In this document: positions 1 to 64,000 of the stretch, one piece after another | How the letters are laid out: each line of letters begins with the position of its first letter | Position numbering within the stretch: position 1 is the stretch's first letter | NCBI RefSeq assembly: GCF_014647375.1 | Contig: NZ_BMPB01000007.1 | Span: forward strand, 248,001-312,000 | Length of the DNA: 64,000 bases | DNA from: Parabacteroides faecis | GTDB lineage: Bacteria > Bacteroidota > Bacteroidia > Bacteroidales > Tannerellaceae | Direction of reading: 5' to 3' | The notes under the pieces: model-generated | What the model saw: only the letters and a program-made list of their open reading frames with translations | Databases searched by the model: none | What the model was told of the DNA's origin: nothing | Position numbers and translations under genes: made by a program

Positions 1-2323
1 ATGCCCTCCAACTCTGGAAAGTGACGGTACCGATAGTAATAACCAGTACGATCAGCAAGGCCAACAAATATACCCACCAATACATCGGTGTTTTATAGGC
101 AAAGCTTTCCAACCACTTTTTAATGCCATAATATCCTACCGGGGCAGCCAGTGCAAAACAGATCAGGACAATATAAACATACGAACGGTTCAGCATCTCC
201 AATATTTCCATATTCGTCGCACCATGCACTTTGCGGACACCGATCTCTTTCCGGCGGTATTGGGTTTCAAATACAACCAACCCAAAGACACCTACAAGCG
301 ATATAATAATAGCCAGTATACTGAACACCGTAATCAGGCTACGCAAGTTCTCTTCCTTATGATACAGTTGGTTAAATATCTCGTCATAAAACTCGATATC
401 ATACGGATAAGACGGGTCTATATCTGCCATCGTATTACGGATATGGGAAACAGCACCGCGTATATCTGTTCCGGCTTTCAGGCGGATATAGGAAACAGTC
501 ATAGGGAAAGGTATATTACCTGTCACAAAAGCAATATTATTCTCTCCGCTGCGGAGTGAAGTAAACTTCACATCACCGGTCAGACCTACAATACGACCTG
601 TTTTCCACGATGTTACCTGATCACCGGCTTCCATGTTCATTTCCATCTTAGCCGCATGGTTAAAGATATACACAAAATCTTCCGACAGTTTGTCTGCTGG
701 CGAGAAATCACGCCCTTCCTCTACCGGAATACCCATGACACGCAGGAAATTCTGTGATACGGCTATCATAAAGAACTGAAACTCCTTTTCCTTTATATAA
801 CCGCCATTGGTGCTGTAACCATCCTTCGAACCTACTTTTTCCATGGCGAAAGCCACATCTTCGATACCCGAATATTCTTTCAGGCGGTTCACATACGTCT
901 CATGCGATTTATTGTATATCTCCCCGCTCAAACGGACAATAGCGACCTGATCCTTATCGAATCCCAAAGAATATCCACGCATATAATTGTTTTGAAGGCG
1001 AACAAAGCTGGCACCGATAATCAGCAGGATAGAGACGACAAACTGAATACCTATCAGCACAGTACGCAATTTACGCCCGGAAGGTGAAAGTCCGAAACTA
1101 CCTTTCAGTACCAATGCCGGAGGGAAAGAGGTCACATACCATGACGGATACAATCCGGCAACGATACCGGTAACCAAGGCTACAACTCCGGTCAGTAATA
1201 TAACAGGCAGGTTACTTACTATTGCCAGGTTTGCATCTACGAAAGGCAAAGCTTCCGTACGTCCCAATATCCAGACAACGAACAAACTCAACAGCCAGGC
1301 AACCATGCTGATGATAGCCGCTTCCACCAGCAAGGCACGTCGCAATACGGCATCCGGGCTACCCAATACTTTCTGGGTATTGATACTCTTGATACGCATC
1401 GGCGTCAGAGATGTACTGAAGTTCGTAAAGTTGATAGCAGCCACAATGATAATCAATAAAGCGATGAAGAACAGTAACATGGTCACTTCCTTATTTCCAC
1501 TTCGGAAGATCGTTCCGTCCTGGCTCTCATTCATATAATAGATACTTGTCAACGGAGTCAGTTTGATACGTGTATCCTCCCCTTTATCTATCTTGGAGAA
1601 GTCAAAGTTGGCATTGAAATTATCTACTACGGTCTGTGCTGATTCAGGATTATCCAGTAACAGATAGCAAACATAATTACTAGCTCCGAAATTATCTCGT
1701 TGATAGGTTTCACCGATAGCTGTATAGATCAGGTTACGCATCTGGGTATTACCGGGAAAATCCTTATAAACTGCTCCTACCGTATACTCGCGGTTATCTT
1801 TCGATTGTACACTTTCTTCCGCATGAAGTGCTTTTCCCACAGCCGGCTGGTCACCGAACATCTTGCGGGCTACACTCTCAGGCAGGATTACTTTTTCCGG
1901 ATCATTCAGGCAATCGCGGTCCCCTTCAATGATCGGGAAATCGAAAACTTTGGCTATATCCGGATGACAAGTTTGTACCAACTCCCGGTAACCGATCTTC
2001 TGCCCGTTCTTCACAACAGAAAAATAGACAGCAGGATTGTAGGGATAGATCAGGCTACCCGCTTCGATATGGGGTGACGACTGGATGACCGACTCTACAA
2101 AAGCACGGGGCAGAATCAATCCAAAAGTACCTGTCTGAGTTAATTCAAGACGATATACCCGATCGGCAGTCGGGTGGCAACGATCAAAACTACGTTCATA
2201 GTTCACCTGTATTAAAATAACGATAAAGGCAGCAAAAGCAACAGCCAACCCAGCTACGTTCAAAAGGGTCGCCATCTTGAAACGCCGCAATACACTCAGA
2301 AAGTTTCTTAATATTGTTTTCAT
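1..2323 (-). CDS. MacB/FtsX-like ABC transporter permease, class A copy 1 (A1), C-terminus cut by window edge
   Basis: The frame is open from an ATG at 2323 to the left edge (774 codons), ending in TVTFQSWRA. By comparison with A2 only about 12 residues and the stop are missing. It begins MKTILRNFLSVLRRF and has the class A plan: TM1 near residues 18-39, a long periplasmic domain, TM2-TM5 with the cytoplasmic motif SINTQKVLGS, a second periplasmic domain, then TM6-TM8 with RRKEIGVRKVHGAT. By eye it is the closest relative of A2, and the similarity continues into the upstream control region, so the two look like a recent duplication of gene plus promoter. Expected role: inner-membrane permease of a tripartite MacB/LolCDE-like system using a shared ATPase. 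The substrate cannot be read. It has its own sigma-54 promoter, with a predicted leader of only about 14 nt. Confidence 0.9.
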   Translation of the reverse strand, partial: MKTILRNFLSVLRRFKMATLLNVAGLAVAFAAFIVILIQVNYERSFDRCHPTADRVYRLELTQTGTFGLILPRAFVESVIQSSPHIEAGSLIYPYNPAVYFSVVKNGQKIGYRELVQTCHPDIAKVFDFPIIEGDRDCLNDPEKVILPESVARKMFGDQPAVGKALHAEESVQSKDNREYTVGAVYKDFPGNTQMRNLIYTAIGETYQRDNFGASNYVCYLLLDNPESAQTVVDNFNANFDFSKIDKGEDTRIKLTPLTSIYYMNESQDGTIFRSGNKEVTMLLFFIALLIIIVAAINFTNFSTSLTPMRIKSINTQKVLGSPDAVLRRALLVEAAIISMVAWLLSLFVVWILGRTEALPFVDANLAIVSNLPVILLTGVVALVTGIVAGLYPSWYVTSFPPALVLKGSFGLSPSGRKLRTVLIGIQFVVSILLIIGASFVRLQNNYMRGYSLGFDKDQVAIVRLSGEIYNKSHETYVNRLKEYSGIEDVAFAMEKVGSKDGYSTNGGYIKEKEFQFFMIAVSQNFLRVMGIPVEEGRDFSPADKLSEDFVYIFNHAAKMEMNMEAGDQVTSWKTGRIVGLTGDVKFTSLRSGENNIAFVTGNIPFPMTVSYIRLKAGTDIRGAVSHIRNTMADIDPSYPYDIEFYDEIFNQLYHKEENLRSLITVFSILAIIISLVGVFGLVVFETQYRRKEIGVRKVHGATNMEILEMLNRSYVYIVLICFALAAPVGYYGIKKWLESFAYKTPMYWWVYLLALLIVLVITIGTVTFQSWRA

Positions 2324-2347
2324 ATTATTTGTATTTACTTTTCACCA

Positions 2348-2454
2348 TCCAAAATGCATGCCAAAACATTAAACAATTATATACCAACACATTACCTCGC
2401 AACCATCAAAAAACAATGTCTAATAATTAGACACTATTGTCAAATTATTAGACA
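2348..2454 (-). promoter_or_regulatory. Sigma-54 promoter and paired RR1 enhancer sites for A1
   Basis: The minus-strand promoter at 2348-2363 reads TGGCATGCATTTTGGA: -24 and -12 elements with correct spacing but GG where GC is usual. Predicted start is near 2337. Upstream are two 17-bp palindromes, 2417-2433 (TGTCTAATAATTAGACA, perfect) and 2438-2454 (TGTCAAATTATTAGACA), with centres 21 bp apart. The start-to-start distance from promoter to proximal site is 69 bp. RR1 as the binding protein is inferred from its neighbouring gene and from recurrence of the same arrangement. Confidence 0.8.
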
Positions 2455-2499
2455 TTGAAACGGGGTATGGTAAAATATCAGCTATTCAGCCTTCTATTT

Positions 2500-4857
2500 T
2501 TATTCCGATTTCAAACTATTCACGGGATTGGTACTGGCAGTTCTCCAGCTTTGGAAAGTCACCGTACCAATGGTTATTACCAATACAATCGCCAGTGCCA
2601 GCAGAAAAACCCACCAATATATCGGAGTTTTATAGGCAAAACTTTCCAGCCATTTTTTAATGCCGTAATAAGCGAGAGGCACAGACAACGCAAAACATAG
2701 CAGGACAATATAGATATACGAACGGTTCAACATCTCCAATATCTCACGAATAGTTGCACCATGTACCTTGCGGATACCGATCTCTTTCCGGCGGTATTGG
2801 GTGTCGAACACAACCAGTCCAAAAACTCCTACCAGCGATATAATGATAGCCAGTAGACTGAAAACGGTAATCAGACTGCGCAGATTTTCTTCCTTATGAT
2901 ACAATTCGTTGAATACCGCATCATAGAATTCTATATCGACCGGATAAGCAGGATCTATATCTGCCATTGTTTTCCGAATATGGGATACGGCGTCATTGAT
3001 GTTTGTACCGGCTTTCAGACGAATATAGGAAACAGTCAACGGGTATGGCATCCCGGTCACGAAACCGATATTATTCTCTCCTTTTCGAAGGGACGTAAAC
3101 TTCACATCACCCACCAGCCCTACAATAGTACCAGAAGCCCACGATTCCAGCTTATCGCCTGCTTCTATATTTACTGCCTGTTTCGCATTACGGTTAAAGA
3201 TATACGAAGGAGTCTCCGATAATTCATCTGCCGGAAAAAAATCACGTCCTTCCTCCATCGGGATTCCCATGACACGAAGGAAGTTTTCCGAAACGAAGAT
3301 CATGAAAAACCGCAGGTCATTATTCTTTATAGAACAACTATTCGTGCTATATCCGTCCTGCGAACCCACCTTTTCCAAAGAGAACGCCACATCTTCGATA
3401 CCGGAAAACTCTTTCAGACGGTTGACATATGTTTCGTGCGACTTCACATATATATCGCTGCTCAGACTGACAATAGCAATCTGGTCCTTATCGAACCCCA
3501 ATGAATAGTCACGCATATAACTATTTTGTAAACGGACAAAACAAGCCCCGATGATCAACAGTATGGAAACGATATATTGAACTCCGATCAATACTGTCCG
3601 TAATTTTCTCCCGGACGGAGAAAGACCGAAACTTCCTTTTAAGACTAAAGCAGGAGGGAAAGAGGTTACATACCACGAAGGATATAGACCTGCGATAATC
3701 CCCGTAACAAGCGCGACTACTCCCGTCAGTAACACGATCGGTAGATTATCCGGTATATTCAGATTTGCTTCGATAAACGGCAGTGTCCCGGCAGAACCGA
3801 GCAAATAAACGATGAACAGGCTGACAAGCCATGCAAACAGGCTGATTATAGCCGCTTCGATCAGCAGTGCCCTGCGTAATACATTATCCGGACTTCCCAG
3901 TACTTTCTGAGTATTGATACTTTTAATACGCATCGGCGTTAGCGATGTATTGAAATTCGTGAAATTAATGCCAGCCACAACGATGATCAACAAGGCAATA
4001 AAGAACAATAATATAGAGACCTCTTTATTTCCGCTACGAAAAATCGTGCCATCCTGACTCTCATTCATATAATAAACGCTTGTCAACGGAGTCAGCCTGA
4101 TGTGTACATCCTCTTTTTTGTTTATTTTGGAGAAGTCAAAATTTGCATTGAAATTATCAACTACGGTCTGTACCGATCCGGGATTATCCAACAACAGATA
4201 ACAAACATAATTACTAGCTTTAAAATTATCCCGCTGGTAGGTTTCACCAATAGCCGTATAGATCAGATTACGCATCTGGGTATTACCGGGAAAATCCTTA
4301 TAGACCGCTCCAACCGTATACTCGCGGTTATCTTTCGACTCCACATCTTCTTCTGCATGAATCGCCTTTCCTACAGCCGGTTGGTCACCAAACATCTTAC
4401 GTGCTATGCTTTCCGGCAGAATCACTTTCTCAGGATCATTCAGGCAATCACGGTCTCCTTCAATGATCGGAAAATCGAAAACCTTGGTTATATCCGGATG
4501 GCAGGTTTGTACCAGTTCCCGGTAACCGACTTTCTTTCCGTCCTCCACTACTGAAAAATAAATAGCCGGGTTATAGGGATAAATCAGGGTGCCTGCTTCA
4601 ATATGGGGTGATGACTGGATAACCGACTCTACAAAAGCCCGGGGCATGATCAGACCAAAAGTCCCTGCCTCCGTCAGTTCCATACGAAAGACCCGATCAG
4701 CTGTCGGATGGCACCGGTCAAAGCTACGTTCGTAATTCACCTGTATCAGAATGACGATAAAAGCTGCAAAAGCTACAGCCAGTCCGGCCACATTCAAAAA
4801 GGTTGCCATCCTGAACCGGCGTAATACACTCAGAAAGTTTCTTAGTATTGTTTTCAT
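2500..4857 (-). CDS. MacB/FtsX-like ABC transporter permease, class A copy 2 (A2)
   Basis: A 785-aa protein from the ATG at 4857. The same frame extends upstream to 4932, but that extension would run through the sigma-54 promoter (4883-4898) and past the predicted start near 4872, and every paralogue begins at MKT. Predicted segments: TM1 about 18-39; periplasmic domain about 40-272; TM2 about 273-296 ending in INFTNFNTS; coupling motif MRIKSINTQKVLGS near 305-317; TM3-TM5 to about 437 with the conserved loop ALVLKGSFGLSPSGRKLR; second periplasmic domain to about 663; TM6, motif RRKEIGIRKVHGAT, TM7 and TM8. Two FtsX-type cores in one chain suggest one polypeptide could pair with an ATPase dimer, as LolC plus LolE do together. 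Single-gene unit with its own promoter. Substrate unknown. Confidence 0.92.
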   Translation of the reverse strand: MKTILRNFLSVLRRFRMATFLNVAGLAVAFAAFIVILIQVNYERSFDRCHPTADRVFRMELTEAGTFGLIMPRAFVESVIQSSPHIEAGTLIYPYNPAIYFSVVEDGKKVGYRELVQTCHPDITKVFDFPIIEGDRDCLNDPEKVILPESIARKMFGDQPAVGKAIHAEEDVESKDNREYTVGAVYKDFPGNTQMRNLIYTAIGETYQRDNFKASNYVCYLLLDNPGSVQTVVDNFNANFDFSKINKKEDVHIRLTPLTSVYYMNESQDGTIFRSGNKEVSILLFFIALLIIVVAGINFTNFNTSLTPMRIKSINTQKVLGSPDNVLRRALLIEAAIISLFAWLVSLFIVYLLGSAGTLPFIEANLNIPDNLPIVLLTGVVALVTGIIAGLYPSWYVTSFPPALVLKGSFGLSPSGRKLRTVLIGVQYIVSILLIIGACFVRLQNSYMRDYSLGFDKDQIAIVSLSSDIYVKSHETYVNRLKEFSGIEDVAFSLEKVGSQDGYSTNSCSIKNNDLRFFMIFVSENFLRVMGIPMEEGRDFFPADELSETPSYIFNRNAKQAVNIEAGDKLESWASGTIVGLVGDVKFTSLRKGENNIGFVTGMPYPLTVSYIRLKAGTNINDAVSHIRKTMADIDPAYPVDIEFYDAVFNELYHKEENLRSLITVFSLLAIIISLVGVFGLVVFDTQYRRKEIGIRKVHGATIREILEMLNRSYIYIVLLCFALSVPLAYYGIKKWLESFAYKTPIYWWVFLLALAIVLVITIGTVTFQSWRTASTNPVNSLKSE

Positions 4858-4882
4858 TATTGTTGATGTTTTACTTCCATCA

Positions 4883-4989
4883 CTCAAATTACATGCCAAA
4901 ACTAAAACCGACTGTGTATAAGAAGATTGCATATCACCCCTTAAAAAACAATGTCTAATAATTAGACACTTATGTATAATTATTAGACA
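4883..4989 (-). promoter_or_regulatory. Sigma-54 promoter and paired RR1 enhancer sites for A2
   Basis: The minus-strand promoter at 4883-4898 reads TGGCATGTAATTTGAG, with predicted start near 4872 and a leader of about 15 nt. The paired palindromes are 4952-4968 (TGTCTAATAATTAGACA) and 4973-4989 (TGTATAATTATTAGACA), 21 bp apart. The register to the promoter is 69 bp, as for A1. The distal site ends 24 bp beyond the A3 stop codon. Confidence 0.83.
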
Positions 4990-5013
4990 TTGAAACGAAT
5001 AAAAGAAGCAGTG

Positions 5014-7389
5014 TTATTCAGACTTTATGCTCTCAACCGGATTGGAGTTCGCTACATGCCAGTTCTGGAAAGTGACCGTAACGAAAGTAATAACAGAGAT
5101 AATAACAAAAGCCAGCAGGAATACCCACCAATACATCGGTGTACGGTAAGCGAAGTTTTCCAGCCAACGGTACATACCATAGAAAGCGACCGGAGTAGCC
5201 AGCACAAAACAAGCGGCAAGGATGATCAGGTAGCTTCTGTTGAACATGACCAGTATCTGGGAAGTAGACGATCCCAACACTTTACGGACAGCCACCTCTT
5301 TCCGGCGGTACTCGCTCTCGAATACAACCAGGCCAAATACCCCGACAATGGAGATAAAGATCGCAATAACGCTGAACAGAGTGATCAGGTTGCTGATCTT
5401 CAATTCCCTTTCGTATGTCTGCTGCAGGATCTCGTCATAGAATGTAGTTTTGAAAGGATAAATCGGATCTATCTTTGTTAAACAGGCTCGCACATGTTTC
5501 ATAGCCGCCCGCAAGTCACTGCCTGCCTTTACTTTTACATAGGCAGCTGCGTAATATTTACTGTCGACCTCCCGTCCCCAATAGTGCTTTCCCCATACAT
5601 AAAAAGTCATCGGCGACACTTCATTACGGAAAGAGGCGAACTTGACATTCGAAATGAAACCGATGATCTCATCGCCATCGATCTTCTCTCCCAGTTCCAG
5701 ATTATACATCTCCCGGGCTTTCTCATTAAAAATATAGCTCCCGTTTTCTTTCAAATCATCTTCGGGGCGGAAATCACGACCGTCTGTTATCTCGATTCCC
5801 ATGACACGCAGGAAAGAGGGAGAAACAGGGATACACTGGAAATTGATATCCTGGTCTTTGTACATACGTCCCCATCCCATATAAAAGTCACGGCTGGACA
5901 GAACCTGTTCCGCATAAGTGATATCTTCTATTCCCGAGAATGACTTCACCTCGCTGGTCAGGACTTCCTGGTTTTTATTGACTTTACTGTTCAATTCAAC
6001 CACGATCAGTTCGTCTTTATCATATCCCAAGGGGGTATTTTGCATATACCGGTTCTGTAAATACATGAACAGAGAACTGATGATCAGGATAAATGAAGCG
6101 ACAAACTGGATACTTATCAGTGCACTTCGAAGTACCCGCCCTTTCGGAGACAAACCAAAACTGCCTTTCAACACCAACGCCGGAGGGAAAGAAGTGATAT
6201 AACAAGCCGGATAAATACCCGCTAATACACCTACCGCCACAGCTATGGCAGCTGTAGTCATAATGATACCCGACTGTGCCGAAAAAGACATGTCAGCATC
6301 TACCAGAGATGCGACAAAAGTCTGCCCGGCAATAAATAACAAACCCAGCGAAATAAGATAAGCCACGATACTCACAATGACAGCTTCTCCCAACAAACTC
6401 GTCCGGAGCACGCTATCGGGACTACCCAACACTTTCTGCGTATTGATACTCTTGATACGCATCGGGGTCAGAGCGGTACTGAAATTAGTAAAGTTAATAC
6501 CGGCTATCAATAGGATGACAAAAGCGATCGCAAACAGTACATGCATCGTCTGCCGGCTGGCTTTCGGCATGGAATCGAAAGAGACATTCGTCAGGAAATG
6601 TAACTTAGGCAGCGGTGTCATCATCAGCTCGATGCCGTCTTTCTCCCACTTGAAATCTTTTCCGAATTGCTGGGAGGCATCGAAATTCTTTTTGAAGTTT
6701 TCTTTGACAACTTCTAAGTTGGACGGATCGTCCAGACGAAAGAAAAAGAAATAATTCTGGTTGCCATACTCATTGTAATTTTCTTTATCGGACATTTGCC
6801 GGTAAATTATATTCCGGACAGACGAGTTACGGGGGAAGTCTTTAAAGACACCGCTGATCGTAGCCAGTGTATTTTCGGATTCCACACTCATCAGACGTTT
6901 ACCTATGGCCGATTCATTTCCGAAGAGGCGGCGTGCCATACTCTCAGGGATCATAACTGTTTCCGGCTGATCCAGGGCAGTCTCGTTCCCTTCCACCATA
7001 TCAAAATGAAAAACACGGGTAATCCCGGATGTTGCATTTACAACGGGATCCTTGAAGTTCTGTCTTTCTCCTCCCCGATCTACGCTATAAAACAGCTCGG
7101 AATTCCAGGAAGACATAATCATTCCGGCTTTTACATGCGGGGATGATTCTGTAAATCCTCTTGCAAAAGGACGGCTAATAACAGCACTCATGCTACCTTG
7201 AAAATCCATATCCATCCGATAGATCGAATTGGCTTCCGGCTGGCAGGAGTCGAAATTGTTGTCGTAATTTACCTGCATCATGATCACCATAAAAGCGGTA
7301 AAAGCGATGCTTAATCCTAACACATTCAGAAGTGTCGCCATTTTAAAACGGCGAAGCACGCTGACAAAATTTCTAAAAAGAGTTTTCAT
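5014..7389 (-). CDS. MacB/FtsX-like ABC transporter permease, class A copy 3 (A3)
   Basis: A 791-aa protein starting MKTLFRNFVSVLRRFKMATLLNVLGLS. The class A plan is intact, with INFTNFSTALTPMRIKSINTQKVLGS in the first FtsX core and RRKEVAVRKVLGSSTS in the second. Its first periplasmic domain resembles A5 and A6 (shared SRPxA segment and a P..SRQT segment before TM2) more than A1, A2 or A7, so class A has at least two periplasmic subtypes. It follows A4 after an 89-bp gap in which I see no sigma-54 promoter or palindrome pair, so it is probably co-transcribed with A4. Substrate unknown. Confidence 0.92.
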   Translation of the reverse strand: MKTLFRNFVSVLRRFKMATLLNVLGLSIAFTAFMVIMMQVNYDNNFDSCQPEANSIYRMDMDFQGSMSAVISRPFARGFTESSPHVKAGMIMSSWNSELFYSVDRGGERQNFKDPVVNATSGITRVFHFDMVEGNETALDQPETVMIPESMARRLFGNESAIGKRLMSVESENTLATISGVFKDFPRNSSVRNIIYRQMSDKENYNEYGNQNYFFFFRLDDPSNLEVVKENFKKNFDASQQFGKDFKWEKDGIELMMTPLPKLHFLTNVSFDSMPKASRQTMHVLFAIAFVILLIAGINFTNFSTALTPMRIKSINTQKVLGSPDSVLRTSLLGEAVIVSIVAYLISLGLLFIAGQTFVASLVDADMSFSAQSGIIMTTAAIAVAVGVLAGIYPACYITSFPPALVLKGSFGLSPKGRVLRSALISIQFVASFILIISSLFMYLQNRYMQNTPLGYDKDELIVVELNSKVNKNQEVLTSEVKSFSGIEDITYAEQVLSSRDFYMGWGRMYKDQDINFQCIPVSPSFLRVMGIEITDGRDFRPEDDLKENGSYIFNEKAREMYNLELGEKIDGDEIIGFISNVKFASFRNEVSPMTFYVWGKHYWGREVDSKYYAAAYVKVKAGSDLRAAMKHVRACLTKIDPIYPFKTTFYDEILQQTYERELKISNLITLFSVIAIFISIVGVFGLVVFESEYRRKEVAVRKVLGSSTSQILVMFNRSYLIILAACFVLATPVAFYGMYRWLENFAYRTPMYWWVFLLAFVIISVITFVTVTFQNWHVANSNPVESIKSE

Positions 7390-7478
7390 ATCGATTAATT
7401 ATTACTTCGATTTAAGGTCGTTCCCACAAACAACTTTATTATAAAATACGTAATAATTTTACAGAGGTTGCATGATTC

Positions 7479-9836
7479 TCATTCTGTTTTTATACTTTCT
7501 ACCGGATTTTCGCTGGCTGTACTCCAATTTTGGAACGAAACAATCAGGATCGTGATAGCTGAAACAAAAATAAAGGCAATTGCATACACCCACCAATACA
7601 AAGGTATCTTATAGGCAAAATATGACAGCCACCGGTTCATTGCATAATAAGCAACAGGTATCGACAGGATGAAACAAATTACCAAAATACGCGCATATAC
7701 TTTATTGAACATAATCAATATCTGTGAGGTAGTTGCACCATGTACTTTTCGGAGACCTATTTCTTTTCTCTTATACTCACTTTCGAAGATCACTAAGCCC
7801 AAAACCCCTACTATCGAAATAAAAACAGCTACCAGACTGAACAGGGAGATCAGCCAACCGATACTCAATTCACGTTTATAAAGATTATTCAGGATCGTAT
7901 CATAAAACGATACCTCGACCGGAAAATCCTTGTCTACCGAAGTAAACACTTTTCCAATGGAGGCAATGGCTTCGCGGATATTGGCTCCGGCTTTTATCTT
8001 TATATAGGCATATCTCGGATGAAAATCCTTCTCAGCCGGTACATAAAAAGCCATCGGTTCGATAGTGGTACGGAAAGAAGCATACTTTACATCATCTATA
8101 AAACCGGCGATCACGGCAGGAGGTACTTCAACATAAGCATTTCCTGTAATATATTCACCTGCCACCAGGTCATACTGCAACCTGGCTGTTTCATTAAAGA
8201 TATAAGCTCCTCCTGCCGATGCTGCATCTTCCTGGTAAAAAGCACGACCGGATATAACCGGAATATTCATTACCTGAAGGAAATTAGGATCAACTGTGAA
8301 TAATTTGAATGTTAGATCATTGCTTCTGTAGCCCCGTCCAAAAGTAGAATATTGATCCCCTCCTGACAATAAATCTTCGGCAAAAGCCACCTCTTGTATA
8401 GACGACTCATTCTTTAACTGGCTTTCCAATGTTCCTGTATTCTTTATCAACTTCCCGTTCAACTCAACAATAGCAACCTGATCTTTATCAAAACCTAAGG
8501 AGGAAGCAACCATGTAACGATTCTGCAAATAAATAAACAAAGCGGCTATGATCAATGCAAAAGAGATGACAAACTGGAAAGAAATAAGAAGACTTCTTAA
8601 TTTTCTTCCGGCAGGAGTCAACCCGTATGAGCCTTTCAACACCAATGCCGGAGAAAAAGAAGTGATACGCCAGGCAGGATATACCCCCGCTAAAACTCCC
8701 ACTGTTATGGTCAATATCCCCGTCAATGCCAACAAAGGAATATTGGAAGCCAACGACATATCTCCACTTATCATATCTGCAAGCCAGGTATTCCCCATTC
8801 CCCTTACAATAAACAGCGATATGATAAAAGAGACCAGACAGATTAGTACCGCCTCTACCAGCATAGCACAACGTAATACTTTATCAGAACCTCCCAGTAT
8901 TTTCTGCGTATTAATACTACGGACACGTATCGGGACCAACGCATTACTGAAATTTGTAAAATTGATACCGGCAATGAACAATATCAATATAGCGACTGTA
9001 AATAAAACCAATACCAACGTACGATTACCCTTATCTTTCAGCGAATCAAATTGCGAATCCGCTTCGTAATAAATATCAGTTAATCGGGTTAGTCTTACAT
9101 CACGTGTTTTCCAGTCGTACTCTTGTCTGTTTAAATGTTCTTTAAAATTTGCTATTATCTCATCTTTTTTATCGGGATTGTCCAATAAAACATATAACTG
9201 ATAACCATTCGCATTCCAGTTATCCTGATCTACTTTTCCATTGATTCTCCAATATACAGCATTCTGTATCACGGAATTTGCCGGAAAATCTTTATATACG
9301 CCACCGACTGTAAAAGATAAATTATTATCCTTCAAAATTTTACCCACAGCCTGGTCGTTCCCAAATATTTTTTGCGCATAACTCATCGGTATCAGAACAG
9401 TACCCGGATTATTTATGCTCTCTACATTACCTTCCAACATCCGGAAATCAAAAATAGTCGCATATTCAGGTGTCATGGCATTTACCATACACCAAAAACC
9501 GACATCATCATTCTTTCCGGTTTCCGCCTTTAGCGTTAAGCGGCTTCCACTGGAAAAAAGCAATGCTCCTTTCTCTATATGAGGAGACGATTGAATAAAA
9601 GCATTGGCAAAAGGAGGAGATACGATTACCTGATTTCCCCAGTCCGGCGTATAAAGTCCTACCCTGAAAATCCGTTCCGCATTTTTCTGATACCTGTCGA
9701 ATCCCCAGTCATATTGCAGCTGGATCATTAAAATTATAAAAGCTGCAAAGGCAACACTAAGCCCCAATACATTCAACAGGGTTGCCACCTTAAACCGACG
9801 AACTACTCCCAACAGATTTCTAATAATTGTTTTCAT
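7479..9836 (-). CDS. MacB/FtsX-like ABC transporter permease, class A copy 4 (A4)
   Basis: A 785-aa protein starting MKTIIRNLLGVVRRFKVATLLNVLGLS. It is the most divergent class A copy. The coupling motif reads VRSINTQKILGGSDKVLR rather than IKSINTQKVLGS, and the conserved loop is ALVLKGSYGLTPAGRKLR. The second core has KRKEIGLRKVHGATTSQIL. Its first periplasmic domain fits neither the A1/A2/A7 nor the A3/A5/A6 subtype. First gene of the unit A4-A3, driven by the sigma-54 promoter at 9919-9934 with a leader of about 72 nt, among the longest in the set. Confidence 0.92.
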   Translation of the reverse strand: MKTIIRNLLGVVRRFKVATLLNVLGLSVAFAAFIILMIQLQYDWGFDRYQKNAERIFRVGLYTPDWGNQVIVSPPFANAFIQSSPHIEKGALLFSSGSRLTLKAETGKNDDVGFWCMVNAMTPEYATIFDFRMLEGNVESINNPGTVLIPMSYAQKIFGNDQAVGKILKDNNLSFTVGGVYKDFPANSVIQNAVYWRINGKVDQDNWNANGYQLYVLLDNPDKKDEIIANFKEHLNRQEYDWKTRDVRLTRLTDIYYEADSQFDSLKDKGNRTLVLVLFTVAILILFIAGINFTNFSNALVPIRVRSINTQKILGGSDKVLRCAMLVEAVLICLVSFIISLFIVRGMGNTWLADMISGDMSLASNIPLLALTGILTITVGVLAGVYPAWRITSFSPALVLKGSYGLTPAGRKLRSLLISFQFVISFALIIAALFIYLQNRYMVASSLGFDKDQVAIVELNGKLIKNTGTLESQLKNESSIQEVAFAEDLLSGGDQYSTFGRGYRSNDLTFKLFTVDPNFLQVMNIPVISGRAFYQEDAASAGGAYIFNETARLQYDLVAGEYITGNAYVEVPPAVIAGFIDDVKYASFRTTIEPMAFYVPAEKDFHPRYAYIKIKAGANIREAIASIGKVFTSVDKDFPVEVSFYDTILNNLYKRELSIGWLISLFSLVAVFISIVGVLGLVIFESEYKRKEIGLRKVHGATTSQILIMFNKVYARILVICFILSIPVAYYAMNRWLSYFAYKIPLYWWVYAIAFIFVSAITILIVSFQNWSTASENPVESIKTE

Positions 9837-9918
9837 AATCGTATCGAATTAACGTTATAATCTGAATGATATATCCTCTTATGCTGCGCTATCCGTTATA
9901 TCATTTTGGCTAAATCCA

Positions 9919-10026
9919 TTCAAATAATGTGCCAAAGACATAAATATGTAGAAAACAAGGCGTTGCTTATGCAACGCCTTGTCGGAGGTGTCCAATATTT
10001 AGACACAGGTGTATAATTATTAGACA
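9919..10026 (-). promoter_or_regulatory. Sigma-54 promoter and paired RR1 enhancer sites for A4-A3
   Basis: The minus-strand promoter at 9919-9934 reads TGGCACATTATTTGAA, with predicted start near 9908. Palindromes are at 9989-10005 (TGTCCAATATTTAGACA) and 10010-10026 (TGTATAATTATTAGACA), 21 bp apart, register 70 bp. An intrinsic terminator (9956-9981) for the preceding A5 transcript sits between the enhancer pair and the promoter. Confidence 0.85.
9956..9981 (-). terminator. Intrinsic terminator after A5
   Basis: An 11-bp perfect stem (CAAGGCGTTGC / GCAACGCCTTG) with a TTAT loop, followed on the minus strand by TTTTC. It lies downstream of the A5 stop (10046), inside the enhancer-promoter spacer of A4. 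Confidence 0.75.
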
Positions 10027-10045
10027 AAACAAACCATGAATCTGT

Positions 10046-12436
10046 CTAATTATCTTTTATGCTATATACCGGATTCTCATTTGCTGTCCGCCAGTTCTGA
10101 AAAGTCACTGTCAGGATCGTGATAAAGAAAATCAGAGCGAAAGACAAGGCGAATACCCACCAGTAAACCGGAGTTTTATAAGCAAAGTTTTCCAGCCATT
10201 TATTGACAGCATAATAGGCTGCCGGAGCTGCCAGTACAAAACAAACTGCCAGAATACGTATGTATGTTTTATTGAACATGATCAGGATTTGAGAAGTAGT
10301 CGAACCCAATACTTTACGGACACCTATTTCCTTCCGACGATACTGGCTGTCGAACACGACCAGACCGAAAACCCCGACCATCGAGATAAAGACAGCGATC
10401 AGGCTGAACAGGGTAATCAATGCACCCAGGTTTGTCTCCTTCTCATACAAATTATTCAGTACATCATCGAAGAAGCGGACATCGAAAGGATAATCCGATT
10501 GGATTTCACTCAACACCTTTTTTACATGCTCCATAGCAGCCAACTTGTCCGTTCCGGCTCCCACACGGATGTAGCCGAAGGTGGATTGTTCGTTACGGCT
10601 GGTTCCGGGTACGTAAAAGGCCATCGGCGTAACCTCCATACGGAAAGAGGCCGCTTTAATATCGGGGCAGAAACCGACAATTTCCGCTCCGTAGATTTTG
10701 TCACCCAACTGAATATCGTAGGCTTTCCGGGCTGATTCGTTGAAAACGTAGACACCCTCTGCCGTCAAGGCATCTTCGGGACGGAAGTCACGTCCTTCAT
10801 TGACCGGGATACCTAATACCTGAAGGAAAGAGGGATCGACCGGCAGACATTGATACTGGATGTGCTTACCATTCAACTCACGTCCCCAGGTCGAATACTG
10901 GTCCTGTCCCGACAACTGAAATCCTGCTGCAGTCACATCCTCGATACCGGAGAAAGACTTCAGACGATTCTTGAAAGAATCCTTATTTTTCATAACTTTA
11001 GCAGTCAGGTCGGTCACGATAATTTCATCTTTGTCATATCCCAAGGAACTTGTCCGCATGTAGTTGTTTTGCATATACATAAACATGGCCCCGATGATCA
11101 AAGCAAACGAAGCGATGAACTGTACGCTGATCAGTACATTCCGCAGCAACCGTCCTTTAGGAGAAAGTCCGAAACTACCCTTCAACACCAGGGCTGGTGA
11201 GAAAGAGGTAATATAGTAAGCCGGATAAAGTCCTGCCAACACACCAAGCAGGATGGCAAGCACGCCGGTTACGCTAATCAATACCGGATGAGCCGTCAAC
11301 GAGAGATCAGCTCCGACCAATGCCTTGAGTGGAGTATCAGCAGCCAGATAGACAGCCACCAGTGCCAATATAAATGCGATGAAACTGATACCGACCGCTT
11401 CCATCAATAGAGAGAAACGCAAGGTACTATCGGAACTTCCCAATACTTTCTGTGTATTGATGCTCCTGATACGCATCGGCGTGAGTGCCGTACTGAAATT
11501 GGTGAAATTGATTCCTGCAATAAGTATAATCACACAGGCAATAGCGATAAGCACCAACAGCGTCTGCCGACTCGTTTTAGGAGCCATATCGAAGGCTACA
11601 TCCGTTACGTAATGCAGTTCCGGCAATGGGGTCAACTGGAAATTCGCAGTTTTGTTTCCCCACATATTTTTCTCCAGATCGTTTTTCTTGTAATAATCCA
11701 GAAACTCGCTAACCAGATTTTCAGCCGATGCAGGACTGTCCAGAAGTAGATAGGCATTGTAACTGGAGTTTCCCCAGTCATGCAATCCTTCTTTATCATC
11801 TATTTTCAGATAGACAGCATTCTGAAGGATACCGTTCACGGGAAAATCGCGGTAAACCCCTCCTACCGTATAATCGATCTCGGCAATGGTAAACATTCCC
11901 GAAAAGCGTCCTTGTGTATCTGCCGCTTTCATATGACGACCGACGGCAAACTCCGTACCGAATATCTTCTGTGCCATGCTGGCCGGAATCAATATCTTCT
12001 CGGGATCTTCCAGAGCCTTTGCCGAACCATCCAGCATATCGAAAGTAAACACATCGGCAAATGAAGAATAGACCGGCAAATTCGGTTCCATATAGCTGAC
12101 CCGCTCTCCTGTGCCCACATCGGCCAGAAAAACCGTTTGGCTGTACATCGGATAAGTCAGCGCACCGGCAACAATATGCGGTGAGAAATTGAAAAACGCA
12201 TCCGCCAACGGCCTGGAGAGAACTGCTTGTAAACCATCATCATCGCCCCACTTCATTTCCAGCCGGTAAATCCGGTTGGCCTCTTTATGGAATTTATCGA
12301 AATTCCTGTCATAATCGACCTGCATCATGATTACCATAAAGGCTGCAAAAGCAATGCTCAGTCCCAATACATTCAACAGTGTCGCCATTTTAAACCGGCG
12401 CAATACACTTAACAAGTTTCTAATAATAGTCTTCAT
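10046..12436 (-). CDS. MacB/FtsX-like ABC transporter permease, class A copy 5 (A5)
   Basis: A 796-aa protein, the longest of the complete copies, starting MKTIIRNLLSVLRRFKMATLLNVLGLS. First core INFTNFSTALTPMRIRSINTQKVLGSS, second core RRKEIGVRKVLGSTTSQILIMFN. By eye it is nearest to A6: same MQVDYD junction after TM1, similar YY(I/M)TSFSPALVLKGSFGLSP loop, and the same C-terminal NPVYSIKDN. A5 and A6 also share the layout of their downstream terminator and next promoter. Probably a single-gene transcription unit with its own sigma-54 promoter and terminator. Confidence 0.92.
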   Translation of the reverse strand: MKTIIRNLLSVLRRFKMATLLNVLGLSIAFAAFMVIMMQVDYDRNFDKFHKEANRIYRLEMKWGDDDGLQAVLSRPLADAFFNFSPHIVAGALTYPMYSQTVFLADVGTGERVSYMEPNLPVYSSFADVFTFDMLDGSAKALEDPEKILIPASMAQKIFGTEFAVGRHMKAADTQGRFSGMFTIAEIDYTVGGVYRDFPVNGILQNAVYLKIDDKEGLHDWGNSSYNAYLLLDSPASAENLVSEFLDYYKKNDLEKNMWGNKTANFQLTPLPELHYVTDVAFDMAPKTSRQTLLVLIAIACVIILIAGINFTNFSTALTPMRIRSINTQKVLGSSDSTLRFSLLMEAVGISFIAFILALVAVYLAADTPLKALVGADLSLTAHPVLISVTGVLAILLGVLAGLYPAYYITSFSPALVLKGSFGLSPKGRLLRNVLISVQFIASFALIIGAMFMYMQNNYMRTSSLGYDKDEIIVTDLTAKVMKNKDSFKNRLKSFSGIEDVTAAGFQLSGQDQYSTWGRELNGKHIQYQCLPVDPSFLQVLGIPVNEGRDFRPEDALTAEGVYVFNESARKAYDIQLGDKIYGAEIVGFCPDIKAASFRMEVTPMAFYVPGTSRNEQSTFGYIRVGAGTDKLAAMEHVKKVLSEIQSDYPFDVRFFDDVLNNLYEKETNLGALITLFSLIAVFISMVGVFGLVVFDSQYRRKEIGVRKVLGSTTSQILIMFNKTYIRILAVCFVLAAPAAYYAVNKWLENFAYKTPVYWWVFALSFALIFFITILTVTFQNWRTANENPVYSIKDN

Positions 12437-12468
12437 ATCTATAGTTCATTTCTTTCTGGTCAATATAA

Positions 12469-12577
12469 TTCAAATACTGTGCCAAAAGAGATAAGCCAAT
12501 AATAAACAAGGCGTTATAAATATAACGCCTTGCCGGATGTGTCTAATATTTGGACACTGATGTATAATAATTAGACA
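12469..12577 (-). promoter_or_regulatory. Sigma-54 promoter and paired RR1 enhancer sites for A5
   Basis: The minus-strand promoter at 12469-12484 reads TGGCACAGTATTTGAA, with start near 12458 and a leader of about 22 nt. Palindromes are at 12540-12556 (TGTCTAATATTTGGACA) and 12561-12577 (TGTATAATAATTAGACA), 21 bp apart, register 71 bp. A terminator hairpin (12507-12532) lies between enhancers and promoter. Confidence 0.85.
12507..12532 (-). terminator. Intrinsic terminator after A6 (end of A7-B2-B1-A6 operon)
   Basis: A 12-bp perfect stem (CAAGGCGTTATA / TATAACGCCTTG) with a 2-nt loop as written. Its U tract is weak on the minus strand (TTTATTATTGG). Position and the CAAGGCGTT arm match the terminator at 9956-9981, so the two regions probably duplicated with their genes. 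Confidence 0.65.
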
Positions 12578-12596
12578 AAACAAACCATGAATATGC

Positions 12597-14984
12597 CTAA
12601 TTATCTTTTATGCTGTACACCGGATTTTCATTGGCTACCCGCCAGTTCTGGAAAGTCACCGTCAGAATGGTGAGGCAGAAAACCAATAAGAAAGCAAGCA
12701 TAAATACCCACCAATAAACCGGTGTTTTGAGGGCAAAGTTTTCCAGCCATTTATGGATAGCATAGTAGGCAACCGGAGCCGCCAAGGCAAAACAGATACA
12801 CAATATATATATGTAAGTCTTATTAAACATGATCAGGATCTCGGAAGTAGTCGAGCCCATTATTTTTCGTATACCGATTTCTTTTTTGCGGTATTGGCTA
12901 TCGAATACCACCAGTCCGAATACTCCGACCATCGAAATGAACACGGCAATCAAACTGAATAGGGTTATCAGCGAACTCAGGTTCTCTTCCTTCTCATACA
13001 AAGTATTTAATACCTGATCGAAGAACTTAACGTTAAACGGATAATCCGGATGTATCTCATTTAGTACACTTTTCACATGAGCCATTGCTGCTTGCAGGTT
13101 CGAATCACCCTTTACCTTTATATAAGCATAATCCGCTCCACCGCCATACCCCTTACCACGCACATAGAAAGCCATAGGAGTAACTTCTGTACGGAAGGAC
13201 GCAAATTTTATATCCGGAATAAATCCGACTATGTTGGCTCCATCGATCTTATCCCCCAAACTAATATCGTATAGATTTCTCGCCCGTTCATTAAATATGA
13301 AAGCCCCTTCGGCTGTCAAAGCATCTTCCTCCCGGAAATCCCGGCCCTCAGTCACAGGAATATTCATGACCTTAAGAAACGACGGATCTATCGGCATGCA
13401 CTGGAACTGTATATTCTCGCCTTTCAATTCACGCCCCCACTCCATATATTGATCCTGGCTCGATAGCATGAACTCACCATAAGTGACATCCTCTATACCT
13501 GAAAAAGTCTTCAGGCTACTCCTGAAAGCGTCCGAACTCTTCAATACAGGTGCAGTCAGGTTCGTCACAATTATTTGATCCTTATCATACCCTAACGGAC
13601 TATTTTGCATAAAACGATTCTGCAAAGACATAAACATCGAACCGATAATCAAAGTAAAAGAAACTATAAACTGTATGCATATAAGCACATTACGCAATCT
13701 TCGTCCTGCTGGAGACAGACCGAAACTCCCTTTCAAAACCAATGCCGGAGAAAAAGAAGTCATATAATAGGAAGGATACAAACCTGCTAGCAGTCCGGTC
13801 AGCAATGCGATCAAAGCCGTTGCGGAAAGTAACAACGGATGGGCAAACAAAGACATATCCGCATCTACCAACTTCGCTATCGTACTGTTGCCAGCCATAT
13901 GGACCATCCACAAAGCCAGTAAATAAGCCACCGTACTGATACAAACAGCCTCCATCAATAGCGAGAAGCGCAATACGCCATCGGAACTGCCCAACACCTT
14001 TTGTGTATTAATACTTTTCACACGCATCGGCGTCAGTGCCGTACTGAAATTAGTAAAATTTATACCTGCAATAATCAGTATGACCAATGAAATAGCGATA
14101 AGAACCAATACCGTTTGCCGACTAGACTTGGGAGTCATATCGAAAGTTACATCCGTTGCATAATGTACATCCGGTAAACGAGTCAAGCGAAAATTAGGCT
14201 CACCTGAATACCACGACATATTCTTTCCCAGTTCATTCTTTTTATAATAGACTAAAAAATCGCTCACCAGATCCTTTGCTGACTCAGGATGGTCAAGACG
14301 GACATAAAAGTTATAGCTTGAATTTCCCCAATTATGCAAATCTGCTTTCTCATCCATCTTCAAAAAAATAGCATTTCGGATAATACTATTAAGGGGAAGA
14401 TCCTTATAAATGCCACCTATCGTGTAATTTCCTTCCGGTGTAGTGAAAAAACCGACCAACAGTCCTTTACTCTCCTTTGCTGTAATCTGTTTACCAACAG
14501 CCGACTCTTCTCCGAATATTTTACGCGCCAAACTTTCCGGAACCAGCACCTTACCCGGTTCTTTCAGAGCATCTACCGAACCATCCAATATATCGAAGTC
14601 AAAGACATCCGTAAAAGAAGGATCAACAATCATGGTCGGTTCCATATAGGTACTTTTTTCTACTCCTTTATCGACCGAATAAAATGTTTCATTATAAAAC
14701 GGAGAGGTAACCGCCCCTGCCACAATATGCGGAGAGAAATTCATAAAAACATTAGCCATCGGACGTGACAGGACAGCCTGTGTCGACTCCTTATCCCACT
14801 GAAACTCCACTCGGTAGATATTATCTGCATTCTTATGGAACGTATCGAAGTTCTTATCATAGTCCACTTGCATCATTATCACCATAAAAGCGGCAAAAGC
14901 CACAGATAATCCAAGGATGTTAAGAATAGTTGCCATCTTAAAACGGCGCAATACACTGATAAAATTTCGAATAATTGTTTTCAT
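12597..14984 (-). CDS. MacB/FtsX-like ABC transporter permease, class A copy 6 (A6)
   Basis: A 795-aa protein starting MKTIIRNFISVLRRFKMATILNILGLS. First core INFTNFSTALTPMRVKSINTQKVLGSSDGVLR, second core RKKEIGIRKIMGSTTSEIL, C-terminus NPVYSIKDN as in A5. Only 28 bp separate its start from the stop of B1 (15013), with no promoter seen, so it is read as the last gene of A7-B2-B1-A6. That operon mixes the two main permease classes. The A5-like periplasmic domains suggest A5 and A6 arose by duplication and then came under different promoters. Confidence 0.92.
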   Translation of the reverse strand: MKTIIRNFISVLRRFKMATILNILGLSVAFAAFMVIMMQVDYDKNFDTFHKNADNIYRVEFQWDKESTQAVLSRPMANVFMNFSPHIVAGAVTSPFYNETFYSVDKGVEKSTYMEPTMIVDPSFTDVFDFDILDGSVDALKEPGKVLVPESLARKIFGEESAVGKQITAKESKGLLVGFFTTPEGNYTIGGIYKDLPLNSIIRNAIFLKMDEKADLHNWGNSSYNFYVRLDHPESAKDLVSDFLVYYKKNELGKNMSWYSGEPNFRLTRLPDVHYATDVTFDMTPKSSRQTVLVLIAISLVILIIAGINFTNFSTALTPMRVKSINTQKVLGSSDGVLRFSLLMEAVCISTVAYLLALWMVHMAGNSTIAKLVDADMSLFAHPLLLSATALIALLTGLLAGLYPSYYMTSFSPALVLKGSFGLSPAGRRLRNVLICIQFIVSFTLIIGSMFMSLQNRFMQNSPLGYDKDQIIVTNLTAPVLKSSDAFRSSLKTFSGIEDVTYGEFMLSSQDQYMEWGRELKGENIQFQCMPIDPSFLKVMNIPVTEGRDFREEDALTAEGAFIFNERARNLYDISLGDKIDGANIVGFIPDIKFASFRTEVTPMAFYVRGKGYGGGADYAYIKVKGDSNLQAAMAHVKSVLNEIHPDYPFNVKFFDQVLNTLYEKEENLSSLITLFSLIAVFISMVGVFGLVVFDSQYRKKEIGIRKIMGSTTSEILIMFNKTYIYILCICFALAAPVAYYAIHKWLENFALKTPVYWWVFMLAFLLVFCLTILTVTFQNWRVANENPVYSIKDN

Positions 14985-15012
14985 TTCTTTGTGTTGTTTA
15001 TATATGGCTAAC

Positions 15013-17355
15013 TTAATTATCTTTTATATTATTCACCGGATTGGAAGTCGCCGCCTGGTAACTCTGCACCAATACGGTAAAGAACGAGATGAACAGGCAG
15101 AACAAACCGGCTGCCGCATAAATCCAGGGAGACAGCTCGATTCGATACGAATAATCCGAAAGCCACCCATTCATAAAATACCAGATTATCGGTATGGCGA
15201 TGATAAAGGCGATTGCCACATAGGTAAGGAACGCTTTTACCAGCCGGACAAGTACCTGCGCATTTGTCGAACCGAAGACTTTACGTACTGCTATCTCGGA
15301 AGAACGCTGCTGGATAAAGTAGGTTGACATCGCCAACAGCCCCAGTAAAGAGATCAGGATTGCAATCATGGCAAAGATCGATACGATCTTCAGGGTCCGT
15401 TGCTGGGCGGCAAACGACCGCTCTACCTGCTCGTTAATGAACATTCCTGTAAATTCCATTCCCGTATATTTCTCGTAAACAGCCTCTATCTCTTTACGGG
15501 CTGCATACGGATCCCCCTTCACCTCTACAATGATATTGCGCGGATTCATATCTTCCCGGTTCGAACAAAGTATCACAAGTCCCGGAAGTTTTTGCATCAG
15601 GATATTATTCATCTGGAAATCCTGAACGATACCGGCCAATGGCGTATCGAACGCAGCCCTGTGCTTGAACGAGGCAGCATCTTCCGGCAGTTCCAGGGCT
15701 TTCATAAACTCTTCAGAGAGATAGTATTTGACCGATCCGGCGACATGATTATCACGCAGTATCTTAAAGCCCAGAATATCGAAATAGGTCTGATCGCCCC
15801 GAAACTCCTGTGAACTGATACTCTTATTATCGTAACGGCCACTGAAGTTCATACCCATAGTGAAAGGAGTTCCTTCCGCCAGTCCGACCCGGCTGACACA
15901 CGCCAGTTGTTCCAGTTCGTTTGCCAGGGTATAGCTGCTTTTCTGATCAGGCAGTTCTCTTGCATAGATATCGAGCACATTCACCGTATTGTATCCTAAC
16001 GGAGCATTTATCAGATACCTGATTTGTAAAAACATCGTGAGTGAAGCAGCCACTAGGCAGATCGTTATCAGATTCTGGAAAATGATAAAGAACTTACTGA
16101 ACACCATTTTCGTCTGTTTACGGAACGTACCCCGTACCACTTCGATCGGCTTCGCATTCGATATCACGATGGCAGGCAGCAACCCGGCAATAAATCCGAC
16201 CAGGACGATCAGACAAATGACGATAATACCATTCACCGGCGTGATCATCTCGGTGATCTCTATCTTTTTCTGCAACAGGTCGCCGGCATAAGAAGCAAAG
16301 AAAAAGGCAAGGAATAAACCGACTACAAAAGAAATAGCCGTCAGCAAGGTCGACTCCATGATCAGGCGGGTAAATAGCTCCTTTCGCGAAGAGCCCAGCA
16401 AGCGCCGGGTAGCCATCTCTTTTGCCCGGAATCCCGTCTGTGCCACCGTCAGGTTGATATAATTGATAACGGCAAACAGCAGGATCAGCAAGCCGACCGA
16501 AAGCAGAATGACCACAAACTTCCAGTCCCCCTTTTCTATTGTGACAGCTCCGAATGATCCCTCCGGTTCCCAGAAATACAACTTATTCAGCGGTATAAAT
16601 ACAACTTCTGTAGAAAAACCTCTTTCATATATCCAGAAAAAAGTATTGAACCAGTCTCTTACCTCTTCTGATTTGGAAGCAATATCAGTACCTTTACGTT
16701 CCATCACAAAGATGTTAACAACACCGGCACTATTATAATCGTCAAACATATTCTGTCCTACCGCTTTGATATTCTCGACCCGGAACAGAATATCCTGATC
16801 AGGAATGACCGAATGACGAATATTTTCCATCACTCCATTGACCACCAGTGTCAACTCATCATTGATACGAATCGTTTTGCCCATCGGGTCTTCTTTACCA
16901 AAGAACTTATTGGCAAAAGACTCGGAGATCACCGCATAGTTTCTGGCGGCCAATGCCTGTTCCCGGTTCCCCTGTATCAACGGAATATTGAAAAAGTCGA
17001 AGAATGTCGTATCGGCCAGCATCAGATTGGCTGTCAGCGTTTCATTTCCCCGCTGGATCAGGGTATTGTCGAATATCCGGCATAAAACATGACAGACTTT
17101 CTCTATCTCCGGATAACGTTCTTCCAGACGGTATCCGATCTGGTAAGCCGATCCGATATCCTGACCATTACTTACGGCATAGATACGGTCAGCATTTTCA
17201 TTGTTGCGGTCGGTCGACAACTCGCCGACTACATAGGTTGCAATCAGGATCACAAACATCAGCGAGACGGACAGACCGAACAGGTCGATCGCCGTATACC
17301 CTTTGTTTCGTCCCAGGAAATTAAAGAAGGACTTAAAATTCAATACATTGTTCAT
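15013..17355 (-). CDS. MacB/FtsX-like ABC transporter permease, class B copy 1 (B1)
   Basis: A 780-aa protein starting MNNVLNFKSFFNFLGRNKGYTAIDLFGLS. Class B differs from class A throughout but keeps two FtsX cores. TM1 is about 25-45. The first core has INYINLTVAQTGFRAKEMATRRLLGSSRKELF, which looks like an ordinary FtsX coupling helix. The loop after TM4 has the class-specific block RGTFRKQTKMVFSK. The second core has SSEIAVRKVFGSTNAQVL. B1 pairs closely with B2, sharing the IPDQDILFR segment and C-terminus NPVxNIKDN. Gap to B2 is 97 bp without a recognisable promoter. Substrate unknown. Confidence 0.92.
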   Translation of the reverse strand: MNNVLNFKSFFNFLGRNKGYTAIDLFGLSVSLMFVILIATYVVGELSTDRNNENADRIYAVSNGQDIGSAYQIGYRLEERYPEIEKVCHVLCRIFDNTLIQRGNETLTANLMLADTTFFDFFNIPLIQGNREQALAARNYAVISESFANKFFGKEDPMGKTIRINDELTLVVNGVMENIRHSVIPDQDILFRVENIKAVGQNMFDDYNSAGVVNIFVMERKGTDIASKSEEVRDWFNTFFWIYERGFSTEVVFIPLNKLYFWEPEGSFGAVTIEKGDWKFVVILLSVGLLILLFAVINYINLTVAQTGFRAKEMATRRLLGSSRKELFTRLIMESTLLTAISFVVGLFLAFFFASYAGDLLQKKIEITEMITPVNGIIVICLIVLVGFIAGLLPAIVISNAKPIEVVRGTFRKQTKMVFSKFFIIFQNLITICLVAASLTMFLQIRYLINAPLGYNTVNVLDIYARELPDQKSSYTLANELEQLACVSRVGLAEGTPFTMGMNFSGRYDNKSISSQEFRGDQTYFDILGFKILRDNHVAGSVKYYLSEEFMKALELPEDAASFKHRAAFDTPLAGIVQDFQMNNILMQKLPGLVILCSNREDMNPRNIIVEVKGDPYAARKEIEAVYEKYTGMEFTGMFINEQVERSFAAQQRTLKIVSIFAMIAILISLLGLLAMSTYFIQQRSSEIAVRKVFGSTNAQVLVRLVKAFLTYVAIAFIIAIPIIWYFMNGWLSDYSYRIELSPWIYAAAGLFCLFISFFTVLVQSYQAATSNPVNNIKDN

Positions 17356-17452
17356 TGTGGTGTTACTCTATATGTTACTACTAATTCATTAGCTATATAT
17401 AATATGTAAAAAGGTTTTGGTTGTTTCGGTTAAAAGATAATCAGGCAAAAGC

Positions 17453-19801
17453 CTAATTATCTTTTATATTTTCTACCGGATTGGCTATTGCCGCCTGATA
17501 ACTCTGTATGAACACAGTTACAAACGAGACGATCAGACAGAACATTCCGGCAACGACATAAATCCAGGGAGAAAGCTCGATCCGATACGAATAATCGGTC
17601 AGCCATCCGTTCACAAAATGCCAAATCAGCGGTATAGCGATGATAAAGGCTACCGCCACATAGGTCAGGAAGGCTTTCACCAACCGGATCAGTACCTGTG
17701 CATTGGTCGAACCGAACACCTTGCGCACGGCTATTTCAGACGAACGCTGCTGGATAAAGTAAGTCGACATAGCCAACAAGCCCAACAACGAGATCAGGAT
17801 CGCGATACCGGCAAAGGTCATAACGATTGTCAAAGTTCTTTTCTGAACCGTAAACGATTCTTCGATCTGTTCATCCATGAACTTACCTGTAAAGTCCAGA
17901 CCAGTCAATTTTTTATAAGTGGCAGCCACTTCCCGGCGGGCAGTAAACGGATCGCCATTCACTTCTACGATGATATTATGAGGACGATCGAGTTCCTCTT
18001 TGCTTTCAGTGAGAATCAGAACGACCGGAGAGTTCTTTTGTATTATATTACGTAACTGGAAATCCTTTACAATACCGGCAACAGGATGTTTTCCCCAGGC
18101 GCTGAAATCAAAATCCGTAGCGTCTTCTTTCAATTCCAGAGCTTTCACCGAGCTTTCGGCAAGAAAATATTTATCCGGATCGGCTACATGGTTATCACGC
18201 AGGAATTCAAACCCCAGAATATCGCTATATTCTTTATTACAACGAATGATCTGGAAAGGAATCGTCTTATCATCGTAACGGGCATTATAATTCATTCCCA
18301 TATTGAAAGGAGTACCTTGTCCTAATCCTACCCGGTTAACGCTACCCAACTGTTTCAACTCACTCACCAGAGTATTACAGGATTGATTCTCCGGCAATTC
18401 ATCTCCTTTTATATCGATAATATTGACTGAATTATATCCTAACGGAGCATTGATCAGATGCTTCACCTGCAAAAACATGGTAACAGAAGCTGCAATCAGA
18501 CAAATCGTGATCGTATTTTGAAAAACAATAAAGAACTTACTGAATACCATCTTCGTCTGTTTACGGAACGTACCCCGCACCACTTCGATCGGTTTCGCAT
18601 TCGAGATAACGATTGCCGGTAACAATCCGGCTATAAATCCGATCAGGGCGATCAGCAATATCACAACCATACCATTCAACGGAGTGATCATTTCAACCAG
18701 ATCTACTTTCTTCTGTAACAGATCACTTACAAAAGGAGCAAAGAAGAAAGCAAGCAACAAACCAACTAAGAAAGAAATAGTTGTCAACAATGTCGATTCC
18801 ATGATCAAGCGGGAAAACAATTCTTTCCTCGAAGAACCCAGCAAACGACGGGTGGCCATTTCTTTCGCCCTGAAACCGGTCTGTGCCACTGTCAGGTTGA
18901 TGTAATTAATGACGGCAAACAACAAAATAAGCAAACCGACTGATAACAAGATCATCACAAACTGCCAGTTGCCTCTTTCTATCGCATAAAATCCATACGG
19001 ATTGGTCTGTTCCCAAAAATATAACTCTGTCAGCGGAATGAAGCTAAGTCCCTTTACAGCTCCATTCATATATGCCGGTACAAAGGTATTGAACCAATCC
19101 ATTATATCCTTCGACCGGGAAGTAATATCTGCACCTTCCTGTTCCATCACAAAGACATTGGTCATTCCATAACTGTTGTAGTTAGCAATCCAACCTTCAG
19201 GAATTAAGGTATTGATATTTTCGATCCTGAACAGGATATCCTGATCCGGGATAACAGAGTTCCGGATATCCTTCATCACACCATTCACCATCAGCGACAG
19301 TTTATCATTGATACGGATCGTTTTCCCCATCGGGTCTTCATTTCCAAAAAACTTATTCGCAAAAGATTCGGAGATCACGGCGTAGTTCTTTGCCGCCAAT
19401 GCCTGCTCTTTACTCCCCTGCACTAACGGGAAATCAAAAAAATCAAAAAAAGTCGCATCAGCAAGCATCATATTTGCCGTTACATTATTCTCCCCGTTTT
19501 GGATCGGAGTATTTTCAAAGACACGGGTCATTGTATGACAGACTTTTTCAACCTCCGGATAATGTTCCTCCAGACGAGTACCCAACGGATAAGCCGAACC
19601 GCTCATTTGACCATCCGTCAAAACGTAGATACGGTCGGCATGCTCATGGTAACGGTCGGTCGACAACTCACCGACCACATAGGTTGCGATCAAAATCACA
19701 AACATCAGCGAGACAGACAAACCGAACAGGTCGATAGCAGTATACCCCTTGTTGCGTCCCAGGAACTTAAAGAATGATTTGAAATTTAAAATATTACTCA
19801 T
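17453..19801 (-). CDS. MacB/FtsX-like ABC transporter permease, class B copy 2 (B2)
   Basis: A 782-aa protein starting MSNILNFKSFFKFLGRNKGYTAIDLFGLS. The membrane parts are nearly the same as B1, whereas the periplasmic regions differ (for example around residues 50-80 and 470-560). This is the pattern expected if the transport core is conserved and the outside surfaces diversify. First core NYINLTVAQTGFRAKEMATRRLLGSSRKELF, loop RGTFRKQTKMVFSKFFIVFQN, second core SSEIAVRKVFGSTNAQVL. Its start lies 19 bp after the A7 stop (19821), so it is co-transcribed with A7. Confidence 0.92.
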   Translation of the reverse strand: MSNILNFKSFFKFLGRNKGYTAIDLFGLSVSLMFVILIATYVVGELSTDRYHEHADRIYVLTDGQMSGSAYPLGTRLEEHYPEVEKVCHTMTRVFENTPIQNGENNVTANMMLADATFFDFFDFPLVQGSKEQALAAKNYAVISESFANKFFGNEDPMGKTIRINDKLSLMVNGVMKDIRNSVIPDQDILFRIENINTLIPEGWIANYNSYGMTNVFVMEQEGADITSRSKDIMDWFNTFVPAYMNGAVKGLSFIPLTELYFWEQTNPYGFYAIERGNWQFVMILLSVGLLILLFAVINYINLTVAQTGFRAKEMATRRLLGSSRKELFSRLIMESTLLTTISFLVGLLLAFFFAPFVSDLLQKKVDLVEMITPLNGMVVILLIALIGFIAGLLPAIVISNAKPIEVVRGTFRKQTKMVFSKFFIVFQNTITICLIAASVTMFLQVKHLINAPLGYNSVNIIDIKGDELPENQSCNTLVSELKQLGSVNRVGLGQGTPFNMGMNYNARYDDKTIPFQIIRCNKEYSDILGFEFLRDNHVADPDKYFLAESSVKALELKEDATDFDFSAWGKHPVAGIVKDFQLRNIIQKNSPVVLILTESKEELDRPHNIIVEVNGDPFTARREVAATYKKLTGLDFTGKFMDEQIEESFTVQKRTLTIVMTFAGIAILISLLGLLAMSTYFIQQRSSEIAVRKVFGSTNAQVLIRLVKAFLTYVAVAFIIAIPLIWHFVNGWLTDYSYRIELSPWIYVVAGMFCLIVSFVTVFIQSYQAAIANPVENIKDN

Positions 19802-19820
19802 AATATCGATACTAGATTAG

Positions 19821-22181
19821 TTATTCACTTTTAACACTATTCACCGGATTCTCATTCGCCGCTTTCCAGTTTTGGAAAGTAACCGTCAGCATCGTGATTG
19901 CTGCCACAACGGCAAAGGCCAAAACAAACACCCACCAGAAGATCGGTGTCTTGTCGGAAAAGTTTTCCAGCCATTTATGCACTCCGTAATAAGCAAACGG
20001 GGCTGCTATGATGAAACATATACTGACAACCTTCAGGTAAATTTTATTGAACATATTCAATATCTCCTGTACCGTCGCACCGAACACTTTCCGAACGCCG
20101 ATCTCTTTCCGTCTGTACTGTGTTTCAAAGACTACCAAACCGAATACGCCCACGATCGACAGAACGATAGCCAACAGGCTGAACAAGGTGATCATCTTTT
20201 TCAGATATTGTTCTTTATGATAGAGATTATTGAATACCGTATCGTAAAACTCGACTTCGAAAGGATAAGCCGGATCGATATCAGCAATCACCCGGTGGAT
20301 ATGGGCTACCGCTTCTTCTACGTTTGTTCCGACTTTCAGGCGGATATAGGAAACAGGTAAGACATCGAATCTTGCACTCAACCTGAATAGCAACGGTCTG
20401 TTAGACGAACGCAGGGAAGAAACCTTTATATTGTCGATAAAGCCGACTATATTACCTGTACCCATCCAGCTCTTTTCCAATGGATGTCCCGGTTCCATAT
20501 CCGGAACGACATCCAGAACCCGCTTGGTAAAGATACAAGCAAAAGTAGAATCATTTTGTGCATCCGAACGGCTAAAATCACGTCCGCTGGTAACGGGAAT
20601 ACCCATCACATTCAGAAAGTTCCATGAAACATCGATAATTTCGCTATTAAATTCTTTATTATTATAACGGAAATCATTGGCTGAATAGACATCCGAAGCT
20701 CCTACTATGGTATTGGCAAATCCTACATCCTCGATACCGGCATACTCTTTGAACCGGTTTACCAACAAATCACCGGACTTCTTGACTATATCCTGACTCA
20801 ACGTCACCATCGCTACCTGGTCTTTATCGAATCCCAACTTGTAAGAACGCATATAGTTATTCTGGATCTGTATAAAAGAAGAACCGATAATCAAACCGAT
20901 GGAAACAACATACTGGAAACCGATCAAGGCCGTACGCAACTTCCGTCCTGAAGTAGACAGGCCGAAACTACCCTTCAATACCAGTGCCGGTTGGAAAGAG
21001 GTCATATACCATGCCGGATACAGACCGGCTACCAACCCCAATAATACAGAAATACCCAACACCATAAATAACAGCGGTATATAATGCAGTAAATTCGTAT
21101 CCGCTTCGACGAACGATAAAACTTCCGTCCTGTTCAATATCCAGGTCAATAAAAAGGCCAACAGGCAGGCAAATACACAAATAGATACCGCTTCGGCTAC
21201 CAAACTTGCTGTCGAACTGCCCAATACCTTTTGGGTATTGATACTTTTTATCCGCATCGGAGCCAGCGAAGTACTGAAATTCGTAAAATTGATCCCGGCA
21301 ATGACGATAACCAGTAAAGCGATCAATACCAATAACCGCATCGTATCGACATTTCCGGTCTTAATAAAATCATCCAACTGACCAGGCATATAATAAATGT
21401 CAGTGATAGGTATCAGTTGCAAGCGGGTTTCTTTATTGACATTATATTTAGCAAAATCGAATGTACTATTGAAATTATCCTCTACTACCTGACGTGATTC
21501 AGGTGAATCGAGCAATAAATATCCCATAAAGTTCTGAGAAAGCCAATCATCTTCAAAGTGTTTATTCATTCGGGCATAAATTCCATTTTCCATCTGCGAG
21601 TTCTCCGGAAAATCTTTATAGACAGCTCCGACGGTAAAGTTCATTCCATCTACATAAAACACTCTATCTTTCGAACGAATACTTTTGCCTATAGCCGATT
21701 CCTTGCCAAACATCCGTTTAGCCATACTTTCAGATATCATTACCTTTTCCGGGTCTTCCAGGCAAGTTGCAATTCCTTCTACCAAAGTCGGTTCGAATAC
21801 TTTGGGAAAATCCGGATAGCAAGGGATAAATAGTTCTTTAAAACCTCTCTCATCATTTCCCTCTCCTACGTTCACATAGGTTTTACTACTAAAAGAATTC
21901 AGCAATGTATAGGCTTCAATATGAGGAGACGAAGTAAAAGCAGCATTCGCTAACGCCTGGGGAATCACTGATGCATAAATATCCTCGTCACCGTGATTCA
22001 TATCTACCCGGCAAATACGGGATGCGGTCGGATAACACCGGTCGAAAGTCCGTTCATATTGAACCTGCATCATAATCACCAGAAAAGCTGTGAAGGCAAC
22101 GGTCAACCCTATCACATTCAGAAAAGACGCCATCTTGAAACGGCGCAGTACGTTCATAAAGTTTCGTAATATTGTTTTCAT
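19821..22181 (-). CDS. MacB/FtsX-like ABC transporter permease, class A copy 7 (A7), with a short deletion in the coupling region
   Basis: A 786-aa protein starting MKTILRNFMNVLRRFKMASFLNVIGLT, of the A1/A2 periplasmic subtype (shared RSFDRC/RTFDRC and YPxxY-like segments). Second core RRKEIGVRKVFGATVQEILNMFN. After SINTQKVLGS the other copies continue with a stretch of the type xDxVLRxxLLxEA, but A7 reads STASLVAEA, an in-frame loss of five residues at the start of TM3. Frame and flanking motifs are intact, so it is not obviously a pseudogene. First gene of A7-B2-B1-A6. It is the only class A copy preceding class B genes in an operon. Confidence 0.92.
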   Translation of the reverse strand: MKTILRNFMNVLRRFKMASFLNVIGLTVAFTAFLVIMMQVQYERTFDRCYPTASRICRVDMNHGDEDIYASVIPQALANAAFTSSPHIEAYTLLNSFSSKTYVNVGEGNDERGFKELFIPCYPDFPKVFEPTLVEGIATCLEDPEKVMISESMAKRMFGKESAIGKSIRSKDRVFYVDGMNFTVGAVYKDFPENSQMENGIYARMNKHFEDDWLSQNFMGYLLLDSPESRQVVEDNFNSTFDFAKYNVNKETRLQLIPITDIYYMPGQLDDFIKTGNVDTMRLLVLIALLVIVIAGINFTNFSTSLAPMRIKSINTQKVLGSSTASLVAEAVSICVFACLLAFLLTWILNRTEVLSFVEADTNLLHYIPLLFMVLGISVLLGLVAGLYPAWYMTSFQPALVLKGSFGLSTSGRKLRTALIGFQYVVSIGLIIGSSFIQIQNNYMRSYKLGFDKDQVAMVTLSQDIVKKSGDLLVNRFKEYAGIEDVGFANTIVGASDVYSANDFRYNNKEFNSEIIDVSWNFLNVMGIPVTSGRDFSRSDAQNDSTFACIFTKRVLDVVPDMEPGHPLEKSWMGTGNIVGFIDNIKVSSLRSSNRPLLFRLSARFDVLPVSYIRLKVGTNVEEAVAHIHRVIADIDPAYPFEVEFYDTVFNNLYHKEQYLKKMITLFSLLAIVLSIVGVFGLVVFETQYRRKEIGVRKVFGATVQEILNMFNKIYLKVVSICFIIAAPFAYYGVHKWLENFSDKTPIFWWVFVLAFAVVAAITMLTVTFQNWKAANENPVNSVKSE

Positions 22182-22225
22182 CTATACTAATGTTTTGTCT
22201 TCTATTCTTATTACACCTATCAATA

Positions 22226-22334
22226 TTCAAATTACGTGCCAAAAACAATAAACGGCTATCTATCAAACATATAAAGAAATACAGATATTCAGGACATGTC
22301 AAATTATTGGACAGTCCTGTCTAGTTTTTTTACA
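22226..22334 (-). promoter_or_regulatory. Sigma-54 promoter and paired RR1 enhancer sites for A7-B2-B1-A6
   Basis: The minus-strand promoter at 22226-22241 reads TGGCACGTAATTTGAA, with start near 22215 and a leader of about 34 nt. The proximal palindrome is 22297-22313 (TGTCAAATTATTGGACA). The distal site 22318-22334 (TGTCTAGTTTTTTTACA) is degenerate in one half but keeps the 21-bp offset. The register is 71 bp. The same degenerate distal sequence occurs at the ATPase operon (28458-28474). Confidence 0.82.
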
Positions 22335-22369
22335 TCGTAAAGCATTCCTCTCCAAGATATTCATTATTC

Positions 22370-22749
22370 ACGTTTCAGGTTTCAGTCCATTCGGACGTTT
22401 GTTTTTCAAGACAATAAACTGAAAGGAGATAAATTGCTTATCCGGAAAGGTCCTATCTTTTGATTTCAAAATAAGGGACTTTTGATCTCAAAACATATAT
22501 GTTTTGCCAACGAAACATATATGCTTTTTTTAACGGGTAACGACTGCTCCCTCCACAGGTAGGCATCCGTAAAAAATAATACGGGACCGAAAAAAAACGG
22601 GACGGCATCCGTTTCAGAAAAACCTTTAGTATATAACTCAAAAGCCTTGCAGCTTTCCGAAAAAAACTGCAAGGCTTTTGGAACCTGATGACGTTTCAGC
22701 ATAATCAAATCATATACAGATATTTAAAAACAACTGAAACCTGAAACGT
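22370..22749. repeat. Inverted-repeat-bounded intergenic element (MITE-like)
   Basis: A 17-bp end at 22370-22386 (ACGTTTCAGGTTTCAGT) recurs as a perfect inverted copy at 22733-22749 (ACTGAAACCTGAAACGT), bounding 380 bp. Each end is itself a tandem of the GTTTCAG type. Inside are a palindrome around AAACATATATGTTT (near 22491-22504) and a 13-bp-stem hairpin (22640-22679). No transposase or convincing reading frame is present. I see no clear target-site duplication. Confidence 0.5.
22640..22679 (-). terminator. Intrinsic terminator after B3 (ATPase-B4-B3 operon)
   Basis: Perfect 13-bp stem AAAAGCCTTGCAG / CTGCAAGGCTTTT with a 14-nt loop. The arms give A and T runs on both sides, so it may act in both directions. 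It is about 110 bp downstream of the B3 stop. Confidence 0.65.
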
Positions 22750-22786
22750 TATTTTGTTTTTCCTATGGGGAAAAGTCATTCGTTCT

Positions 22787-25132
22787 CTATTTATTCGCTA
22801 CGCTATCTACCGGATTGGCATTCGCCGCCTGGAAACTTTGTACAACGACCGCGGCAAATGAGATAAGCAGACAGAACAGACCGGCCGCAATGAAATAAAG
22901 CGGATTGAGGCTGATGCGGTATGAATAGCCCGACAGCCATTCTTTCATGGCATACCAGACAAGCGGCGTTGCGATAACAAAAGCAATCACCACATAGATC
23001 AGGAACGTACCTACCAGCCGGAACAGGATACTCTTATTATCCGACCCGAAAACTTTACGGACCGCTACTTCCTGTGCACGCTGCTGGATGAAATAGGTCG
23101 ACATAGCCAGCAAACCTAGCAGAGAAATCAGGATCGCGATCAGGGCAAAGATCACTACAATCTTTACCAGGCGTATCTGCGAGTCGAACGATTCCTGTAT
23201 CTCACTATCCAGATATTTAGCCTCGAACTCTACCTTGGTCACATCTTCCACGATCCTGGCAATCTCTTTATAAGCGGTGAACGGATCGCCCTCCACCTCT
23301 ATCAGGATATTCCAGGGCCAACTGTTCGGTTGGTTGAAATCGCGGAAGCGTAACATGACCGGCGAACTTTCGTCCGTGATCCTCCGTAACTGGAAATCTT
23401 TCAGCACACCGAGGATAGGCGCCGGATCATTCCCTTCCAGGTTGAACGACTGGGCATTCAGTGGTAATTCCATATCGCGGAGAGCTCTTTCGGAGAGATA
23501 CCAGCTCCAGTTATTACCCGATGCAACCTGGTTATCCTGCACAATCTCAAGCCCCAGCATCTTAAATGCAGCACTGTCGAGCACCATCTGCTGGAAACTG
23601 AGCGATTTCCCTTCATATACTCCTGTCAGGTTGTTAGTGCCGCTGAACGGCGTACCGTTACTGAACCCGATGGACTTGACACAGGTCAACTGACGCAGAC
23701 CGTCCATAGCCGCCGTTTTCTCGCTGTCCGAACGGAACTGGTTTTCGGCAACCAGGATATTCCTTGTATTATATCCCAGTGGGGCCGTTATCATATGATG
23801 AATCTGGACACCCATGATCAGGGCTGCCGCCAGGGTAGCAATCGTGATCGTATTCTGGAAAGTGATAAAACATTTACTGAATACCATTTTAGTCTGACGA
23901 CGGAATGTACCGCGCACCACTTCGATCGGCTTGGAGGCCGAAATCAACAAGGCCGGCAACAAACCGGAAAGCGTTCCGATCAACAGGATTATCCCCGCAG
24001 CCACAGCAAACCATACCGGTGTACAGGCTTCTGTCAGGGAAATACGTGTATCCAGCAGTTCATTGGCATACGGCACTGCGGCAATAGCCAGCAGGACGCC
24101 GAACAGGAACGAAACCAGGGTAAGCAGTAAAGATTCCATCATCAACCGCAGGAACAATTCCATACGGGAAGAACCCAGCAGACGGCGGGTTGCCATCTCT
24201 TTTGCCCGTTGGCTTGCCTGGGCTACCGTCAGGTTGATATAGTTGAATATGGCAAAGATCAGGATCAGGATACCGACCGACATCAATACGAGCACGAAGT
24301 TGCGGTCGCCACGTTCAAGCGTAGACCATTGGAAATCTTTAAAATAAAGTTCATTCAGCGGTGTAACCGTCACTCCTTTCCATACATCTATCTTATAAGG
24401 CCAGAAGATCTCTTTAAAATAGGTATGGATATCGTCGGCCCTGTTACTCAGGTCAGCCCCTTCATGCAACATCAGGAAACCGACGGTTGCACCGGCATTG
24501 TTATCGGTTGTCTTAGTCAGACCACCGTTAAACTCACCCATACGTTCGATGCGTATCAGCATATCGGTGTAAGGCAAAACGGATTTACGGATATCTTCCA
24601 TCACACCGGTAACGATCACCGAGGTGGAATCGCTGATGCGGATACTTTTCCCTACAGCGTCTGCCTCTTGTCCGAACATTTTACGGGCAAATGTTTCGGA
24701 GATCACCGCATTATAACGGTCCTGCAAGGCTCTGTCAGGATCGCCTTCCAATAATTTGAATGAGAAAAAGTCGAAGAAGGTCGAATCGGCACACATCAGC
24801 GATGCCTTCAGTTTCTTATCGCCATAAAAAACCTGATGGTTATCCAGGTTATTCGGGATGACGGGACAAACCTTCTCTATCTCCGGATACCTTTCCTGCA
24901 AACGGTAAGGGATGGGAACGGCAGTAGCCGGTCCGTCCTCATTGCCGATCACACAGATACGGTCACGGTTCACATGGAATTTATCCACAGATAATTCCTG
25001 CACGGTATAAACAGCGATCAGGATAACGAACATCAGTGAAATAGATAATCCGAATACATCGATCGCAGTATATGCTTTATTCCTGCTAAGAAACTTCAGG
25101 AACGATTTCATGTTCAACAAATTATTCATCAT
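22787..25132 (-). CDS. MacB/FtsX-like ABC transporter permease, class B copy 3 (B3)
   Basis: A 781-aa protein starting MMNNLLNMKSFLKFLSRNKAYTAIDVFGLS; the second Met at 25129 is an equally good start. First core NYINLTVAQASQRAKEMATRRLLGSSRMELF, loop RGTFRRQTKMVFSKCFITFQN, second core AQEVAVRKVFGSDNKSIL. It pairs with B4 (shared GPxTAxPIxYRLQERYPEIE region and the VRKVFGSDN variant). Its base composition looks somewhat more GC-rich than the class A genes. It follows B4 after 36 bp and is the last gene of the ATPase operon. Confidence 0.92.
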   Translation of the reverse strand: MMNNLLNMKSFLKFLSRNKAYTAIDVFGLSISLMFVILIAVYTVQELSVDKFHVNRDRICVIGNEDGPATAVPIPYRLQERYPEIEKVCPVIPNNLDNHQVFYGDKKLKASLMCADSTFFDFFSFKLLEGDPDRALQDRYNAVISETFARKMFGQEADAVGKSIRISDSTSVIVTGVMEDIRKSVLPYTDMLIRIERMGEFNGGLTKTTDNNAGATVGFLMLHEGADLSNRADDIHTYFKEIFWPYKIDVWKGVTVTPLNELYFKDFQWSTLERGDRNFVLVLMSVGILILIFAIFNYINLTVAQASQRAKEMATRRLLGSSRMELFLRLMMESLLLTLVSFLFGVLLAIAAVPYANELLDTRISLTEACTPVWFAVAAGIILLIGTLSGLLPALLISASKPIEVVRGTFRRQTKMVFSKCFITFQNTITIATLAAALIMGVQIHHMITAPLGYNTRNILVAENQFRSDSEKTAAMDGLRQLTCVKSIGFSNGTPFSGTNNLTGVYEGKSLSFQQMVLDSAAFKMLGLEIVQDNQVASGNNWSWYLSERALRDMELPLNAQSFNLEGNDPAPILGVLKDFQLRRITDESSPVMLRFRDFNQPNSWPWNILIEVEGDPFTAYKEIARIVEDVTKVEFEAKYLDSEIQESFDSQIRLVKIVVIFALIAILISLLGLLAMSTYFIQQRAQEVAVRKVFGSDNKSILFRLVGTFLIYVVIAFVIATPLVWYAMKEWLSGYSYRISLNPLYFIAAGLFCLLISFAAVVVQSFQAANANPVDSVANK

Positions 25133-25168
25133 TCAATTTATTTGATATTGACTCATTTCTATTTCATA

Positions 25169-27496
25169 CTACCTGCCGCTCACGCTTTCTATCGGGTTGG
25201 CATTAGCAGCTTTGTAACTCTGGAAAAATACCGTTACAAGTGCAATTACAAGACAGAATATACCGGAGACAATAAAGATTAGCGGATTCAGGGAGATCCG
25301 GTATGAATAATCGGACAGCCACTGGTTCATGAAATACCAGATAATCGGTGTTGCTATAATAAAGGCCACACCCACATAAACCAAAAATGAACCGATCAGA
25401 CGGATCAAAATAGCCTGATTATCCGATCCGAACACTTTGCGAATAGCCACCTCCTGCGAACGCTGATGGATGAAATAGGTCGACATGGCCAGTAAACCCA
25501 ACATAGAGATAATAACTGCAATCGAAGCAAAGAGCGAAACAATCTTTGTCATCCGGACTTCAGACTCGAACGATTTCTGAACCTGTTCATTCAGATAGGT
25601 GGCATTGAAATCCAACCCACCGGAAGCCTCCTTATAGATCTCTTGTATTTTGTTATAAGCTGTATAAGGGTTACCTTCCACTTCGATAAGAATACTCCAG
25701 GGGAACATCTCACTCCGTTTGTCGATGCGAAGCATGGCGGGACGCATGTCATTCGTAATATTCCCCAGCTGAAAATCCTGCACAATACCGGCAATCGGCG
25801 TTGCATTTTTATTCCATAGGAAACTGGGGGCGTCCTGTGGCAACTCCATATCCCGCATGGCTTTTTCGGTGACATACCAGCTCTTTTCTGCTAATTGGTT
25901 ATCACGGACAATCTTATATCCCAACATATTGAACGCTGTGCTATCCATGATGAACTGCTGGAAACCTAGAAATTTACCTTCATATTCGCTGGACATATTA
26001 TTACTTCCACTCAAAGGCATCCCGGCTGCCAGCCCCACTCGTTTAACGAATGGCTGACGACCAAACTCATCGATAGCTGCATTACGGTCGGAGTTGTTTG
26101 CAAAACCATTCGCAACCTCCAGTATACTATTCGTATTATAGCCCAACGGTGCATTGATCAAGTGACGCGATTGCAGGATCATGACGATCGAAGCAGCGAT
26201 CATGGCAATGGTGATTCCATTCTGGAAAGTGATAAACACCTTACTGAACACCATTTTCGTCTGCCTACGGAACGTTCCGCGCACGATATCGATCGGCTTC
26301 ACGGAAGAAATCAATACAGCCGGCAACAGTCCGGCAACAACGCCAATCAGAAGAATCAAGACAATACCGGCAAGACACCAGCCAGGAGTGAAAGTCGCCA
26401 TCAGATCGATCTGCGTCTGCAAAAGATCATTCACAAAAGGAACCGCCGCATGTGCCAGCAACCAGCCTATTCCGAAAGAAATTACGGTCAGCAAAGTCGA
26501 TTCTATCATCATACGTATGAATAAATCTCCACGTGACGATCCTAACAAACGTCTTGTAGCCATCTCCTTCGCCCGCTGACCTGCCTGTGCGACCGTCAGA
26601 TTAATATAATTGAATATGGCAAAGACCAGGATCAGGATACCTACAGACAAGAGAACGATGACCAAACGCTTGTTCCCTGTTTGAACAGATCCGAAATCGT
26701 TCAATTCAGAGAAATAAAGTTCACTCATCGGTATCAAGTTCACAACTTTGGACATATCACGCTGGTAAATCCAGAACGATTCCTTGAAATATGCCAGGAT
26801 ATCCGGTATCTTCGGACGCAGGTCGGCACCCGGCTTCATCTTTAAGAAAGCGACTGTCGAGCCGGCATTTCCGGGATGATCCATACTGATCGACCAGTTG
26901 TACTCATGAGCCCGCTCCACACGAAACATAATATCAGCGTACGGGATCGTCGAGTGTTTGATATCTTCCATAATGCCGCTCACCAGGAAAGAAAGCGAAT
27001 CGCCGATAATAACGCTTTGTCCGATCGGGTCTTCCGTGCCGAACAGTTTATTGGCAAAAGTCTTTGAGAGAACGACATTGCTTCTGTTTTCCAATACCCG
27101 GTTCTTATCTCCTGCCAGGAGTTTAAAAGAGAAAAAGTTAAAGAAGCAAGAATCGACGGGGACTGTTCTGGCAGTTAATTTTTTATCATTGTTTTTTACG
27201 ATCTGGTTACCCACATTGGTTGTAATAACCGGGCAGACCTGCTCGATCTCAGGATAGCGTTCCTGCAAGCGGTAAGCAATCGGCAAGGCCGTGCTCGGTC
27301 CTTTGTCGTTAGCCAACACATAAATGCGGTCTACATCCTTATGGAACTTGTCGACCGACAATTCCTGTACGGTATAAACGGCAATCAGTATAACGAACAT
27401 TAAGGAAACAGACAATCCGAATACGTCGATTGCCGTATAGGCTTTATTCCTGCTTAAGAATTTGAGGAATGATTTTATATTTAATAGGTTATTCAT
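25169..27496 (-). CDS. MacB/FtsX-like ABC transporter permease, class B copy 4 (B4)
   Basis: A 775-aa protein starting MNNLLNIKSFLKFLSRNKAYTAIDVFGLS. First core NYINLTVAQAGQRAKEMATRRLLGSSRGDLF, loop RGTFRRQTKMVFSKVFITFQN, second core SQEVAIRKVFGSDNQAIL. Closest relative is B3. It is preceded by the ATPase gene with a 119-bp gap containing a hairpin (27531-27558) that could reduce read-through from ATPase into B4 and B3. The gap shows no promoter of the sigma-54 type. Confidence 0.92.
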   Translation of the reverse strand: MNNLLNIKSFLKFLSRNKAYTAIDVFGLSVSLMFVILIAVYTVQELSVDKFHKDVDRIYVLANDKGPSTALPIAYRLQERYPEIEQVCPVITTNVGNQIVKNNDKKLTARTVPVDSCFFNFFSFKLLAGDKNRVLENRSNVVLSKTFANKLFGTEDPIGQSVIIGDSLSFLVSGIMEDIKHSTIPYADIMFRVERAHEYNWSISMDHPGNAGSTVAFLKMKPGADLRPKIPDILAYFKESFWIYQRDMSKVVNLIPMSELYFSELNDFGSVQTGNKRLVIVLLSVGILILVFAIFNYINLTVAQAGQRAKEMATRRLLGSSRGDLFIRMMIESTLLTVISFGIGWLLAHAAVPFVNDLLQTQIDLMATFTPGWCLAGIVLILLIGVVAGLLPAVLISSVKPIDIVRGTFRRQTKMVFSKVFITFQNGITIAMIAASIVMILQSRHLINAPLGYNTNSILEVANGFANNSDRNAAIDEFGRQPFVKRVGLAAGMPLSGSNNMSSEYEGKFLGFQQFIMDSTAFNMLGYKIVRDNQLAEKSWYVTEKAMRDMELPQDAPSFLWNKNATPIAGIVQDFQLGNITNDMRPAMLRIDKRSEMFPWSILIEVEGNPYTAYNKIQEIYKEASGGLDFNATYLNEQVQKSFESEVRMTKIVSLFASIAVIISMLGLLAMSTYFIHQRSQEVAIRKVFGSDNQAILIRLIGSFLVYVGVAFIIATPIIWYFMNQWLSDYSYRISLNPLIFIVSGIFCLVIALVTVFFQSYKAANANPIESVSGR

Positions 27497-27530
27497 ATTC
27501 TTACTGATTTCATTTAGGCGAGAGAATAAA

Positions 27531-27558
27531 CATATCCCACCTTCACAGGTAGGATATG
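27531..27558 (-). terminator. Hairpin between ATPase and B4, possible partial terminator or attenuator
   Basis: Outer stem CATATCC / GGATATG and inner stem CCT / AGG around the loop TCAC; on the minus strand it is followed by TTTATTC. The inner segment CCTTCACAGG is identical to that of the hairpin at 31011-31038. As B4 and B3 have no other visible promoter, partial termination is more likely than a full stop. Confidence 0.5.
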
Positions 27559-27615
27559 CCGGTTTATCTTAATTTATAAATTTAGCTATATGCTTTGTTA
27601 TGTATCGAAATATGA

Positions 27616-28296
27616 TCAAATAAATTCACTGACAGAAGATACGATGCTACCGTCGAACAGGTTGACGATGCGGTGTGCAAAGCTGGCATCATGTTTGGAG
27701 TGAGTTACCATGACGATGGTAGTTCCTTCCTTGTTCAGTTCGGTCAGCAGCTGCATCACTTCGGCACCATTCTTAGAGTCCAGGTTACCGGTCGGCTCAT
27801 CCGCCAGGATGATCTTCGGGTTGGAAACGACTGCACGGGCAATGGCCACACGTTGTTGCTGACCACCGGATAACTGCTGTGGGAAGTGAGTGGCACGATG
27901 GCTGATATTCATTCGTTTCAGGATATCGGTTACCATCTGTTTACGTTCGGCAGCTTTTACCTTCAGGTAAGTCAAAGGCAATTCCACATTTTCATACACA
28001 TTCAGTTCGTCGATCAGGTTGAAGCTCTGGAATACGAAACCGATATTCCCTTTACGCACCTGGGTACGTTCTTTTTCTTTCAGGTGACCCACTTCTTTAT
28101 CGATCAGATAGTAGTCGCCGGAAGTCGGGTTATCCAGCAATCCCAGAATATTCAACAATGTTGATTTACCGCAACCGGAAGGTCCCATGATAGCAACAAA
28201 CTCACCGTCTTTCACTTCCATTGAAATATTGTTCAATGCAATAGTTTCAACCTCCTCTGTACGGAAATGCTTACTTAATCCTTCAATCTTAATCAT
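27616..28296 (-). CDS. ABC transporter ATPase, LolD/MacB type, shared by the permease array
   Basis: A 226-aa ATPase with all motifs: Walker A GPSGCGKSTL near residues 38-47, Q-loop FQSFNL, signature LSGGQQQRVAIARA, Walker B IILADEPTGNLD and H-loop VTHS. Length and motifs match the LolD/MacB-type subfamily that energises FtsX-fold permeases. It is the only ATPase of this type in the window, against 14 permeases, so either all of them use this subunit or others are encoded elsewhere. It heads the operon ATPase-B4-B3 under a sigma-54 promoter. It acts at the cytoplasmic face of the inner membrane, where ATP hydrolysis drives mechanotransmission to periplasmic domains (family knowledge). Confidence 0.95.
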   Translation of the reverse strand: MIKIEGLSKHFRTEEVETIALNNISMEVKDGEFVAIMGPSGCGKSTLLNILGLLDNPTSGDYYLIDKEVGHLKEKERTQVRKGNIGFVFQSFNLIDELNVYENVELPLTYLKVKAAERKQMVTDILKRMNISHRATHFPQQLSGGQQQRVAIARAVVSNPKIILADEPTGNLDSKNGAEVMQLLTELNKEGTTIVMVTHSKHDASFAHRIVNLFDGSIVSSVSEFI

Positions 28297-28365
28297 AATG
28301 TTATTTTTTAATTCTACGTTATATACTTTGTAATATCTAAAAAACGCTCTGTTTTCTCTATATAA

Positions 28366-28474
28366 TTCAAAATACGTGCCAAACTTAATAATTTACTGAT
28401 ATTCAAACCTATAGATTTTATTCTTTTTTCGAAGAGTGTCTAATATTTAGACACTCATGTCTAGTTTTTTTACA
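28366..28474 (-). promoter_or_regulatory. Sigma-54 promoter and paired RR1 enhancer sites for ATPase-B4-B3
   Basis: The minus-strand promoter at 28366-28381 reads TGGCACGTATTTTGAA, with start near 28355 and a leader of about 59 nt. Palindromes are at 28437-28453 (TGTCTAATATTTAGACA) and 28458-28474 (TGTCTAGTTTTTTTACA, degenerate), 21 bp apart, register 71 bp. The distal site ends 17 bp from the B5 stop. Confidence 0.83.
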
Positions 28475-28490
28475 CTCGGCAGCAAATCGG

Positions 28491-30821
28491 TCATTTATTC
28501 TTTATACTTTCCACCGGATTGAGATTGGCAGCCTGGTAACTCTGGATAAATATCGTAACGAACGATACGAATAAACAAAACAGACCGGCTGCTATAAAAA
28601 TAAGCGGGCTCAATTCGATCCGGTAAGAATAATCGGACAACCATTGCTGCATGAATCGCCAGATGATCGGTGTAGCGATCACAAAAGCAATCAATACATA
28701 GACAAGGAAAGTACGGATCAGCCGGTATAATATCTGGGAATTGGTCGAGCCGAATACTTTACGCACCGCCACTTCCGATGAACGCTGCTGGATAAAGTAG
28801 GTCGACATAGCCAACAATCCCAGCAACGAGATCAGGATAGCGACGAAAGCAAAGATCGAAACGATCCGGGAAGTCCTTTCCTGTGCGGCAAATGATTCCT
28901 GTATCTGTGTATCTATATATTTCCCTTCAAAGCCGACATGGCCGATACGTTCATATATTTCCTGTATATCTTTATAGGATTCCACAGGATCGCCTTCTAC
29001 TTCCAGCAGTACATTATACGGGGTCCATTCTTTTATATCATTCCTAATCTGAAGGCTGACCGGCTTCTTCTGATACATGATATTCGATAACTGAAAATCT
29101 TTCACAACACCGGCAATAGGATATTCCTGCCCCCACACTTTGATGGAAGGAGAATCTTCCGGCAATTCCATTTCACGCATAGCCTGCTGGTTCAGATAGG
29201 TCTTTTTAGGACCGGCCAGATGATTATCACGTATTATCTCAATACCTAATATACTCAGAAAAGCCGTATCGGCCCTGAATACCTGGAAACTGACCTGCTT
29301 GCCATTGATCTCTTCCGTAGAATTATTCCCCCGGTTAAAAGGAGTGCCCTGTGAAAAAGCGATCCGCTTAACAGAAGCCAGTTGGCTCACCTCATTAGCG
29401 AATGTCTCTATATCTTTCTTACTTTTATAAGATTCGACCGGAACATCCATCACATTCGTCGTTTTATATCCCAACGGAGCATGTATGAGATGATTCACCT
29501 GTGCTACCATCGTGATCGAAGCTGCCACCAGGGCGATCGTGATCCCGTTCTGAAAAGTAATAAAAAACTTACTGAACACCATCTTGGTCTGCCGACGGAA
29601 AGTACCCCGCACCACTTCAATCGGCTTGGCATTGGAAATCACAATGGCAGGCAACAATCCTGCAAGTATACCGATCAGCAGAATGACAGCTACAGCCAGC
29701 AATACATAACCAGGGGTAACAAAGTCCGACAGATTTATACGGGCATTCAACAACTGAGAGGCATAAGGAGAGAAAAATATTGCCAGAAAGATACCCAACA
29801 GAAAAGAAATGAAAGTCATCAGGGTAGACTCCATGATCAGTCGCAGGAACAGGTCTCCTCTCGACGAGCCCAATAATCTGCGGGTAGCCATCTCTTTTGC
29901 CCGGAAAGCCGTCTGCGCCACAGTCAGATTAATATAGTTGATGATGGCAAACAGCAGGATAAGTATCCCCACCGAAAGCAGGATCATTACAAATTGCCAG
30001 TCCCCTTTAGCCAGTGTATAGGTACCCATATCCGAGAAATAAAAATCCTCCAGAGGATTCAGAAGCACCTTGCTGTAAATTCCTCTTTGATACATCCAGA
30101 ATACTTCTTTGAAATAAGCAACGATATCATCCGTTTTGGCAAGCAGGTCTGCTCCTTCCTTTACCATAATGAAATTGTTGACGGCTCCGGTATTATAGAA
30201 CTGGTCGCTGTCCATTTCCTCTTCCATATATTTGAGCTGTTTGATTCCCATCAGGATATCGCAATACGGAATCGTAGAGTTTTGAATGTCTTTCATGATC
30301 CCGTTCACCTGGATACGGATGGAATCGTTCACCTGAACGACCTGCCCTATCGGATCACTGTCGCTAAATACTTTGCGGGCAAAACTTTCGGAGATCACGC
30401 CATAGCCATCGGCATCCATCACATGATTGCGGTCGCCAACCAACAGCGGGAAAGAGAAGAAATCGAAGAAAGTCGTATCGGCGAACATTAATTCGGCATT
30501 GAAGTTTTTATCGGCTACCGTTACAGATGTATGATAGAATCCCCAGGGAGCGACCGGACATACTTTTTCTATTTCCGGATACCGTTCCTGCAAACGGTAG
30601 GCCAGCTTATAGGCCGATCCGGTATTGGCTTCGCTGCTTAACACGTAGATACGGTCGCCTTTCTCATGGTATTTGTCGGTAGACAATTCCTGTACCGAAT
30701 AAACAGCTATCAATATAACGAACATCAACGATACGGATAATCCGAAGATATCGATTGCCGTATAGGTTTTGTTCCGGCTTAGAAATTTGAAAAATGACTT
30801 AAAGTTTACCAGGTTATTCAT
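28491..30821 (-). CDS. MacB/FtsX-like ABC transporter permease, class B copy 5 (B5)
   Basis: A 776-aa protein starting MNNLVNFKSFFKFLSRNKTYTAIDIFGLS. First core NYINLTVAQTAFRAKEMATRRLLGSSRGDLF (motif near residue 310), loop RGTFRRQTKMVFSKFFITFQN, second core SSEVAVRKVFGSTNSQIL (near residue 687). It falls between the B1/B2 and B3/B4 pairs. Only class B gene transcribed alone: its own sigma-54 promoter lies upstream and the ATPase control region lies immediately downstream. Substrate unknown. Confidence 0.92.
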   Translation of the reverse strand: MNNLVNFKSFFKFLSRNKTYTAIDIFGLSVSLMFVILIAVYSVQELSTDKYHEKGDRIYVLSSEANTGSAYKLAYRLQERYPEIEKVCPVAPWGFYHTSVTVADKNFNAELMFADTTFFDFFSFPLLVGDRNHVMDADGYGVISESFARKVFSDSDPIGQVVQVNDSIRIQVNGIMKDIQNSTIPYCDILMGIKQLKYMEEEMDSDQFYNTGAVNNFIMVKEGADLLAKTDDIVAYFKEVFWMYQRGIYSKVLLNPLEDFYFSDMGTYTLAKGDWQFVMILLSVGILILLFAIINYINLTVAQTAFRAKEMATRRLLGSSRGDLFLRLIMESTLMTFISFLLGIFLAIFFSPYASQLLNARINLSDFVTPGYVLLAVAVILLIGILAGLLPAIVISNAKPIEVVRGTFRRQTKMVFSKFFITFQNGITIALVAASITMVAQVNHLIHAPLGYKTTNVMDVPVESYKSKKDIETFANEVSQLASVKRIAFSQGTPFNRGNNSTEEINGKQVSFQVFRADTAFLSILGIEIIRDNHLAGPKKTYLNQQAMREMELPEDSPSIKVWGQEYPIAGVVKDFQLSNIMYQKKPVSLQIRNDIKEWTPYNVLLEVEGDPVESYKDIQEIYERIGHVGFEGKYIDTQIQESFAAQERTSRIVSIFAFVAILISLLGLLAMSTYFIQQRSSEVAVRKVFGSTNSQILYRLIRTFLVYVLIAFVIATPIIWRFMQQWLSDYSYRIELSPLIFIAAGLFCLFVSFVTIFIQSYQAANLNPVESIKNK

Positions 30822-30881
30822 TTGATTCGTGTTTTTAATATTTTATACCAGTGTATGCTAAATGCATATAGCCTGTAAAGA

Positions 30882-30990
30882 ACCAAATAGTGTGCCAAAA
30901 CGAACAATCATCTGATATACAAGAAAAAGAGTCAGACAGAATTCAAAGAAAATGTCAAATTATTAGACAGTGGTGTAAATTAATTAGACA
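30882..30990 (-). promoter_or_regulatory. Sigma-54 promoter and paired RR1 enhancer sites for B5
   Basis: The minus-strand promoter at 30882-30897 reads TGGCACACTATTTGGT, with start near 30871 and a leader of about 50 nt. Palindromes are at 30953-30969 (TGTCAAATTATTAGACA) and 30974-30990 (TGTAAATTAATTAGACA), 21 bp apart, register 71 bp. Confidence 0.82.
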
Positions 30991-31010
30991 GTTAAGAGCA
31001 TAAAAATAAA

Positions 31011-31038
31011 GGCATTCCGCCTTCACAGGTGGAATACC
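31011..31038 (-). terminator. Intrinsic terminator after the ECF sigma operon
   Basis: Stem GGCATTCC / GGAATACC (one non-Watson-Crick pair) with inner segment CCTTCACAGG; on the minus strand followed by TTTATTTTTATG. It sits 20 bp past the stop of the exported protein gene and next to the B5 enhancer pair. Confidence 0.7.
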
Positions 31039-31058
31039 TTCCCTTATAGTACATTTTA

Positions 31059-31568
31059 TTAGTTACCGCCCATTGTTGTTATGGACATGGAGGCACTCTC
31101 TACATCATATTCATAATTCATAGTAGAACCAAAGTCAAAATCGAAATTCCCTGACTTTTTAGGATCATAATCAAAGCGTTCGATCTTGCTGACCGTTATT
31201 TTACCGGATTTGGAAACCGACAGGGAATAAGAGATATCGTTTTTCCCGCTTCCGAACCGGTAGAATGAAGGCAACAGTTTTCCGCTCTTCTTGTCATCGA
31301 TGATCTTATACGCCGCATCTTTGTCTTTCTCAAAGGCAGCTACAAATTCATCCAGCAGTTTCTGATTGTTTGAGAAAGTAACCGTTTTGATGATCTTCTC
31401 CGTTTTCTTCGTCTCCCGGTTCTTGTTATAGATCACGTTCATATCGATCGTATCCATATTCTCACACTTTTTCATAAGAGCGTTCAGGTGTTCCTGCGCC
31501 TTCAGACCTTCGGCCATACATCCCATTAAAAGGGCCACACACAATAAAATAGTTTTCTTCGCTTTCAT
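31059..31568 (-). CDS. Small exported protein of unknown function (DUF5024-like)
   Basis: A 169-aa protein with a clear signal peptide (about residues 1-25, hydrophobic core ending near GLKAQ). The mature part has alternating beta-rich and Lys/Asp-rich segments and no membrane helix. It resembles small exported Bacteroidales proteins that follow ECF sigma / membrane protein pairs, placed by memory in DUF5024; that name is tentative. It is third in a compact operon, 15 bp after the membrane protein gene. It could be the output or the signal partner of the sigma system. Function unknown. Confidence 0.85.
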   Translation of the reverse strand: MKAKKTILLCVALLMGCMAEGLKAQEHLNALMKKCENMDTIDMNVIYNKNRETKKTEKIIKTVTFSNNQKLLDEFVAAFEKDKDAAYKIIDDKKSGKLLPSFYRFGSGKNDISYSLSVSKSGKITVSKIERFDYDPKKSGNFDFDFGSTMNYEYDVESASMSITTMGGN

Positions 31569-31583
31569 ACCATTATTTATTAA

Positions 31584-32171
31584 TTATTTATATTCGCTAT
31601 ACAATATAGTTTTCATCTCCTGCCGGAAATATTTATTCGGATTATCCTCCAGTATTTTCCGGTAAGGGTTGGTTGCATTTATTTCCTGTTCCCGCAATTG
31701 CTTCTCTTTACGGCTCAGATAACCGGCAATCTGTTCGGCCTGCTCCTGCCTGTCTTCCACTTCACGGACCGTATATTCCAGTTCCGGCAAGATCTCATCC
31801 ATATTAGTAATGCGAACGCCATTACGGACTATATAACTTCCTTCGTAAGGATTGAACGGGTCCGGCTGCTCAGTCCGGAAAGTATAGACAAGAAACAATA
31901 ATATGGAAGCTGCTACACTGATGCCGACCCATAACCACTTTTTTACAGATTTCCAGGGGAAAGACCGTTCGTTTTCTACTATCTTTTCATGGAACTCTTC
32001 CTTAATACCCGTTTCAAAATAACCGAATACGGATCTGTAGGATTCCAACGCTTCAGGCACTTCGGGACTGTTGAAAAACGAATACAATTCCTGTTCTTCC
32101 GTATTGGAGGTTTCTCCATCAAAGAAACGTTCCAGTAATTCTTCTATATGTTTCTGTTTTTCTGTTTGCAT
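31584..32171 (-). CDS. Single-pass membrane protein, candidate anti-sigma factor
   Basis: A 195-aa protein with an acidic cytoplasmic N-terminus (about 78 residues), one TM helix at about 79-98, and a Gln/Glu-rich periplasmic tail. It follows the ECF sigma gene after only 4 bp. Position and topology match anti-sigma regulators, but I see no zinc-binding HxxxCxxC motif, and the tail lacks the usual FecR or TonB-interaction features. The anti-sigma role is therefore inferred from context. The N-terminal 40 residues (ELLERFFDGETSNTEEQELY) resemble the short helical segment at the start of many Bacteroidetes anti-sigma proteins. Confidence 0.82.
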   Translation of the reverse strand: MQTEKQKHIEELLERFFDGETSNTEEQELYSFFNSPEVPEALESYRSVFGYFETGIKEEFHEKIVENERSFPWKSVKKWLWVGISVAASILLFLVYTFRTEQPDPFNPYEGSYIVRNGVRITNMDEILPELEYTVREVEDRQEQAEQIAGYLSRKEKQLREQEINATNPYRKILEDNPNKYFRQEMKTILYSEYK

Positions 32172-32175
32172 ACTT

Positions 32176-32670
32176 TTACATCTTAAAAAATAATTCTTTT
32201 ACACGTCTTCTGGCACGTGAGAGATTCATCCGGACTGCTTCGGGAGTACTTCCGGTCAATGTCGCTATCTCTTCCACCTCATAACCGTCGACATGTTTCA
32301 TACGGAGAATGATCTGCTGAAGTCCGGGTAGCCGGTCGATGATACGCATCACCTGGTTCACGCTATCTTTCTGTTCCAGTTGAGAATAAGGAGTAACCTC
32401 GTCACTGATACTAACCGATTCGGTCAGTTGCTCCTTCTGCCGGAACTGGAACGATTTCAGGCGGTTCAGGCATAAATGCTTTGTCGTCTGCATCGCCAGC
32501 GCCTCTACACTATTATAATTGGAAAGTTCTTCACGAATATACCAGAGTTTAAGAAAAACTTCCTGTACCACGTCTTCGACCTCTTCCGGATCATCCAGCA
32601 GACGACGGGCACAACCGGCCAGTTTATCCCGTAAGGGCACTATTTCTATTTTGAACTGTTCTTTCTCCAT
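32176..32670 (-). CDS. ECF-type RNA polymerase sigma factor
   Basis: Start taken at the ATG at 32670 (MEKEQFKIEIVPLRDKL), giving 164 aa; a longer frame to 32703 adds 11 residues that do not fit the family. Region 2 contains EDVVQEVFLKLW and region 4 ends with VEEIATLTGSTPEAVRMNLS then RARRRVKELF, the typical ECF helix-turn-helix. It would direct transcription of its own operon and perhaps envelope genes elsewhere. It lies inside the permease array but carries no sigma-54 or RR1 sites, so it looks like an independently regulated insertion between B5 and C1. Confidence 0.92.
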   Translation of the reverse strand: MEKEQFKIEIVPLRDKLAGCARRLLDDPEEVEDVVQEVFLKLWYIREELSNYNSVEALAMQTTKHLCLNRLKSFQFRQKEQLTESVSISDEVTPYSQLEQKDSVNQVMRIIDRLPGLQQIILRMKHVDGYEVEEIATLTGSTPEAVRMNLSRARRRVKELFFKM

Positions 32671-32734
32671 TCTATTATAAAGACAATCGTGAAAAGAAAA
32701 CATAACATGATCAGAAAGAAAAAATGCAATTTAA

Positions 32735-32774
32735 ATAAAAAAAGCATCCGTACCTCCTACGAGGCGGATGCTTT
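32735..32774 (-). terminator. Intrinsic terminator after C1 (TolC1 operon)
   Basis: Stem AAAGCATCCG / CGGATGCTTT with inner CCTC / GAGG; on the minus strand it is followed by a run of seven T. It closes the TolC1-adaptor-C2-C1 unit about 30 bp after the C1 stop and insulates the ECF operon. Confidence 0.82.
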
Positions 32775-32805
32775 CCGGTTAAAAAGTAAATGATATAAAT
32801 ATATG

Positions 32806-35187
32806 TTATTCTGCTTTCAGGCTGTCGATCGGATTATCGTTCGCTGTTGCCCAGGCACGATACAATACGCAGCCGATAATAACGACATAAACAAATAATG
32901 CCGCGATTATAAAGATGAAAAAGTTCAGATGGATGCGTTCCGAGAATTTCTCCAGCCAGTCGGAGGCACTGATATAGGCAATCACTACACCGATCGTAAG
33001 AGCAGGAACGGCTATATAGGAGATGTCGCGCGAGATCATCCGGAGGATGCTGGCGGCAGTCGCACCGTTGACCTTGCGGATCGCTATCTCACGTCCGCGG
33101 CGGTTGGTTTCGTCGGCAGTATATCCCAGCAGGCCGATCAGCGCAATGATCAGGCAGACGATGCCGCTGATGAAGATGGAGTCGCGGAACTCACGGTCGC
33201 CCTGGTATTGCTGAGCCAGACTCATTTTATAGACAGAAGCTTCCACCACTTTATTCGGCATTGCATCTGTCAGGATCTGGTTAACCTGTGCGATATTGTC
33301 CGATGTCATATCGTGCATCTTTATCAGGATATTTTCCGTAGGGGCAATACCACCCGGCTTCATGTCGTAGAAGAAAACCGAGGCACGGGTATCGGGACCT
33401 TTGATGGAGCCGATACGGAAGTCATCATAGACACCGCAAATGGTGTATACCTGATTTCCATTACTATGTTCGGATATCATCACACCTTTACCAATAGCAC
33501 TTCCTGTCCAGCCCGCCACCTTCTCCATCTGTTCGACAAAACGACGGCTAACCATTATTTTATCGCCGTTAGCCTCACCCTGGCGGAAAGCGTGGCCCTC
33601 CAGAATAGGTATCTCCATCAGTTCAAAATAATTATCACCGACGCTGTACATATCGGCAATGTTAAACAGTTCGCGGTTATCACCCGGCAGACCGACATTA
33701 TTACCCGAAGGATATTTGAAAGGCAACTCGCAACTGGCCGACACCAGGTTGACCTGTGGCAGACGGCGCAGTTCGTCCATCGCCCGCTCACGCTCCTGGG
33801 CACTCACCCCGCGGGTATTACAAAAGATCAGATTCTCGTAAGCGTAGCCGGGATCACTCGATATCATAGCACCATACTGGCGGTTGATCGTGATCAATAA
33901 TGCCACCAGATAGGCCGTAGCGACAAACTGTACAAAAAGCAGGCACAGTTTCCAGTAACGCTTCGATTCTTTTACGCTGCGGAAAGCCGATGCCACCGGA
34001 ATACGCAGGAAGAGCCAGGTCGGCACCAGGCAGGTAACGGCGAATACAACGATACAGATACCCGACAGAATCGTCAAAGTAGGTACCGTAAACAGGGCAG
34101 ACAACGAAGCTGACAACAATTCCTCTACCTTCCCTTTACAAAGGATCAGCAGGAAAGCTCCCAGCAAGAGTGCCAACAACAGATGTAGCAAGGATTCGGA
34201 AAAGATCATTCCGAATATATTTTTACCCGAAGCTCCGTAACATTTATGTACCGCCACTTCCTTCGTACGTCCGATCAGTGTGGAGATAACGACTAGCACA
34301 TAATTGAGCACGGCTATAAGAATCAGGATCGTAGCCAGGAAGAGAAGCATGGCATTCATGTCTTTCACCTCCTTATCATTATTATGGATATCCTGCAACG
34401 GCGAGATGGTATAGAACAGATCGACACCGGCCTGTTTCAGCCCTTCCATGTCCTGGTTGCGCTCCTGCATACGGCGGATGGAGGGGGCAAGCCCTTCCGG
34501 ATCAGTGCCCGGAACCAGTTTCACGTAGGCGATGTAACGGTCGTTGCCCAGCCAGTTGGTCGTACTCCATTCCGGCATGCTTGCCAACGCTCCCAACACA
34601 TCATAACGCAAATGGCTGTTTTCAGGTATATCTTCAAATACACCGCCGATGGTTTGCGGAGAGTTACGGTTTGCTTCACGAACGAAGGTCTTACCGACCA
34701 CACTCCCTACTCCCCCCATTTTCTCGGCAAGAGAGCGTGAGATCATCACATAACCGGGACGGGCCAGGACATCTTTCGGATCGCCCACCAGAATCGGACG
34801 GGGGAATATATCGAAAAAGCTAGTATCGGCAAGCAGGATGGTCGCTTTATAAAATTGTTTCTCCGGCGACATGATCAGTTCATTGGCCGGTCCTATGCGG
34901 GTATAGCGCGTTGCGACTTCCACCTCCGGAACCTCCGCTTTCAAACCCGGAGCGATAGCACCGCTCACCTGTCCCCAGGTATCTTTCTTCCCGTCTTTGT
35001 TTAAGCCGGACTTGACCAGATAAATGCGGTCGTTGTCGGGATAAAAGTTATCGTACGAACGTTCGAAACATACTTTTGCAACCAACACCAGCCCCATTGC
35101 CAGCCCGACGGCAAGCGCCAGTATCTTAATCCCATTGTTCCTTCCCTTCTTAAACAGGGAACGGATTGCCATACTAAAATTCCTCAT
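32806..35187 (-). CDS. MacB/FtsX-like ABC transporter permease, class C copy 1 (C1)
   Basis: A 793-aa protein starting MRNFSMAIRSLFKKGRNNGIKILALAVGL. Class C has a distinct N-terminus (RSLFKKGRxNGIKI) and a distinct first core, GRTKEVAVHKCYGASGKNIF near residue 314, where a His replaces the usual Arg before the conserved Lys. Second core RGREIAIRKVNGATAASIL near residue 701. TM1 is about 20-41, the TM2-TM5 cluster about 275-445, the TM6-TM8 cluster about 680-780. It lies 11 bp after C2 and ends the operon with TolC1 and the adaptor. The direct operon link suggests class C forms the core tripartite exporter, with classes A and B as accessory permeases (inference). Confidence 0.92.
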   Translation of the reverse strand: MRNFSMAIRSLFKKGRNNGIKILALAVGLAMGLVLVAKVCFERSYDNFYPDNDRIYLVKSGLNKDGKKDTWGQVSGAIAPGLKAEVPEVEVATRYTRIGPANELIMSPEKQFYKATILLADTSFFDIFPRPILVGDPKDVLARPGYVMISRSLAEKMGGVGSVVGKTFVREANRNSPQTIGGVFEDIPENSHLRYDVLGALASMPEWSTTNWLGNDRYIAYVKLVPGTDPEGLAPSIRRMQERNQDMEGLKQAGVDLFYTISPLQDIHNNDKEVKDMNAMLLFLATILILIAVLNYVLVVISTLIGRTKEVAVHKCYGASGKNIFGMIFSESLLHLLLALLLGAFLLILCKGKVEELLSASLSALFTVPTLTILSGICIVVFAVTCLVPTWLFLRIPVASAFRSVKESKRYWKLCLLFVQFVATAYLVALLITINRQYGAMISSDPGYAYENLIFCNTRGVSAQERERAMDELRRLPQVNLVSASCELPFKYPSGNNVGLPGDNRELFNIADMYSVGDNYFELMEIPILEGHAFRQGEANGDKIMVSRRFVEQMEKVAGWTGSAIGKGVMISEHSNGNQVYTICGVYDDFRIGSIKGPDTRASVFFYDMKPGGIAPTENILIKMHDMTSDNIAQVNQILTDAMPNKVVEASVYKMSLAQQYQGDREFRDSIFISGIVCLIIALIGLLGYTADETNRRGREIAIRKVNGATAASILRMISRDISYIAVPALTIGVVIAYISASDWLEKFSERIHLNFFIFIIAALFVYVVIIGCVLYRAWATANDNPIDSLKAE

Positions 35188-35198
35188 ATTTATATCAT

Positions 35199-37583
35199 TT
35201 ATTCAGATTTCAAACTTTCCACCGGATTGGATACGGCAACCATCCAGCTACGATAGACAACGGTACCCAAAATAAGTAAAAGTACCCCTGCTACACTCAA
35301 CGTGAACACACCTGCATTCATCGATATCTTTTCGGCAAATTGCTGCAACCACTTCTCGCCTGCATAATAAGAGGCACCGGCTCCCAGCAACAAAGCGGGG
35401 AAAGCCATCCAGGTTACATCGGAAGCTATCAGCGAAAGGATATCCTTTTCCGTTGCCCCGTTGATCTTGCGAACAGCTATTTCTTTTCCGCGCCGGTTGG
35501 TTTCATCATTGATATACCCGATCAGCCCGATCAGAGTGATGATCAGCGTTACGATACCGCCCAGCATCACCGCGTTGCGGAAAAGGCGCGAAGAGTTATA
35601 CATATTTGCCATGCTGACACTGTAGGAAGATACAGGCATCTCCTTATCCGGCAAAGTGGCCTTGATGGTTTCGTCCAGCCGTGCCATATTCTCCTGCGAC
35701 ATTTTATTCAGTTTAATGACCAGCGTATTCTGCGGACGACCGCTATAAAACAGCGCCGAAGGTCCCATCAATTCGCTTCCGATAGCCCCGACACGGACAT
35801 CGTCGTACACGCCTGCTATCTCGAAATCGTTAGGTGTACCATGACCACTCACATATATTTTCTTTCCTACCACGCCGTCTTTCCAGTCGAGTGCCAAGGC
35901 CAGTTTGTCGGCCATCATCCGGCTGATCATTACCACGCGGGAAGAATCGGAATAAGAATGATCGAATGCTTTTCCCTGGATAACGGACATTTCCATCAGA
36001 GAGGTATAATTGGCATTCGCCCCGTAAAGGTCGGCGAAATGAATAATGGTTTCCTTTGTTCCCGGACGATAGACCATATCCCCTGAACCGCTAAAAGCAG
36101 GTAAGCTACTGCAAGTAGATACATCCTCCACCTCCGGAAGTTTTTTAAGCTCATCTATCAAGGCGCGGCGGGAAGAACTCGGTACACCTTCCATCCAACA
36201 ATAAGCCAGCCGTTCGTATTTATATCCCGGATTATCGTTTACCATCTTATTATATTGCAAACCGATCACTACCAGCAGACATACTAGGAAACCAACGGCC
36301 ATAAACTGGATAAATAACAACGCCTTCTTCCATGAACGGCGTGATTCTTTATAGGAGCGAAATACCGATGCTACCGGTATTTTCGAAAACAGTTGCGAAG
36401 GCAGTAATCCCGCCACTAAAAATACAATTACACAAACAGCCACCAGCATCAGAACGGTATCGACCGTAAACAGTGATAACAACGACGCACTGAGCAATTC
36501 TTCCACCATCTCACGCAAAGCCAGTATCAACAAAGCCGATATCCCCAGCGAGACAAGCAGGTTGAGAAAGGTTTCCGAAAAGATCATGTCCGAGATATTC
36601 CATCCGGATGCACCGTAACATTTATGTACGGCAATATCTTTCGAACGGGTTACCAGTGACGAGATCACCAGTAAGACGTAATTCATCAGGGCTGCAAAAA
36701 GGATAGCAAATGCAATAGCCACAAGCATGACAGCCATCCGTTTCGTGGCCGGCGACTTGGCGTAAAGCTCCTCCAGCGGACACAATGCCAGGGCGTAATC
36801 GATTCCCTGCTCTTTCAATTGAGCAGAGTCGACATGGCGGTCGAGCATCTCAGCCATCGGCTGCAACAGGTTTTCGGCACGAACACCGGATTGCAGACGA
36901 ACATACCCATTATAACTATCACCACCAAACCATTGATCGAGGTTCGTCCATCCCATAACCGTCTCGAAAGAGACCAGCGAAACCAACATGTTATATTTCA
37001 GATGGGTATTATCCGGTACTTCTTCAAACACTCCGCCGATCGTAAAAAGATGTCCGGGGAAAGAGGCGATTTCAAAAGTCTGTCCTACCACATCTTTTCC
37101 ACCGCCTATCTTAGCAGCTATCTTTTCGGATACAAGGGCATACAATGGACGCGAAAGAGTCTCCTTCGCATTACCGGCCAACACTTTACGGGGAAGGACA
37201 TCAAAGAAGTACTGGTCTGCCATTACAAAGTTACCGGTATATTTTTTCTTATCGGAAGTAGTAAAAAGATACTCCCCTATTACATTGGCACAGGTAGCCG
37301 ATTCCACACCGGGTATTTCTGCTTTCATCCCCGGCGGAACACCTCCACTTACATGCGGATATCCTTCTATTTTCTTCTCTCCTACAGATACATTTTCCTG
37401 TATGGCAAAAACACGATCCGACTCGGGATAGAAATTATCATAAGACAGTTCGAAACATACTTTAGCAATCAACACCAAGCCCATGGCCAAGCCAACACCT
37501 AATGAAACTATTTTAATTCCATTATGTCTTCCTTTCTTAAAAAGGGAACGAAAAGCAATATGTACATTCTTCATTGTGGTCAT
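35199..37583 (-). CDS. MacB/FtsX-like ABC transporter permease, class C copy 2 (C2)
   Basis: A 794-aa protein. ATG at 37583 (MTTMKNVHIAFRSLFKK) or 37574 (MKNVHIAF) are both possible; the second aligns better with C1. First core TRSKDIAVHKCYGASGWNIS, second core RGKEIAVRKINGATEKDIL. Class C shares the CFExSYDNFYP junction after TM1. The 157-bp gap before it, after the adaptor gene, is occupied by an inverted-repeat element (37634-37723) with no new promoter visible, so read-through from the TolC1 promoter is assumed. Substrate unknown. Confidence 0.91.
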   Translation of the reverse strand: MTTMKNVHIAFRSLFKKGRHNGIKIVSLGVGLAMGLVLIAKVCFELSYDNFYPESDRVFAIQENVSVGEKKIEGYPHVSGGVPPGMKAEIPGVESATCANVIGEYLFTTSDKKKYTGNFVMADQYFFDVLPRKVLAGNAKETLSRPLYALVSEKIAAKIGGGKDVVGQTFEIASFPGHLFTIGGVFEEVPDNTHLKYNMLVSLVSFETVMGWTNLDQWFGGDSYNGYVRLQSGVRAENLLQPMAEMLDRHVDSAQLKEQGIDYALALCPLEELYAKSPATKRMAVMLVAIAFAILFAALMNYVLLVISSLVTRSKDIAVHKCYGASGWNISDMIFSETFLNLLVSLGISALLILALREMVEELLSASLLSLFTVDTVLMLVAVCVIVFLVAGLLPSQLFSKIPVASVFRSYKESRRSWKKALLFIQFMAVGFLVCLLVVIGLQYNKMVNDNPGYKYERLAYCWMEGVPSSSRRALIDELKKLPEVEDVSTCSSLPAFSGSGDMVYRPGTKETIIHFADLYGANANYTSLMEMSVIQGKAFDHSYSDSSRVVMISRMMADKLALALDWKDGVVGKKIYVSGHGTPNDFEIAGVYDDVRVGAIGSELMGPSALFYSGRPQNTLVIKLNKMSQENMARLDETIKATLPDKEMPVSSYSVSMANMYNSSRLFRNAVMLGGIVTLIITLIGLIGYINDETNRRGKEIAVRKINGATEKDILSLIASDVTWMAFPALLLGAGASYYAGEKWLQQFAEKISMNAGVFTLSVAGVLLLILGTVVYRSWMVAVSNPVESLKSE

Positions 37584-37633
37584 CTTTTATAGGTTGTTTA
37601 TTTCAGTAAAATAATGCGCTAAAGTTGCTAGTT

Positions 37634-37723
37634 GACAGTTGACAAGTGACAGTTGACAGTTATTTCGGCTTTCAGCCGATTTATTTACCGAGCGCGAAGC
37701 CTAACTGTCACTTGTCAACTGTC
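37634..37723. repeat. Inverted-repeat element, copy 1 of the TGACAGTTGACA-type family
   Basis: The ends 37634-37654 and 37703-37723 are perfect 21-bp inverted copies built from the units TGACAGT, TGACAAG and TGACAGT. The arms enclose a small hairpin TCGGCTTTCAGCCGA (37665-37679). Further half-units flank the ends. The same end sequence recurs at 62385-62499. No coding capacity. It lies in the gap between the adaptor and C2, so it is transcribed and could fold into a long stem in the mRNA. Confidence 0.7.
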
Positions 37724-37740
37724 ACCTGTCACCTGAAATA

Positions 37741-38991
37741 TTATTCCAACACCAGGACTTCATTATCCTTATAGCTTTCGTAACTTGATACGATCACTTT
37801 TTCACCGGCTTCCAGACCTTCGGTCACTTCATAATACTGCGGGTTCTGGCGACCGATCTTGATCTTGCGACGATAAGCTTTTTTACCATCTTTATCCAAG
37901 ACGAATATCCAGCTACCTCCCGTGCTCTGGAAGAATGTACCGCGCGGAATAATGATACTTTCTGTCGGCTGTCCTAATTCCAGATTGATGTAATATGTTT
38001 GTCCGCTACGGATATTGTCTGGACGTTCGCCGGTAAAGACAAAGTCGGTACGAAACTTACCTTCACGAACTTCCGGATATACTTTACGTACAGCCAGTGC
38101 GAAACTTGTTCCCTGACGGTCGAAGGCTGCACCTAATCCCGGTTTAACGCGGTCGATATAATGTTCGTCGATCATAGCTTCTATCTTATAATCGGAAAGG
38201 TCGTTGATCTGACCGATTTTCATACCGGCTGATACATTCTGTCCGAGGACTACATCCAACAAACCCAGTTCACCGTTGATCTGTGAACGGACATTCAGAT
38301 GTTCTTTCCGTTCGTGTACCAATTGGATGTTACGACGCATATTAGCCAAACTCGTTTCCATTTCATCCATCTGGATCGTACGGGAAATTGAATCCTGACG
38401 CAAACGTTCAACGACAAGAGCATATTTCTTGGTTGCCAGTTCATAATCTTCCTTCGCTTTCAGAAATTCTTCCTTGGCGATCAGGTTTTCATCATAGAGC
38501 TTCTTTTGTTGCGTATAAGCACGGCGTGAACGGGCGATGTCGACATCGAGCTGAGCTTTCTCCAACTGGTTATTCAGCTTGTCCTGTTCCATCGCTACCT
38601 GGGTATTACGCAGGAAGTTCTGTTTTTCAGCCAACTGGGCTTCCGCATCCAGTATCTGCAAATCGAGGCCGGAGTTGGAAAGGCGGACAATGATATCGCC
38701 TTTTTTCACCTGGGCTCCTTCCTCAACAACCTTTTCCTGTACGATACCACCTTCTTCAGGACTTAACTGTACCACTGTGATAGGCTGAACCTGTCCGTCC
38801 ACACGAACAAAATCGTTGAACTGCTCCTTGGTCACATTGCCGATACTTATTCCACGGGCATCTACTTTCAATGTCGATGCATGATCGCCGAAAATGATCC
38901 ATCCCACCAGTACCAGGAATAAAACACCACCACCTACATAAGGTAAATGTTTCTTTTGAATGCCTTTTTTCTTTTCTAACTGTATATCCAT
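37741..38991 (-). CDS. HlyD/MacA-like periplasmic adaptor (membrane fusion protein)
   Basis: A 416-aa protein with an N-terminal membrane anchor (about residues 17-34), then a split lipoyl-like domain (around 60-95 and 235-265) flanking a long alpha-helical hairpin (about 95-225, with the tip motif LYDENLIAKEEFLKAKEDYE). A beta-barrel and membrane-proximal domain follow, ending VSSYESYKDNEVLVLE. This is the MacA/HlyD fold that joins an inner-membrane permease to a TolC channel. It sits between TolC1 and C2 and has no sigma-54 promoter of its own. It is probably hexameric, as in MacA (family knowledge). Confidence 0.95.
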   Translation of the reverse strand: MDIQLEKKKGIQKKHLPYVGGGVLFLVLVGWIIFGDHASTLKVDARGISIGNVTKEQFNDFVRVDGQVQPITVVQLSPEEGGIVQEKVVEEGAQVKKGDIIVRLSNSGLDLQILDAEAQLAEKQNFLRNTQVAMEQDKLNNQLEKAQLDVDIARSRRAYTQQKKLYDENLIAKEEFLKAKEDYELATKKYALVVERLRQDSISRTIQMDEMETSLANMRRNIQLVHERKEHLNVRSQINGELGLLDVVLGQNVSAGMKIGQINDLSDYKIEAMIDEHYIDRVKPGLGAAFDRQGTSFALAVRKVYPEVREGKFRTDFVFTGERPDNIRSGQTYYINLELGQPTESIIIPRGTFFQSTGGSWIFVLDKDGKKAYRRKIKIGRQNPQYYEVTEGLEAGEKVIVSSYESYKDNEVLVLE

Positions 38992-39044
38992 TGTTGTATG
39001 TTTTTATTTCTTTATTGTTTGTTTCCTAGTTATTCGCGTTATTC

Positions 39045-40385
39045 TCAATGAATGCCTTCAATCAAAGGTTTCCCTTTATAATAATCGACCAGCTTGCATT
39101 TCATCAGATACATCAGCTTCCGCTGCAGCAGATCGGCTTTTGACAGAAGTAATGTATTTGCACTGGTTTGCAGATCGATCGGGCTCATCAGACCTTCTTC
39201 AAATTTACGTAAAGTTACCTGATAAGCAATTTCATCCGCTTTTGCTTTTTTATCCATCTGAATAGTTTCTTTGGCATAGCCCTCACGGTCGAGAATAGCT
39301 TGTTCGATGGCTGTCTCCAACTGACGGAGCACTTCTGTCTGCTGTTCCTGGGCAATACGCATATTATTGCGTGCCTTGCGCAGGTTGGTCAAACGGCTCA
39401 ATCCGTCAAATAATGGGAAACTCAGGTTGAAAGAGATATATTCACCACGATTATTTTTAAACTGATTGCTAAAAGAAGCAGGTGCCTGTACAGCCTTCAG
39501 GTTCTCATAATAATTCGTAGAAACCCCGGCTGAGAAAGAAATAGAAGGCAACAAACGTCCTTTCGCCATCAGATACTGCATTTTATAGGATTTCAACTGA
39601 AGTTTTGCCTGCAAAGCTGTCGGATTATTTTCAGATGCGTAATCATATATTTCATCGATCGACTCCAACATGGTTGCATACGATTTATCCAAAAGCATGG
39701 TATCGACATCCAGCTCCATGTCAGAGGGGTAATTCATATTTTGCTTCAAAGTTAGCATCGCTGTATTAAGTAAATTCTGTTGATGGGTCAGATTGTAATC
39801 GTTGGCTGCTACCTGGGCTTCGATCTGTGCCACATCCGCTTTACCCTTCAATCCTAGTTCCTCCTGACGGCGGGTTTTATACAGGATACGGCTATTTTCT
39901 TCCAGCTGTTCGGCAGCCAGCTTAACGGTTCCCTGATAATACACTACATCCATAAAAGCCTGCATCGTATTAATAGCCAGATCATCTTTCGCCTTTTGGA
40001 TATCGTTCATACCTAACTGACGGTTTGCTTTTGCCATACGCCATTGGTTGACCAATTGTCCCCCGTTAAATATAGGAATGGAGACTCCCAGGCTATATCC
40101 GTTATTGAAAGTAGATGTATTATTATAAACGTTAGTCTCCGGGTCGATCGAACGTCCAAAACTATATTGTGCACCAACACTGGCACTCATAGACGGAAAG
40201 AACGAAGCTACAGCAGAATTCAACTCTGCCTTATAAGAATCACTCGTATAAGCTTGTTTCTTGACTTTCGGACTGTTTTCAACGGCATAATGCATGCATT
40301 CATCCATTGTCCAGAGCTTTTCCTGGGCCATGGCGGCTGTTGCCAGGCTAAACGAAAGAATCGATGTGAATATTATCTGTTTCAT
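39045..40385 (-). CDS. TolC-family outer membrane efflux protein (TolC1)
   Basis: A 446-aa protein with a signal peptide (about 1-20, ending AMAQ) and two long, partly repeated helical regions typical of OEP proteins (WTMDECMHYAVENSPKVKKQ at the start; the second half includes FNLSFPLFDGLSRLTNLRKARNNMR). The conserved FxxGLMSPIDLQTSANTLL segment lies near the C-terminus. It forms the outer membrane channel of the tripartite exporter. First gene of TolC1-adaptor-C2-C1, divergent from the RR1 gene across a 249-bp control region. Confidence 0.95.
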   Translation of the reverse strand: MKQIIFTSILSFSLATAAMAQEKLWTMDECMHYAVENSPKVKKQAYTSDSYKAELNSAVASFFPSMSASVGAQYSFGRSIDPETNVYNNTSTFNNGYSLGVSIPIFNGGQLVNQWRMAKANRQLGMNDIQKAKDDLAINTMQAFMDVVYYQGTVKLAAEQLEENSRILYKTRRQEELGLKGKADVAQIEAQVAANDYNLTHQQNLLNTAMLTLKQNMNYPSDMELDVDTMLLDKSYATMLESIDEIYDYASENNPTALQAKLQLKSYKMQYLMAKGRLLPSISFSAGVSTNYYENLKAVQAPASFSNQFKNNRGEYISFNLSFPLFDGLSRLTNLRKARNNMRIAQEQQTEVLRQLETAIEQAILDREGYAKETIQMDKKAKADEIAYQVTLRKFEEGLMSPIDLQTSANTLLLSKADLLQRKLMYLMKCKLVDYYKGKPLIEGIH

Positions 40386-40412
40386 TTTTGTGTTATTTTC
40401 TGCCTATAGAAG

Positions 40413-40521
40413 GGCAAAGACTGTGCCAAACCATTTAAAGAATTATTTATCAACACATTGACAAAACAAGTATTTTCTCAAAGTGTAAAAAAATTAGACA
40501 ATGGTGTATAAATATTAGACA
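40413..40521 (-). promoter_or_regulatory. Sigma-54 promoter and paired RR1 enhancer sites for the TolC1 operon
   Basis: The minus-strand promoter at 40413-40428 reads TGGCACAGTCTTTGCC, one of the best matches to the sigma-54 consensus here, with start near 40402 and a leader of about 17 nt. Palindromes are at 40484-40500 (TGTAAAAAAATTAGACA) and 40505-40521 (TGTATAAATATTAGACA), 21 bp apart, register 71 bp. Confidence 0.85.
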
Positions 40522-40556
40522 ACAGATATTTATTCGTTTCATCCTCCTATTTTATA

Positions 40557-40573
40557 TGTCTAAATATTAGACA
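40557..40573 (+). promoter_or_regulatory. Single RR1-type palindrome at the RR1 promoter (candidate autoregulatory site)
   Basis: TGTCTAAATATTAGACA, a near-perfect RR1-type palindrome, lies just upstream of the probable -33 region of the RR1 gene. Unlike the nine other loci it has no partner 21 bp away on either side. Placement suggests self-control of RR1 (inference). Confidence 0.7.
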
Positions 40574-40577
40574 GTGG

Positions 40578-40609
40578 TTAGGAAGTATAAAACCGAACCT
40601 GTATCTTTG
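40578..40609 (+). promoter_or_regulatory. Housekeeping-type promoter of RR1-HK1
   Basis: A Bacteroidota -7 element TATCTTTG at 40602-40609, with a weak -33 candidate (TTAG at 40578-40581) 20 bp upstream. The RR1 ATG is 26 bp downstream. Confidence 0.5.
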
Positions 40610-40634
40610 CACTATAATATAGATATTATCATAT

Positions 40635-41987
40635 ATGGCTAAACAAGGCACCATACTGGTCGTGGACGACAATAAGGGGATTCTTACCGCAGTACAGATG
40701 CTGTTAGGCACCTGCTTTGAGAAAGTGATAACCATCTCTACCCCGAATAAAATAAAGACAACCCTGCACAATGAAGACGTGGACGTTGTTTTACTCGATA
40801 TGAACTTCAGTGCCGGGATCAATACCGGCAATGAAGGACTTTTCTGGCTTTCTGAAATAAAGAAGGAAGACCCGTCGGTACAGGTAGTTCTTTTTACCGC
40901 TTATGCCGACATAGACCTGGCAGTAAGGGGGATCAAGGAGGGGGCTACCGACTTCGTTGTCAAACCCTGGAATAATGCCAAACTGCTGGAAACACTGAAA
41001 ACGGCTTATGATATCCGGACAGCGAATAGGAAAGGGATTCCTCATGAAAGTAACAAGCAGGTTGTCTCCAAAGAAAGCGGTATGTTCTGGGGCGAAAGCA
41101 ATGCAATGCAACAACTCCGCAACCTGATCGAAAAAGTAGCTAAAACAGATGCCAATATCCTGATCACCGGAGAGAACGGAACCGGTAAAGAAATGCTGGC
41201 CAGGGAAATACATATGTTGTCGAACCGTAAAAAGGAGGCAATGATCCCCGTAGATATGGGTGCCATTACCGAAACATTGTTCGAAAGCGAACTGTTCGGT
41301 CATATGAAAGGAGCCTTTACCGATGCACGTGCCGACCGACCGGGTAAATTCGAGGCTGCCAACAACGGAACACTTTTTCTGGATGAGATAGGAAACCTCT
41401 CCTACCATTTGCAGGCAAAACTACTGACCGCCCTACAACGCCGCAGCGTAGTGCGAGTGGGGAGCAACACGCCTATCCCGGTAAATATCCGTCTGATTTG
41501 TGCAACGAACCGCGATTTACAGGATATGGTGCAAAAAGAACTGTTCCGCGAAGACCTTCTATATCGTATCAATACGATACACGTAGAAATCCCCTCCCTC
41601 CGCGACAGACCCGAAGATATTGTACCGTTAACAGAGATATTCCTATCTAAATATTGTAATATCTACGGAAAATCTTCCATGCGCCTGAGTGCGGATGCAA
41701 AGGAAAAGTTGAAACAACAGCCCTGGTTCGGTAATATCCGCGAATTGGAGCATACGATCGAAAAGTCGGTAATCATATCGGAAGGGGAAACGCTAGACAG
41801 TTCGGATTTCGATTTTCCCCGGAAGAAAGAATCTCCGTTGAAAGAGGCTACCACACTGGAAGAAATGGAATACAACATGATCAAAAATGCCATGGATAAA
41901 TACAATGGCAATCTTTCGCTCGTTGCCAGCCAGCTGGGTATTTCACGTCAGACGCTATACAATAAAATCAAACGTTACGAATTGTAA
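40635..41987 (+). CDS. Sigma-54-dependent response regulator RR1 (NtrC/AtoC family)
   Basis: A 450-aa activator with three domains. The receiver has phosphoacceptor D55 in VVLLDMNF and covers about 1-125. The AAA+ domain (about 150-375) has Walker A GENGTGKE, the sigma-54 contact loop as GAFTDA rather than GAFTGA, Walker B GTLFLDEIGNL and an R-finger region. A Fis-type HTH at the C-terminus contains NLSLVASQLGISRQTLYNKI. HK1 begins 2 bp after its stop. The only other sigma-54 activator in the window is RR2, next to a different operator, so RR1 is the best candidate to bind the TGTCTAAT palindromes that precede the permease operons and its own gene. Confidence 0.95.
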   Translation: MAKQGTILVVDDNKGILTAVQMLLGTCFEKVITISTPNKIKTTLHNEDVDVVLLDMNFSAGINTGNEGLFWLSEIKKEDPSVQVVLFTAYADIDLAVRGIKEGATDFVVKPWNNAKLLETLKTAYDIRTANRKGIPHESNKQVVSKESGMFWGESNAMQQLRNLIEKVAKTDANILITGENGTGKEMLAREIHMLSNRKKEAMIPVDMGAITETLFESELFGHMKGAFTDARADRPGKFEAANNGTLFLDEIGNLSYHLQAKLLTALQRRSVVRVGSNTPIPVNIRLICATNRDLQDMVQKELFREDLLYRINTIHVEIPSLRDRPEDIVPLTEIFLSKYCNIYGKSSMRLSADAKEKLKQQPWFGNIRELEHTIEKSVIISEGETLDSSDFDFPRKKESPLKEATTLEEMEYNMIKNAMDKYNGNLSLVASQLGISRQTLYNKIKRYEL

Positions 41988-41989
41988 TA

Positions 41990-43306
41990 ATGTTAAAAGG
42001 CATATATCATAGTCTGACTTTCCGGCTGGGTCTGTTCGGAATATTTACCGTCTGCGGAACCTACTTCGCTATGACCCGCCAATGGGAATGGTTCATTCTC
42101 ATTCTTATCGGTTGGATCTATTCCATTCGGATGATGAGTGAACTATACAAACGCAATGCCCAAAAGGTAGCCTTCATGTTCGATGCCATCGATAACAGCG
42201 ACTATGCCTTCCAATATGCGACCCGAGGTCGTTCTTCCAATGACAAACTGGTCAGCGAATCGCTGAACCGTATCACCCAGATACTTTTCCAGGCAAAAGC
42301 TGATGCTGTCCAAAAAGAGAAGTATTATGAACTGATCATGAACTCGGTCAATACCGGCATCATCGTATTGGATGATATCGGAAATATCTACCAGAGCAAC
42401 AACGAGGCACTCCGTTTACTGGGGCTTTCCGTCTTTACCCATGTCAAACAGTTGGCTCGCATCGATGATAAACTACAGGCTACGATCGCTAATATCCTCC
42501 CGGGGGATAAACATCAGATATCATTCGTAAATGAACGCGGTACGGTCAATTTGTCTATCCGTGTATCCGAAATGACCCTCCAGGAAAAACATGTACGTAT
42601 CCTGGCAATCAACGACATCAACAGCGAACTGGATGACAAGGAAATCGATTCATGGATACGCCTGACCCGTGTACTGACACATGAGATTATGAACTCCGTC
42701 ACCCCTATCACATCACTGAGCGACACCCTGTTATCCATCCATGAAGATGCCGACAGCGAGATTCGGAACGGACTGGAAGTGATCAGTACAACCGGCAAGA
42801 GCCTGATCTCATTCGTCGAATCCTACCGCAAGTTCACTCATATCCCGACGCCTGAACCGTCGTTATTTTATGTACAGAAATTTGCCGAACGGATGATAAA
42901 TCTGGCCCGTTACCACAACAATTTCCCTAATATAACGATTAATATACATATAGAGCCGACCGACCTGATCGTTTATGCAGATGAAAAACTGATTACGCAG
43001 GTTGTACTGAACCTGCTGAAAAATGCCATGCAGGCCATCGGCAGCGAACAGCCGGACGGACAAATAGAACTGAATGCATCTTGTAACCCGGATGAATCCG
43101 TGATCATCGAGGTTAGTAACAACGGTCCCTGCATCCCGCCGGAAGAAGCGGAACATATTTTTGTCCCGTTCTTCACCACCAAAGAAGGCGGTAGCGGTAT
43201 CGGGTTATCTATCTCACGGCAGATCATGCGGCTTTCAGGCGGTAGTATCGCGTTGAAGAGCAATCCGGCAATAAACAAAACGTCATTTATTCTAACGTTC
43301 CCGTAA
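41990..43306 (+). CDS. Membrane histidine kinase HK1 with almost no periplasmic domain (NtrY-like)
   Basis: A 438-aa kinase with two TM helices at about 11-28 and 34-48 joined by only about six residues (MTRQWE). A PAS-like region (about 110-215, YYELIMNSVNTGIIVLDDIGN) follows, then the HisKA box with H231 in LTHEIMNS, and the HATPase domain with N-box LLKNAMQA, a G1 segment SNNGPCI, FVPFFTTK and GSGIGLSI. It should phosphorylate RR1. The tiny external loop cannot form a conventional sensor domain, so the signal is more likely to come from the membrane or from a transporter partner, as in intramembrane-sensing kinases (inference). Confidence 0.95.
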   Translation: MLKGIYHSLTFRLGLFGIFTVCGTYFAMTRQWEWFILILIGWIYSIRMMSELYKRNAQKVAFMFDAIDNSDYAFQYATRGRSSNDKLVSESLNRITQILFQAKADAVQKEKYYELIMNSVNTGIIVLDDIGNIYQSNNEALRLLGLSVFTHVKQLARIDDKLQATIANILPGDKHQISFVNERGTVNLSIRVSEMTLQEKHVRILAINDINSELDDKEIDSWIRLTRVLTHEIMNSVTPITSLSDTLLSIHEDADSEIRNGLEVISTTGKSLISFVESYRKFTHIPTPEPSLFYVQKFAERMINLARYHNNFPNITINIHIEPTDLIVYADEKLITQVVLNLLKNAMQAIGSEQPDGQIELNASCNPDESVIIEVSNNGPCIPPEEAEHIFVPFFTTKEGGSGIGLSISRQIMRLSGGSIALKSNPAINKTSFILTFP

Positions 43307-43419
43307 GAAACCGGAGAATGTCCTTTACAAGATTTTACCAGAGGCAGTTTGCCCAAAAAGACATCAGGAAAGAACAGAAAGAAAGTAACTAATATTTGGA
43401 AATACAAGCAATAAAAAAT

Positions 43420-44673
43420 ATGAAACTACTAGACAAACTCAAAATTAATCACAAACCTCGTTCCGGAGGATTAGACCTTTTGAAATATATCGGTCCCGGA
43501 TTATTAGTCACTGTCGGATTCATCGACCCGGGAAACTGGGCTACCAACTTAGCCGCCGGATCCGAATTCGGTTATGCCTTACTATGGGTCGTAACCTTTT
43601 CATCCATCATGCTGATTATCATTCAACACAACGTAGCCCACCTGGGGATCGTCACAGGACTTTGTTTATCCGAAGCAACCAACAAATATATGCCCCGCAC
43701 ACTCAGCCGGCCTATTCTCGGTTCGGCCATGCTTGCCAGCATATCCACCTCGCTAGCAGAGATATTGGGTGGAGCCATTGCGTTACGGATGTTGTTCAGT
43801 ATACCTATAAAGATCGGTGCCGTGATCGTTACAGTGGCCTGTCTGATCATGTTGCTCAGTAACACATACAGTAAAATAGAACGCTGGATCATCATGTTTG
43901 TCTCCATCATCGGATTGTCTTTCTTATACGAACTGGCTTTGGTCGATGTCAACTGGGGACAAGCCGTGCAGGGATGGGTAAAGCCTTCTTTCCCTGAAAA
44001 TTCTATGCTGATCATTATGAGTGTACTCGGAGCCGTGGTAATGCCGCACAACTTGTTCCTACATTCGGAAGTAATACAAAGCCGTGAATGGAACCTGGAA
44101 GACGAATCCGTCATCAAGAAACAATTGAAATACGAATTTTACGATACGCTCCTGTCGATGGTTATCGGATGGGCAATCAATTCGGCGATGATCATCCTGG
44201 CTGCGGCTACTTTCTTCAAGGAAAAGATAGCCGTAGACGAACTGGACCAGGCACAACAATTGCTGGTTCCGCTGGTCGGAAACAATGCAGGCGTTATCTT
44301 TGCCGCCGCCTTATTGCTTGCCGGTATTTCCTCGACGATCACATCCGGAATTGCCGGAGCATCCATCTTTGCCGGTTTTTACGGAGAGGCATACAACCAC
44401 AAAGACTTACACTCCAAACTGGGGGTTATTCTTTCATTCGTTCCGGCTCTGCTTATCATCTTCCTAATCGGCGACCCGTTCAAAGGATTGATCCTTTCGC
44501 AGATGTTGCTCAGCGTGCAGCTTCCCATCACCGTCTTTTCGCAGGTATATCTTACTTCCAGTAAAAAAGTGATGGGTCAATATGTCAATTCACGTTCGAC
44601 CACCATCCTGTTGCTGTTGTTGGGAACGATGGTGACCGTCCTGAATATCGCCCTGTTAATCAGTTTGTTTTAA
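43420..44673 (+). CDS. Nramp-family divalent metal ion transporter
   Basis: Start taken at the ATG at 43420 (417 aa, [17 protein letters not shown]); a TTG 24 bp upstream in frame is less likely. About 11 TM helices are seen. The two metal-binding signatures are intact: DPGN at residues 36-39 in TM1 and MPHN at 208-211 in TM6, so it is expected to import Mn2+ or Fe2+ with protons. It lies 113 bp after HK1, with no obvious link to that system and no sigma-54 promoter. Its 3' end overlaps the convergent DedA gene by 14 bp. Confidence 0.95.
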
Positions 44674-45313
44674 CAAAATATTTATTCCGGACTATTTCTA
44701 TTATACCCGGCAGGATGGAGATAAAAATGATGAGGACAATCAGAAGTTCCAGATTCTTTTGAACGATCTCCATTCCGCCGAAGAAATAGCCAGCATATGA
44801 AAACAAAACCACCCAAACAATCCCTCCTACGATATTATACGAAGCAAAATGGCGGTAATTCATATGTCCCATCCCTGCTACGAACGGAGCGAACGTACGC
44901 ACAATGGGAACAAAGCGAGCAAGGATAATAGTTTTTCCTCCGTGCTTTTCATAAAATTTATGTGTTTTCTCCAGATAACTCTGTTTGAATATTTTCGAAT
45001 TTGGATTGCTAAACAGTCTTTCGCCGAAGAACCGGCCTATTATATAGTTAGAAGCATCTCCCAGTACGGCAGCAGCAATCAGCACCAATACAATCAAATG
45101 CACATTCATCGGATTACCCGGCAAAGCTGCCAAAGCTCCCGCCACAAATAACAACGAGTCGCCCGGAAGAAAGGGAGTAACCACCAACCCCGTTTCACAA
45201 AAAATGATTAGAAACAAAATGGCATATATCCAGATGCCATAAGTCGACACAAGTGCTGCCAGATGGGCGTCGATATGCAGCACAAAATCAATCAGGAGAT
45301 TGAAGTATTCCAT
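44660..45313 (-). CDS. DedA-family membrane protein (candidate undecaprenyl-phosphate translocase or related)
   Basis: A 217-aa integral membrane protein with the DedA signatures: an acidic residue and [17 protein letters not shown] in the first re-entrant region, and [20 protein letters not shown] in the second. Members of this superfamily recycle undecaprenyl phosphate across the inner membrane, and some affect resistance to cationic peptides (family knowledge); specificity cannot be read here. It converges with the Nramp gene and diverges from glnS. A minus-strand -7 element TATATTTG at 45351-45358 could drive it. Confidence 0.93.
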
Positions 45314-45350
45314 ATAAATGTATTATAATCTGTTCGATAAAATTAAGGCA

Positions 45351-45407
45351 CAAATATAGGAAAAAACTTGTATTGCTATGCAGCGAATAAAGAAATCGCT
45401 ACCTTTG
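45351..45407. promoter_or_regulatory. Divergent housekeeping promoters of the DedA gene and glnS
   Basis: Minus strand: TATATTTG at 45351-45358, 38 bp from the DedA start. Plus strand: TACCTTTG at 45400-45407, 37 bp from the glnS start. Both match the Bacteroidota -7 consensus TAnnTTTG; the -33 elements are not distinct. Confidence 0.6.
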
Positions 45408-45443
45408 TTCCGTTAATAAAGAAATAACATATTTATAACAGAT

Positions 45444-47192
45444 ATGAGCGATATCAAAACGAACGAAGAAGAAGGCAAAAAGAGCCTGAATTTTATTGAA
45501 GCAAATGTTGAAAAAGACCTGGCAGAAGGAAAGAATGGCGGACGCATACAAACTCGTTTTCCACCTGAACCAAACGGTTATTTGCATATAGGACACGCCA
45601 AAGCAATCTGTCTGGATTTCGGTATTGCAGAACGTTATAACGGAGTTTGTAACCTTCGTTTCGACGACACGAACCCTGTAAAAGAAGATACAGAATATGT
45701 CGATGCAATCAAGGAAGATATAGAATGGCTTGGATTCCATTGGGGTAACATCTATTACGCATCCGACTATTTCCAGCAATTGTGGGATTTTGCCATCCGT
45801 CTGATCGAGGAAGGAAAAGCCTATATCGACGAGCAAAGTTCGGAAGTTATCGCCCAGCAGAAAGGAACTCCTACCCAGCCGGGTATCGATAGTCCGTATC
45901 GTAACCGTCCTATCGAGGAAAACCTGACTTTGTTTCAGAAAATGACTGACGGAGAGGTAGAAGACGGAGCCATGGTGTTGCGTGCCAAAATTGACATGGC
46001 TAATCCGAATATGCACTTCCGCGATCCGATTATTTATCGCGTATTGAGGACCGCACATCACCATCGCACAGGTGACAAATGGAAAGTCTATCCGATGTAC
46101 GACTTTGCACACGGACAAAGCGACTTCTTCGAAGGTGTTACGCATTCACTCTGTACCTTGGAATTTGTGGTACACCGCCCGTTATACGACCTGTTCATCG
46201 ACTGGTTGAAAGAAGGTAAAGATTTGGACGACAACCGTCCCCGTCAGACCGAGTTCAACAAGTTGAATCTGAGCTATACATTAATGAGTAAGCGTAACCT
46301 GCTTACGTTGGTAAAAGAGAAGTTGGTCGACGGTTGGGACGATCCCCGTATGCCGACTATCTGTGCATTCCGTCGTCGTGGTTATTCCCCCGAATCTATC
46401 CGCAAATTCGTCGATAAGATCGGATATACCACCTACGATGCCCTGAATGAATTTGCCTTGCTGGAAAGTGCCGTTCGTGAAGACCTGAACGCCCGTGCCA
46501 CACGTGTATCCGCTGTGCTCGATCCGGTGAAGCTGATTATTACCAACTATCCGGAAGGACAAGTAGAAGAGATGGAAGCCATCAACAATCCGGAAGATCC
46601 GGAAGCAGGCAGCCATATCATCGAATTCAGCCGCGAATTATGGATAGAAAAAGAGGACTTCATGGAAGATGCTCCGAAGAAATTCTTCCGTATGACTCCC
46701 GGACAGGAAGTACGTCTGAAGAATGCATACATCGTAAAATGTACAGGCTGTAAGAAAAACGATGCAGGTGAAGTGGTAGAAGTTTATTGCGAATACGACC
46801 CGAACACCAAGAGCGGTATGCCGGACAGCAATCGTAAGGTGAAAGGTACTTTACACTGGTTGAGCTGTGCACATAGTTTGCCGGCAGAAGTCCGTCTGTA
46901 CGACCGTCTGTGGAAAGTCGAGAATCCCCGCGATGAACTGGCTGCTATCCGCGAAGCAAAAGATTGCTCCGTACTGGACGCCATGAAAGAGATCATCAAT
47001 CCGGACTCTCTGAAAATATTGACAAACTGCTACGTTGAAAAGTATCTGGCAAATGCCAAACCATTAGATTATTTACAATTCCAGCGTATCGGTTATTTTA
47101 ATGTAGACAAAGACTCTACGCCGGAAAAGCTCGTCTTCAACCGTACCGTATCTCTGAAAGATACCTGGAGCAAGGTTAAGGACAAGGCTTAA
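45444..47192 (+). CDS. glnS: Glutaminyl-tRNA synthetase
   Basis: A 582-aa class I synthetase that charges tRNA-Gln with glutamine. The HIGH motif is at residues 48-51 within PPEPNGYLHIGHAK, the KMSKS equivalent is LMSKR at 280-284, and RFDDTNP marks the GlnRS/GluRS catalytic domain. The C-terminal anticodon-binding beta-barrels follow, with an insert containing CTGCKKN and YCEYDPNTKSG, so the protein is about 28 residues longer than the E. coli enzyme. It heads an apparent operon with the TPR and DUF368 genes. Confidence 0.97.
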   Translation: MSDIKTNEEEGKKSLNFIEANVEKDLAEGKNGGRIQTRFPPEPNGYLHIGHAKAICLDFGIAERYNGVCNLRFDDTNPVKEDTEYVDAIKEDIEWLGFHWGNIYYASDYFQQLWDFAIRLIEEGKAYIDEQSSEVIAQQKGTPTQPGIDSPYRNRPIEENLTLFQKMTDGEVEDGAMVLRAKIDMANPNMHFRDPIIYRVLRTAHHHRTGDKWKVYPMYDFAHGQSDFFEGVTHSLCTLEFVVHRPLYDLFIDWLKEGKDLDDNRPRQTEFNKLNLSYTLMSKRNLLTLVKEKLVDGWDDPRMPTICAFRRRGYSPESIRKFVDKIGYTTYDALNEFALLESAVREDLNARATRVSAVLDPVKLIITNYPEGQVEEMEAINNPEDPEAGSHIIEFSRELWIEKEDFMEDAPKKFFRMTPGQEVRLKNAYIVKCTGCKKNDAGEVVEVYCEYDPNTKSGMPDSNRKVKGTLHWLSCAHSLPAEVRLYDRLWKVENPRDELAAIREAKDCSVLDAMKEIINPDSLKILTNCYVEKYLANAKPLDYLQFQRIGYFNVDKDSTPEKLVFNRTVSLKDTWSKVKDKA

Positions 47193-47217
47193 CAATGTGC
47201 CAATTAAATTATTCCCT

Positions 47218-48660
47218 ATGAAAAAAGATGATATCTCACGCTTGTTACAACGTTATCTGTCTGCCCGCGAAATGGGAAAAGAGCCCTATTTCGATGCAGA
47301 TGAAATCGATGAACTGTTGGGCAGCTTTGAAGAATCGGATAATTATGAATATTTCGATGAAGTTTTAACCTTAGGGTTAAAGCTTCATCCCGGTAATACA
47401 GATTTACAGTTCAGACAATGCAAGCTGTACGTCTATAATGAAGACTATGAGAGTGCATTGGCTTTGATCGATTCAATCGCTGAAACAGACAACCAGGACC
47501 TCGACTTATTGCGATTGGAATGTTACTGCATGCTCGACCGGTATGATAAACTGATCGAATATACGGAAAGGCTGATCGAATCTGATTGCGAATATCTGGA
47601 GACTATATTCGAATACACCGCTCCCCTTCTGAGTGATATGGAAATGACGAACGAAGCGCACGATTTCATACGACGCGGCATCGATCTGTTCCCTGACAAC
47701 CTCACTCTGAAAGATGAGCTATGCTATAACATGGAGATGAAAGGAGATATCGACGGGGCGATCAGTATGTGTAACGAACTGATCGATAAAGAACCCTACT
47801 CCTACGAATCCTGGTTCACGCTCGGACGCCTGTATTCGATCAAATCGGAATTTGAGAAAGCAATCGAAGCATTCGACTTCGCACTAACCTGCGATGACTC
47901 GGACCCGGAGCTGAAAATACTGAAAGCATACTGCCTCTACATGAATGAGAATTATGAAAAGGCATTGGAGGTTTATCAGGAGATCGATGCCACTACCGAA
48001 ATAGCAGAACGTATCAAACCGCTTATGGCTGAATGCTATATCAAACTTGAGGATTTCGAAGGAGCATATAATTTACTGAAAGACATTATCGGTAAAAAGG
48101 CAACCTCCAACGAACCGGCTGCCTACATCAACTTTATCCGGTGTTGTGCTGAGACAGAACGCGACAAAGAAGCGTCCAAGACGCTCAACAAAGCAATCGA
48201 ACTGTTTCCCAACAACGTCAGGATACTCTCTTTACTGGCTCTGACCTATGTGGAAAACGGAGAAGACAAGCTGGCTATAGAGACCACCGAACGTCTGTTC
48301 AATGTCCTGGATAAAGGAGAGAACTATCAGCCCGAAGATTACGAAAGTCTTTTCCATGCAGGTCAGTACCTGTATATGAAAGGAGATATCGACAAGGCAC
48401 TCAAATATTATAATAAAGTATACGCCGTCAATCCGGAGTTACCTTATATGCACCTTCATATGGCTATGGCTTACCTGGCAAAGGGCGACATGAAGCATTT
48501 CGGTGAACACTTCAGCCAGACATCTCCGAAAGAACTGGTAAAATACCTGGAAGAATCCGGTATCGATTTCAGTGATGTAGAGCAGCAACTGATGGGAAAA
48601 CATATCCCACCGGAAGATCTGACGAAGGAATTCCTCAATAACAAAGACAATAACAACTAA
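47218..48660 (+). CDS. Tetratricopeptide-repeat protein
   Basis: Start taken at the ATG at 47218 (MKKDDISRLLQRYL, 480 aa); a GTG start at 47197 would add seven residues. It is acidic and built largely from TPR-like helical pairs (for example AISMCNELIDKEPYSYESWFTLGRLY, and GDIDKALKYYNKVYAVNPEL near the C-terminus). No signal peptide or TM is seen, so probably a cytosolic scaffold; partner unknown. It begins 25 bp after glnS, and its stop overlaps the DUF368 start (TAATG), suggesting translational coupling. Confidence 0.92.
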   Translation: MKKDDISRLLQRYLSAREMGKEPYFDADEIDELLGSFEESDNYEYFDEVLTLGLKLHPGNTDLQFRQCKLYVYNEDYESALALIDSIAETDNQDLDLLRLECYCMLDRYDKLIEYTERLIESDCEYLETIFEYTAPLLSDMEMTNEAHDFIRRGIDLFPDNLTLKDELCYNMEMKGDIDGAISMCNELIDKEPYSYESWFTLGRLYSIKSEFEKAIEAFDFALTCDDSDPELKILKAYCLYMNENYEKALEVYQEIDATTEIAERIKPLMAECYIKLEDFEGAYNLLKDIIGKKATSNEPAAYINFIRCCAETERDKEASKTLNKAIELFPNNVRILSLLALTYVENGEDKLAIETTERLFNVLDKGENYQPEDYESLFHAGQYLYMKGDIDKALKYYNKVYAVNPELPYMHLHMAMAYLAKGDMKHFGEHFSQTSPKELVKYLEESGIDFSDVEQQLMGKHIPPEDLTKEFLNNKDNNN

Positions 48661-49571
48661 TGGACAGAAATCTAAAAGACTACGGTCTCCTACTTTTGAA
48701 AGGCATGGGAATGGGCGCAGCCGATGTTGTACCCGGTGTATCAGGCGGTACGATTGCCTTTATTGTTGGTATTTATGAAGAACTGATCGATTCGATCAAG
48801 AGTATCAACGGAGCAAGCCTGAAGTTACTTTTCACCGGTAAGATCGCCTCATTCTGGAAAGCGATAAATGCGAATTTCCTGTTGGCTATCGTTGCCGGCA
48901 TTGCTATCAGTATCTTTTCGCTGGCAAAGATCATTACCTGGTTGCTGGTTACGCATCCGATCCTCGTATGGGCATTCTTCTTCGGTTTAGTACTGGCTTC
49001 TACCTGGTTCGTTTCAAAAGATATCAAGCAATGGAACTGGAAAACAATACTGAGTTTTATTATCGGAGCCGTCATTGCGTACTATATAACTGTTGCCACA
49101 CCGGCAGAGACTCCGACTAATTTATTTTTCATATTCCTTTGCGGGGCCATAGCGATCTGTGCCATGATCCTTCCCGGTATTTCCGGTAGTTTTATCCTGG
49201 TCTTATTAGGGAAGTACTTCTATATTATGGAAGCGGTAAAGACTTTCAATATACCGGTCATGCTCGTATTTATCTGTGGAGCAGCCATAGGTATTACCTC
49301 TTTCTCCCGTGTACTTTCTTTTGCCTTGCGCCGGTTTCATGATACGACCATTGCGGTACTGGCCGGTTTTATGCTGGGTTCGCTGAATAAAGTATGGCCG
49401 TGGAAAGAGACGATTGAGACATATACCGACAGCCATGGAGTAATCAAACCGTTGGTGGAAGCAAATATCTTGCCCAACCAACTGGTATGGGAAGCAGTCG
49501 GATTAATGATCTTCGGATTCGCTATCGTCTATTTTCTTGAAAAATTATCCATGAAAGGAGCTAAAGCTTAA
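48660..49571 (+). CDS. DUF368 family polyprenyl-phosphate translocase-like protein
   Basis: A 303-aa multipass membrane protein. The N-terminal DUF368 signature is MGMGAADVVPGVSGGTIAFI, and the internal repeat AMILPGISGSFILVLLGKYF has the paired re-entrant look of the family. DUF368 (PopT) proteins have been shown to help recycle undecaprenyl phosphate across the inner membrane (family knowledge). Its start overlaps the TPR stop. Its stop is directly abutted by the inverted terminator of the opposite-strand RNA at 49569-49607. Confidence 0.93.
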   Translation: MDRNLKDYGLLLLKGMGMGAADVVPGVSGGTIAFIVGIYEELIDSIKSINGASLKLLFTGKIASFWKAINANFLLAIVAGIAISIFSLAKIITWLLVTHPILVWAFFFGLVLASTWFVSKDIKQWNWKTILSFIIGAVIAYYITVATPAETPTNLFFIFLCGAIAICAMILPGISGSFILVLLGKYFYIMEAVKTFNIPVMLVFICGAAIGITSFSRVLSFALRRFHDTTIAVLAGFMLGSLNKVWPWKETIETYTDSHGVIKPLVEANILPNQLVWEAVGLMIFGFAIVYFLEKLSMKGAKA

Positions 49572-49607
49572 AAAAATCTCTTCCCTATGCTCACGCACAA
49601 GGAAGAG
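49569..49607 (-). terminator. Strong intrinsic terminator of the predicted small RNA
   Basis: Minus strand: stem CTCTTCC / GGAAGAG (49601-49607 with 49578-49584) continuing through TGTGC / GCATA to a GTGA tetraloop, then a run of seven T (complement of 49570-49576). Orientation is clear from the T tract. It touches the DUF368 stop codon on the other strand. Confidence 0.85.
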
Positions 49608-49727
49608 TTTGTTCTCTCGCCAAAGAGAACCTCATCAATTATGTTAACCTTATTCAAGGTCATAGAAGGGAGCAGTTCGCCAGAGTTGCTCCCTTCATGT
49701 TGAAAACACACATATTCTTAGTATTGT

Positions 49728-49811
49728 TTATCTTTTCACCTTATTTATTAGCAAATAACATGCCAGAATCGTATCTATCTGATAATTAGAAACATTGAAT
49801 AAACCAGACAT
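49728..49811 (-). CDS. Possible 27-aa small protein inside the sigma-54 transcript
   Basis: An ATG at 49811 opens 27 codons (begins MSGLFNVSNY, ends INKVKR) before TAA. It contains a hydrophobic stretch ILACYLLI followed by a basic tail, which could associate with a membrane. There is no clear ribosome-binding site, and a frame this short can arise by chance. It lies between the 5' hairpin and the 3' hairpin cluster. Confidence 0.2.
   Translation of the reverse strand: MSGLFNVSNYQIDTILACYLLINKVKR
49750..49765 (-). promoter_or_regulatory. Second sigma-54-like motif within the small RNA locus
   Basis: TGGCATGTTATTTGCT on the minus strand fits TGGCAy-N5-TTGCw well and would start an RNA of about 170 nt near 49739. 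It lacks an enhancer pair at the usual 71-bp register; the nearest pair is 193 bp upstream. It may be a secondary promoter or chance. Confidence 0.4.
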
Positions 49812-49871
49812 ATCCGATAGTGGACAGTTGCCCGGTTTTGCTTATTGTATATCCGGCAACGCCATTTATAT

Positions 49872-49980
49872 TGCAAATGGCGTGCCAAAATATACAAACA
49901 CCTATTTATCAAACATATAAACATTATACACAAATCCTAATATGTCCAATTATTAGACACTGATGTACAAAATTTAGACA
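49872..49980 (-). promoter_or_regulatory. Sigma-54 promoter and paired RR1 enhancer sites with no large gene downstream
   Basis: The minus-strand promoter at 49872-49887 reads TGGCACGCCATTTGCA, an excellent match, with predicted start 49861. Palindromes are at 49943-49959 (TGTCCAATTATTAGACA) and 49964-49980 (TGTACAAAATTTAGACA), 21 bp apart, register 71 bp, identical to most of the permease operons. The distal site ends 4 bp from the ABC-2 permease stop. Confidence 0.83.
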
Positions 49981-49984
49981 GTTA

Positions 49985-51379
49985 TTACCTTACATCATAT
50001 CTTGTAAAGAAATAAAAACAGGCCATAAACAGGACAGCAATTGTTATTATCATAGCAATCAGGTATCCGCTGATAAATTCGATACGCTGGCCGAACGATG
50101 CAATCTGTTCCTGATATTGCGGAATCTGGTCTACAGCGACGGACTTTTTACTGGTTGAATAATCTTCATAAGGATTATACCAGTGCGGACTACCTGAATC
50201 ATTCGCATCTATATCTTTAAACCATTGCAGGAACCGTTCCTGAAAAGCATGCAGGTCATTCCAGTTCTTCTGAAAACGCAGGTAACCGCCTCCCAAGAAA
50301 GCTTCATTCATATAATCGAACTGGGCAATCGGCGAAAGCAACGTAAAATTACGGGTCTGCTCGAACTGACGGAACTGCTGCAAATAATAGGCATCATTAA
50401 ACTTTTTATCGTTATTCATCAGGTTTGTCTGGTTCTTTGCACGTAACTCATGGCGAGGGAAAAACGCATCGCCACCATTGGACGACCAACTGCCCGGAGG
50501 CGCATTACGATTAATGTCGTCACTCGCTTCCCGGCGCTTACGGTCTACCTCTTCTGAAGCCGGTATGCCGAATAGCTTTTTTGCCCAGAACACAGATGTA
50601 TTAGGAATAATTACCGCAGCAAACAACCAAAAGCAAAGAGATATGAGCAGACTGATATTGGAATAACGCGTTACGACCGACGATAACAGACCGAATACTG
50701 CGAAAGTAGTGATAAACAACAGACTGATCAACACAAATCCGCCCGTCTCCATCAAAAAGCTTCCGTTCAGCTGCACCTGTCCCGAAACAGCCAGAATAAG
50801 CAAACTGATTATTATACCGACCAACTCCATCATTCCCACGATCGTAACGATACTGAGCAATTTACTGCACAGGAAAGTACGCCGCGGCACAGCATTGGAA
50901 AAGACCAGTGCCAGCGTCCTCTCCTCCTTCTCGCCCGATATCGCATCAAAAGCAAAAAGCAACGTGATAAAACTCAGAAACATAGAGACTATGAACGACC
51001 AGCTCAGGCTGTCCCCACGGCTTAACAACGGATTGTTGCTATCGTGACGCACCGAATAACCGAACACATTGTAAGCACTATATTCGATACGGTTAGGCAA
51101 ATAGCTCTCTTTACAATCTGCAATTACACTGTTTTCACGCGGAGAAGTCACAAAACTACTCGGTTGAGTCGCTACCTTCGACACATTCTCGGCACGTTTA
51201 GCCAATGACTCCTGTTGAGCCTGGTTGTATTTGGCGTAATTATCGTGCATACCTTTAAAAGAAGAAACAAATGAAACACTTCCCAAACTAAAGACAAGCA
51301 CAACAATTACAAAAGAAACCTGAAAGCGCAGACTATATAAGTAGTTCTGCAATTCCCGTATATATAAAGTTGTAAACAT
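49985..51379 (-). CDS. ABC-2 type transporter permease (second module, P2)
   Basis: A 464-aa protein with TM1 near residues 20-42 and a large external segment. A five-helix bundle around 130-270 follows, containing the ABC-2 signature GEKEERTLALVFSNAVPRRTFLCSKLL, then a second external region (about 280-435) and a final TM at about 436-458. This plan matches Bacteroidota ABC-2 permeases with DUF3526-like insertions. It is 15 bp after P1, and both begin with similar TM1 regions and end FxKYDVR / FTRYDVR, so they probably form a heterodimer with the ATPase at 52961-53680. Last gene of the TolC2 operon. Substrate unknown. Confidence 0.92.
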   Translation of the reverse strand: MFTTLYIRELQNYLYSLRFQVSFVIVVLVFSLGSVSFVSSFKGMHDNYAKYNQAQQESLAKRAENVSKVATQPSSFVTSPRENSVIADCKESYLPNRIEYSAYNVFGYSVRHDSNNPLLSRGDSLSWSFIVSMFLSFITLLFAFDAISGEKEERTLALVFSNAVPRRTFLCSKLLSIVTIVGMMELVGIIISLLILAVSGQVQLNGSFLMETGGFVLISLLFITTFAVFGLLSSVVTRYSNISLLISLCFWLFAAVIIPNTSVFWAKKLFGIPASEEVDRKRREASDDINRNAPPGSWSSNGGDAFFPRHELRAKNQTNLMNNDKKFNDAYYLQQFRQFEQTRNFTLLSPIAQFDYMNEAFLGGGYLRFQKNWNDLHAFQERFLQWFKDIDANDSGSPHWYNPYEDYSTSKKSVAVDQIPQYQEQIASFGQRIEFISGYLIAMIITIAVLFMACFYFFTRYDVR

Positions 51380-51394
51380 AACTGTAATTATTTA

Positions 51395-52930
51395 TTATCT
51401 GACATCATATTTCATAAACGACACGATTGTTCCGACCAACAATACGATCGCCAACCCCAGCAAGGCACATAAGCGTCCCAATGCATCGCCCAAAGCAGCA
51501 GAAAGTGCTACCGGCTGAGGGACATAACGAGGTACACCGCTGGTATCCAGATATGGAAATTCACTGTTTCCTCTTTCATATCTCCTATGGGCATCTTGAT
51601 CTCCTGCATCCAATTCGGCACGGGTAGGAAAATCCTCCAGTTTCTGTCCCGTAAAGTAAGAGATAGATTCAAACAACTTATGATCCTTGAAATAAGTAAT
51701 AAGGCTCTCCCGGTAATTGCGAAGACTCTCCATATATTTCAGGAAACAATTCGCATTGGTATGACACAAAGCATCTGTTGCCTGGCCAAACAATTCGGAA
51801 GGAGACAACCAGGCAATAACCTGTTGCAAATGTTGCTGCCGCATCAGTCCATCCAGGTAATCGCGTTGCAAAGCCCACTTCTTATCCGCATTATTCAACA
51901 TGACAGGGGTTGACCAAATCTGCATCTGCTGATGGAATAAGGGAGTTTCGCGCGGTCCTCCTGCCAGTTCCAGATATTCCACACCATCTCCATTACAATT
52001 ATTATAACTCAACCCACGCATATTGACCCGTTGGGCTGCACGCGGCCATTCTTCCCCATATTCTTTATAATACGTGTCATCATAATTATTCATCGCTGCC
52101 TGTACATTATCATACAGAGGTGCTTTAGAGATACTCTGAGAAAGATAAGTGGCAATATTAGGCATGAGGAAAAGAAACCAGATCCAGCACAGCAAGCTAA
52201 TGATGATGGATGATGACGAATGCGTGACCCTGCTGGAGATAAACATACCCAACAAAAGAAATACCATCATATAAATAACAGATGTCAGGAAAAGCAATGC
52301 CACTCCGCCCCAATCGGATGCAGAAAAGGATATTCCCGGATTGACCACGATAATCAGGCAGGCCAACAGATAACAGAACAACAATATAGGAAGCAATATC
52401 AGCAACAGTCCCAACAACTTACCCATCAGGAAGGAAATACGGCTCACCTGTCCGGTAAATGTCAGTTTCATAGTTCCGTCTTCCCGTTCACGGGTGATGG
52501 CATCATACGAAAAGACAAGTGCCAACAACGAAATGAGGATAGCGATCACCTTTGAAAAGTCTATCGAGAAGAAGGCATTCAACGACGGATTATCACGGGT
52601 AATTGTATGGCCCGAAGGAAACAACGGATATTCCCAGAAGGCGATCTTTACCTTGTTTCCCACATTCGTCATTATACCCGTACTAAAAATACTCAGAGGT
52701 TCAGGCTCCTGTACGATGGTAGGACGTACCGCCGACCACACCCGGCTCTCTTTCAATTCCCGATCCGCCTGCGCCTGTTCGATCTTATAGACGCGAACCT
52801 GGTTCTCGTAATTGTCCACACTGACGATGATCGTAAACGGGATCACCAGGAGGCAGAGCACAAACCCTATAATAAACCTGACTGACAACAAGTTCAGCAG
52901 GAAATCTTTCTTTGCTATTAACCAAATCAT
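51395..52930 (-). CDS. ABC-2 type transporter permease (second module, P1)
   Basis: A 511-aa protein with the same plan as P2: TM1 about 14-34, an external segment, and a TM bundle about 130-265 with the signature REREDGTMKLTFTGQVSRISFLMGKLLG. A long second external domain (about 270-470) and a last TM (about 480-505, LGRLCALLGLAIVLLVGTIV) follow. The external domains of P1 and P2 show little resemblance, so they may make different contacts with the channel, the NEW3-domain protein or a substrate. It starts 30 bp after the ATPase stop. Confidence 0.92.
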   Translation of the reverse strand: MIWLIAKKDFLLNLLSVRFIIGFVLCLLVIPFTIIVSVDNYENQVRVYKIEQAQADRELKESRVWSAVRPTIVQEPEPLSIFSTGIMTNVGNKVKIAFWEYPLFPSGHTITRDNPSLNAFFSIDFSKVIAILISLLALVFSYDAITREREDGTMKLTFTGQVSRISFLMGKLLGLLLILLPILLFCYLLACLIIVVNPGISFSASDWGGVALLFLTSVIYMMVFLLLGMFISSRVTHSSSSIIISLLCWIWFLFLMPNIATYLSQSISKAPLYDNVQAAMNNYDDTYYKEYGEEWPRAAQRVNMRGLSYNNCNGDGVEYLELAGGPRETPLFHQQMQIWSTPVMLNNADKKWALQRDYLDGLMRQQHLQQVIAWLSPSELFGQATDALCHTNANCFLKYMESLRNYRESLITYFKDHKLFESISYFTGQKLEDFPTRAELDAGDQDAHRRYERGNSEFPYLDTSGVPRYVPQPVALSAALGDALGRLCALLGLAIVLLVGTIVSFMKYDVR

Positions 52931-52960
52931 ATTATTTATCGTATTAGACAGTTTGTACTC

Positions 52961-53680
52961 TTATTCTAAAATAGCTTCCTGCATATAATCCAGATAGATC
53001 CGTTCCAGGTCGTCCTGAAGGAACTCTTCCCGGCTACGGAGCATGACAAGACGCCCTTCCTTCATAATACCGACACGGTCGGCCACCGCTTTGGCACGGA
53101 AGAGGTCGTGGGTGCACATCAGGATACTTTTACCGGCATTGCGCAGATTGATCAATATCTGCATCAGCTCGGCAGCACTCTTGGGATCGAGTCCGGTAGT
53201 CGGTTCGTCCATGACGATGTTGTTGGCATCTTTGATGATAGCGATGGCAAGACCTACTTTCTGGCGCATACCTTTGGAGAAGGTTTTCAACTTGCGTTCG
53301 AAGGCTTCTTCCTGAAGGCCGACACGGCGCATGACGTTATAATAATCGTCTTTTGTCAGATTCGTCTTCCCTCCCAGGCGGGCAAAGAAATCGAGATTCT
53401 GACGGGCGGTGAAGTTACCGTACAGCATGACGTTTTCAGAAACGAAAGCGACATGATTCTTGGTTTCCAACGGGTTCTCCATCACGTCGATACCGTCGAT
53501 CAGGGCATGGCCCGAAGTCGGCTCGATAAAGTTCAGGAAGATATTGATGGAGGTGGTCTTTCCGGCACCGTTAGCTCCCAACAGGAAGAATATTTCTCCC
53601 GGTTTAATTTCCAGATTCAAGGCATCCAAAGCCAGGTTGCCGTCTTCGTATCTCTTTGTTAAATCGATTGCTTGTAACAT
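52961..53680 (-). CDS. ABC-2 type transporter ATPase (second module)
   Basis: A 239-aa ATPase with Walker A GANGAGKTTSI near residues 34-44, signature FSKGMRQKVGLAIA, Walker B NIVMDEPTTGLD and H-loop CTHDLF. The sequence is of the CcmA/NatA-like group that partners ABC-2 permeases, distinct from the LolD-type ATPase at 27616-28296. It should energise P1/P2. A 287-bp gap separates it from the NEW3-domain gene upstream, filled by a palindromic element (53735-53908). Confidence 0.95.
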   Translation of the reverse strand: MLQAIDLTKRYEDGNLALDALNLEIKPGEIFFLLGANGAGKTTSINIFLNFIEPTSGHALIDGIDVMENPLETKNHVAFVSENVMLYGNFTARQNLDFFARLGGKTNLTKDDYYNVMRRVGLQEEAFERKLKTFSKGMRQKVGLAIAIIKDANNIVMDEPTTGLDPKSAAELMQILINLRNAGKSILMCTHDLFRAKAVADRVGIMKEGRLVMLRSREEFLQDDLERIYLDYMQEAILE

Positions 53681-53734
53681 AGTGTTCTTATTTATATTGT
53701 TATTATTATTTTATTTCTACTTAAGTGACTTAAC

Positions 53735-53908
53735 CATTACAGGTTCATTTGCCGACGGTTTTAACCGACGGTTTTCAAATTGTTTCTCTTCTTCGGCTTT
53801 AGCCACATTCCTCTTAAATAGAGAGACTGTTTAAAATAGGACTAAAGTCCAAGAGATAGATCATTTACCAGTCCGTCTGCTAAAGCAGACGGCAAATAAA
53901 CCTGTAAC
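53735..53908. repeat. Palindromic intergenic element with imperfect 18-bp inverted ends
   Basis: The end TTACAGGTTCATTTGCCG (53737-53754) matches the inverted copy TTACAGGTTTATTTGCCG (complement of 53890-53907) at 17 of 18 positions. Inside are a perfect hairpin CCGTCTGC-TAAA-GCAGACGG (53873-53892), a small hairpin GGACTAAAGTCC (53839-53850) and a direct repeat of CGACGGTTTT. No coding capacity. It lies between the NEW3-domain gene and the ATPase gene and would be transcribed with them. Confidence 0.55.
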
Positions 53909-53967
53909 CAAGCATGTCCCATTTATAATTGATGCCCTATGCCCGGATAGGCTCAAATCTTCATAAC

Positions 53968-55395
53968 TTACCGTTTACTAAGCTTCATCCCGAACCAGAC
54001 AATTCCACCTACAAAGCCAATTAGCAACAGGATTAAGAAGATTGTTCCGAAGATAGATGTGGCGGCGTTTACCTGGATGCGGACTGTCTTATCCTCTGTA
54101 TCCACCTTGCGGTTATCCGCCATGGCTTCCGTCTTGATCTTTACTTCCTGGGCACCTACTCCACCGTCTTTCGGCGGGATGATGGTTACCTGTACGGTCA
54201 TTTCCTTTTCCGGTTCCAGACTGCTGATCACATCCGGTTCGATGCGGGTATCCCAACCCAAAGGCCTCTCAGCAGTCAGCTTGATGTTATCCAGGCGACG
54301 GCTACCACCGTTACGTACGGTCACATCCATTGTCACTTCTTTTCCTACGGTTGTTTCGTGGTAGAGGTTGTTTGCACGCACTTCGATCTTTCCTTTTCCG
54401 CGAGGGATGATCTCCAGATTTTCGTTACCGGCCTTCTCGCCGTTAGAGGCAGAAACAGTCTGAACCTGGAACTTGATCGGTTTGTCAATCACTACTTGCT
54501 GGTCGTCGCGGTCAGGTAAATATACCTGCAAAGATAACTTCTTTATGTTTACGCCCTGCGCAAATTTGATCTGGGTCACTTTACTTTCTCCGTCCATAAA
54601 GTCGTAAGTGATCTGACGCGGCAGGTCGAGTACTTCCAAACGATATACATCGTCCGAAGTAGAGAAGCGTTCGAGTGTCAGATCATACGTGGCCTTACTG
54701 CTCAGGTCCGCTTCCTGGCTGAACTGCATGGAGGAAATATCGATCACATTCACACTGGCATCTTTCTTCAGATAGATGTTCTTCTCATCCTTGTGGTTAT
54801 TGTAGTTCAACGACACCGTAAGGTTCTCCGCATCTTTCAGCAATTCAAAATCGGCAGTCGCCACCTTTCCCAGTTCGATAAACGGCACACGGTACTCGTA
54901 CGGCGAACCGATAATCGTCTTCGATTCGTTATCGACCAGCGATACATATATATTATATATTTTACCGGAACGCATCTCGGGCGTAAAAACATCGAAATGT
55001 TCTTTGAACTGGCTCAGATACTCTTCATTCCCTTCCAGCGCACTTTTCAGGGTGATCTTTACCTTGCGTTCGCCACGCTGGTCTTGATATTTCACGGCAC
55101 GTTCCACCGTGATGTAACTCTGTTGCGAGATCAGCTTCAGGATCAGCTTCTGATAATCCACTTCCTTACTCAGCAACTCATTCTTCGAACGGTTGAAATC
55201 ATTAGCGGAGATGGCTTTCTCATTATACAACTTCGTGTCGTTCTGAAACTTCTGTTTCGCTACTTCATAGTCGGCACGTGTCTTCTTCAGGTCGAGTAAC
55301 AAGGCTGCTTCGCTGTCACCTTCCGCCCGGACGGTAAAGGGCATCAGTAAAATGACCAGCAGTACCGTGATAAAACTTTTCATGTGTTCGTTCAT
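53968..55395 (-). CDS. NEW3-domain membrane protein with an adaptor-like helical hairpin
   Basis: A 475-aa protein; ATG at 55395 or 55383 (MKSFITVLLV). Signal peptide to about residue 24. A helical hairpin at about 30-90, with the turn LYNEKAISANDFNRSK, closely resembles the hairpin tip of HlyD/RND adaptors. Beta-rich domains follow (about 95-340), then an NPCBM-associated NEW3-like domain (about 345-430, EVTMDVTVRNGGSRRLDN) and a C-terminal TM at about 450-470 with a short basic tail. It lies between TolC2 and the ABC-2 genes in an operon lacking any HlyD-type adaptor, so it may bridge the ABC-2 transporter and TolC2 from a C-terminal anchor. The bridging role is inference. Confidence 0.88.
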   Translation of the reverse strand: MNEHMKSFITVLLVILLMPFTVRAEGDSEAALLLDLKKTRADYEVAKQKFQNDTKLYNEKAISANDFNRSKNELLSKEVDYQKLILKLISQQSYITVERAVKYQDQRGERKVKITLKSALEGNEEYLSQFKEHFDVFTPEMRSGKIYNIYVSLVDNESKTIIGSPYEYRVPFIELGKVATADFELLKDAENLTVSLNYNNHKDEKNIYLKKDASVNVIDISSMQFSQEADLSSKATYDLTLERFSTSDDVYRLEVLDLPRQITYDFMDGESKVTQIKFAQGVNIKKLSLQVYLPDRDDQQVVIDKPIKFQVQTVSASNGEKAGNENLEIIPRGKGKIEVRANNLYHETTVGKEVTMDVTVRNGGSRRLDNIKLTAERPLGWDTRIEPDVISSLEPEKEMTVQVTIIPPKDGGVGAQEVKIKTEAMADNRKVDTEDKTVRIQVNAATSIFGTIFLILLLIGFVGGIVWFGMKLSKR

Positions 55396-55450
55396 TTGTT
55401 CTTCTTATTATTAGTTATTTCAATTTCGTTCCTAAGTTTCTTTTAATTTC

Positions 55451-55502
55451 CTGCAATGGAAACTGGAGTTTCTTTGGCAGGAAACTGGAGTTTCCAAAGC
55501 AG
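55451..55502 (-). repeat. Direct and inverted repeat cluster between TolC2 and the NEW3-domain gene
   Basis: GGAAACTGGAGTTTC occurs at 55458-55472 and again at 55480-55494; the second copy sits in a nested hairpin CTTTGG...GGAAACTGGAGTTTCC...CCAAAG type (about 55473-55498). Related GGCAGGAAACTG also occurs near 55572 at the end of the TolC2 gene. There is no strong T tract, so it may be a processing or stability element rather than a terminator. Confidence 0.45.
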
Positions 55503-55561
55503 GCAACTACGAGGAAACTGTAATCAATTATATATAAAACTACTAACTAAAAACAGCTTTC

Positions 55562-57076
55562 CTACGATTCAGGCAGGAAACTGCGGTTATGTTCAAAGTC
55601 ATACATCGTCTTACGGTTTAGGTCAGCTACCGACAAGCGGTAAGTGATATAACTGTCGATGTAAGCCAACTGCACCTGCGAAAGACGCTCCTGTTCGATG
55701 GAAAGTTCCTGGCTCGTCATATCGCCGTTTTCAAAACGCATTTGGCTGATCCGGTAACTCTGTATGGCAACCTCCTGGTTCCGGCGGTTGATGCGGTAAC
55801 GCTTCTCGGCCTCATACACGCTACGGACGATCTCACGTATCTCCTGTTCGATAGTACGTTCGGTATTGTCGAGATCCAGTTTGCGTTGTTTCAGGCGGAC
55901 TTGTTCGCGGCGGACCTGATTCCTGGCACGTCCCCAGTCCAGAAGCGGATAAGAGACAGTCAGGGCAATCCCACGGTTTGCAGGACGGTCGCGCATATTG
56001 TCAAACGAAGAACCGACCAGCTGACCGACCGTACCGTCGCTGCGCGTACTTAATCCGGTAAAATCATAGTAAGCGGATATATTCCCCTTAAACTCCCGTT
56101 CCCGTTTGGCACGTTTCACTTCGATGGCCTGTAACTCGATATCGAGATTGTTTTCCTTGATCTCCATACGGTTGCGCAATGCCTCGTCGATGGCCTGCTG
56201 CATATCGACAATAAAAGCCTCGAACTCCATCTCTGCTTTCAAATCGATCTCCTCCCCGAGAGGTAAACCGATCAATAGCTTAAATTGGTCTTTAGCAGTA
56301 GATAGCTTTCCTTCGCTCTCCATTACACGGGCCTCGTCCTGCGCTACGGTAATCTCGGCAATCAACATTTCCCCTTCGGGAAGATTACCCGTTTCCTGTT
56401 TCAGCTTGGTGATGCGATAAGCCTCACGGGAATTGACCAAACGGTCCTGGTTGATCTTATGTTCGTACGCCAGTTTATATACAGTATAAAAGCTCTCTGT
56501 TACATTATATACTATATTCATCTGCACACGGGTGAAATAACAGGTACTTTTCTTATAATCCAGTTCCGCCACCTTCATATTCTCTTTCAGCTTATTGGCT
56601 GTAAAGATGGGCTGGTTGAAAGAGAGGGCGAAACGGCTGTACACCTGGTCGCGTTCCAGTTCCTCATAATCCTGTTGTGAAAGCGTAGTCCGGTAATTCT
56701 CCCAATACATTTTAGAGCTGAGGGCAAAATTACCTCCGGTGGGTAATACATAGGTAAAGTTCAGATTCCCTCCCACCTGCAGGGAACCGGTGGAGTTATA
56801 AACCGGCAGACCGTTGGCTTGCGAGATTTCCGTCAGCCCTTCCGTCCATGAAGGCGTAAAGAAATCGAAATTAAGCAACGGCTTGAACTGTGCCTTTGTG
56901 TAAAGATAAGAATAGCGGGTGGCATCCATGTCTTCCTTATAATATTTCACCGTATAACTCTCACCCAATGCGATACGAATCGCTTCATCGTAAGTAATCA
57001 TCCGGGGCGTTTCCGTTTCAGCATGCCCTGCCAAAGCAAATCCCATTAACAGAGATACCAGTAATTTTCTTTTCAT
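55562..57076 (-). CDS. TolC-family outer membrane efflux protein (TolC2)
   Basis: A 504-aa protein with a signal peptide (about 1-19, ending GHAE) and OEP helical regions: MITYDEAIRIALGESYTVKY at the start, FNQPIFTANKLKENMKVAELDYKK in the first half and LTVSYPLLDWGRARNQVRREQVR in the second, then FENGDMTSQELSIEQERL near the C-terminus. It should form the outer membrane exit for the ABC-2 module. First gene of the operon, with a sigma-54 promoter and a distinct operator array upstream, divergent from the GH92 gene. It is only distantly similar to TolC1. Confidence 0.95.
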   Translation of the reverse strand: MKRKLLVSLLMGFALAGHAETETPRMITYDEAIRIALGESYTVKYYKEDMDATRYSYLYTKAQFKPLLNFDFFTPSWTEGLTEISQANGLPVYNSTGSLQVGGNLNFTYVLPTGGNFALSSKMYWENYRTTLSQQDYEELERDQVYSRFALSFNQPIFTANKLKENMKVAELDYKKSTCYFTRVQMNIVYNVTESFYTVYKLAYEHKINQDRLVNSREAYRITKLKQETGNLPEGEMLIAEITVAQDEARVMESEGKLSTAKDQFKLLIGLPLGEEIDLKAEMEFEAFIVDMQQAIDEALRNRMEIKENNLDIELQAIEVKRAKREREFKGNISAYYDFTGLSTRSDGTVGQLVGSSFDNMRDRPANRGIALTVSYPLLDWGRARNQVRREQVRLKQRKLDLDNTERTIEQEIREIVRSVYEAEKRYRINRRNQEVAIQSYRISQMRFENGDMTSQELSIEQERLSQVQLAYIDSYITYRLSVADLNRKTMYDFEHNRSFLPES

Positions 57077-57152
57077 ACTATATCGAATTAAGTCTTTCCG
57101 GGTAATAGATTACCCAATTATCTTCTTTTATTTATATATTCACATATAGTAA

Positions 57153-57270
57153 GGCAAACGGCGTGCCAAAATCATAACAGACTGATTATACGCGCCTCGC
57201 TGAAATGGGTAAGATTTTACTCATGGGTAACCGCCTTTATCTTTACCCAAATTGGGTAATTATTTACCCA
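57153..57270 (-). promoter_or_regulatory. Sigma-54 promoter and candidate RR2 operator array for the TolC2 operon
   Basis: The minus-strand promoter at 57153-57168 reads TGGCACGCCGTTTGCC, with start near 57142 and a leader of about 66 nt. Upstream lie three inverted pairs of the half-site TGGGTAA: 57206-57223 (TGGGTAAGATTTTACTCA), half-sites at 57224-57230 and 57243-57249 with wider spacing, and 57253-57270 (TGGGTAATTATTTACCCA). The sequence and spacing differ from the RR1 sites, and the nearest sigma-54 activator gene is RR2. RR2 binding is inference. Confidence 0.78.
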
Positions 57271-57340
57271 TTTGCTATACATCAGAAGATAATACAACCT
57301 ATTCATCAGAAAGTTATAATCCTAAATAAGAGAAAACTCA

Positions 57341-57348
57341 TACCTTTG
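57341..57348 (+). promoter_or_regulatory. Possible -7 element of the GH92 gene
   Basis: TACCTTTG matches TAnnTTTG and lies 26 bp before the GH92 ATG. The -33 element is unclear. The RR2-type operator array ends 70 bp upstream and could also affect this promoter. Confidence 0.45.
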
Positions 57349-57374
57349 CCTATCTGAAATAAATAAGTAATGCC

Positions 57375-59669
57375 ATGAATATAAGAAAAGTAGCACGTAA
57401 CATATTCTTATCTCTCACGTTCCTTACCACGCTGGCTTCTGCAACAGCCAAAGAACCTGTCGACTACGTGGATATGTTTATCGGAACATCCAACTCCCGG
57501 TGGATGCTGGGGCCTTATGCCCAGGAGCCGTTCGGGATGGTACAACTCGGACCGGACAACCAGGGAAATGTCTGGATGGGCGGATACGAATACGCCATCA
57601 ACAGCGTTTCCGGTTTCAGCCATCTGCATGCCTGGACAATGGGCGGACTGATGATTATGCCGACAACAGCCGATCTAGCCCTGTCGAATCCGTCTTCCGA
57701 CTCTCCCTACAAGGGAGCAAACGCAGGGTATCATTCCCGTATCCTGAAAGAAACGGAAAAGGCTTCGCCGGGATATTATTCCGTTTATTTATACGACCAT
57801 GAAGTGAAAGCCGAACTTTCCGCCACTACTCGTTGCGGTATCCACCGGTACACCTTTCCCGAAAGAAAGGAGTCAAGGATATTGATAGACCTTCTGTTCC
57901 CTACCGAATGGGATTACGGATTCAGCGTAAAAGATGCCTGCATCACCCGGGTAAGCGACACGGAGTTGGAAGGTTATGCCGACTGCCAATCCGGATCATG
58001 GAGCAGGTGGAATGATTATAAGCTGCATTTCATCATTCGCTTCAGTAAACCGTTTTCCCGGCTGAACGGCTGGAATGAGGGGAAAGAAGTCGATGATATA
58101 CAATCCATCTCCGGCAAAAACGACATCGGAGTCTATGCCCTTTACACTACGAAAGAAGGAGAAAGCATCACCGTCTCTACCGGCCTGTCGCTGGTCAGCA
58201 TCGAGCAAGCCCGTTTAAATATGGAAGCGGAACTGGCTCCCCTAGAATATGACTTCGACCGTGTAGCAGCGCAAACCCGTACCAAATGGAACAAACTGCT
58301 TGGGAAAATAGAGATAGAAGGACAGAACGAAGTGGATAAAACAAAGTTCTATACCAACCTCTACCGCGCTTATGCCGGAAAACAAACCTGGAACGATGTG
58401 AACGGCCAATACCGCGATGCCTGCGAAAACGTACAGCAACTGGATCACGGCAATATGTACGGCGGCGATGCTTTCTGGAACAGTTTCTGGAACCTGAACG
58501 GCCTTTGGTCGATCATCTCCCCTCGTATCGTCGACGATTGGGTAACCACCCAGCTCGAAATGTTCAAACACACGGGATGGACAAGCAAAGGTCCGGCAGG
58601 CTTGGAATATTCGGGGATCATGGAAGGTTCGCACGAAACTGCGCTGATGGTAGCGGCTTACCAGAAAGGGATACGCAAAGACGGAGAAGACATTTACAAA
58701 GCCGTCATAAAAAATGTAACGGAGACGGGTATCAACCATCCCTGCGGCGGTAGTTGTGGTAATCCTTTACTGGATGTTTACATTAAGTATGGTTATATGC
58801 CGATGGAAATGGGAGTGGTATCCAAAACACTCGATTATGCTTACGACGACTGGTGCGTCGCCCAGCTTGCCTTTGCCCTCGGAAAGAAAAAAGAGGGAAA
58901 AGCATTGCTGGCACGTTCCATGAACTATAAGAATGTATTTCATCCGGAGAAGAAGTTTGTCATGCAGCGGGACAGTCTCGGCAATTGGGATCCCGACTTC
59001 AACGTATTCTCCAACAAAGGGTTTATCGAAGGGAACAGCTGGCAATACTCCTGGTATGTACCGCATGATATTCCGGGATTGGTCGATCTGCTGGGGAAAG
59101 ATCTTTTCAACAGCCGCCTGGAAGAAGGTTTTATCAAATCGGAAAAGCATAAGTTCGCTGCTCACGTCTTCGACCGTACGATGGGGCAGGCAGCCGAATT
59201 TTATATCAATCAGGGGAATGAGGTCAATATGTGTACGCCGTTCCTGTTCAACTACTCCGGCAAACCGTGGCTGGCACAGAAATGGTCGCGTGCCATCCTG
59301 GATAGTTTCTACGGTTCGACTCCCTATCATGGCTGGGAAGGTGATGAAGACGAAGGACAGATGGGCGGCTGGTATGTGATGAGTGCCCTCGGCCTGTTCG
59401 AAATGAACGGAGGTGCTTCCCTACGGCCGGAACTGGAACTGACCAGTCCGCTCTTCAACAAAGTAACCATCCATCTGGATCCGGATTATTATAAAGGGAA
59501 GACTTTCACGATCGAAGCCCGTAACAACTCAAAAGAAAATATCTATATCCAGAAAGCATACCTGAACGGCAAAGAATTGAAACAGCCGCGAATCCCCTTT
59601 ACCGCAATAACTGCCGGCGGGGTACTTTTACTCGAAATGGGCGATAAACCGGGGTATACATGCTTCTGA
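57375..59669 (+). CDS. GH92 family glycoside hydrolase (alpha-mannosidase-like), non-canonical subgroup
   Basis: A 764-aa exported enzyme (signal peptide about 1-24). The N-terminal GH92 domain begins VDYVDMFIGTSNSRW, with PFGMVQLGPDNQG. The catalytic barrel keeps EGNSWQYSW (E552, candidate catalytic acid) and GDEDEGQMGGWYVMSALG (D657 and D659, candidate base). Many GH92 alpha-1,2-mannosidases carry GNEPSHH in the calcium/substrate loop; here it reads GNEVNMC (616-620), and the early GGHTxPG-type motif is also absent. The fold is therefore secure but specificity for alpha-1,2-mannose is doubtful. It probably acts in the periplasm. No SusC/D genes are nearby; it lies between TolC2 and the HK2/RR2 pair. 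Confidence 0.92.
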   Translation: MNIRKVARNIFLSLTFLTTLASATAKEPVDYVDMFIGTSNSRWMLGPYAQEPFGMVQLGPDNQGNVWMGGYEYAINSVSGFSHLHAWTMGGLMIMPTTADLALSNPSSDSPYKGANAGYHSRILKETEKASPGYYSVYLYDHEVKAELSATTRCGIHRYTFPERKESRILIDLLFPTEWDYGFSVKDACITRVSDTELEGYADCQSGSWSRWNDYKLHFIIRFSKPFSRLNGWNEGKEVDDIQSISGKNDIGVYALYTTKEGESITVSTGLSLVSIEQARLNMEAELAPLEYDFDRVAAQTRTKWNKLLGKIEIEGQNEVDKTKFYTNLYRAYAGKQTWNDVNGQYRDACENVQQLDHGNMYGGDAFWNSFWNLNGLWSIISPRIVDDWVTTQLEMFKHTGWTSKGPAGLEYSGIMEGSHETALMVAAYQKGIRKDGEDIYKAVIKNVTETGINHPCGGSCGNPLLDVYIKYGYMPMEMGVVSKTLDYAYDDWCVAQLAFALGKKKEGKALLARSMNYKNVFHPEKKFVMQRDSLGNWDPDFNVFSNKGFIEGNSWQYSWYVPHDIPGLVDLLGKDLFNSRLEEGFIKSEKHKFAAHVFDRTMGQAAEFYINQGNEVNMCTPFLFNYSGKPWLAQKWSRAILDSFYGSTPYHGWEGDEDEGQMGGWYVMSALGLFEMNGGASLRPELELTSPLFNKVTIHLDPDYYKGKTFTIEARNNSKENIYIQKAYLNGKELKQPRIPFTAITAGGVLLLEMGDKPGYTCF

Positions 59670-59681
59670 AACAGCTCCATG

Positions 59682-59721
59682 TTGCCGGACGAAATCATTA
59701 TTCTATGTAACCGTCCGGCAA
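59682..59721 (+). terminator. Terminator-like hairpin after the GH92 gene
   Basis: A 10-bp perfect stem TTGCCGGACG / CGTCCGGCAA with a 20-nt loop, followed after 8 nt by TTTTTT, 12 bp past the GH92 stop. Confidence 0.6.
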
Positions 59722-59737
59722 ATTCATCTGTTTTTTA

Positions 59738-59745
59738 TACTTTTG
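59738..59745 (+). promoter_or_regulatory. Probable -7 element of HK2-RR2
   Basis: TACTTTTG fits TAnnTTTG 20 bp before the HK2 ATG and follows the GH92 terminator, so HK2-RR2 probably has its own promoter. Confidence 0.5.
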
Positions 59746-59764
59746 TACAAAGATCAGAAACAAC

Positions 59765-61009
59765 ATGCCACTATTCAGAAAGAACGAACGACCCGCGCAA
59801 CCCAATCTGGAACAATTGCTTTCAGAGTTCAACCAGTCACTTACGTTGATTGTCGACAAACAATTGCTTATCGGCAACATTGCCGCCAAAGTGAAACAAA
59901 TATGCCCTGTCGAGAGTATCTATATTTTCCTGCTGGATGAGAACACCGGGAAATACAAACAACAGAACGAAGCAAAGAACAAACCGGTGACCCTGACCAA
60001 ACGAAGCCGCCTGACCAGCTGGCTATCGGTAAACGAAAAACATCTGACCGTATCCGAACATCCGGATATCATCGCTTACTTCCCTCCGGAAGAACAGGAA
60101 ATAGTACGTCAACTGGGCGCAGAACTGATCTTCCCGCTAAAGGTGATGAACCAGATAAACGGAACGATCTTTATCGGAAAGAAAACCGACGGAACCGTTT
60201 TCACCCCACAGGAACTGAAGCTGCTCTCCATCCTGATCAACCAGGCGACTTTTGCCATCGAACATGCTTCGCTCTACGAGATACAGACCGAACGCCTGAA
60301 AAAGATGTACCGCACAGATCGTCTGGCAACTTTGGGAGAACTGGCTGCCGGTGCCGCCCATGAGATACGAAACCCGCTGACAGCCATCCGCAGTACGATC
60401 CAGTATCTGAGTAAGGATTTCAATGCCGACCCGACCAAAAAAGAGATGATGGATGAACTGATCTCGGAAGTGGAACGTATCAATAAGATCGTACAAGGCT
60501 TGCTGTCGTTCGCCCGTCCGTCGGAGTTGAACACATCGGAGGTAAACATCGAGCAACTGATCAACCAGACGCTTTTGCTGGTGACAAACACTTTACGTAA
60601 ACAGGATATCGAAGTAGAGTTCGAATACTTCACCGACAATACGACCCTGCAGGCCGACACGGAACAACTGAAACAGGTCTTCCTGAACATTATTCTAAAT
60701 GCAGTCGAGGCCATGAGCAAAAATTCTTCCGGCCACTCGCGTACATTAATAATAAGTATAGAAAAGGGAGCACCGATCAATACGCATTCCCGTTATCTGA
60801 TCGTCTCGTTCGAGGATACCGGAAAAGGGATCGAACAGAAAGACATCGAGAATGTATTCAACCCGTTCTTCACGACAAAAGAAGAAGGGACCGGATTAGG
60901 ATTAGCCATTTGCTACGGCATCGTGAAACGCCATGAAGGCGAGATCGAGGTAAAAAGTACGCCGGGCAAAGGCACTTGCATAAACATAAAACTACCGCAA
61001 CGTATATGA
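59765..61009 (+). CDS. Soluble GAF-domain histidine kinase HK2
   Basis: A 414-aa kinase without membrane helices. A GAF-like domain covers about 18-165 (VDKQLLIGNIAAKVKQICPV, then LFPLKVMNQINGTIFIGKK-like segments). HisKA has H199 in AAHEIRNPLTAIRS, and HATPase has the N-box IILNAVEAMSK, EDTGKGI, FNPFFTTKEEGTGLGL and TPGKGTCINIKL. It resembles the kinase parts of AtoS/NtrB-type partners of sigma-54 regulators. The signal would be cytosolic, in contrast to membrane-bound HK1. Its stop overlaps the RR2 start by four bases (ATGA), so the pair is translationally coupled. Confidence 0.95.
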   Translation: MPLFRKNERPAQPNLEQLLSEFNQSLTLIVDKQLLIGNIAAKVKQICPVESIYIFLLDENTGKYKQQNEAKNKPVTLTKRSRLTSWLSVNEKHLTVSEHPDIIAYFPPEEQEIVRQLGAELIFPLKVMNQINGTIFIGKKTDGTVFTPQELKLLSILINQATFAIEHASLYEIQTERLKKMYRTDRLATLGELAAGAAHEIRNPLTAIRSTIQYLSKDFNADPTKKEMMDELISEVERINKIVQGLLSFARPSELNTSEVNIEQLINQTLLLVTNTLRKQDIEVEFEYFTDNTTLQADTEQLKQVFLNIILNAVEAMSKNSSGHSRTLIISIEKGAPINTHSRYLIVSFEDTGKGIEQKDIENVFNPFFTTKEEGTGLGLAICYGIVKRHEGEIEVKSTPGKGTCINIKLPQRI

Positions 61010-62379
61010 AAGCAAAAATAGTAGTAGCCGACGATGAGCCGCGCATCCGTAAGATGATTGCCCGCCTGCTGACAGACGAGGGATACGAAGTCATGCCCGT
61101 CGAAAACGGACGGGAAGCGGTAGAGGCACTCCTCTCCTTCCACCCCGATGTGATCTTGCTGGACCAGCAGATGCCGGTACTGACAGGTGTGGAAGCATTG
61201 GAAGAGATCAAACGTATTTCCCCCAATCAGGTCGTCCTGTTCGTTACGGCCTTCGGTTCCATCTCCTTGGCCGTCGATGCCGTTAAGAAAGGAGCTTACG
61301 ATTTTATCGAAAAGCCGTTCGATAACGACAAGCTGGTGCTCACTGTGAGCCGTGCCGTTGAACACAGCCGGATGAAAGGTGAACTATCGACGCTGAAGAA
61401 GACACTGGGAGAGAAACAAAGCTCCGTTATCGGAGAAAATACCGGACTCAGGCAAACCATGATACAGGTCCGCCGGGTAGCTGAAACGAATGCCACCGTC
61501 CTGATCCACGGAGAAAGCGGTACAGGTAAAGAACTGATCGCCCGTGCCATCCATACTAATAGCCTGCGTGCTAACGGCCCGTTCGTTGCCATCAACTGCG
61601 GAGCTATTCCGCTTACATTGATGGAAAGTGAACTGTTCGGACATGAACGGGGTGCTTTTACGGATGCCAAAGAGGCCAAGGCTGGAACTTTCGAGCAGGC
61701 AGACGGCGGAACTCTTTTCCTGGATGAAATAGGCGAACTGCCTTTGGATGCCCAGGTGAAACTACTCCGCGTATTGGAAGAACGGAAAATCACCCGTATC
61801 GGAGGGAAGAAGGCAATCCCCGTAGATGTCCGTATCGTAGCAGCTACCAACCGCAACCTGGACGATGAAGTGAAAGACGGCCGTTTCCGTCTCGACCTTC
61901 TCTACCGCCTGAACGTTTTTACCCTTATCCTCCCGCCACTTCGCGAACGGAAAGAGGACATTCCGCTGCTGACCAATTTCTTTATCCGCAAATATAACCG
62001 GACATTGAGCCTCGACGTACAATCCATTACACCGGAAGCCGTGAAGTTGCTCGGCTCTTACGGCTGGCCCGGCAATGTCCGCGACCTCGAGAATGCCGTA
62101 CAAAGTGCCATGATACTGTGTACCGACGGTACGATCCGTCCCGAACACCTGCCCGACCGGGTGAAAGGATACGAACTGGCAGAGGAACAATCCGTAGCAG
62201 GAAGCGGCGGAAACAGTATCCGGGAGATTAATGCGCAAATAGAAAAAGAACTGATACTCGAAACGCTCCGGAAACATAGTTTCAACCGGACACTGACAGC
62301 CGAAGCACTCAATATCAGCCGGAAAACACTGTTCAACAAAATGAAACGGTACGGACTGGATTCAGCGATTGATAAATAG
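61006..62379 (+). CDS. Sigma-54-dependent response regulator RR2 (NtrC/AtoC family)
   Basis: A 457-aa protein from the ATG at 61006; an in-frame TTG at 60976 is rejected because of the ATGA overlap with HK2. The receiver has D53 in VILLDQQMP. The AAA+ domain has GESGTGKE, the sigma-54 loop GAFTDA, GTLFLDEIGEL and RFRLDLLYRLNVF. The Fis-type HTH contains NRTLTAEALNISRKTLFNKM. It is close in design to RR1, but the recognition helices differ (SRQTLYNKI in RR1, SRKTLFNKM here), consistent with two operator types. Likely activator of the TolC2-NEW3-ABC-2 operon through the TGGGTAA sites (inference). Confidence 0.95.
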   Translation: MKAKIVVADDEPRIRKMIARLLTDEGYEVMPVENGREAVEALLSFHPDVILLDQQMPVLTGVEALEEIKRISPNQVVLFVTAFGSISLAVDAVKKGAYDFIEKPFDNDKLVLTVSRAVEHSRMKGELSTLKKTLGEKQSSVIGENTGLRQTMIQVRRVAETNATVLIHGESGTGKELIARAIHTNSLRANGPFVAINCGAIPLTLMESELFGHERGAFTDAKEAKAGTFEQADGGTLFLDEIGELPLDAQVKLLRVLEERKITRIGGKKAIPVDVRIVAATNRNLDDEVKDGRFRLDLLYRLNVFTLILPPLRERKEDIPLLTNFFIRKYNRTLSLDVQSITPEAVKLLGSYGWPGNVRDLENAVQSAMILCTDGTIRPEHLPDRVKGYELAEEQSVAGSGGNSIREINAQIEKELILETLRKHSFNRTLTAEALNISRKTLFNKMKRYGLDSAIDK

Positions 62380-62384
62380 CAGAC

Positions 62385-62499
62385 GACAGTTGACAAGTGA
62401 CAGTTGACAGATGATAACTCAATAATTTACACATTGATTTTTAAACCGTCAACTGTCACTTGACAACCATCAACTATCAACTGTCACTTGTCAACTGTC
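62385..62499. repeat. Inverted-repeat element, copy 2 of the TGACAGTTGACA-type family
   Basis: The left end (62385-62406) and right end (62478-62499) are perfect inverted copies of 22 bp and share the 21-bp core of the element at 37634-37723. An additional inner partial copy lies at about 62457-62475 (GTCAACTGTCACTTGAC). The interior differs from copy 1 and is AT-rich. It lies six bases after the RR2 stop and might serve as a transcript end, but there is no T tract beyond the stem. Confidence 0.7.
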
Positions 62500-62520
62500 A
62501 ACTAAAAAATGAAGCAACCC

Positions 62521-62550
62521 TTGTTTTTATAACATTAGTTCTTAACTTTG
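62521..62550 (+). promoter_or_regulatory. Housekeeping promoter of the ferredoxin-vorB operon
   Basis: TTG at 62521-62523, a 19-bp spacer and TAACTTTG at 62543-62550 fit the Bacteroidota -33/-7 promoter. The ferredoxin start is 37 bp downstream. Confidence 0.65.
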
Positions 62551-62587
62551 TAGGTCTTACACGACATAAAACATAATTAGTTATACT

Positions 62588-62815
62588 ATGGCAAAGATAA
62601 AAGGAGCGGTCGTTGTTAACCAGGAACGCTGCAAAGGGTGCAACTTATGTGTAGTTGCCTGCCCCAGCGATGTACTGGAATTACACCCGCGTGAAGTGAA
62701 CAACAAAGGGTACCATTATGTGTACATGAAAAACCCTGATGCTTGCATCGGTTGCGCCAGTTGCGGATTGGTTTGTCCCGACGGCTGTTTAACCATCTAC
62801 AAAGTAAAAATATAA
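62588..62815 (+). CDS. 2[4Fe-4S] ferredoxin subunit of a 2-oxoacid:ferredoxin oxidoreductase
   Basis: A 75-aa protein with two iron-sulfur motifs, CKGCNLCVVACP (about residues 17-28) and CIGCASCGLVCP (about 57-68). Such small subunits (KorD/VorD type) pass electrons from the thiamine-dependent oxidative decarboxylation of 2-oxoacids to ferredoxin. It lies 7 bp before the alpha subunit gene. Confidence 0.93.
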   Translation: MAKIKGAVVVNQERCKGCNLCVVACPSDVLELHPREVNNKGYHYVYMKNPDACIGCASCGLVCPDGCLTIYKVKI

Positions 62816-62822
62816 AACAAAT

Positions 62823-63902
62823 ATGGCAGAAGAGATAAAATTAATGAAGGGAAACGAAGTCGTCGCCCATGCAGCTATACGCTACGGTGTAGACGGATAC
62901 TTCGGATATCCTATCACTCCGCAGTCGGAGATCCTGGAAACCCTGATGGCCGAAATGCCGTGGGAAACAACCGGAATGGTAGTACTGCAAGCCGAAAGTG
63001 AAGTAGCAGCTATCAACATGGTGTATGGTGGTGCCGGTACAGGCAAACGTGTAATGACTTCATCTTCCAGTCCTGGTGTCAGCCTGAAACAGGAAGGTAT
63101 TTCTTATATCGCAGGTGCCGAACTGCCTTGTTTAATTGTAAACGTAATGCGTGGCGGTCCCGGTCTGGGAACGATCCAGCCGAGCCAGGCAGACTATTTC
63201 CAGACAGTGAAAGGTGGCGGACACGGCGACTATCGCCTGATCACCCTCGCTCCTTCTTCCGTACAGGAGATGGCTGACTTTGTCGGATTAGGATTCGACC
63301 TCGCTTTCAAATATTGCAATCCGGCTATTATCCTTGCCGACGGTATCATCGGCCAGATGATGGAAAAAGTGGTTATGCCTCCTTTCCGTCCGCGTAAGAC
63401 AGAAGAAGAGATCATCGCCGAATGTCCGTGGGCTGTACAAGGTAAAACGAAAAATCGTAAAGCCAATGTGATCACTTCACTGGAACTCGATCCGGCGAAG
63501 ATGGAAGAAAACAACCTTCGTTTCCAGGCTAAATACCGCAAGATTGAAGAAAACGAAGTACGCTACGAAGAGTTCCAGTGCGACGACGCAGAATATCTGC
63601 TGGTTGCTTTCGGTTCTTCTGCCCGTATCTGCCAGAAAGTGGTAGAGATCGCACGTGGAGAAGGTATCAAACTCGGGTTGTTACGTCCGATCACGTTGTG
63701 GCCGTTCCCGACAAAAGCGATTGCCGCTTATGCCGATAAGGTAAAAGGTATGCTTTCTGTCGAATTGAATGCCGGCCAGATGGTGGAAGATATCCGCCTG
63801 GCTGTTAACGGAAAAGTAAAGGTTGAACACTTCGGCCGCCTGGGTGGTATCGTGTTTACTCCGGATGAAGTACTGAATGCGTTAAAAGAAAAGTTATTTT
63901 AA
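62823..63902 (+). CDS. vorB: 2-oxoacid:ferredoxin oxidoreductase alpha subunit (VorB/KorA type)
   Basis: A 359-aa protein with the pyruvate:ferredoxin oxidoreductase domain I start VAHAAIRYGVDGYFGYPITPQSEI, the SSSSPGVSLKQEGISYIAGAE segment and the domain II region beginning YLLVAFGSSARICQKVVE. It acts with a TPP-binding beta subunit (expected beyond the window) and the ferredoxin subunit to oxidise branched-chain 2-oxoacids or 2-oxoglutarate to acyl-CoA. The choice between VorB and KorA is not certain from sequence alone. Confidence 0.9.
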   Translation: MAEEIKLMKGNEVVAHAAIRYGVDGYFGYPITPQSEILETLMAEMPWETTGMVVLQAESEVAAINMVYGGAGTGKRVMTSSSSPGVSLKQEGISYIAGAELPCLIVNVMRGGPGLGTIQPSQADYFQTVKGGGHGDYRLITLAPSSVQEMADFVGLGFDLAFKYCNPAIILADGIIGQMMEKVVMPPFRPRKTEEEIIAECPWAVQGKTKNRKANVITSLELDPAKMEENNLRFQAKYRKIEENEVRYEEFQCDDAEYLLVAFGSSARICQKVVEIARGEGIKLGLLRPITLWPFPTKAIAAYADKVKGMLSVELNAGQMVEDIRLAVNGKVKVEHFGRLGGIVFTPDEVLNALKEKLF

Positions 63903-63907
63903 TTTCT

Positions 63908-64000
63908 ATGATACGCGGAAGTAAAACAGACAGCATATTGACAATCCTGTTCATGGTATTGGCAGCAGCAGCGATCGTTTGCTATTTTGCAGTCGACGAT
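63908..64000 (+). CDS. Start of a small membrane protein (cut by window edge)
   Basis: An ATG at 63908 opens 31 codons to the window end: MIRGSKTDS followed by a hydrophobic helix ILTILFMVLAAAAIVCYF and VDD. It starts 5 bp after the vorB stop, so it belongs to the same operon. Probably a short single-helix protein; function unknown. Confidence 0.6.
   Translation, partial: MIRGSKTDSILTILFMVLAAAAIVCYFAVDD

Follow-up and report, generated by a model that had tools for sequence, protein, structure and literature searches.

In NtrC/NifA-type systems, the distance between the enhancer and the sigma-54 promoter varies from one promoter to the next. In the 64,000-nucleotide stretch of Parabacteroides faecis DNA analysed here, hereafter the window, a first-pass annotation had described nine sigma-54 promoters preceded by paired palindromes at nearly identical distances, which raises the question of what keeps the distance constant and how far the arrangement extends. 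One response regulator, here called RR1, appears to activate a set of related membrane pumps in Parabacteroides through a DNA switch with near-constant internal distances, and these distances are probably due to a DNA-bending protein that grips a third site between the two parts of the switch.

Anatomy of the promoter modules

The nine modules were recovered as annotated, each consisting of two TGT-N11-ACA palindromes followed by an exact match to TGGCAY-N5-TTG, all on the minus strand and all with the palindromes offset by 21 bp (Table 1). The annotated spacings of 69, 69, 70 and six times 71 bp correspond to measured distances of 91, 91, 92 and six times 93 from the start of the distal palindrome to the start of the TGG. 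Of the 18 palindromes, 15 were within 3 mismatches of the proposed consensus TGTCTAATwATTAGACA, and TGT-N11-ACA was present in all 18. In total, the window contained 17 matches to this consensus at 3 mismatches or fewer (shuffles: mean 0.22, maximum 3). A genome-wide search for palindrome pairs (TGT-N11-ACA-N4-TGT-N11-ACA) identified 11 places, nine of which were the window modules and two of which were located on other contigs and were unlike the consensus; the reversed pattern gave no match across the genome. A chance origin of the modules and of the spacer element described below was rejected on the basis of the shuffle and reversed-pattern controls.

The window contained 12 exact matches to TGGCAY-N5-TTG, namely the nine modules, 49752-49765, 57155-57168 and 27684-27697, the last of which was located on the plus strand within the ATPase gene. 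An additional lone palindrome was observed at 40557-40573. A palindrome-like match at 49776-49792 was rejected as a further RR1 site because the 49765 promoter has its IHF-like element there. Terminator-like hairpins were recognized by eye in two spacers, those of the modules at 9919 and 12469, and the left part of the Module 3 IHF-like element is the 3' arm of such a hairpin. It was also noted that the mechanically listed ORF 2500-4932 overlaps its own promoter, and its start is therefore most likely the ATG at 4857. The four permease genes 3' of the Module 5 promoter are predicted to form an operon on the basis of gaps of 19 to 97 bp.

Table 1. Positions of the features in the window; enhancer rows give the distal palindrome-to-promoter distance, element rows the matching positions
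Feature	Position	Strand	Remarks
Module 1 enhancer, two palindromes 21 bp apart	2417..2454	-	91
Module 1 IHF-like element	2370..2394	-	13/17
Module 1 sigma-54 promoter	2350..2363	-	before permease-like gene, start ~2323, running off left edge
Module 2 enhancer	4952..4989	-	91
Module 2 IHF-like element	4905..4929	-	13/17
Module 2 sigma-54 promoter	4885..4898	-	before MacB/FtsX permease 2500-4857
Module 3 enhancer	9989..10026	-	92
Module 3 IHF-like element	9941..9965	-	12/17, tie with offset -46
Module 3 sigma-54 promoter	9921..9934	-	before permeases 7479-9836, 5014-7389 (putative operon)
Module 4 enhancer	12540..12577	-	93
Module 4 IHF-like element	12492..12516	-	14/17; overlaps terminator-like hairpin arm
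Module 4 sigma-54 promoter	12471..12484	-	before permease 10046-12436
Module 5 enhancer	22297..22334	-	93
Module 5 IHF-like element	22249..22273	-	13/17
Module 5 sigma-54 promoter	22228..22241	-	before permeases 19821-22181, 17453-19801, 15013-17355, 12597-14984
Module 6 enhancer	28437..28474	-	93
Module 6 IHF-like element	28389..28413	-	15/17; right half 9/9
Module 6 sigma-54 promoter	28368..28381	-	before ABC ATPase 27616-28296, permeases 25169-27496, 22787-25132 (putative operon)
Module 7 enhancer	30953..30990	-	93
Module 7 IHF-like element	30905..30929	-	13/17; right half 9/9
Module 7 sigma-54 promoter	30884..30897	-	before permease 28491-30821
Module 8 enhancer, between efflux operon and RR1	40484..40521	-	93
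Module 8 IHF-like element	40436..40460	-	15/17; left half 9/9
Module 8 sigma-54 promoter	40415..40428	-	before OEP 39045-40385, HlyD-type MFP 37741-38991
Module 8 putative operon, rest	35199..37583, 32806..35187		permeases, after HlyD-type MFP
Module 9 enhancer	49943..49980	-	93
Module 9 IHF-like element	49895..49919	-	14/17
Module 9 sigma-54 promoter	49874..49887	-	before candidate structured RNA
Second sigma-54 promoter 5' of RNA	49752..49765	-	own IHF-like element 49772-49796
Candidate small RNA	49575..49740	-	several hairpins plus terminator; reading frame not conserved (by eye)
RR1	40635..41987	+	receiver, sigma-54 AAA+, Fis-type HTH; predicted activator of modules
Histidine kinase, adjoins RR1	41990..43306	+	two hydrophobic N-terminal stretches, almost no loop (by eye)

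Conservation of the register

The distance from the distal palindrome to the promoter was 91 to 94 in all of 106 distinct modules from the source and related genomes. Four second readings were dropped from this set, three of them promoter-like matches at 178 to 181 and one a palindrome pair at 114, the outer pair of a triple palindrome with its inner pair at 93; L136 and L149, with a palindrome offset of 22, were also left out. The first search had given 62 matches corresponding to 59 modules, the three matches at 178 to 181 being second TGGCA-like matches 3' of ordinary modules. One match at a distance of 116, with 2 mismatches, was chance-like. The distance from promoter to ATG varied from 22 to 131 (53 measurable of the first 59 modules), and that from enhancer to upstream gene from 1 to 1112 (58 measurable).

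As a held-out set we used 51 palindrome pairs in 40 stretches, selected without use of the promoter among the matches listed. Within these listed matches, 49 of the 51 pairs had a promoter-like match, each with the full 9/9 consensus, and 2 had none; 48 of the 51 were located 91 to 94 nt from a perfect promoter.

Palindrome pairs were present in 30 of the 39 Parabacteroides genomes, and the reversed pattern in none of the 39. That the module is specific to this cluster was therefore rejected; as far as these patterns indicate, the regulon spans the genus and, outside the source species, is dispersed rather than confined to one locus. Several other activators, with unrelated palindromes, had promoters in the same register, which is thus not special to RR1. 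Of 28 non-RR1 promoter matches, 9 passed the non-coding filter, and L203 was scored without shuffles in the register comparison. The pair at L239 scored 0.69, not above its own shuffle maximum of 0.73, and five TGTYC-type promoters (L240, L241, L248, L249 and L254) did not share the -84/-63 register. A strict sigma-54 pattern had matches in only 2 of 80 genomes of the order, a result that does not bear on generality.

An IHF-like element in the spacer

A third element, overlooked in the first-pass annotation, is an IHF-type site (YAANNNNYTGATWATCARNNNNTTR) with its centre some 20 nt 5' of the promoter TGG and, in modules at distance 93, 44 bp downstream of the proximal palindrome centre. The IHF consensus WATCARNNNNTTR was present between enhancer and promoter in the window, the cluster representatives and the held-out spacers. 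The element occurred at all 11 non-coding promoters of the window and was absent at 27684, where an exact promoter match lies within the ATPase gene (5/17 at the element position). In the held-out spacers it was located at -31/-32 in 46 of 48 cases (shuffles: mean 4.1, maximum 10 in 500 runs). The best element match lay away from -31/-32 in two held-out spacers; it lay elsewhere in L134 and L212. Beside other activators, the element was found at 9 of 10 promoters, which include two pairs more than 60% alike and thus represent 8 distinct promoters at 60% identity.

Individual modules carried a degenerate element, scoring 11 to 15 of 17, and either half matched at least 8/9 in 25 of 31 cluster representatives (shuffles: mean 0.30, maximum 3 in 1000 runs). 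Strong copies of the 25-bp element, with at most 1 mismatch, were found at 5 places in the source genome, all of them farther than 120 nt from any promoter-like match, and all nine modules fell short of this strength, which indicates that the element is no strong stand-alone site in this genome. The genome contained 36 matches to the HU/IHF family; none of the nine scanned against NCBIfam reached the IHF cut-offs (best 74.8 bits versus 111), and we therefore propose an IHF-like action and claim no named IHF. The placement of IHF between an enhancer and its sigma-54 promoter is well established (PMC7962754). In the modules, the IHF-like element probably explains the fixed register.

RR1 and the genes downstream of the modules

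RR1 had been annotated as a sigma-54 activator with a Fis-type HTH located beside one copy of the module. Its matches to PF00072, PF00158 and PF02954 were all above cut-off, and the gene is flanked by one module and an extra palindrome. The loop reads GAFTDA in RR1 and in a second regulator, the canonical sigma-54 activator loop being GAFTGA. A single rpoN match was identified in the genome (178 bits, over cut-off). Among the 36 Parabacteroides genomes compared, palindrome pairs were found in all 27 with an RR1 orthologue (at least 64% identity) and in none of the 9 without; in G023 and G030 the best RR1 match had E-values of 1.7e-55 and 4.6e-57, with identities that are not among the matches listed. 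The register, the co-occurrence with RR1 and the single rpoN all support the proposed RR1-controlled sigma-54 regulon.

A module (at most 1 mismatch) was present within the flanks of 24 of 80 named RR1-type loci, a low number partly because the flanks are cut and the relatives distant. The RR1 of the G016, G017 and G001 lineage had no module alongside, and modules were located elsewhere in these three genomes. With a looser rule, none of 18 RR1-type loci (from G001, G003, G010, G016, G017, G025, G026, G028, G029, G032 and G058) had a palindrome pair.

Among the matches listed, the gene after 43 of the 48 held-out modules encoded a MacB/FtsX permease, the ATPase of these permeases or an outer-membrane efflux protein. 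The first permease of the comparison set was included one base out of frame and was the best match of no module. Both PF12704 (MacB_PCD) and PF02687 (FtsX) were identified in all 5 permeases scanned, of 13 complete ones in the window. The window also encodes a separate ABC ATPase (PF00005), which is probably common to the MacB/FtsX-type permeases.

A candidate small RNA

The module at 49872 has no protein-coding gene downstream and precedes a candidate structured RNA instead. The RNA (fold z = -6.4) was conserved in 5 of 60 genomes; compensatory changes were found in 0 of its 38 pairs, and 6 of the 38 were broken in one or two sequences. A search of 49000-50500 (1501 bases) against Rfam gave four matches, all under the gathering scores. 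A protein-coding reading was rejected, since the frame is lost between species (by eye). Upstream of the promoter at 49752..49765 lies another kind of palindrome, TGTCC-N6-GGATA (recognized by eye), which resembles those of another activator.

In the QseF/GlrR-glmY and LuxO/SypG-qrr1 circuits, transcription of a small RNA depends on a sigma-54 response regulator; as described there, glmY and rpoE serve envelope homeostasis and qrr1 is driven by two different activators (PMC6075780, PMC10162802). The candidate RNA is likewise predicted to be under a sigma-54 response regulator but, unlike what is described for those circuits, is preceded by two sigma-54 promoters that are separate and differ in palindrome type.

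Alternative explanations for the register and the element

The fixed register might reflect no more than common descent, the modules being copies of a single ancestral upstream region and too young to have changed, which we regard as most improbable. The permeases are indeed paralogues, with 19% to 70% identity, and by eye the first two spacers seem related. However, the 106 modules fall in 50 clusters with less than 60% spacer identity (mean pairwise identity 39% for the first 31 representatives), all at 91 to 94, and modules in Rikenellaceae and one Bacteroides keep the register, as do the promoters of other activators, whose palindromes are unrelated, whereas other lengths at these loci drift. 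With spacers so diverged and other lengths drifting, recent duplication as the cause was rejected as largely refuted. It is also improbable that the palindromes are bound by another AtoC/NtrC-type activator: RR1 has 25 matches in the source genome at E <= 0.001, and its close neighbours may recognize similar sites, such as CGTCAAAATATTTGACA beside the 56% paralogue of G022, but the palindromes track the RR1 orthologue in 36 of 36 genomes and flank RR1 itself.

Unlikely, in our judgement, is that the element is an RNA polymerase contact (alpha C-terminal domain or extended sigma-54 promoter) or the site of an unknown repressor, with the distance set by direct contact between activator and polymerase. 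The element is AT-rich, tied to the promoter rather than to the enhancer, and occurs with several unrelated activators, and the NCBIfam result also agrees with such a contact. Yet 13 of the 31 representatives match the published IHF consensus 9/9 in one orientation and at a fixed place (shuffles: mean 0.02, maximum 1), and the conserved specific G and C positions would not be needed by an AT-rich contact. Furthermore, a good match in one half goes with a poorer match in the other (left versus right, r = -0.43), which fits one dimer that needs one good half.

Discussion

Starting from the observed anatomy, fixed distances, conservation, co-occurrence with RR1 and gene content, we consider it likely that RR1 on paired palindromes, an HU/IHF-family bend and sigma-54 together co-induce an efflux regulon. 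The HU/IHF scores below the IHF cut-offs, the GAFTDA loop, the degeneracy of the element, the palindrome pairs with no promoter-like match and the RR1-type loci with no module alongside count against this reading. Upon an inducing signal, which we infer along with binding, bending and the ATPase step, the neighbouring kinase would phosphorylate RR1. The regulator would then occupy both palindromes with one dimer each, on the same helix face because 21 bp is two turns, and an HU/IHF-family dimer would bend the DNA at the IHF-like element. By folding the short spacer back, the bend would bring the RR1 hexamer to RNA polymerase-sigma-54 in a single, fixed geometry, the short path leaving only about 3 bp of freedom, and RR1 would remodel sigma-54 via ATP hydrolysis. 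MacB/FtsX-type ABC permeases, an ATPase that is probably common to them, a tripartite exporter and the candidate small RNA would be co-induced, and the role of the response is most likely efflux under envelope or antimicrobial stress.

At NtrC/NifA-type promoters such as nifH and glnH, IHF acts between enhancer and promoter. The modules resemble these in that they combine dyad enhancers and a -24/-12 promoter with a spacer that contains the IHF consensus, and in the AAA+ activator, which carries a Fis-type HTH. They differ in that the distance stays at 91 to 94 in all species that share the regulon, and in having a two-sided IHF-type site at a single position. BceRS-BceAB-type peptide detoxification modules have an OmpR-type response regulator and sigma-70. 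The FtsX-fold permeases and the kinase with almost no periplasmic sensor are shared with these, whereas the response regulator here is AAA+ with sigma-54.

In a one-species survey covering all activators, most promoters are given as less than 100 nt from the nearest enhancer and four as more than 300 nt, with a few enhancers downstream (PMC4641369). COG0577 (MacB/FtsX-type) permeases are reported to be statistically enriched under sigma-54 in Bacteroidia (PMC12316311), that is, the same gene kind, sigma factor and bacterial class as here; the passages on these permeases give no activator, palindrome, register or IHF-type element, and the words IHF and Parabacteroides are absent from the main text. 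Among the titles and abstract starts of the best-ranked open-licence literature, we found no description of the regulon or its palindromes, nor of an IHF-type element at sigma-54 promoters in Bacteroidales.

We give about even weight to the broader proposition that in Parabacteroides and relatives, sigma-54 promoters are not distance-tolerant but rigid three-part machines of paired activator dyads, two-sided IHF-type bend site for an HU/IHF-family dimer and -24/-12 promoter, with one geometry across several activators of unrelated DNA specificity. If so, a new regulon could arise by palindrome swap alone. Distance freedom is a textbook property of enhancers, and about a hundred natural promoters here form a measurable exception, a natural series in which the architecture of a short activator-bender-polymerase complex could be tested. 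The combination of palindrome pair, IHF-type site at -32 and promoter also provides a search rule that may assign other Bacteroidales sigma-54 activators to their genes. For a large efflux regulon of common gut bacteria, the analysis names the likely regulator, targets and small RNA.

The enhancer-promoter register within and outside the window

According to the first-pass annotation, nine modules in the window each consist of two 17-bp palindromes (consensus TGTCTAATwATTAGACA) offset by 21 bp and a TGGCAY-N5-TTG sigma-54 promoter at a nearly constant distance. All nine modules matched this description and were located on the minus strand, and the register, which we define as the distance (d) from the start of the distal palindrome to the TGG of the promoter, was 91, 91, 92, and six times 93. 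Of 11 places with paired TGT-N11-ACA palindromes identified in a genome-wide search, nine were the window modules.

Stretches around orthologs of the predicted activator gene, RR1, were scanned for promoters located 45 to 199 nt away, which yielded 62 distinct matches with at most one mismatch, including those in the window. The register was 91 to 94 in 59 matches, and the remaining 3, at 178 to 181, were second promoter-like matches behind ordinary modules. The 59 spacers formed 31 clusters, with a mean pairwise identity of 39% between representatives. The standard deviation of the enhancer-promoter distance was 0.79 for the 59 modules; it was 18.5 for the promoter-to-start-codon distance (53 measurable modules) and 210 for the distance from the enhancer to the upstream gene (58 measurable modules).

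A second, held-out set was identified by the palindromes alone in 39 Parabacteroides genomes, 30 of which contained palindrome pairs, while the reversed-pattern control gave 0 in all 39. From the places found in this search, 40 stretches with 51 pairs were taken. A promoter-like match, in each case scoring 9/9, was present at 49 pairs and not found at the other 2 of the 51. The register was 91 to 94 at 48 of the 51 pairs, and the other promoter-bearing pair was the outer pair of a triple palindrome. When the sets were pooled, leaving out this outer pair and the second promoter matches at 178 to 181, d was 93 in 74, 92 in 17, 91 in 9, and 94 in 6 of the 106 distinct modules. The observation is confirmed, on stronger grounds than the first-pass annotation could offer. 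A search without the TGT rule recovered the same register in Rikenellaceae and Bacteroides sp. An322, with a palindrome offset of 22 in the latter and in one Rikenella.

Palindrome pairs of the GTGCG type (four promoters), the CGTCAAA type (one promoter) and the CGTACG type (one promoter, with a score not above its shuffles) also had the distal center within -83 to -84, and the offset was 21 except for 23 in one of the six. The -83/-84 register was not found at five promoters of the TGTYC type. The register is therefore a property of a group of activators rather than of RR1 alone.

An IHF-like element in the spacers

The information content of the aligned spacers revealed conserved positions within otherwise differing sequences. 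These correspond to the consensus WATCARNNNNTTR that PMC7962754 and PMC8421141 state for IHF, in either orientation about one center, YAANNNNYTGATWATCARNNNNTTR, beginning 31 or 32 nt before the TGG. Among the 31 representatives, the left half scored at least 7/9 in 25 (shuffle maximum 5) and the right half in 21 (maximum 6); either half scored at least 8/9 in 25 (maximum 3) and was perfect in 13 (maximum 1; 1000 runs each). The best offset was -31/-32 in 46 of the 48 held-out spacers (shuffle mean 4.1, maximum 10; 500 runs).

In the window, the element was best at the expected place in 11 of 11 noncoding sigma-54 promoters, one of them tied, including promoters 49765 and 57168, whose palindromes differ; an exact promoter match within the ATPase gene was without it. 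Among 10 promoters located next to other activators in three genomes, 8 of them distinct, the best placement was -31 in nine, and the tenth scored 12/17 there. Most other non-RR1 promoters agreed on its place, with disagreement in stretches L134 and L212. In the two window spacers with terminator-like hairpins, the left half was provided by a hairpin arm. The halves traded off (r = -0.43), and a score of 8 or more was reached by both halves in just 2 of 50. Since IHF has its consensus on one side of its site, as described in parts of PMC8421141 and PMC9519438, two halves about one center would be what a dimer reading either half needs.

Proteins predicted to act at the modules

Among the 36 genus genomes covered by both protein and palindrome searches, paired palindromes were present in 27 of 27 with an RR1 ortholog of at least 64% identity and in 0 of 9 without one. 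The best RR1 match in the latter was 41% to 60% identical in seven genomes and had weaker E-values in two. The palindromes therefore accompany RR1, which is 94% to 95% identical to proteins of P. gordonii and P. goldsteinii, in agreement with an assignment to the genus Parabacteroides. The extra palindrome near RR1 (see table) may reflect feedback control of RR1; the adjacent promoter-like sequence, TTAG ... TATCTTTG, we take to be of the Bacteroides type.

The genome contained one rpoN gene. The HU/IHF family cut-off was exceeded by 36 matches, and none of the nine proteins scanned passed the NCBIfam IHF cut-offs. The protein at C15:47133 carries RGFG, as does IHF-beta, but not the Asn-Pro that the other translated proteins have at the arm tip; a close relative was present in 54 of 60 genomes (E <= 1e-15). 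We consider it a candidate bender only.

Features of the window (G000:C7:248001-312000, in the 6.66-Mb source genome) and of stretches from related genomes (L-numbers)
Feature	Coordinates	Observation
RR1	40635-41987 (+)	Histidine kinase gene adjoins
Single RR1-type palindrome	40557-40573	Directly upstream of promoter-like sequence of RR1; kept in L017-L019 and L042
Second sigma-54 response regulator	60976-62379	
Promoter 57168	57155-57279	Precedes OEP/ABC-2 operon; IHF-like element and TTACCC...GGGTAA repeats, L048 has the repeats at the corresponding position (by eye)
DUF5024 gene, unknown gene, ECF sigma factor	31059-32703	Inside permease array
Stretch between two permeases	22335-22786	No listed gene over about 450 bp; repeat-like stretches (by eye)
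Small RNA candidate	49575-49740 (-)	
Second RNA promoter, 49765	49752-49796	Found in L048; missing from L050 and L054 (by eye)
Three RR1-type palindromes in series	L297, about 2292-2350	Offset by 21 bp from one to the next
RR1-type modules before other genes	L287, L289, L322 (near base 2300)	Other species; serine-hydrolase-like, small secreted, and large outer-membrane-like proteins (by eye)

Predicted output of the regulon

The region encodes 13 complete permeases, which sort into three groups with 19% to 70% identity over all aligned pairs; MacB_PCD and FtsX domains were present in 5 of the 5 permeases scanned. It also contains genes for an ABC ATPase, an HlyD-type protein, an OEP, an ECF sigma factor, RR1, and the histidine kinase. 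We infer that the window modules control eight transcription units, which encode the permeases, the ATPase, and the exporter, and one RNA.

This 166-nt candidate RNA folds to -59.6 kcal/mol, compared with -34.6 +/- 3.9 for shuffles (z = -6.4), and its 3' part was found in 5 of 60 genomes. No compensatory changes were found in 38 pairs across five sequences, and 6 of the 38 were broken in one or two of the five. Its second promoter carries a TGTCC-type palindrome, by eye like those near another activator, and two signals may thus feed the RNA, as passages of PMC10162802 describe for qrr1.

The 48 held-out modules preceded genes for the ATPase (13), permeases of groups A/B/C (21), the OEP (9), and other proteins (4), with no open frame behind one, and the downstream ATPases were 89% to 96% identical. 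These gene kinds, with the ATPase identity, point to an efflux regulon that shares one ATPase as the usual output. The system is a sigma-54 activator regulon of a known kind; its geometry is unusually rigid, it has a previously unmarked third element, and the functions proposed for both are read from the sequence.
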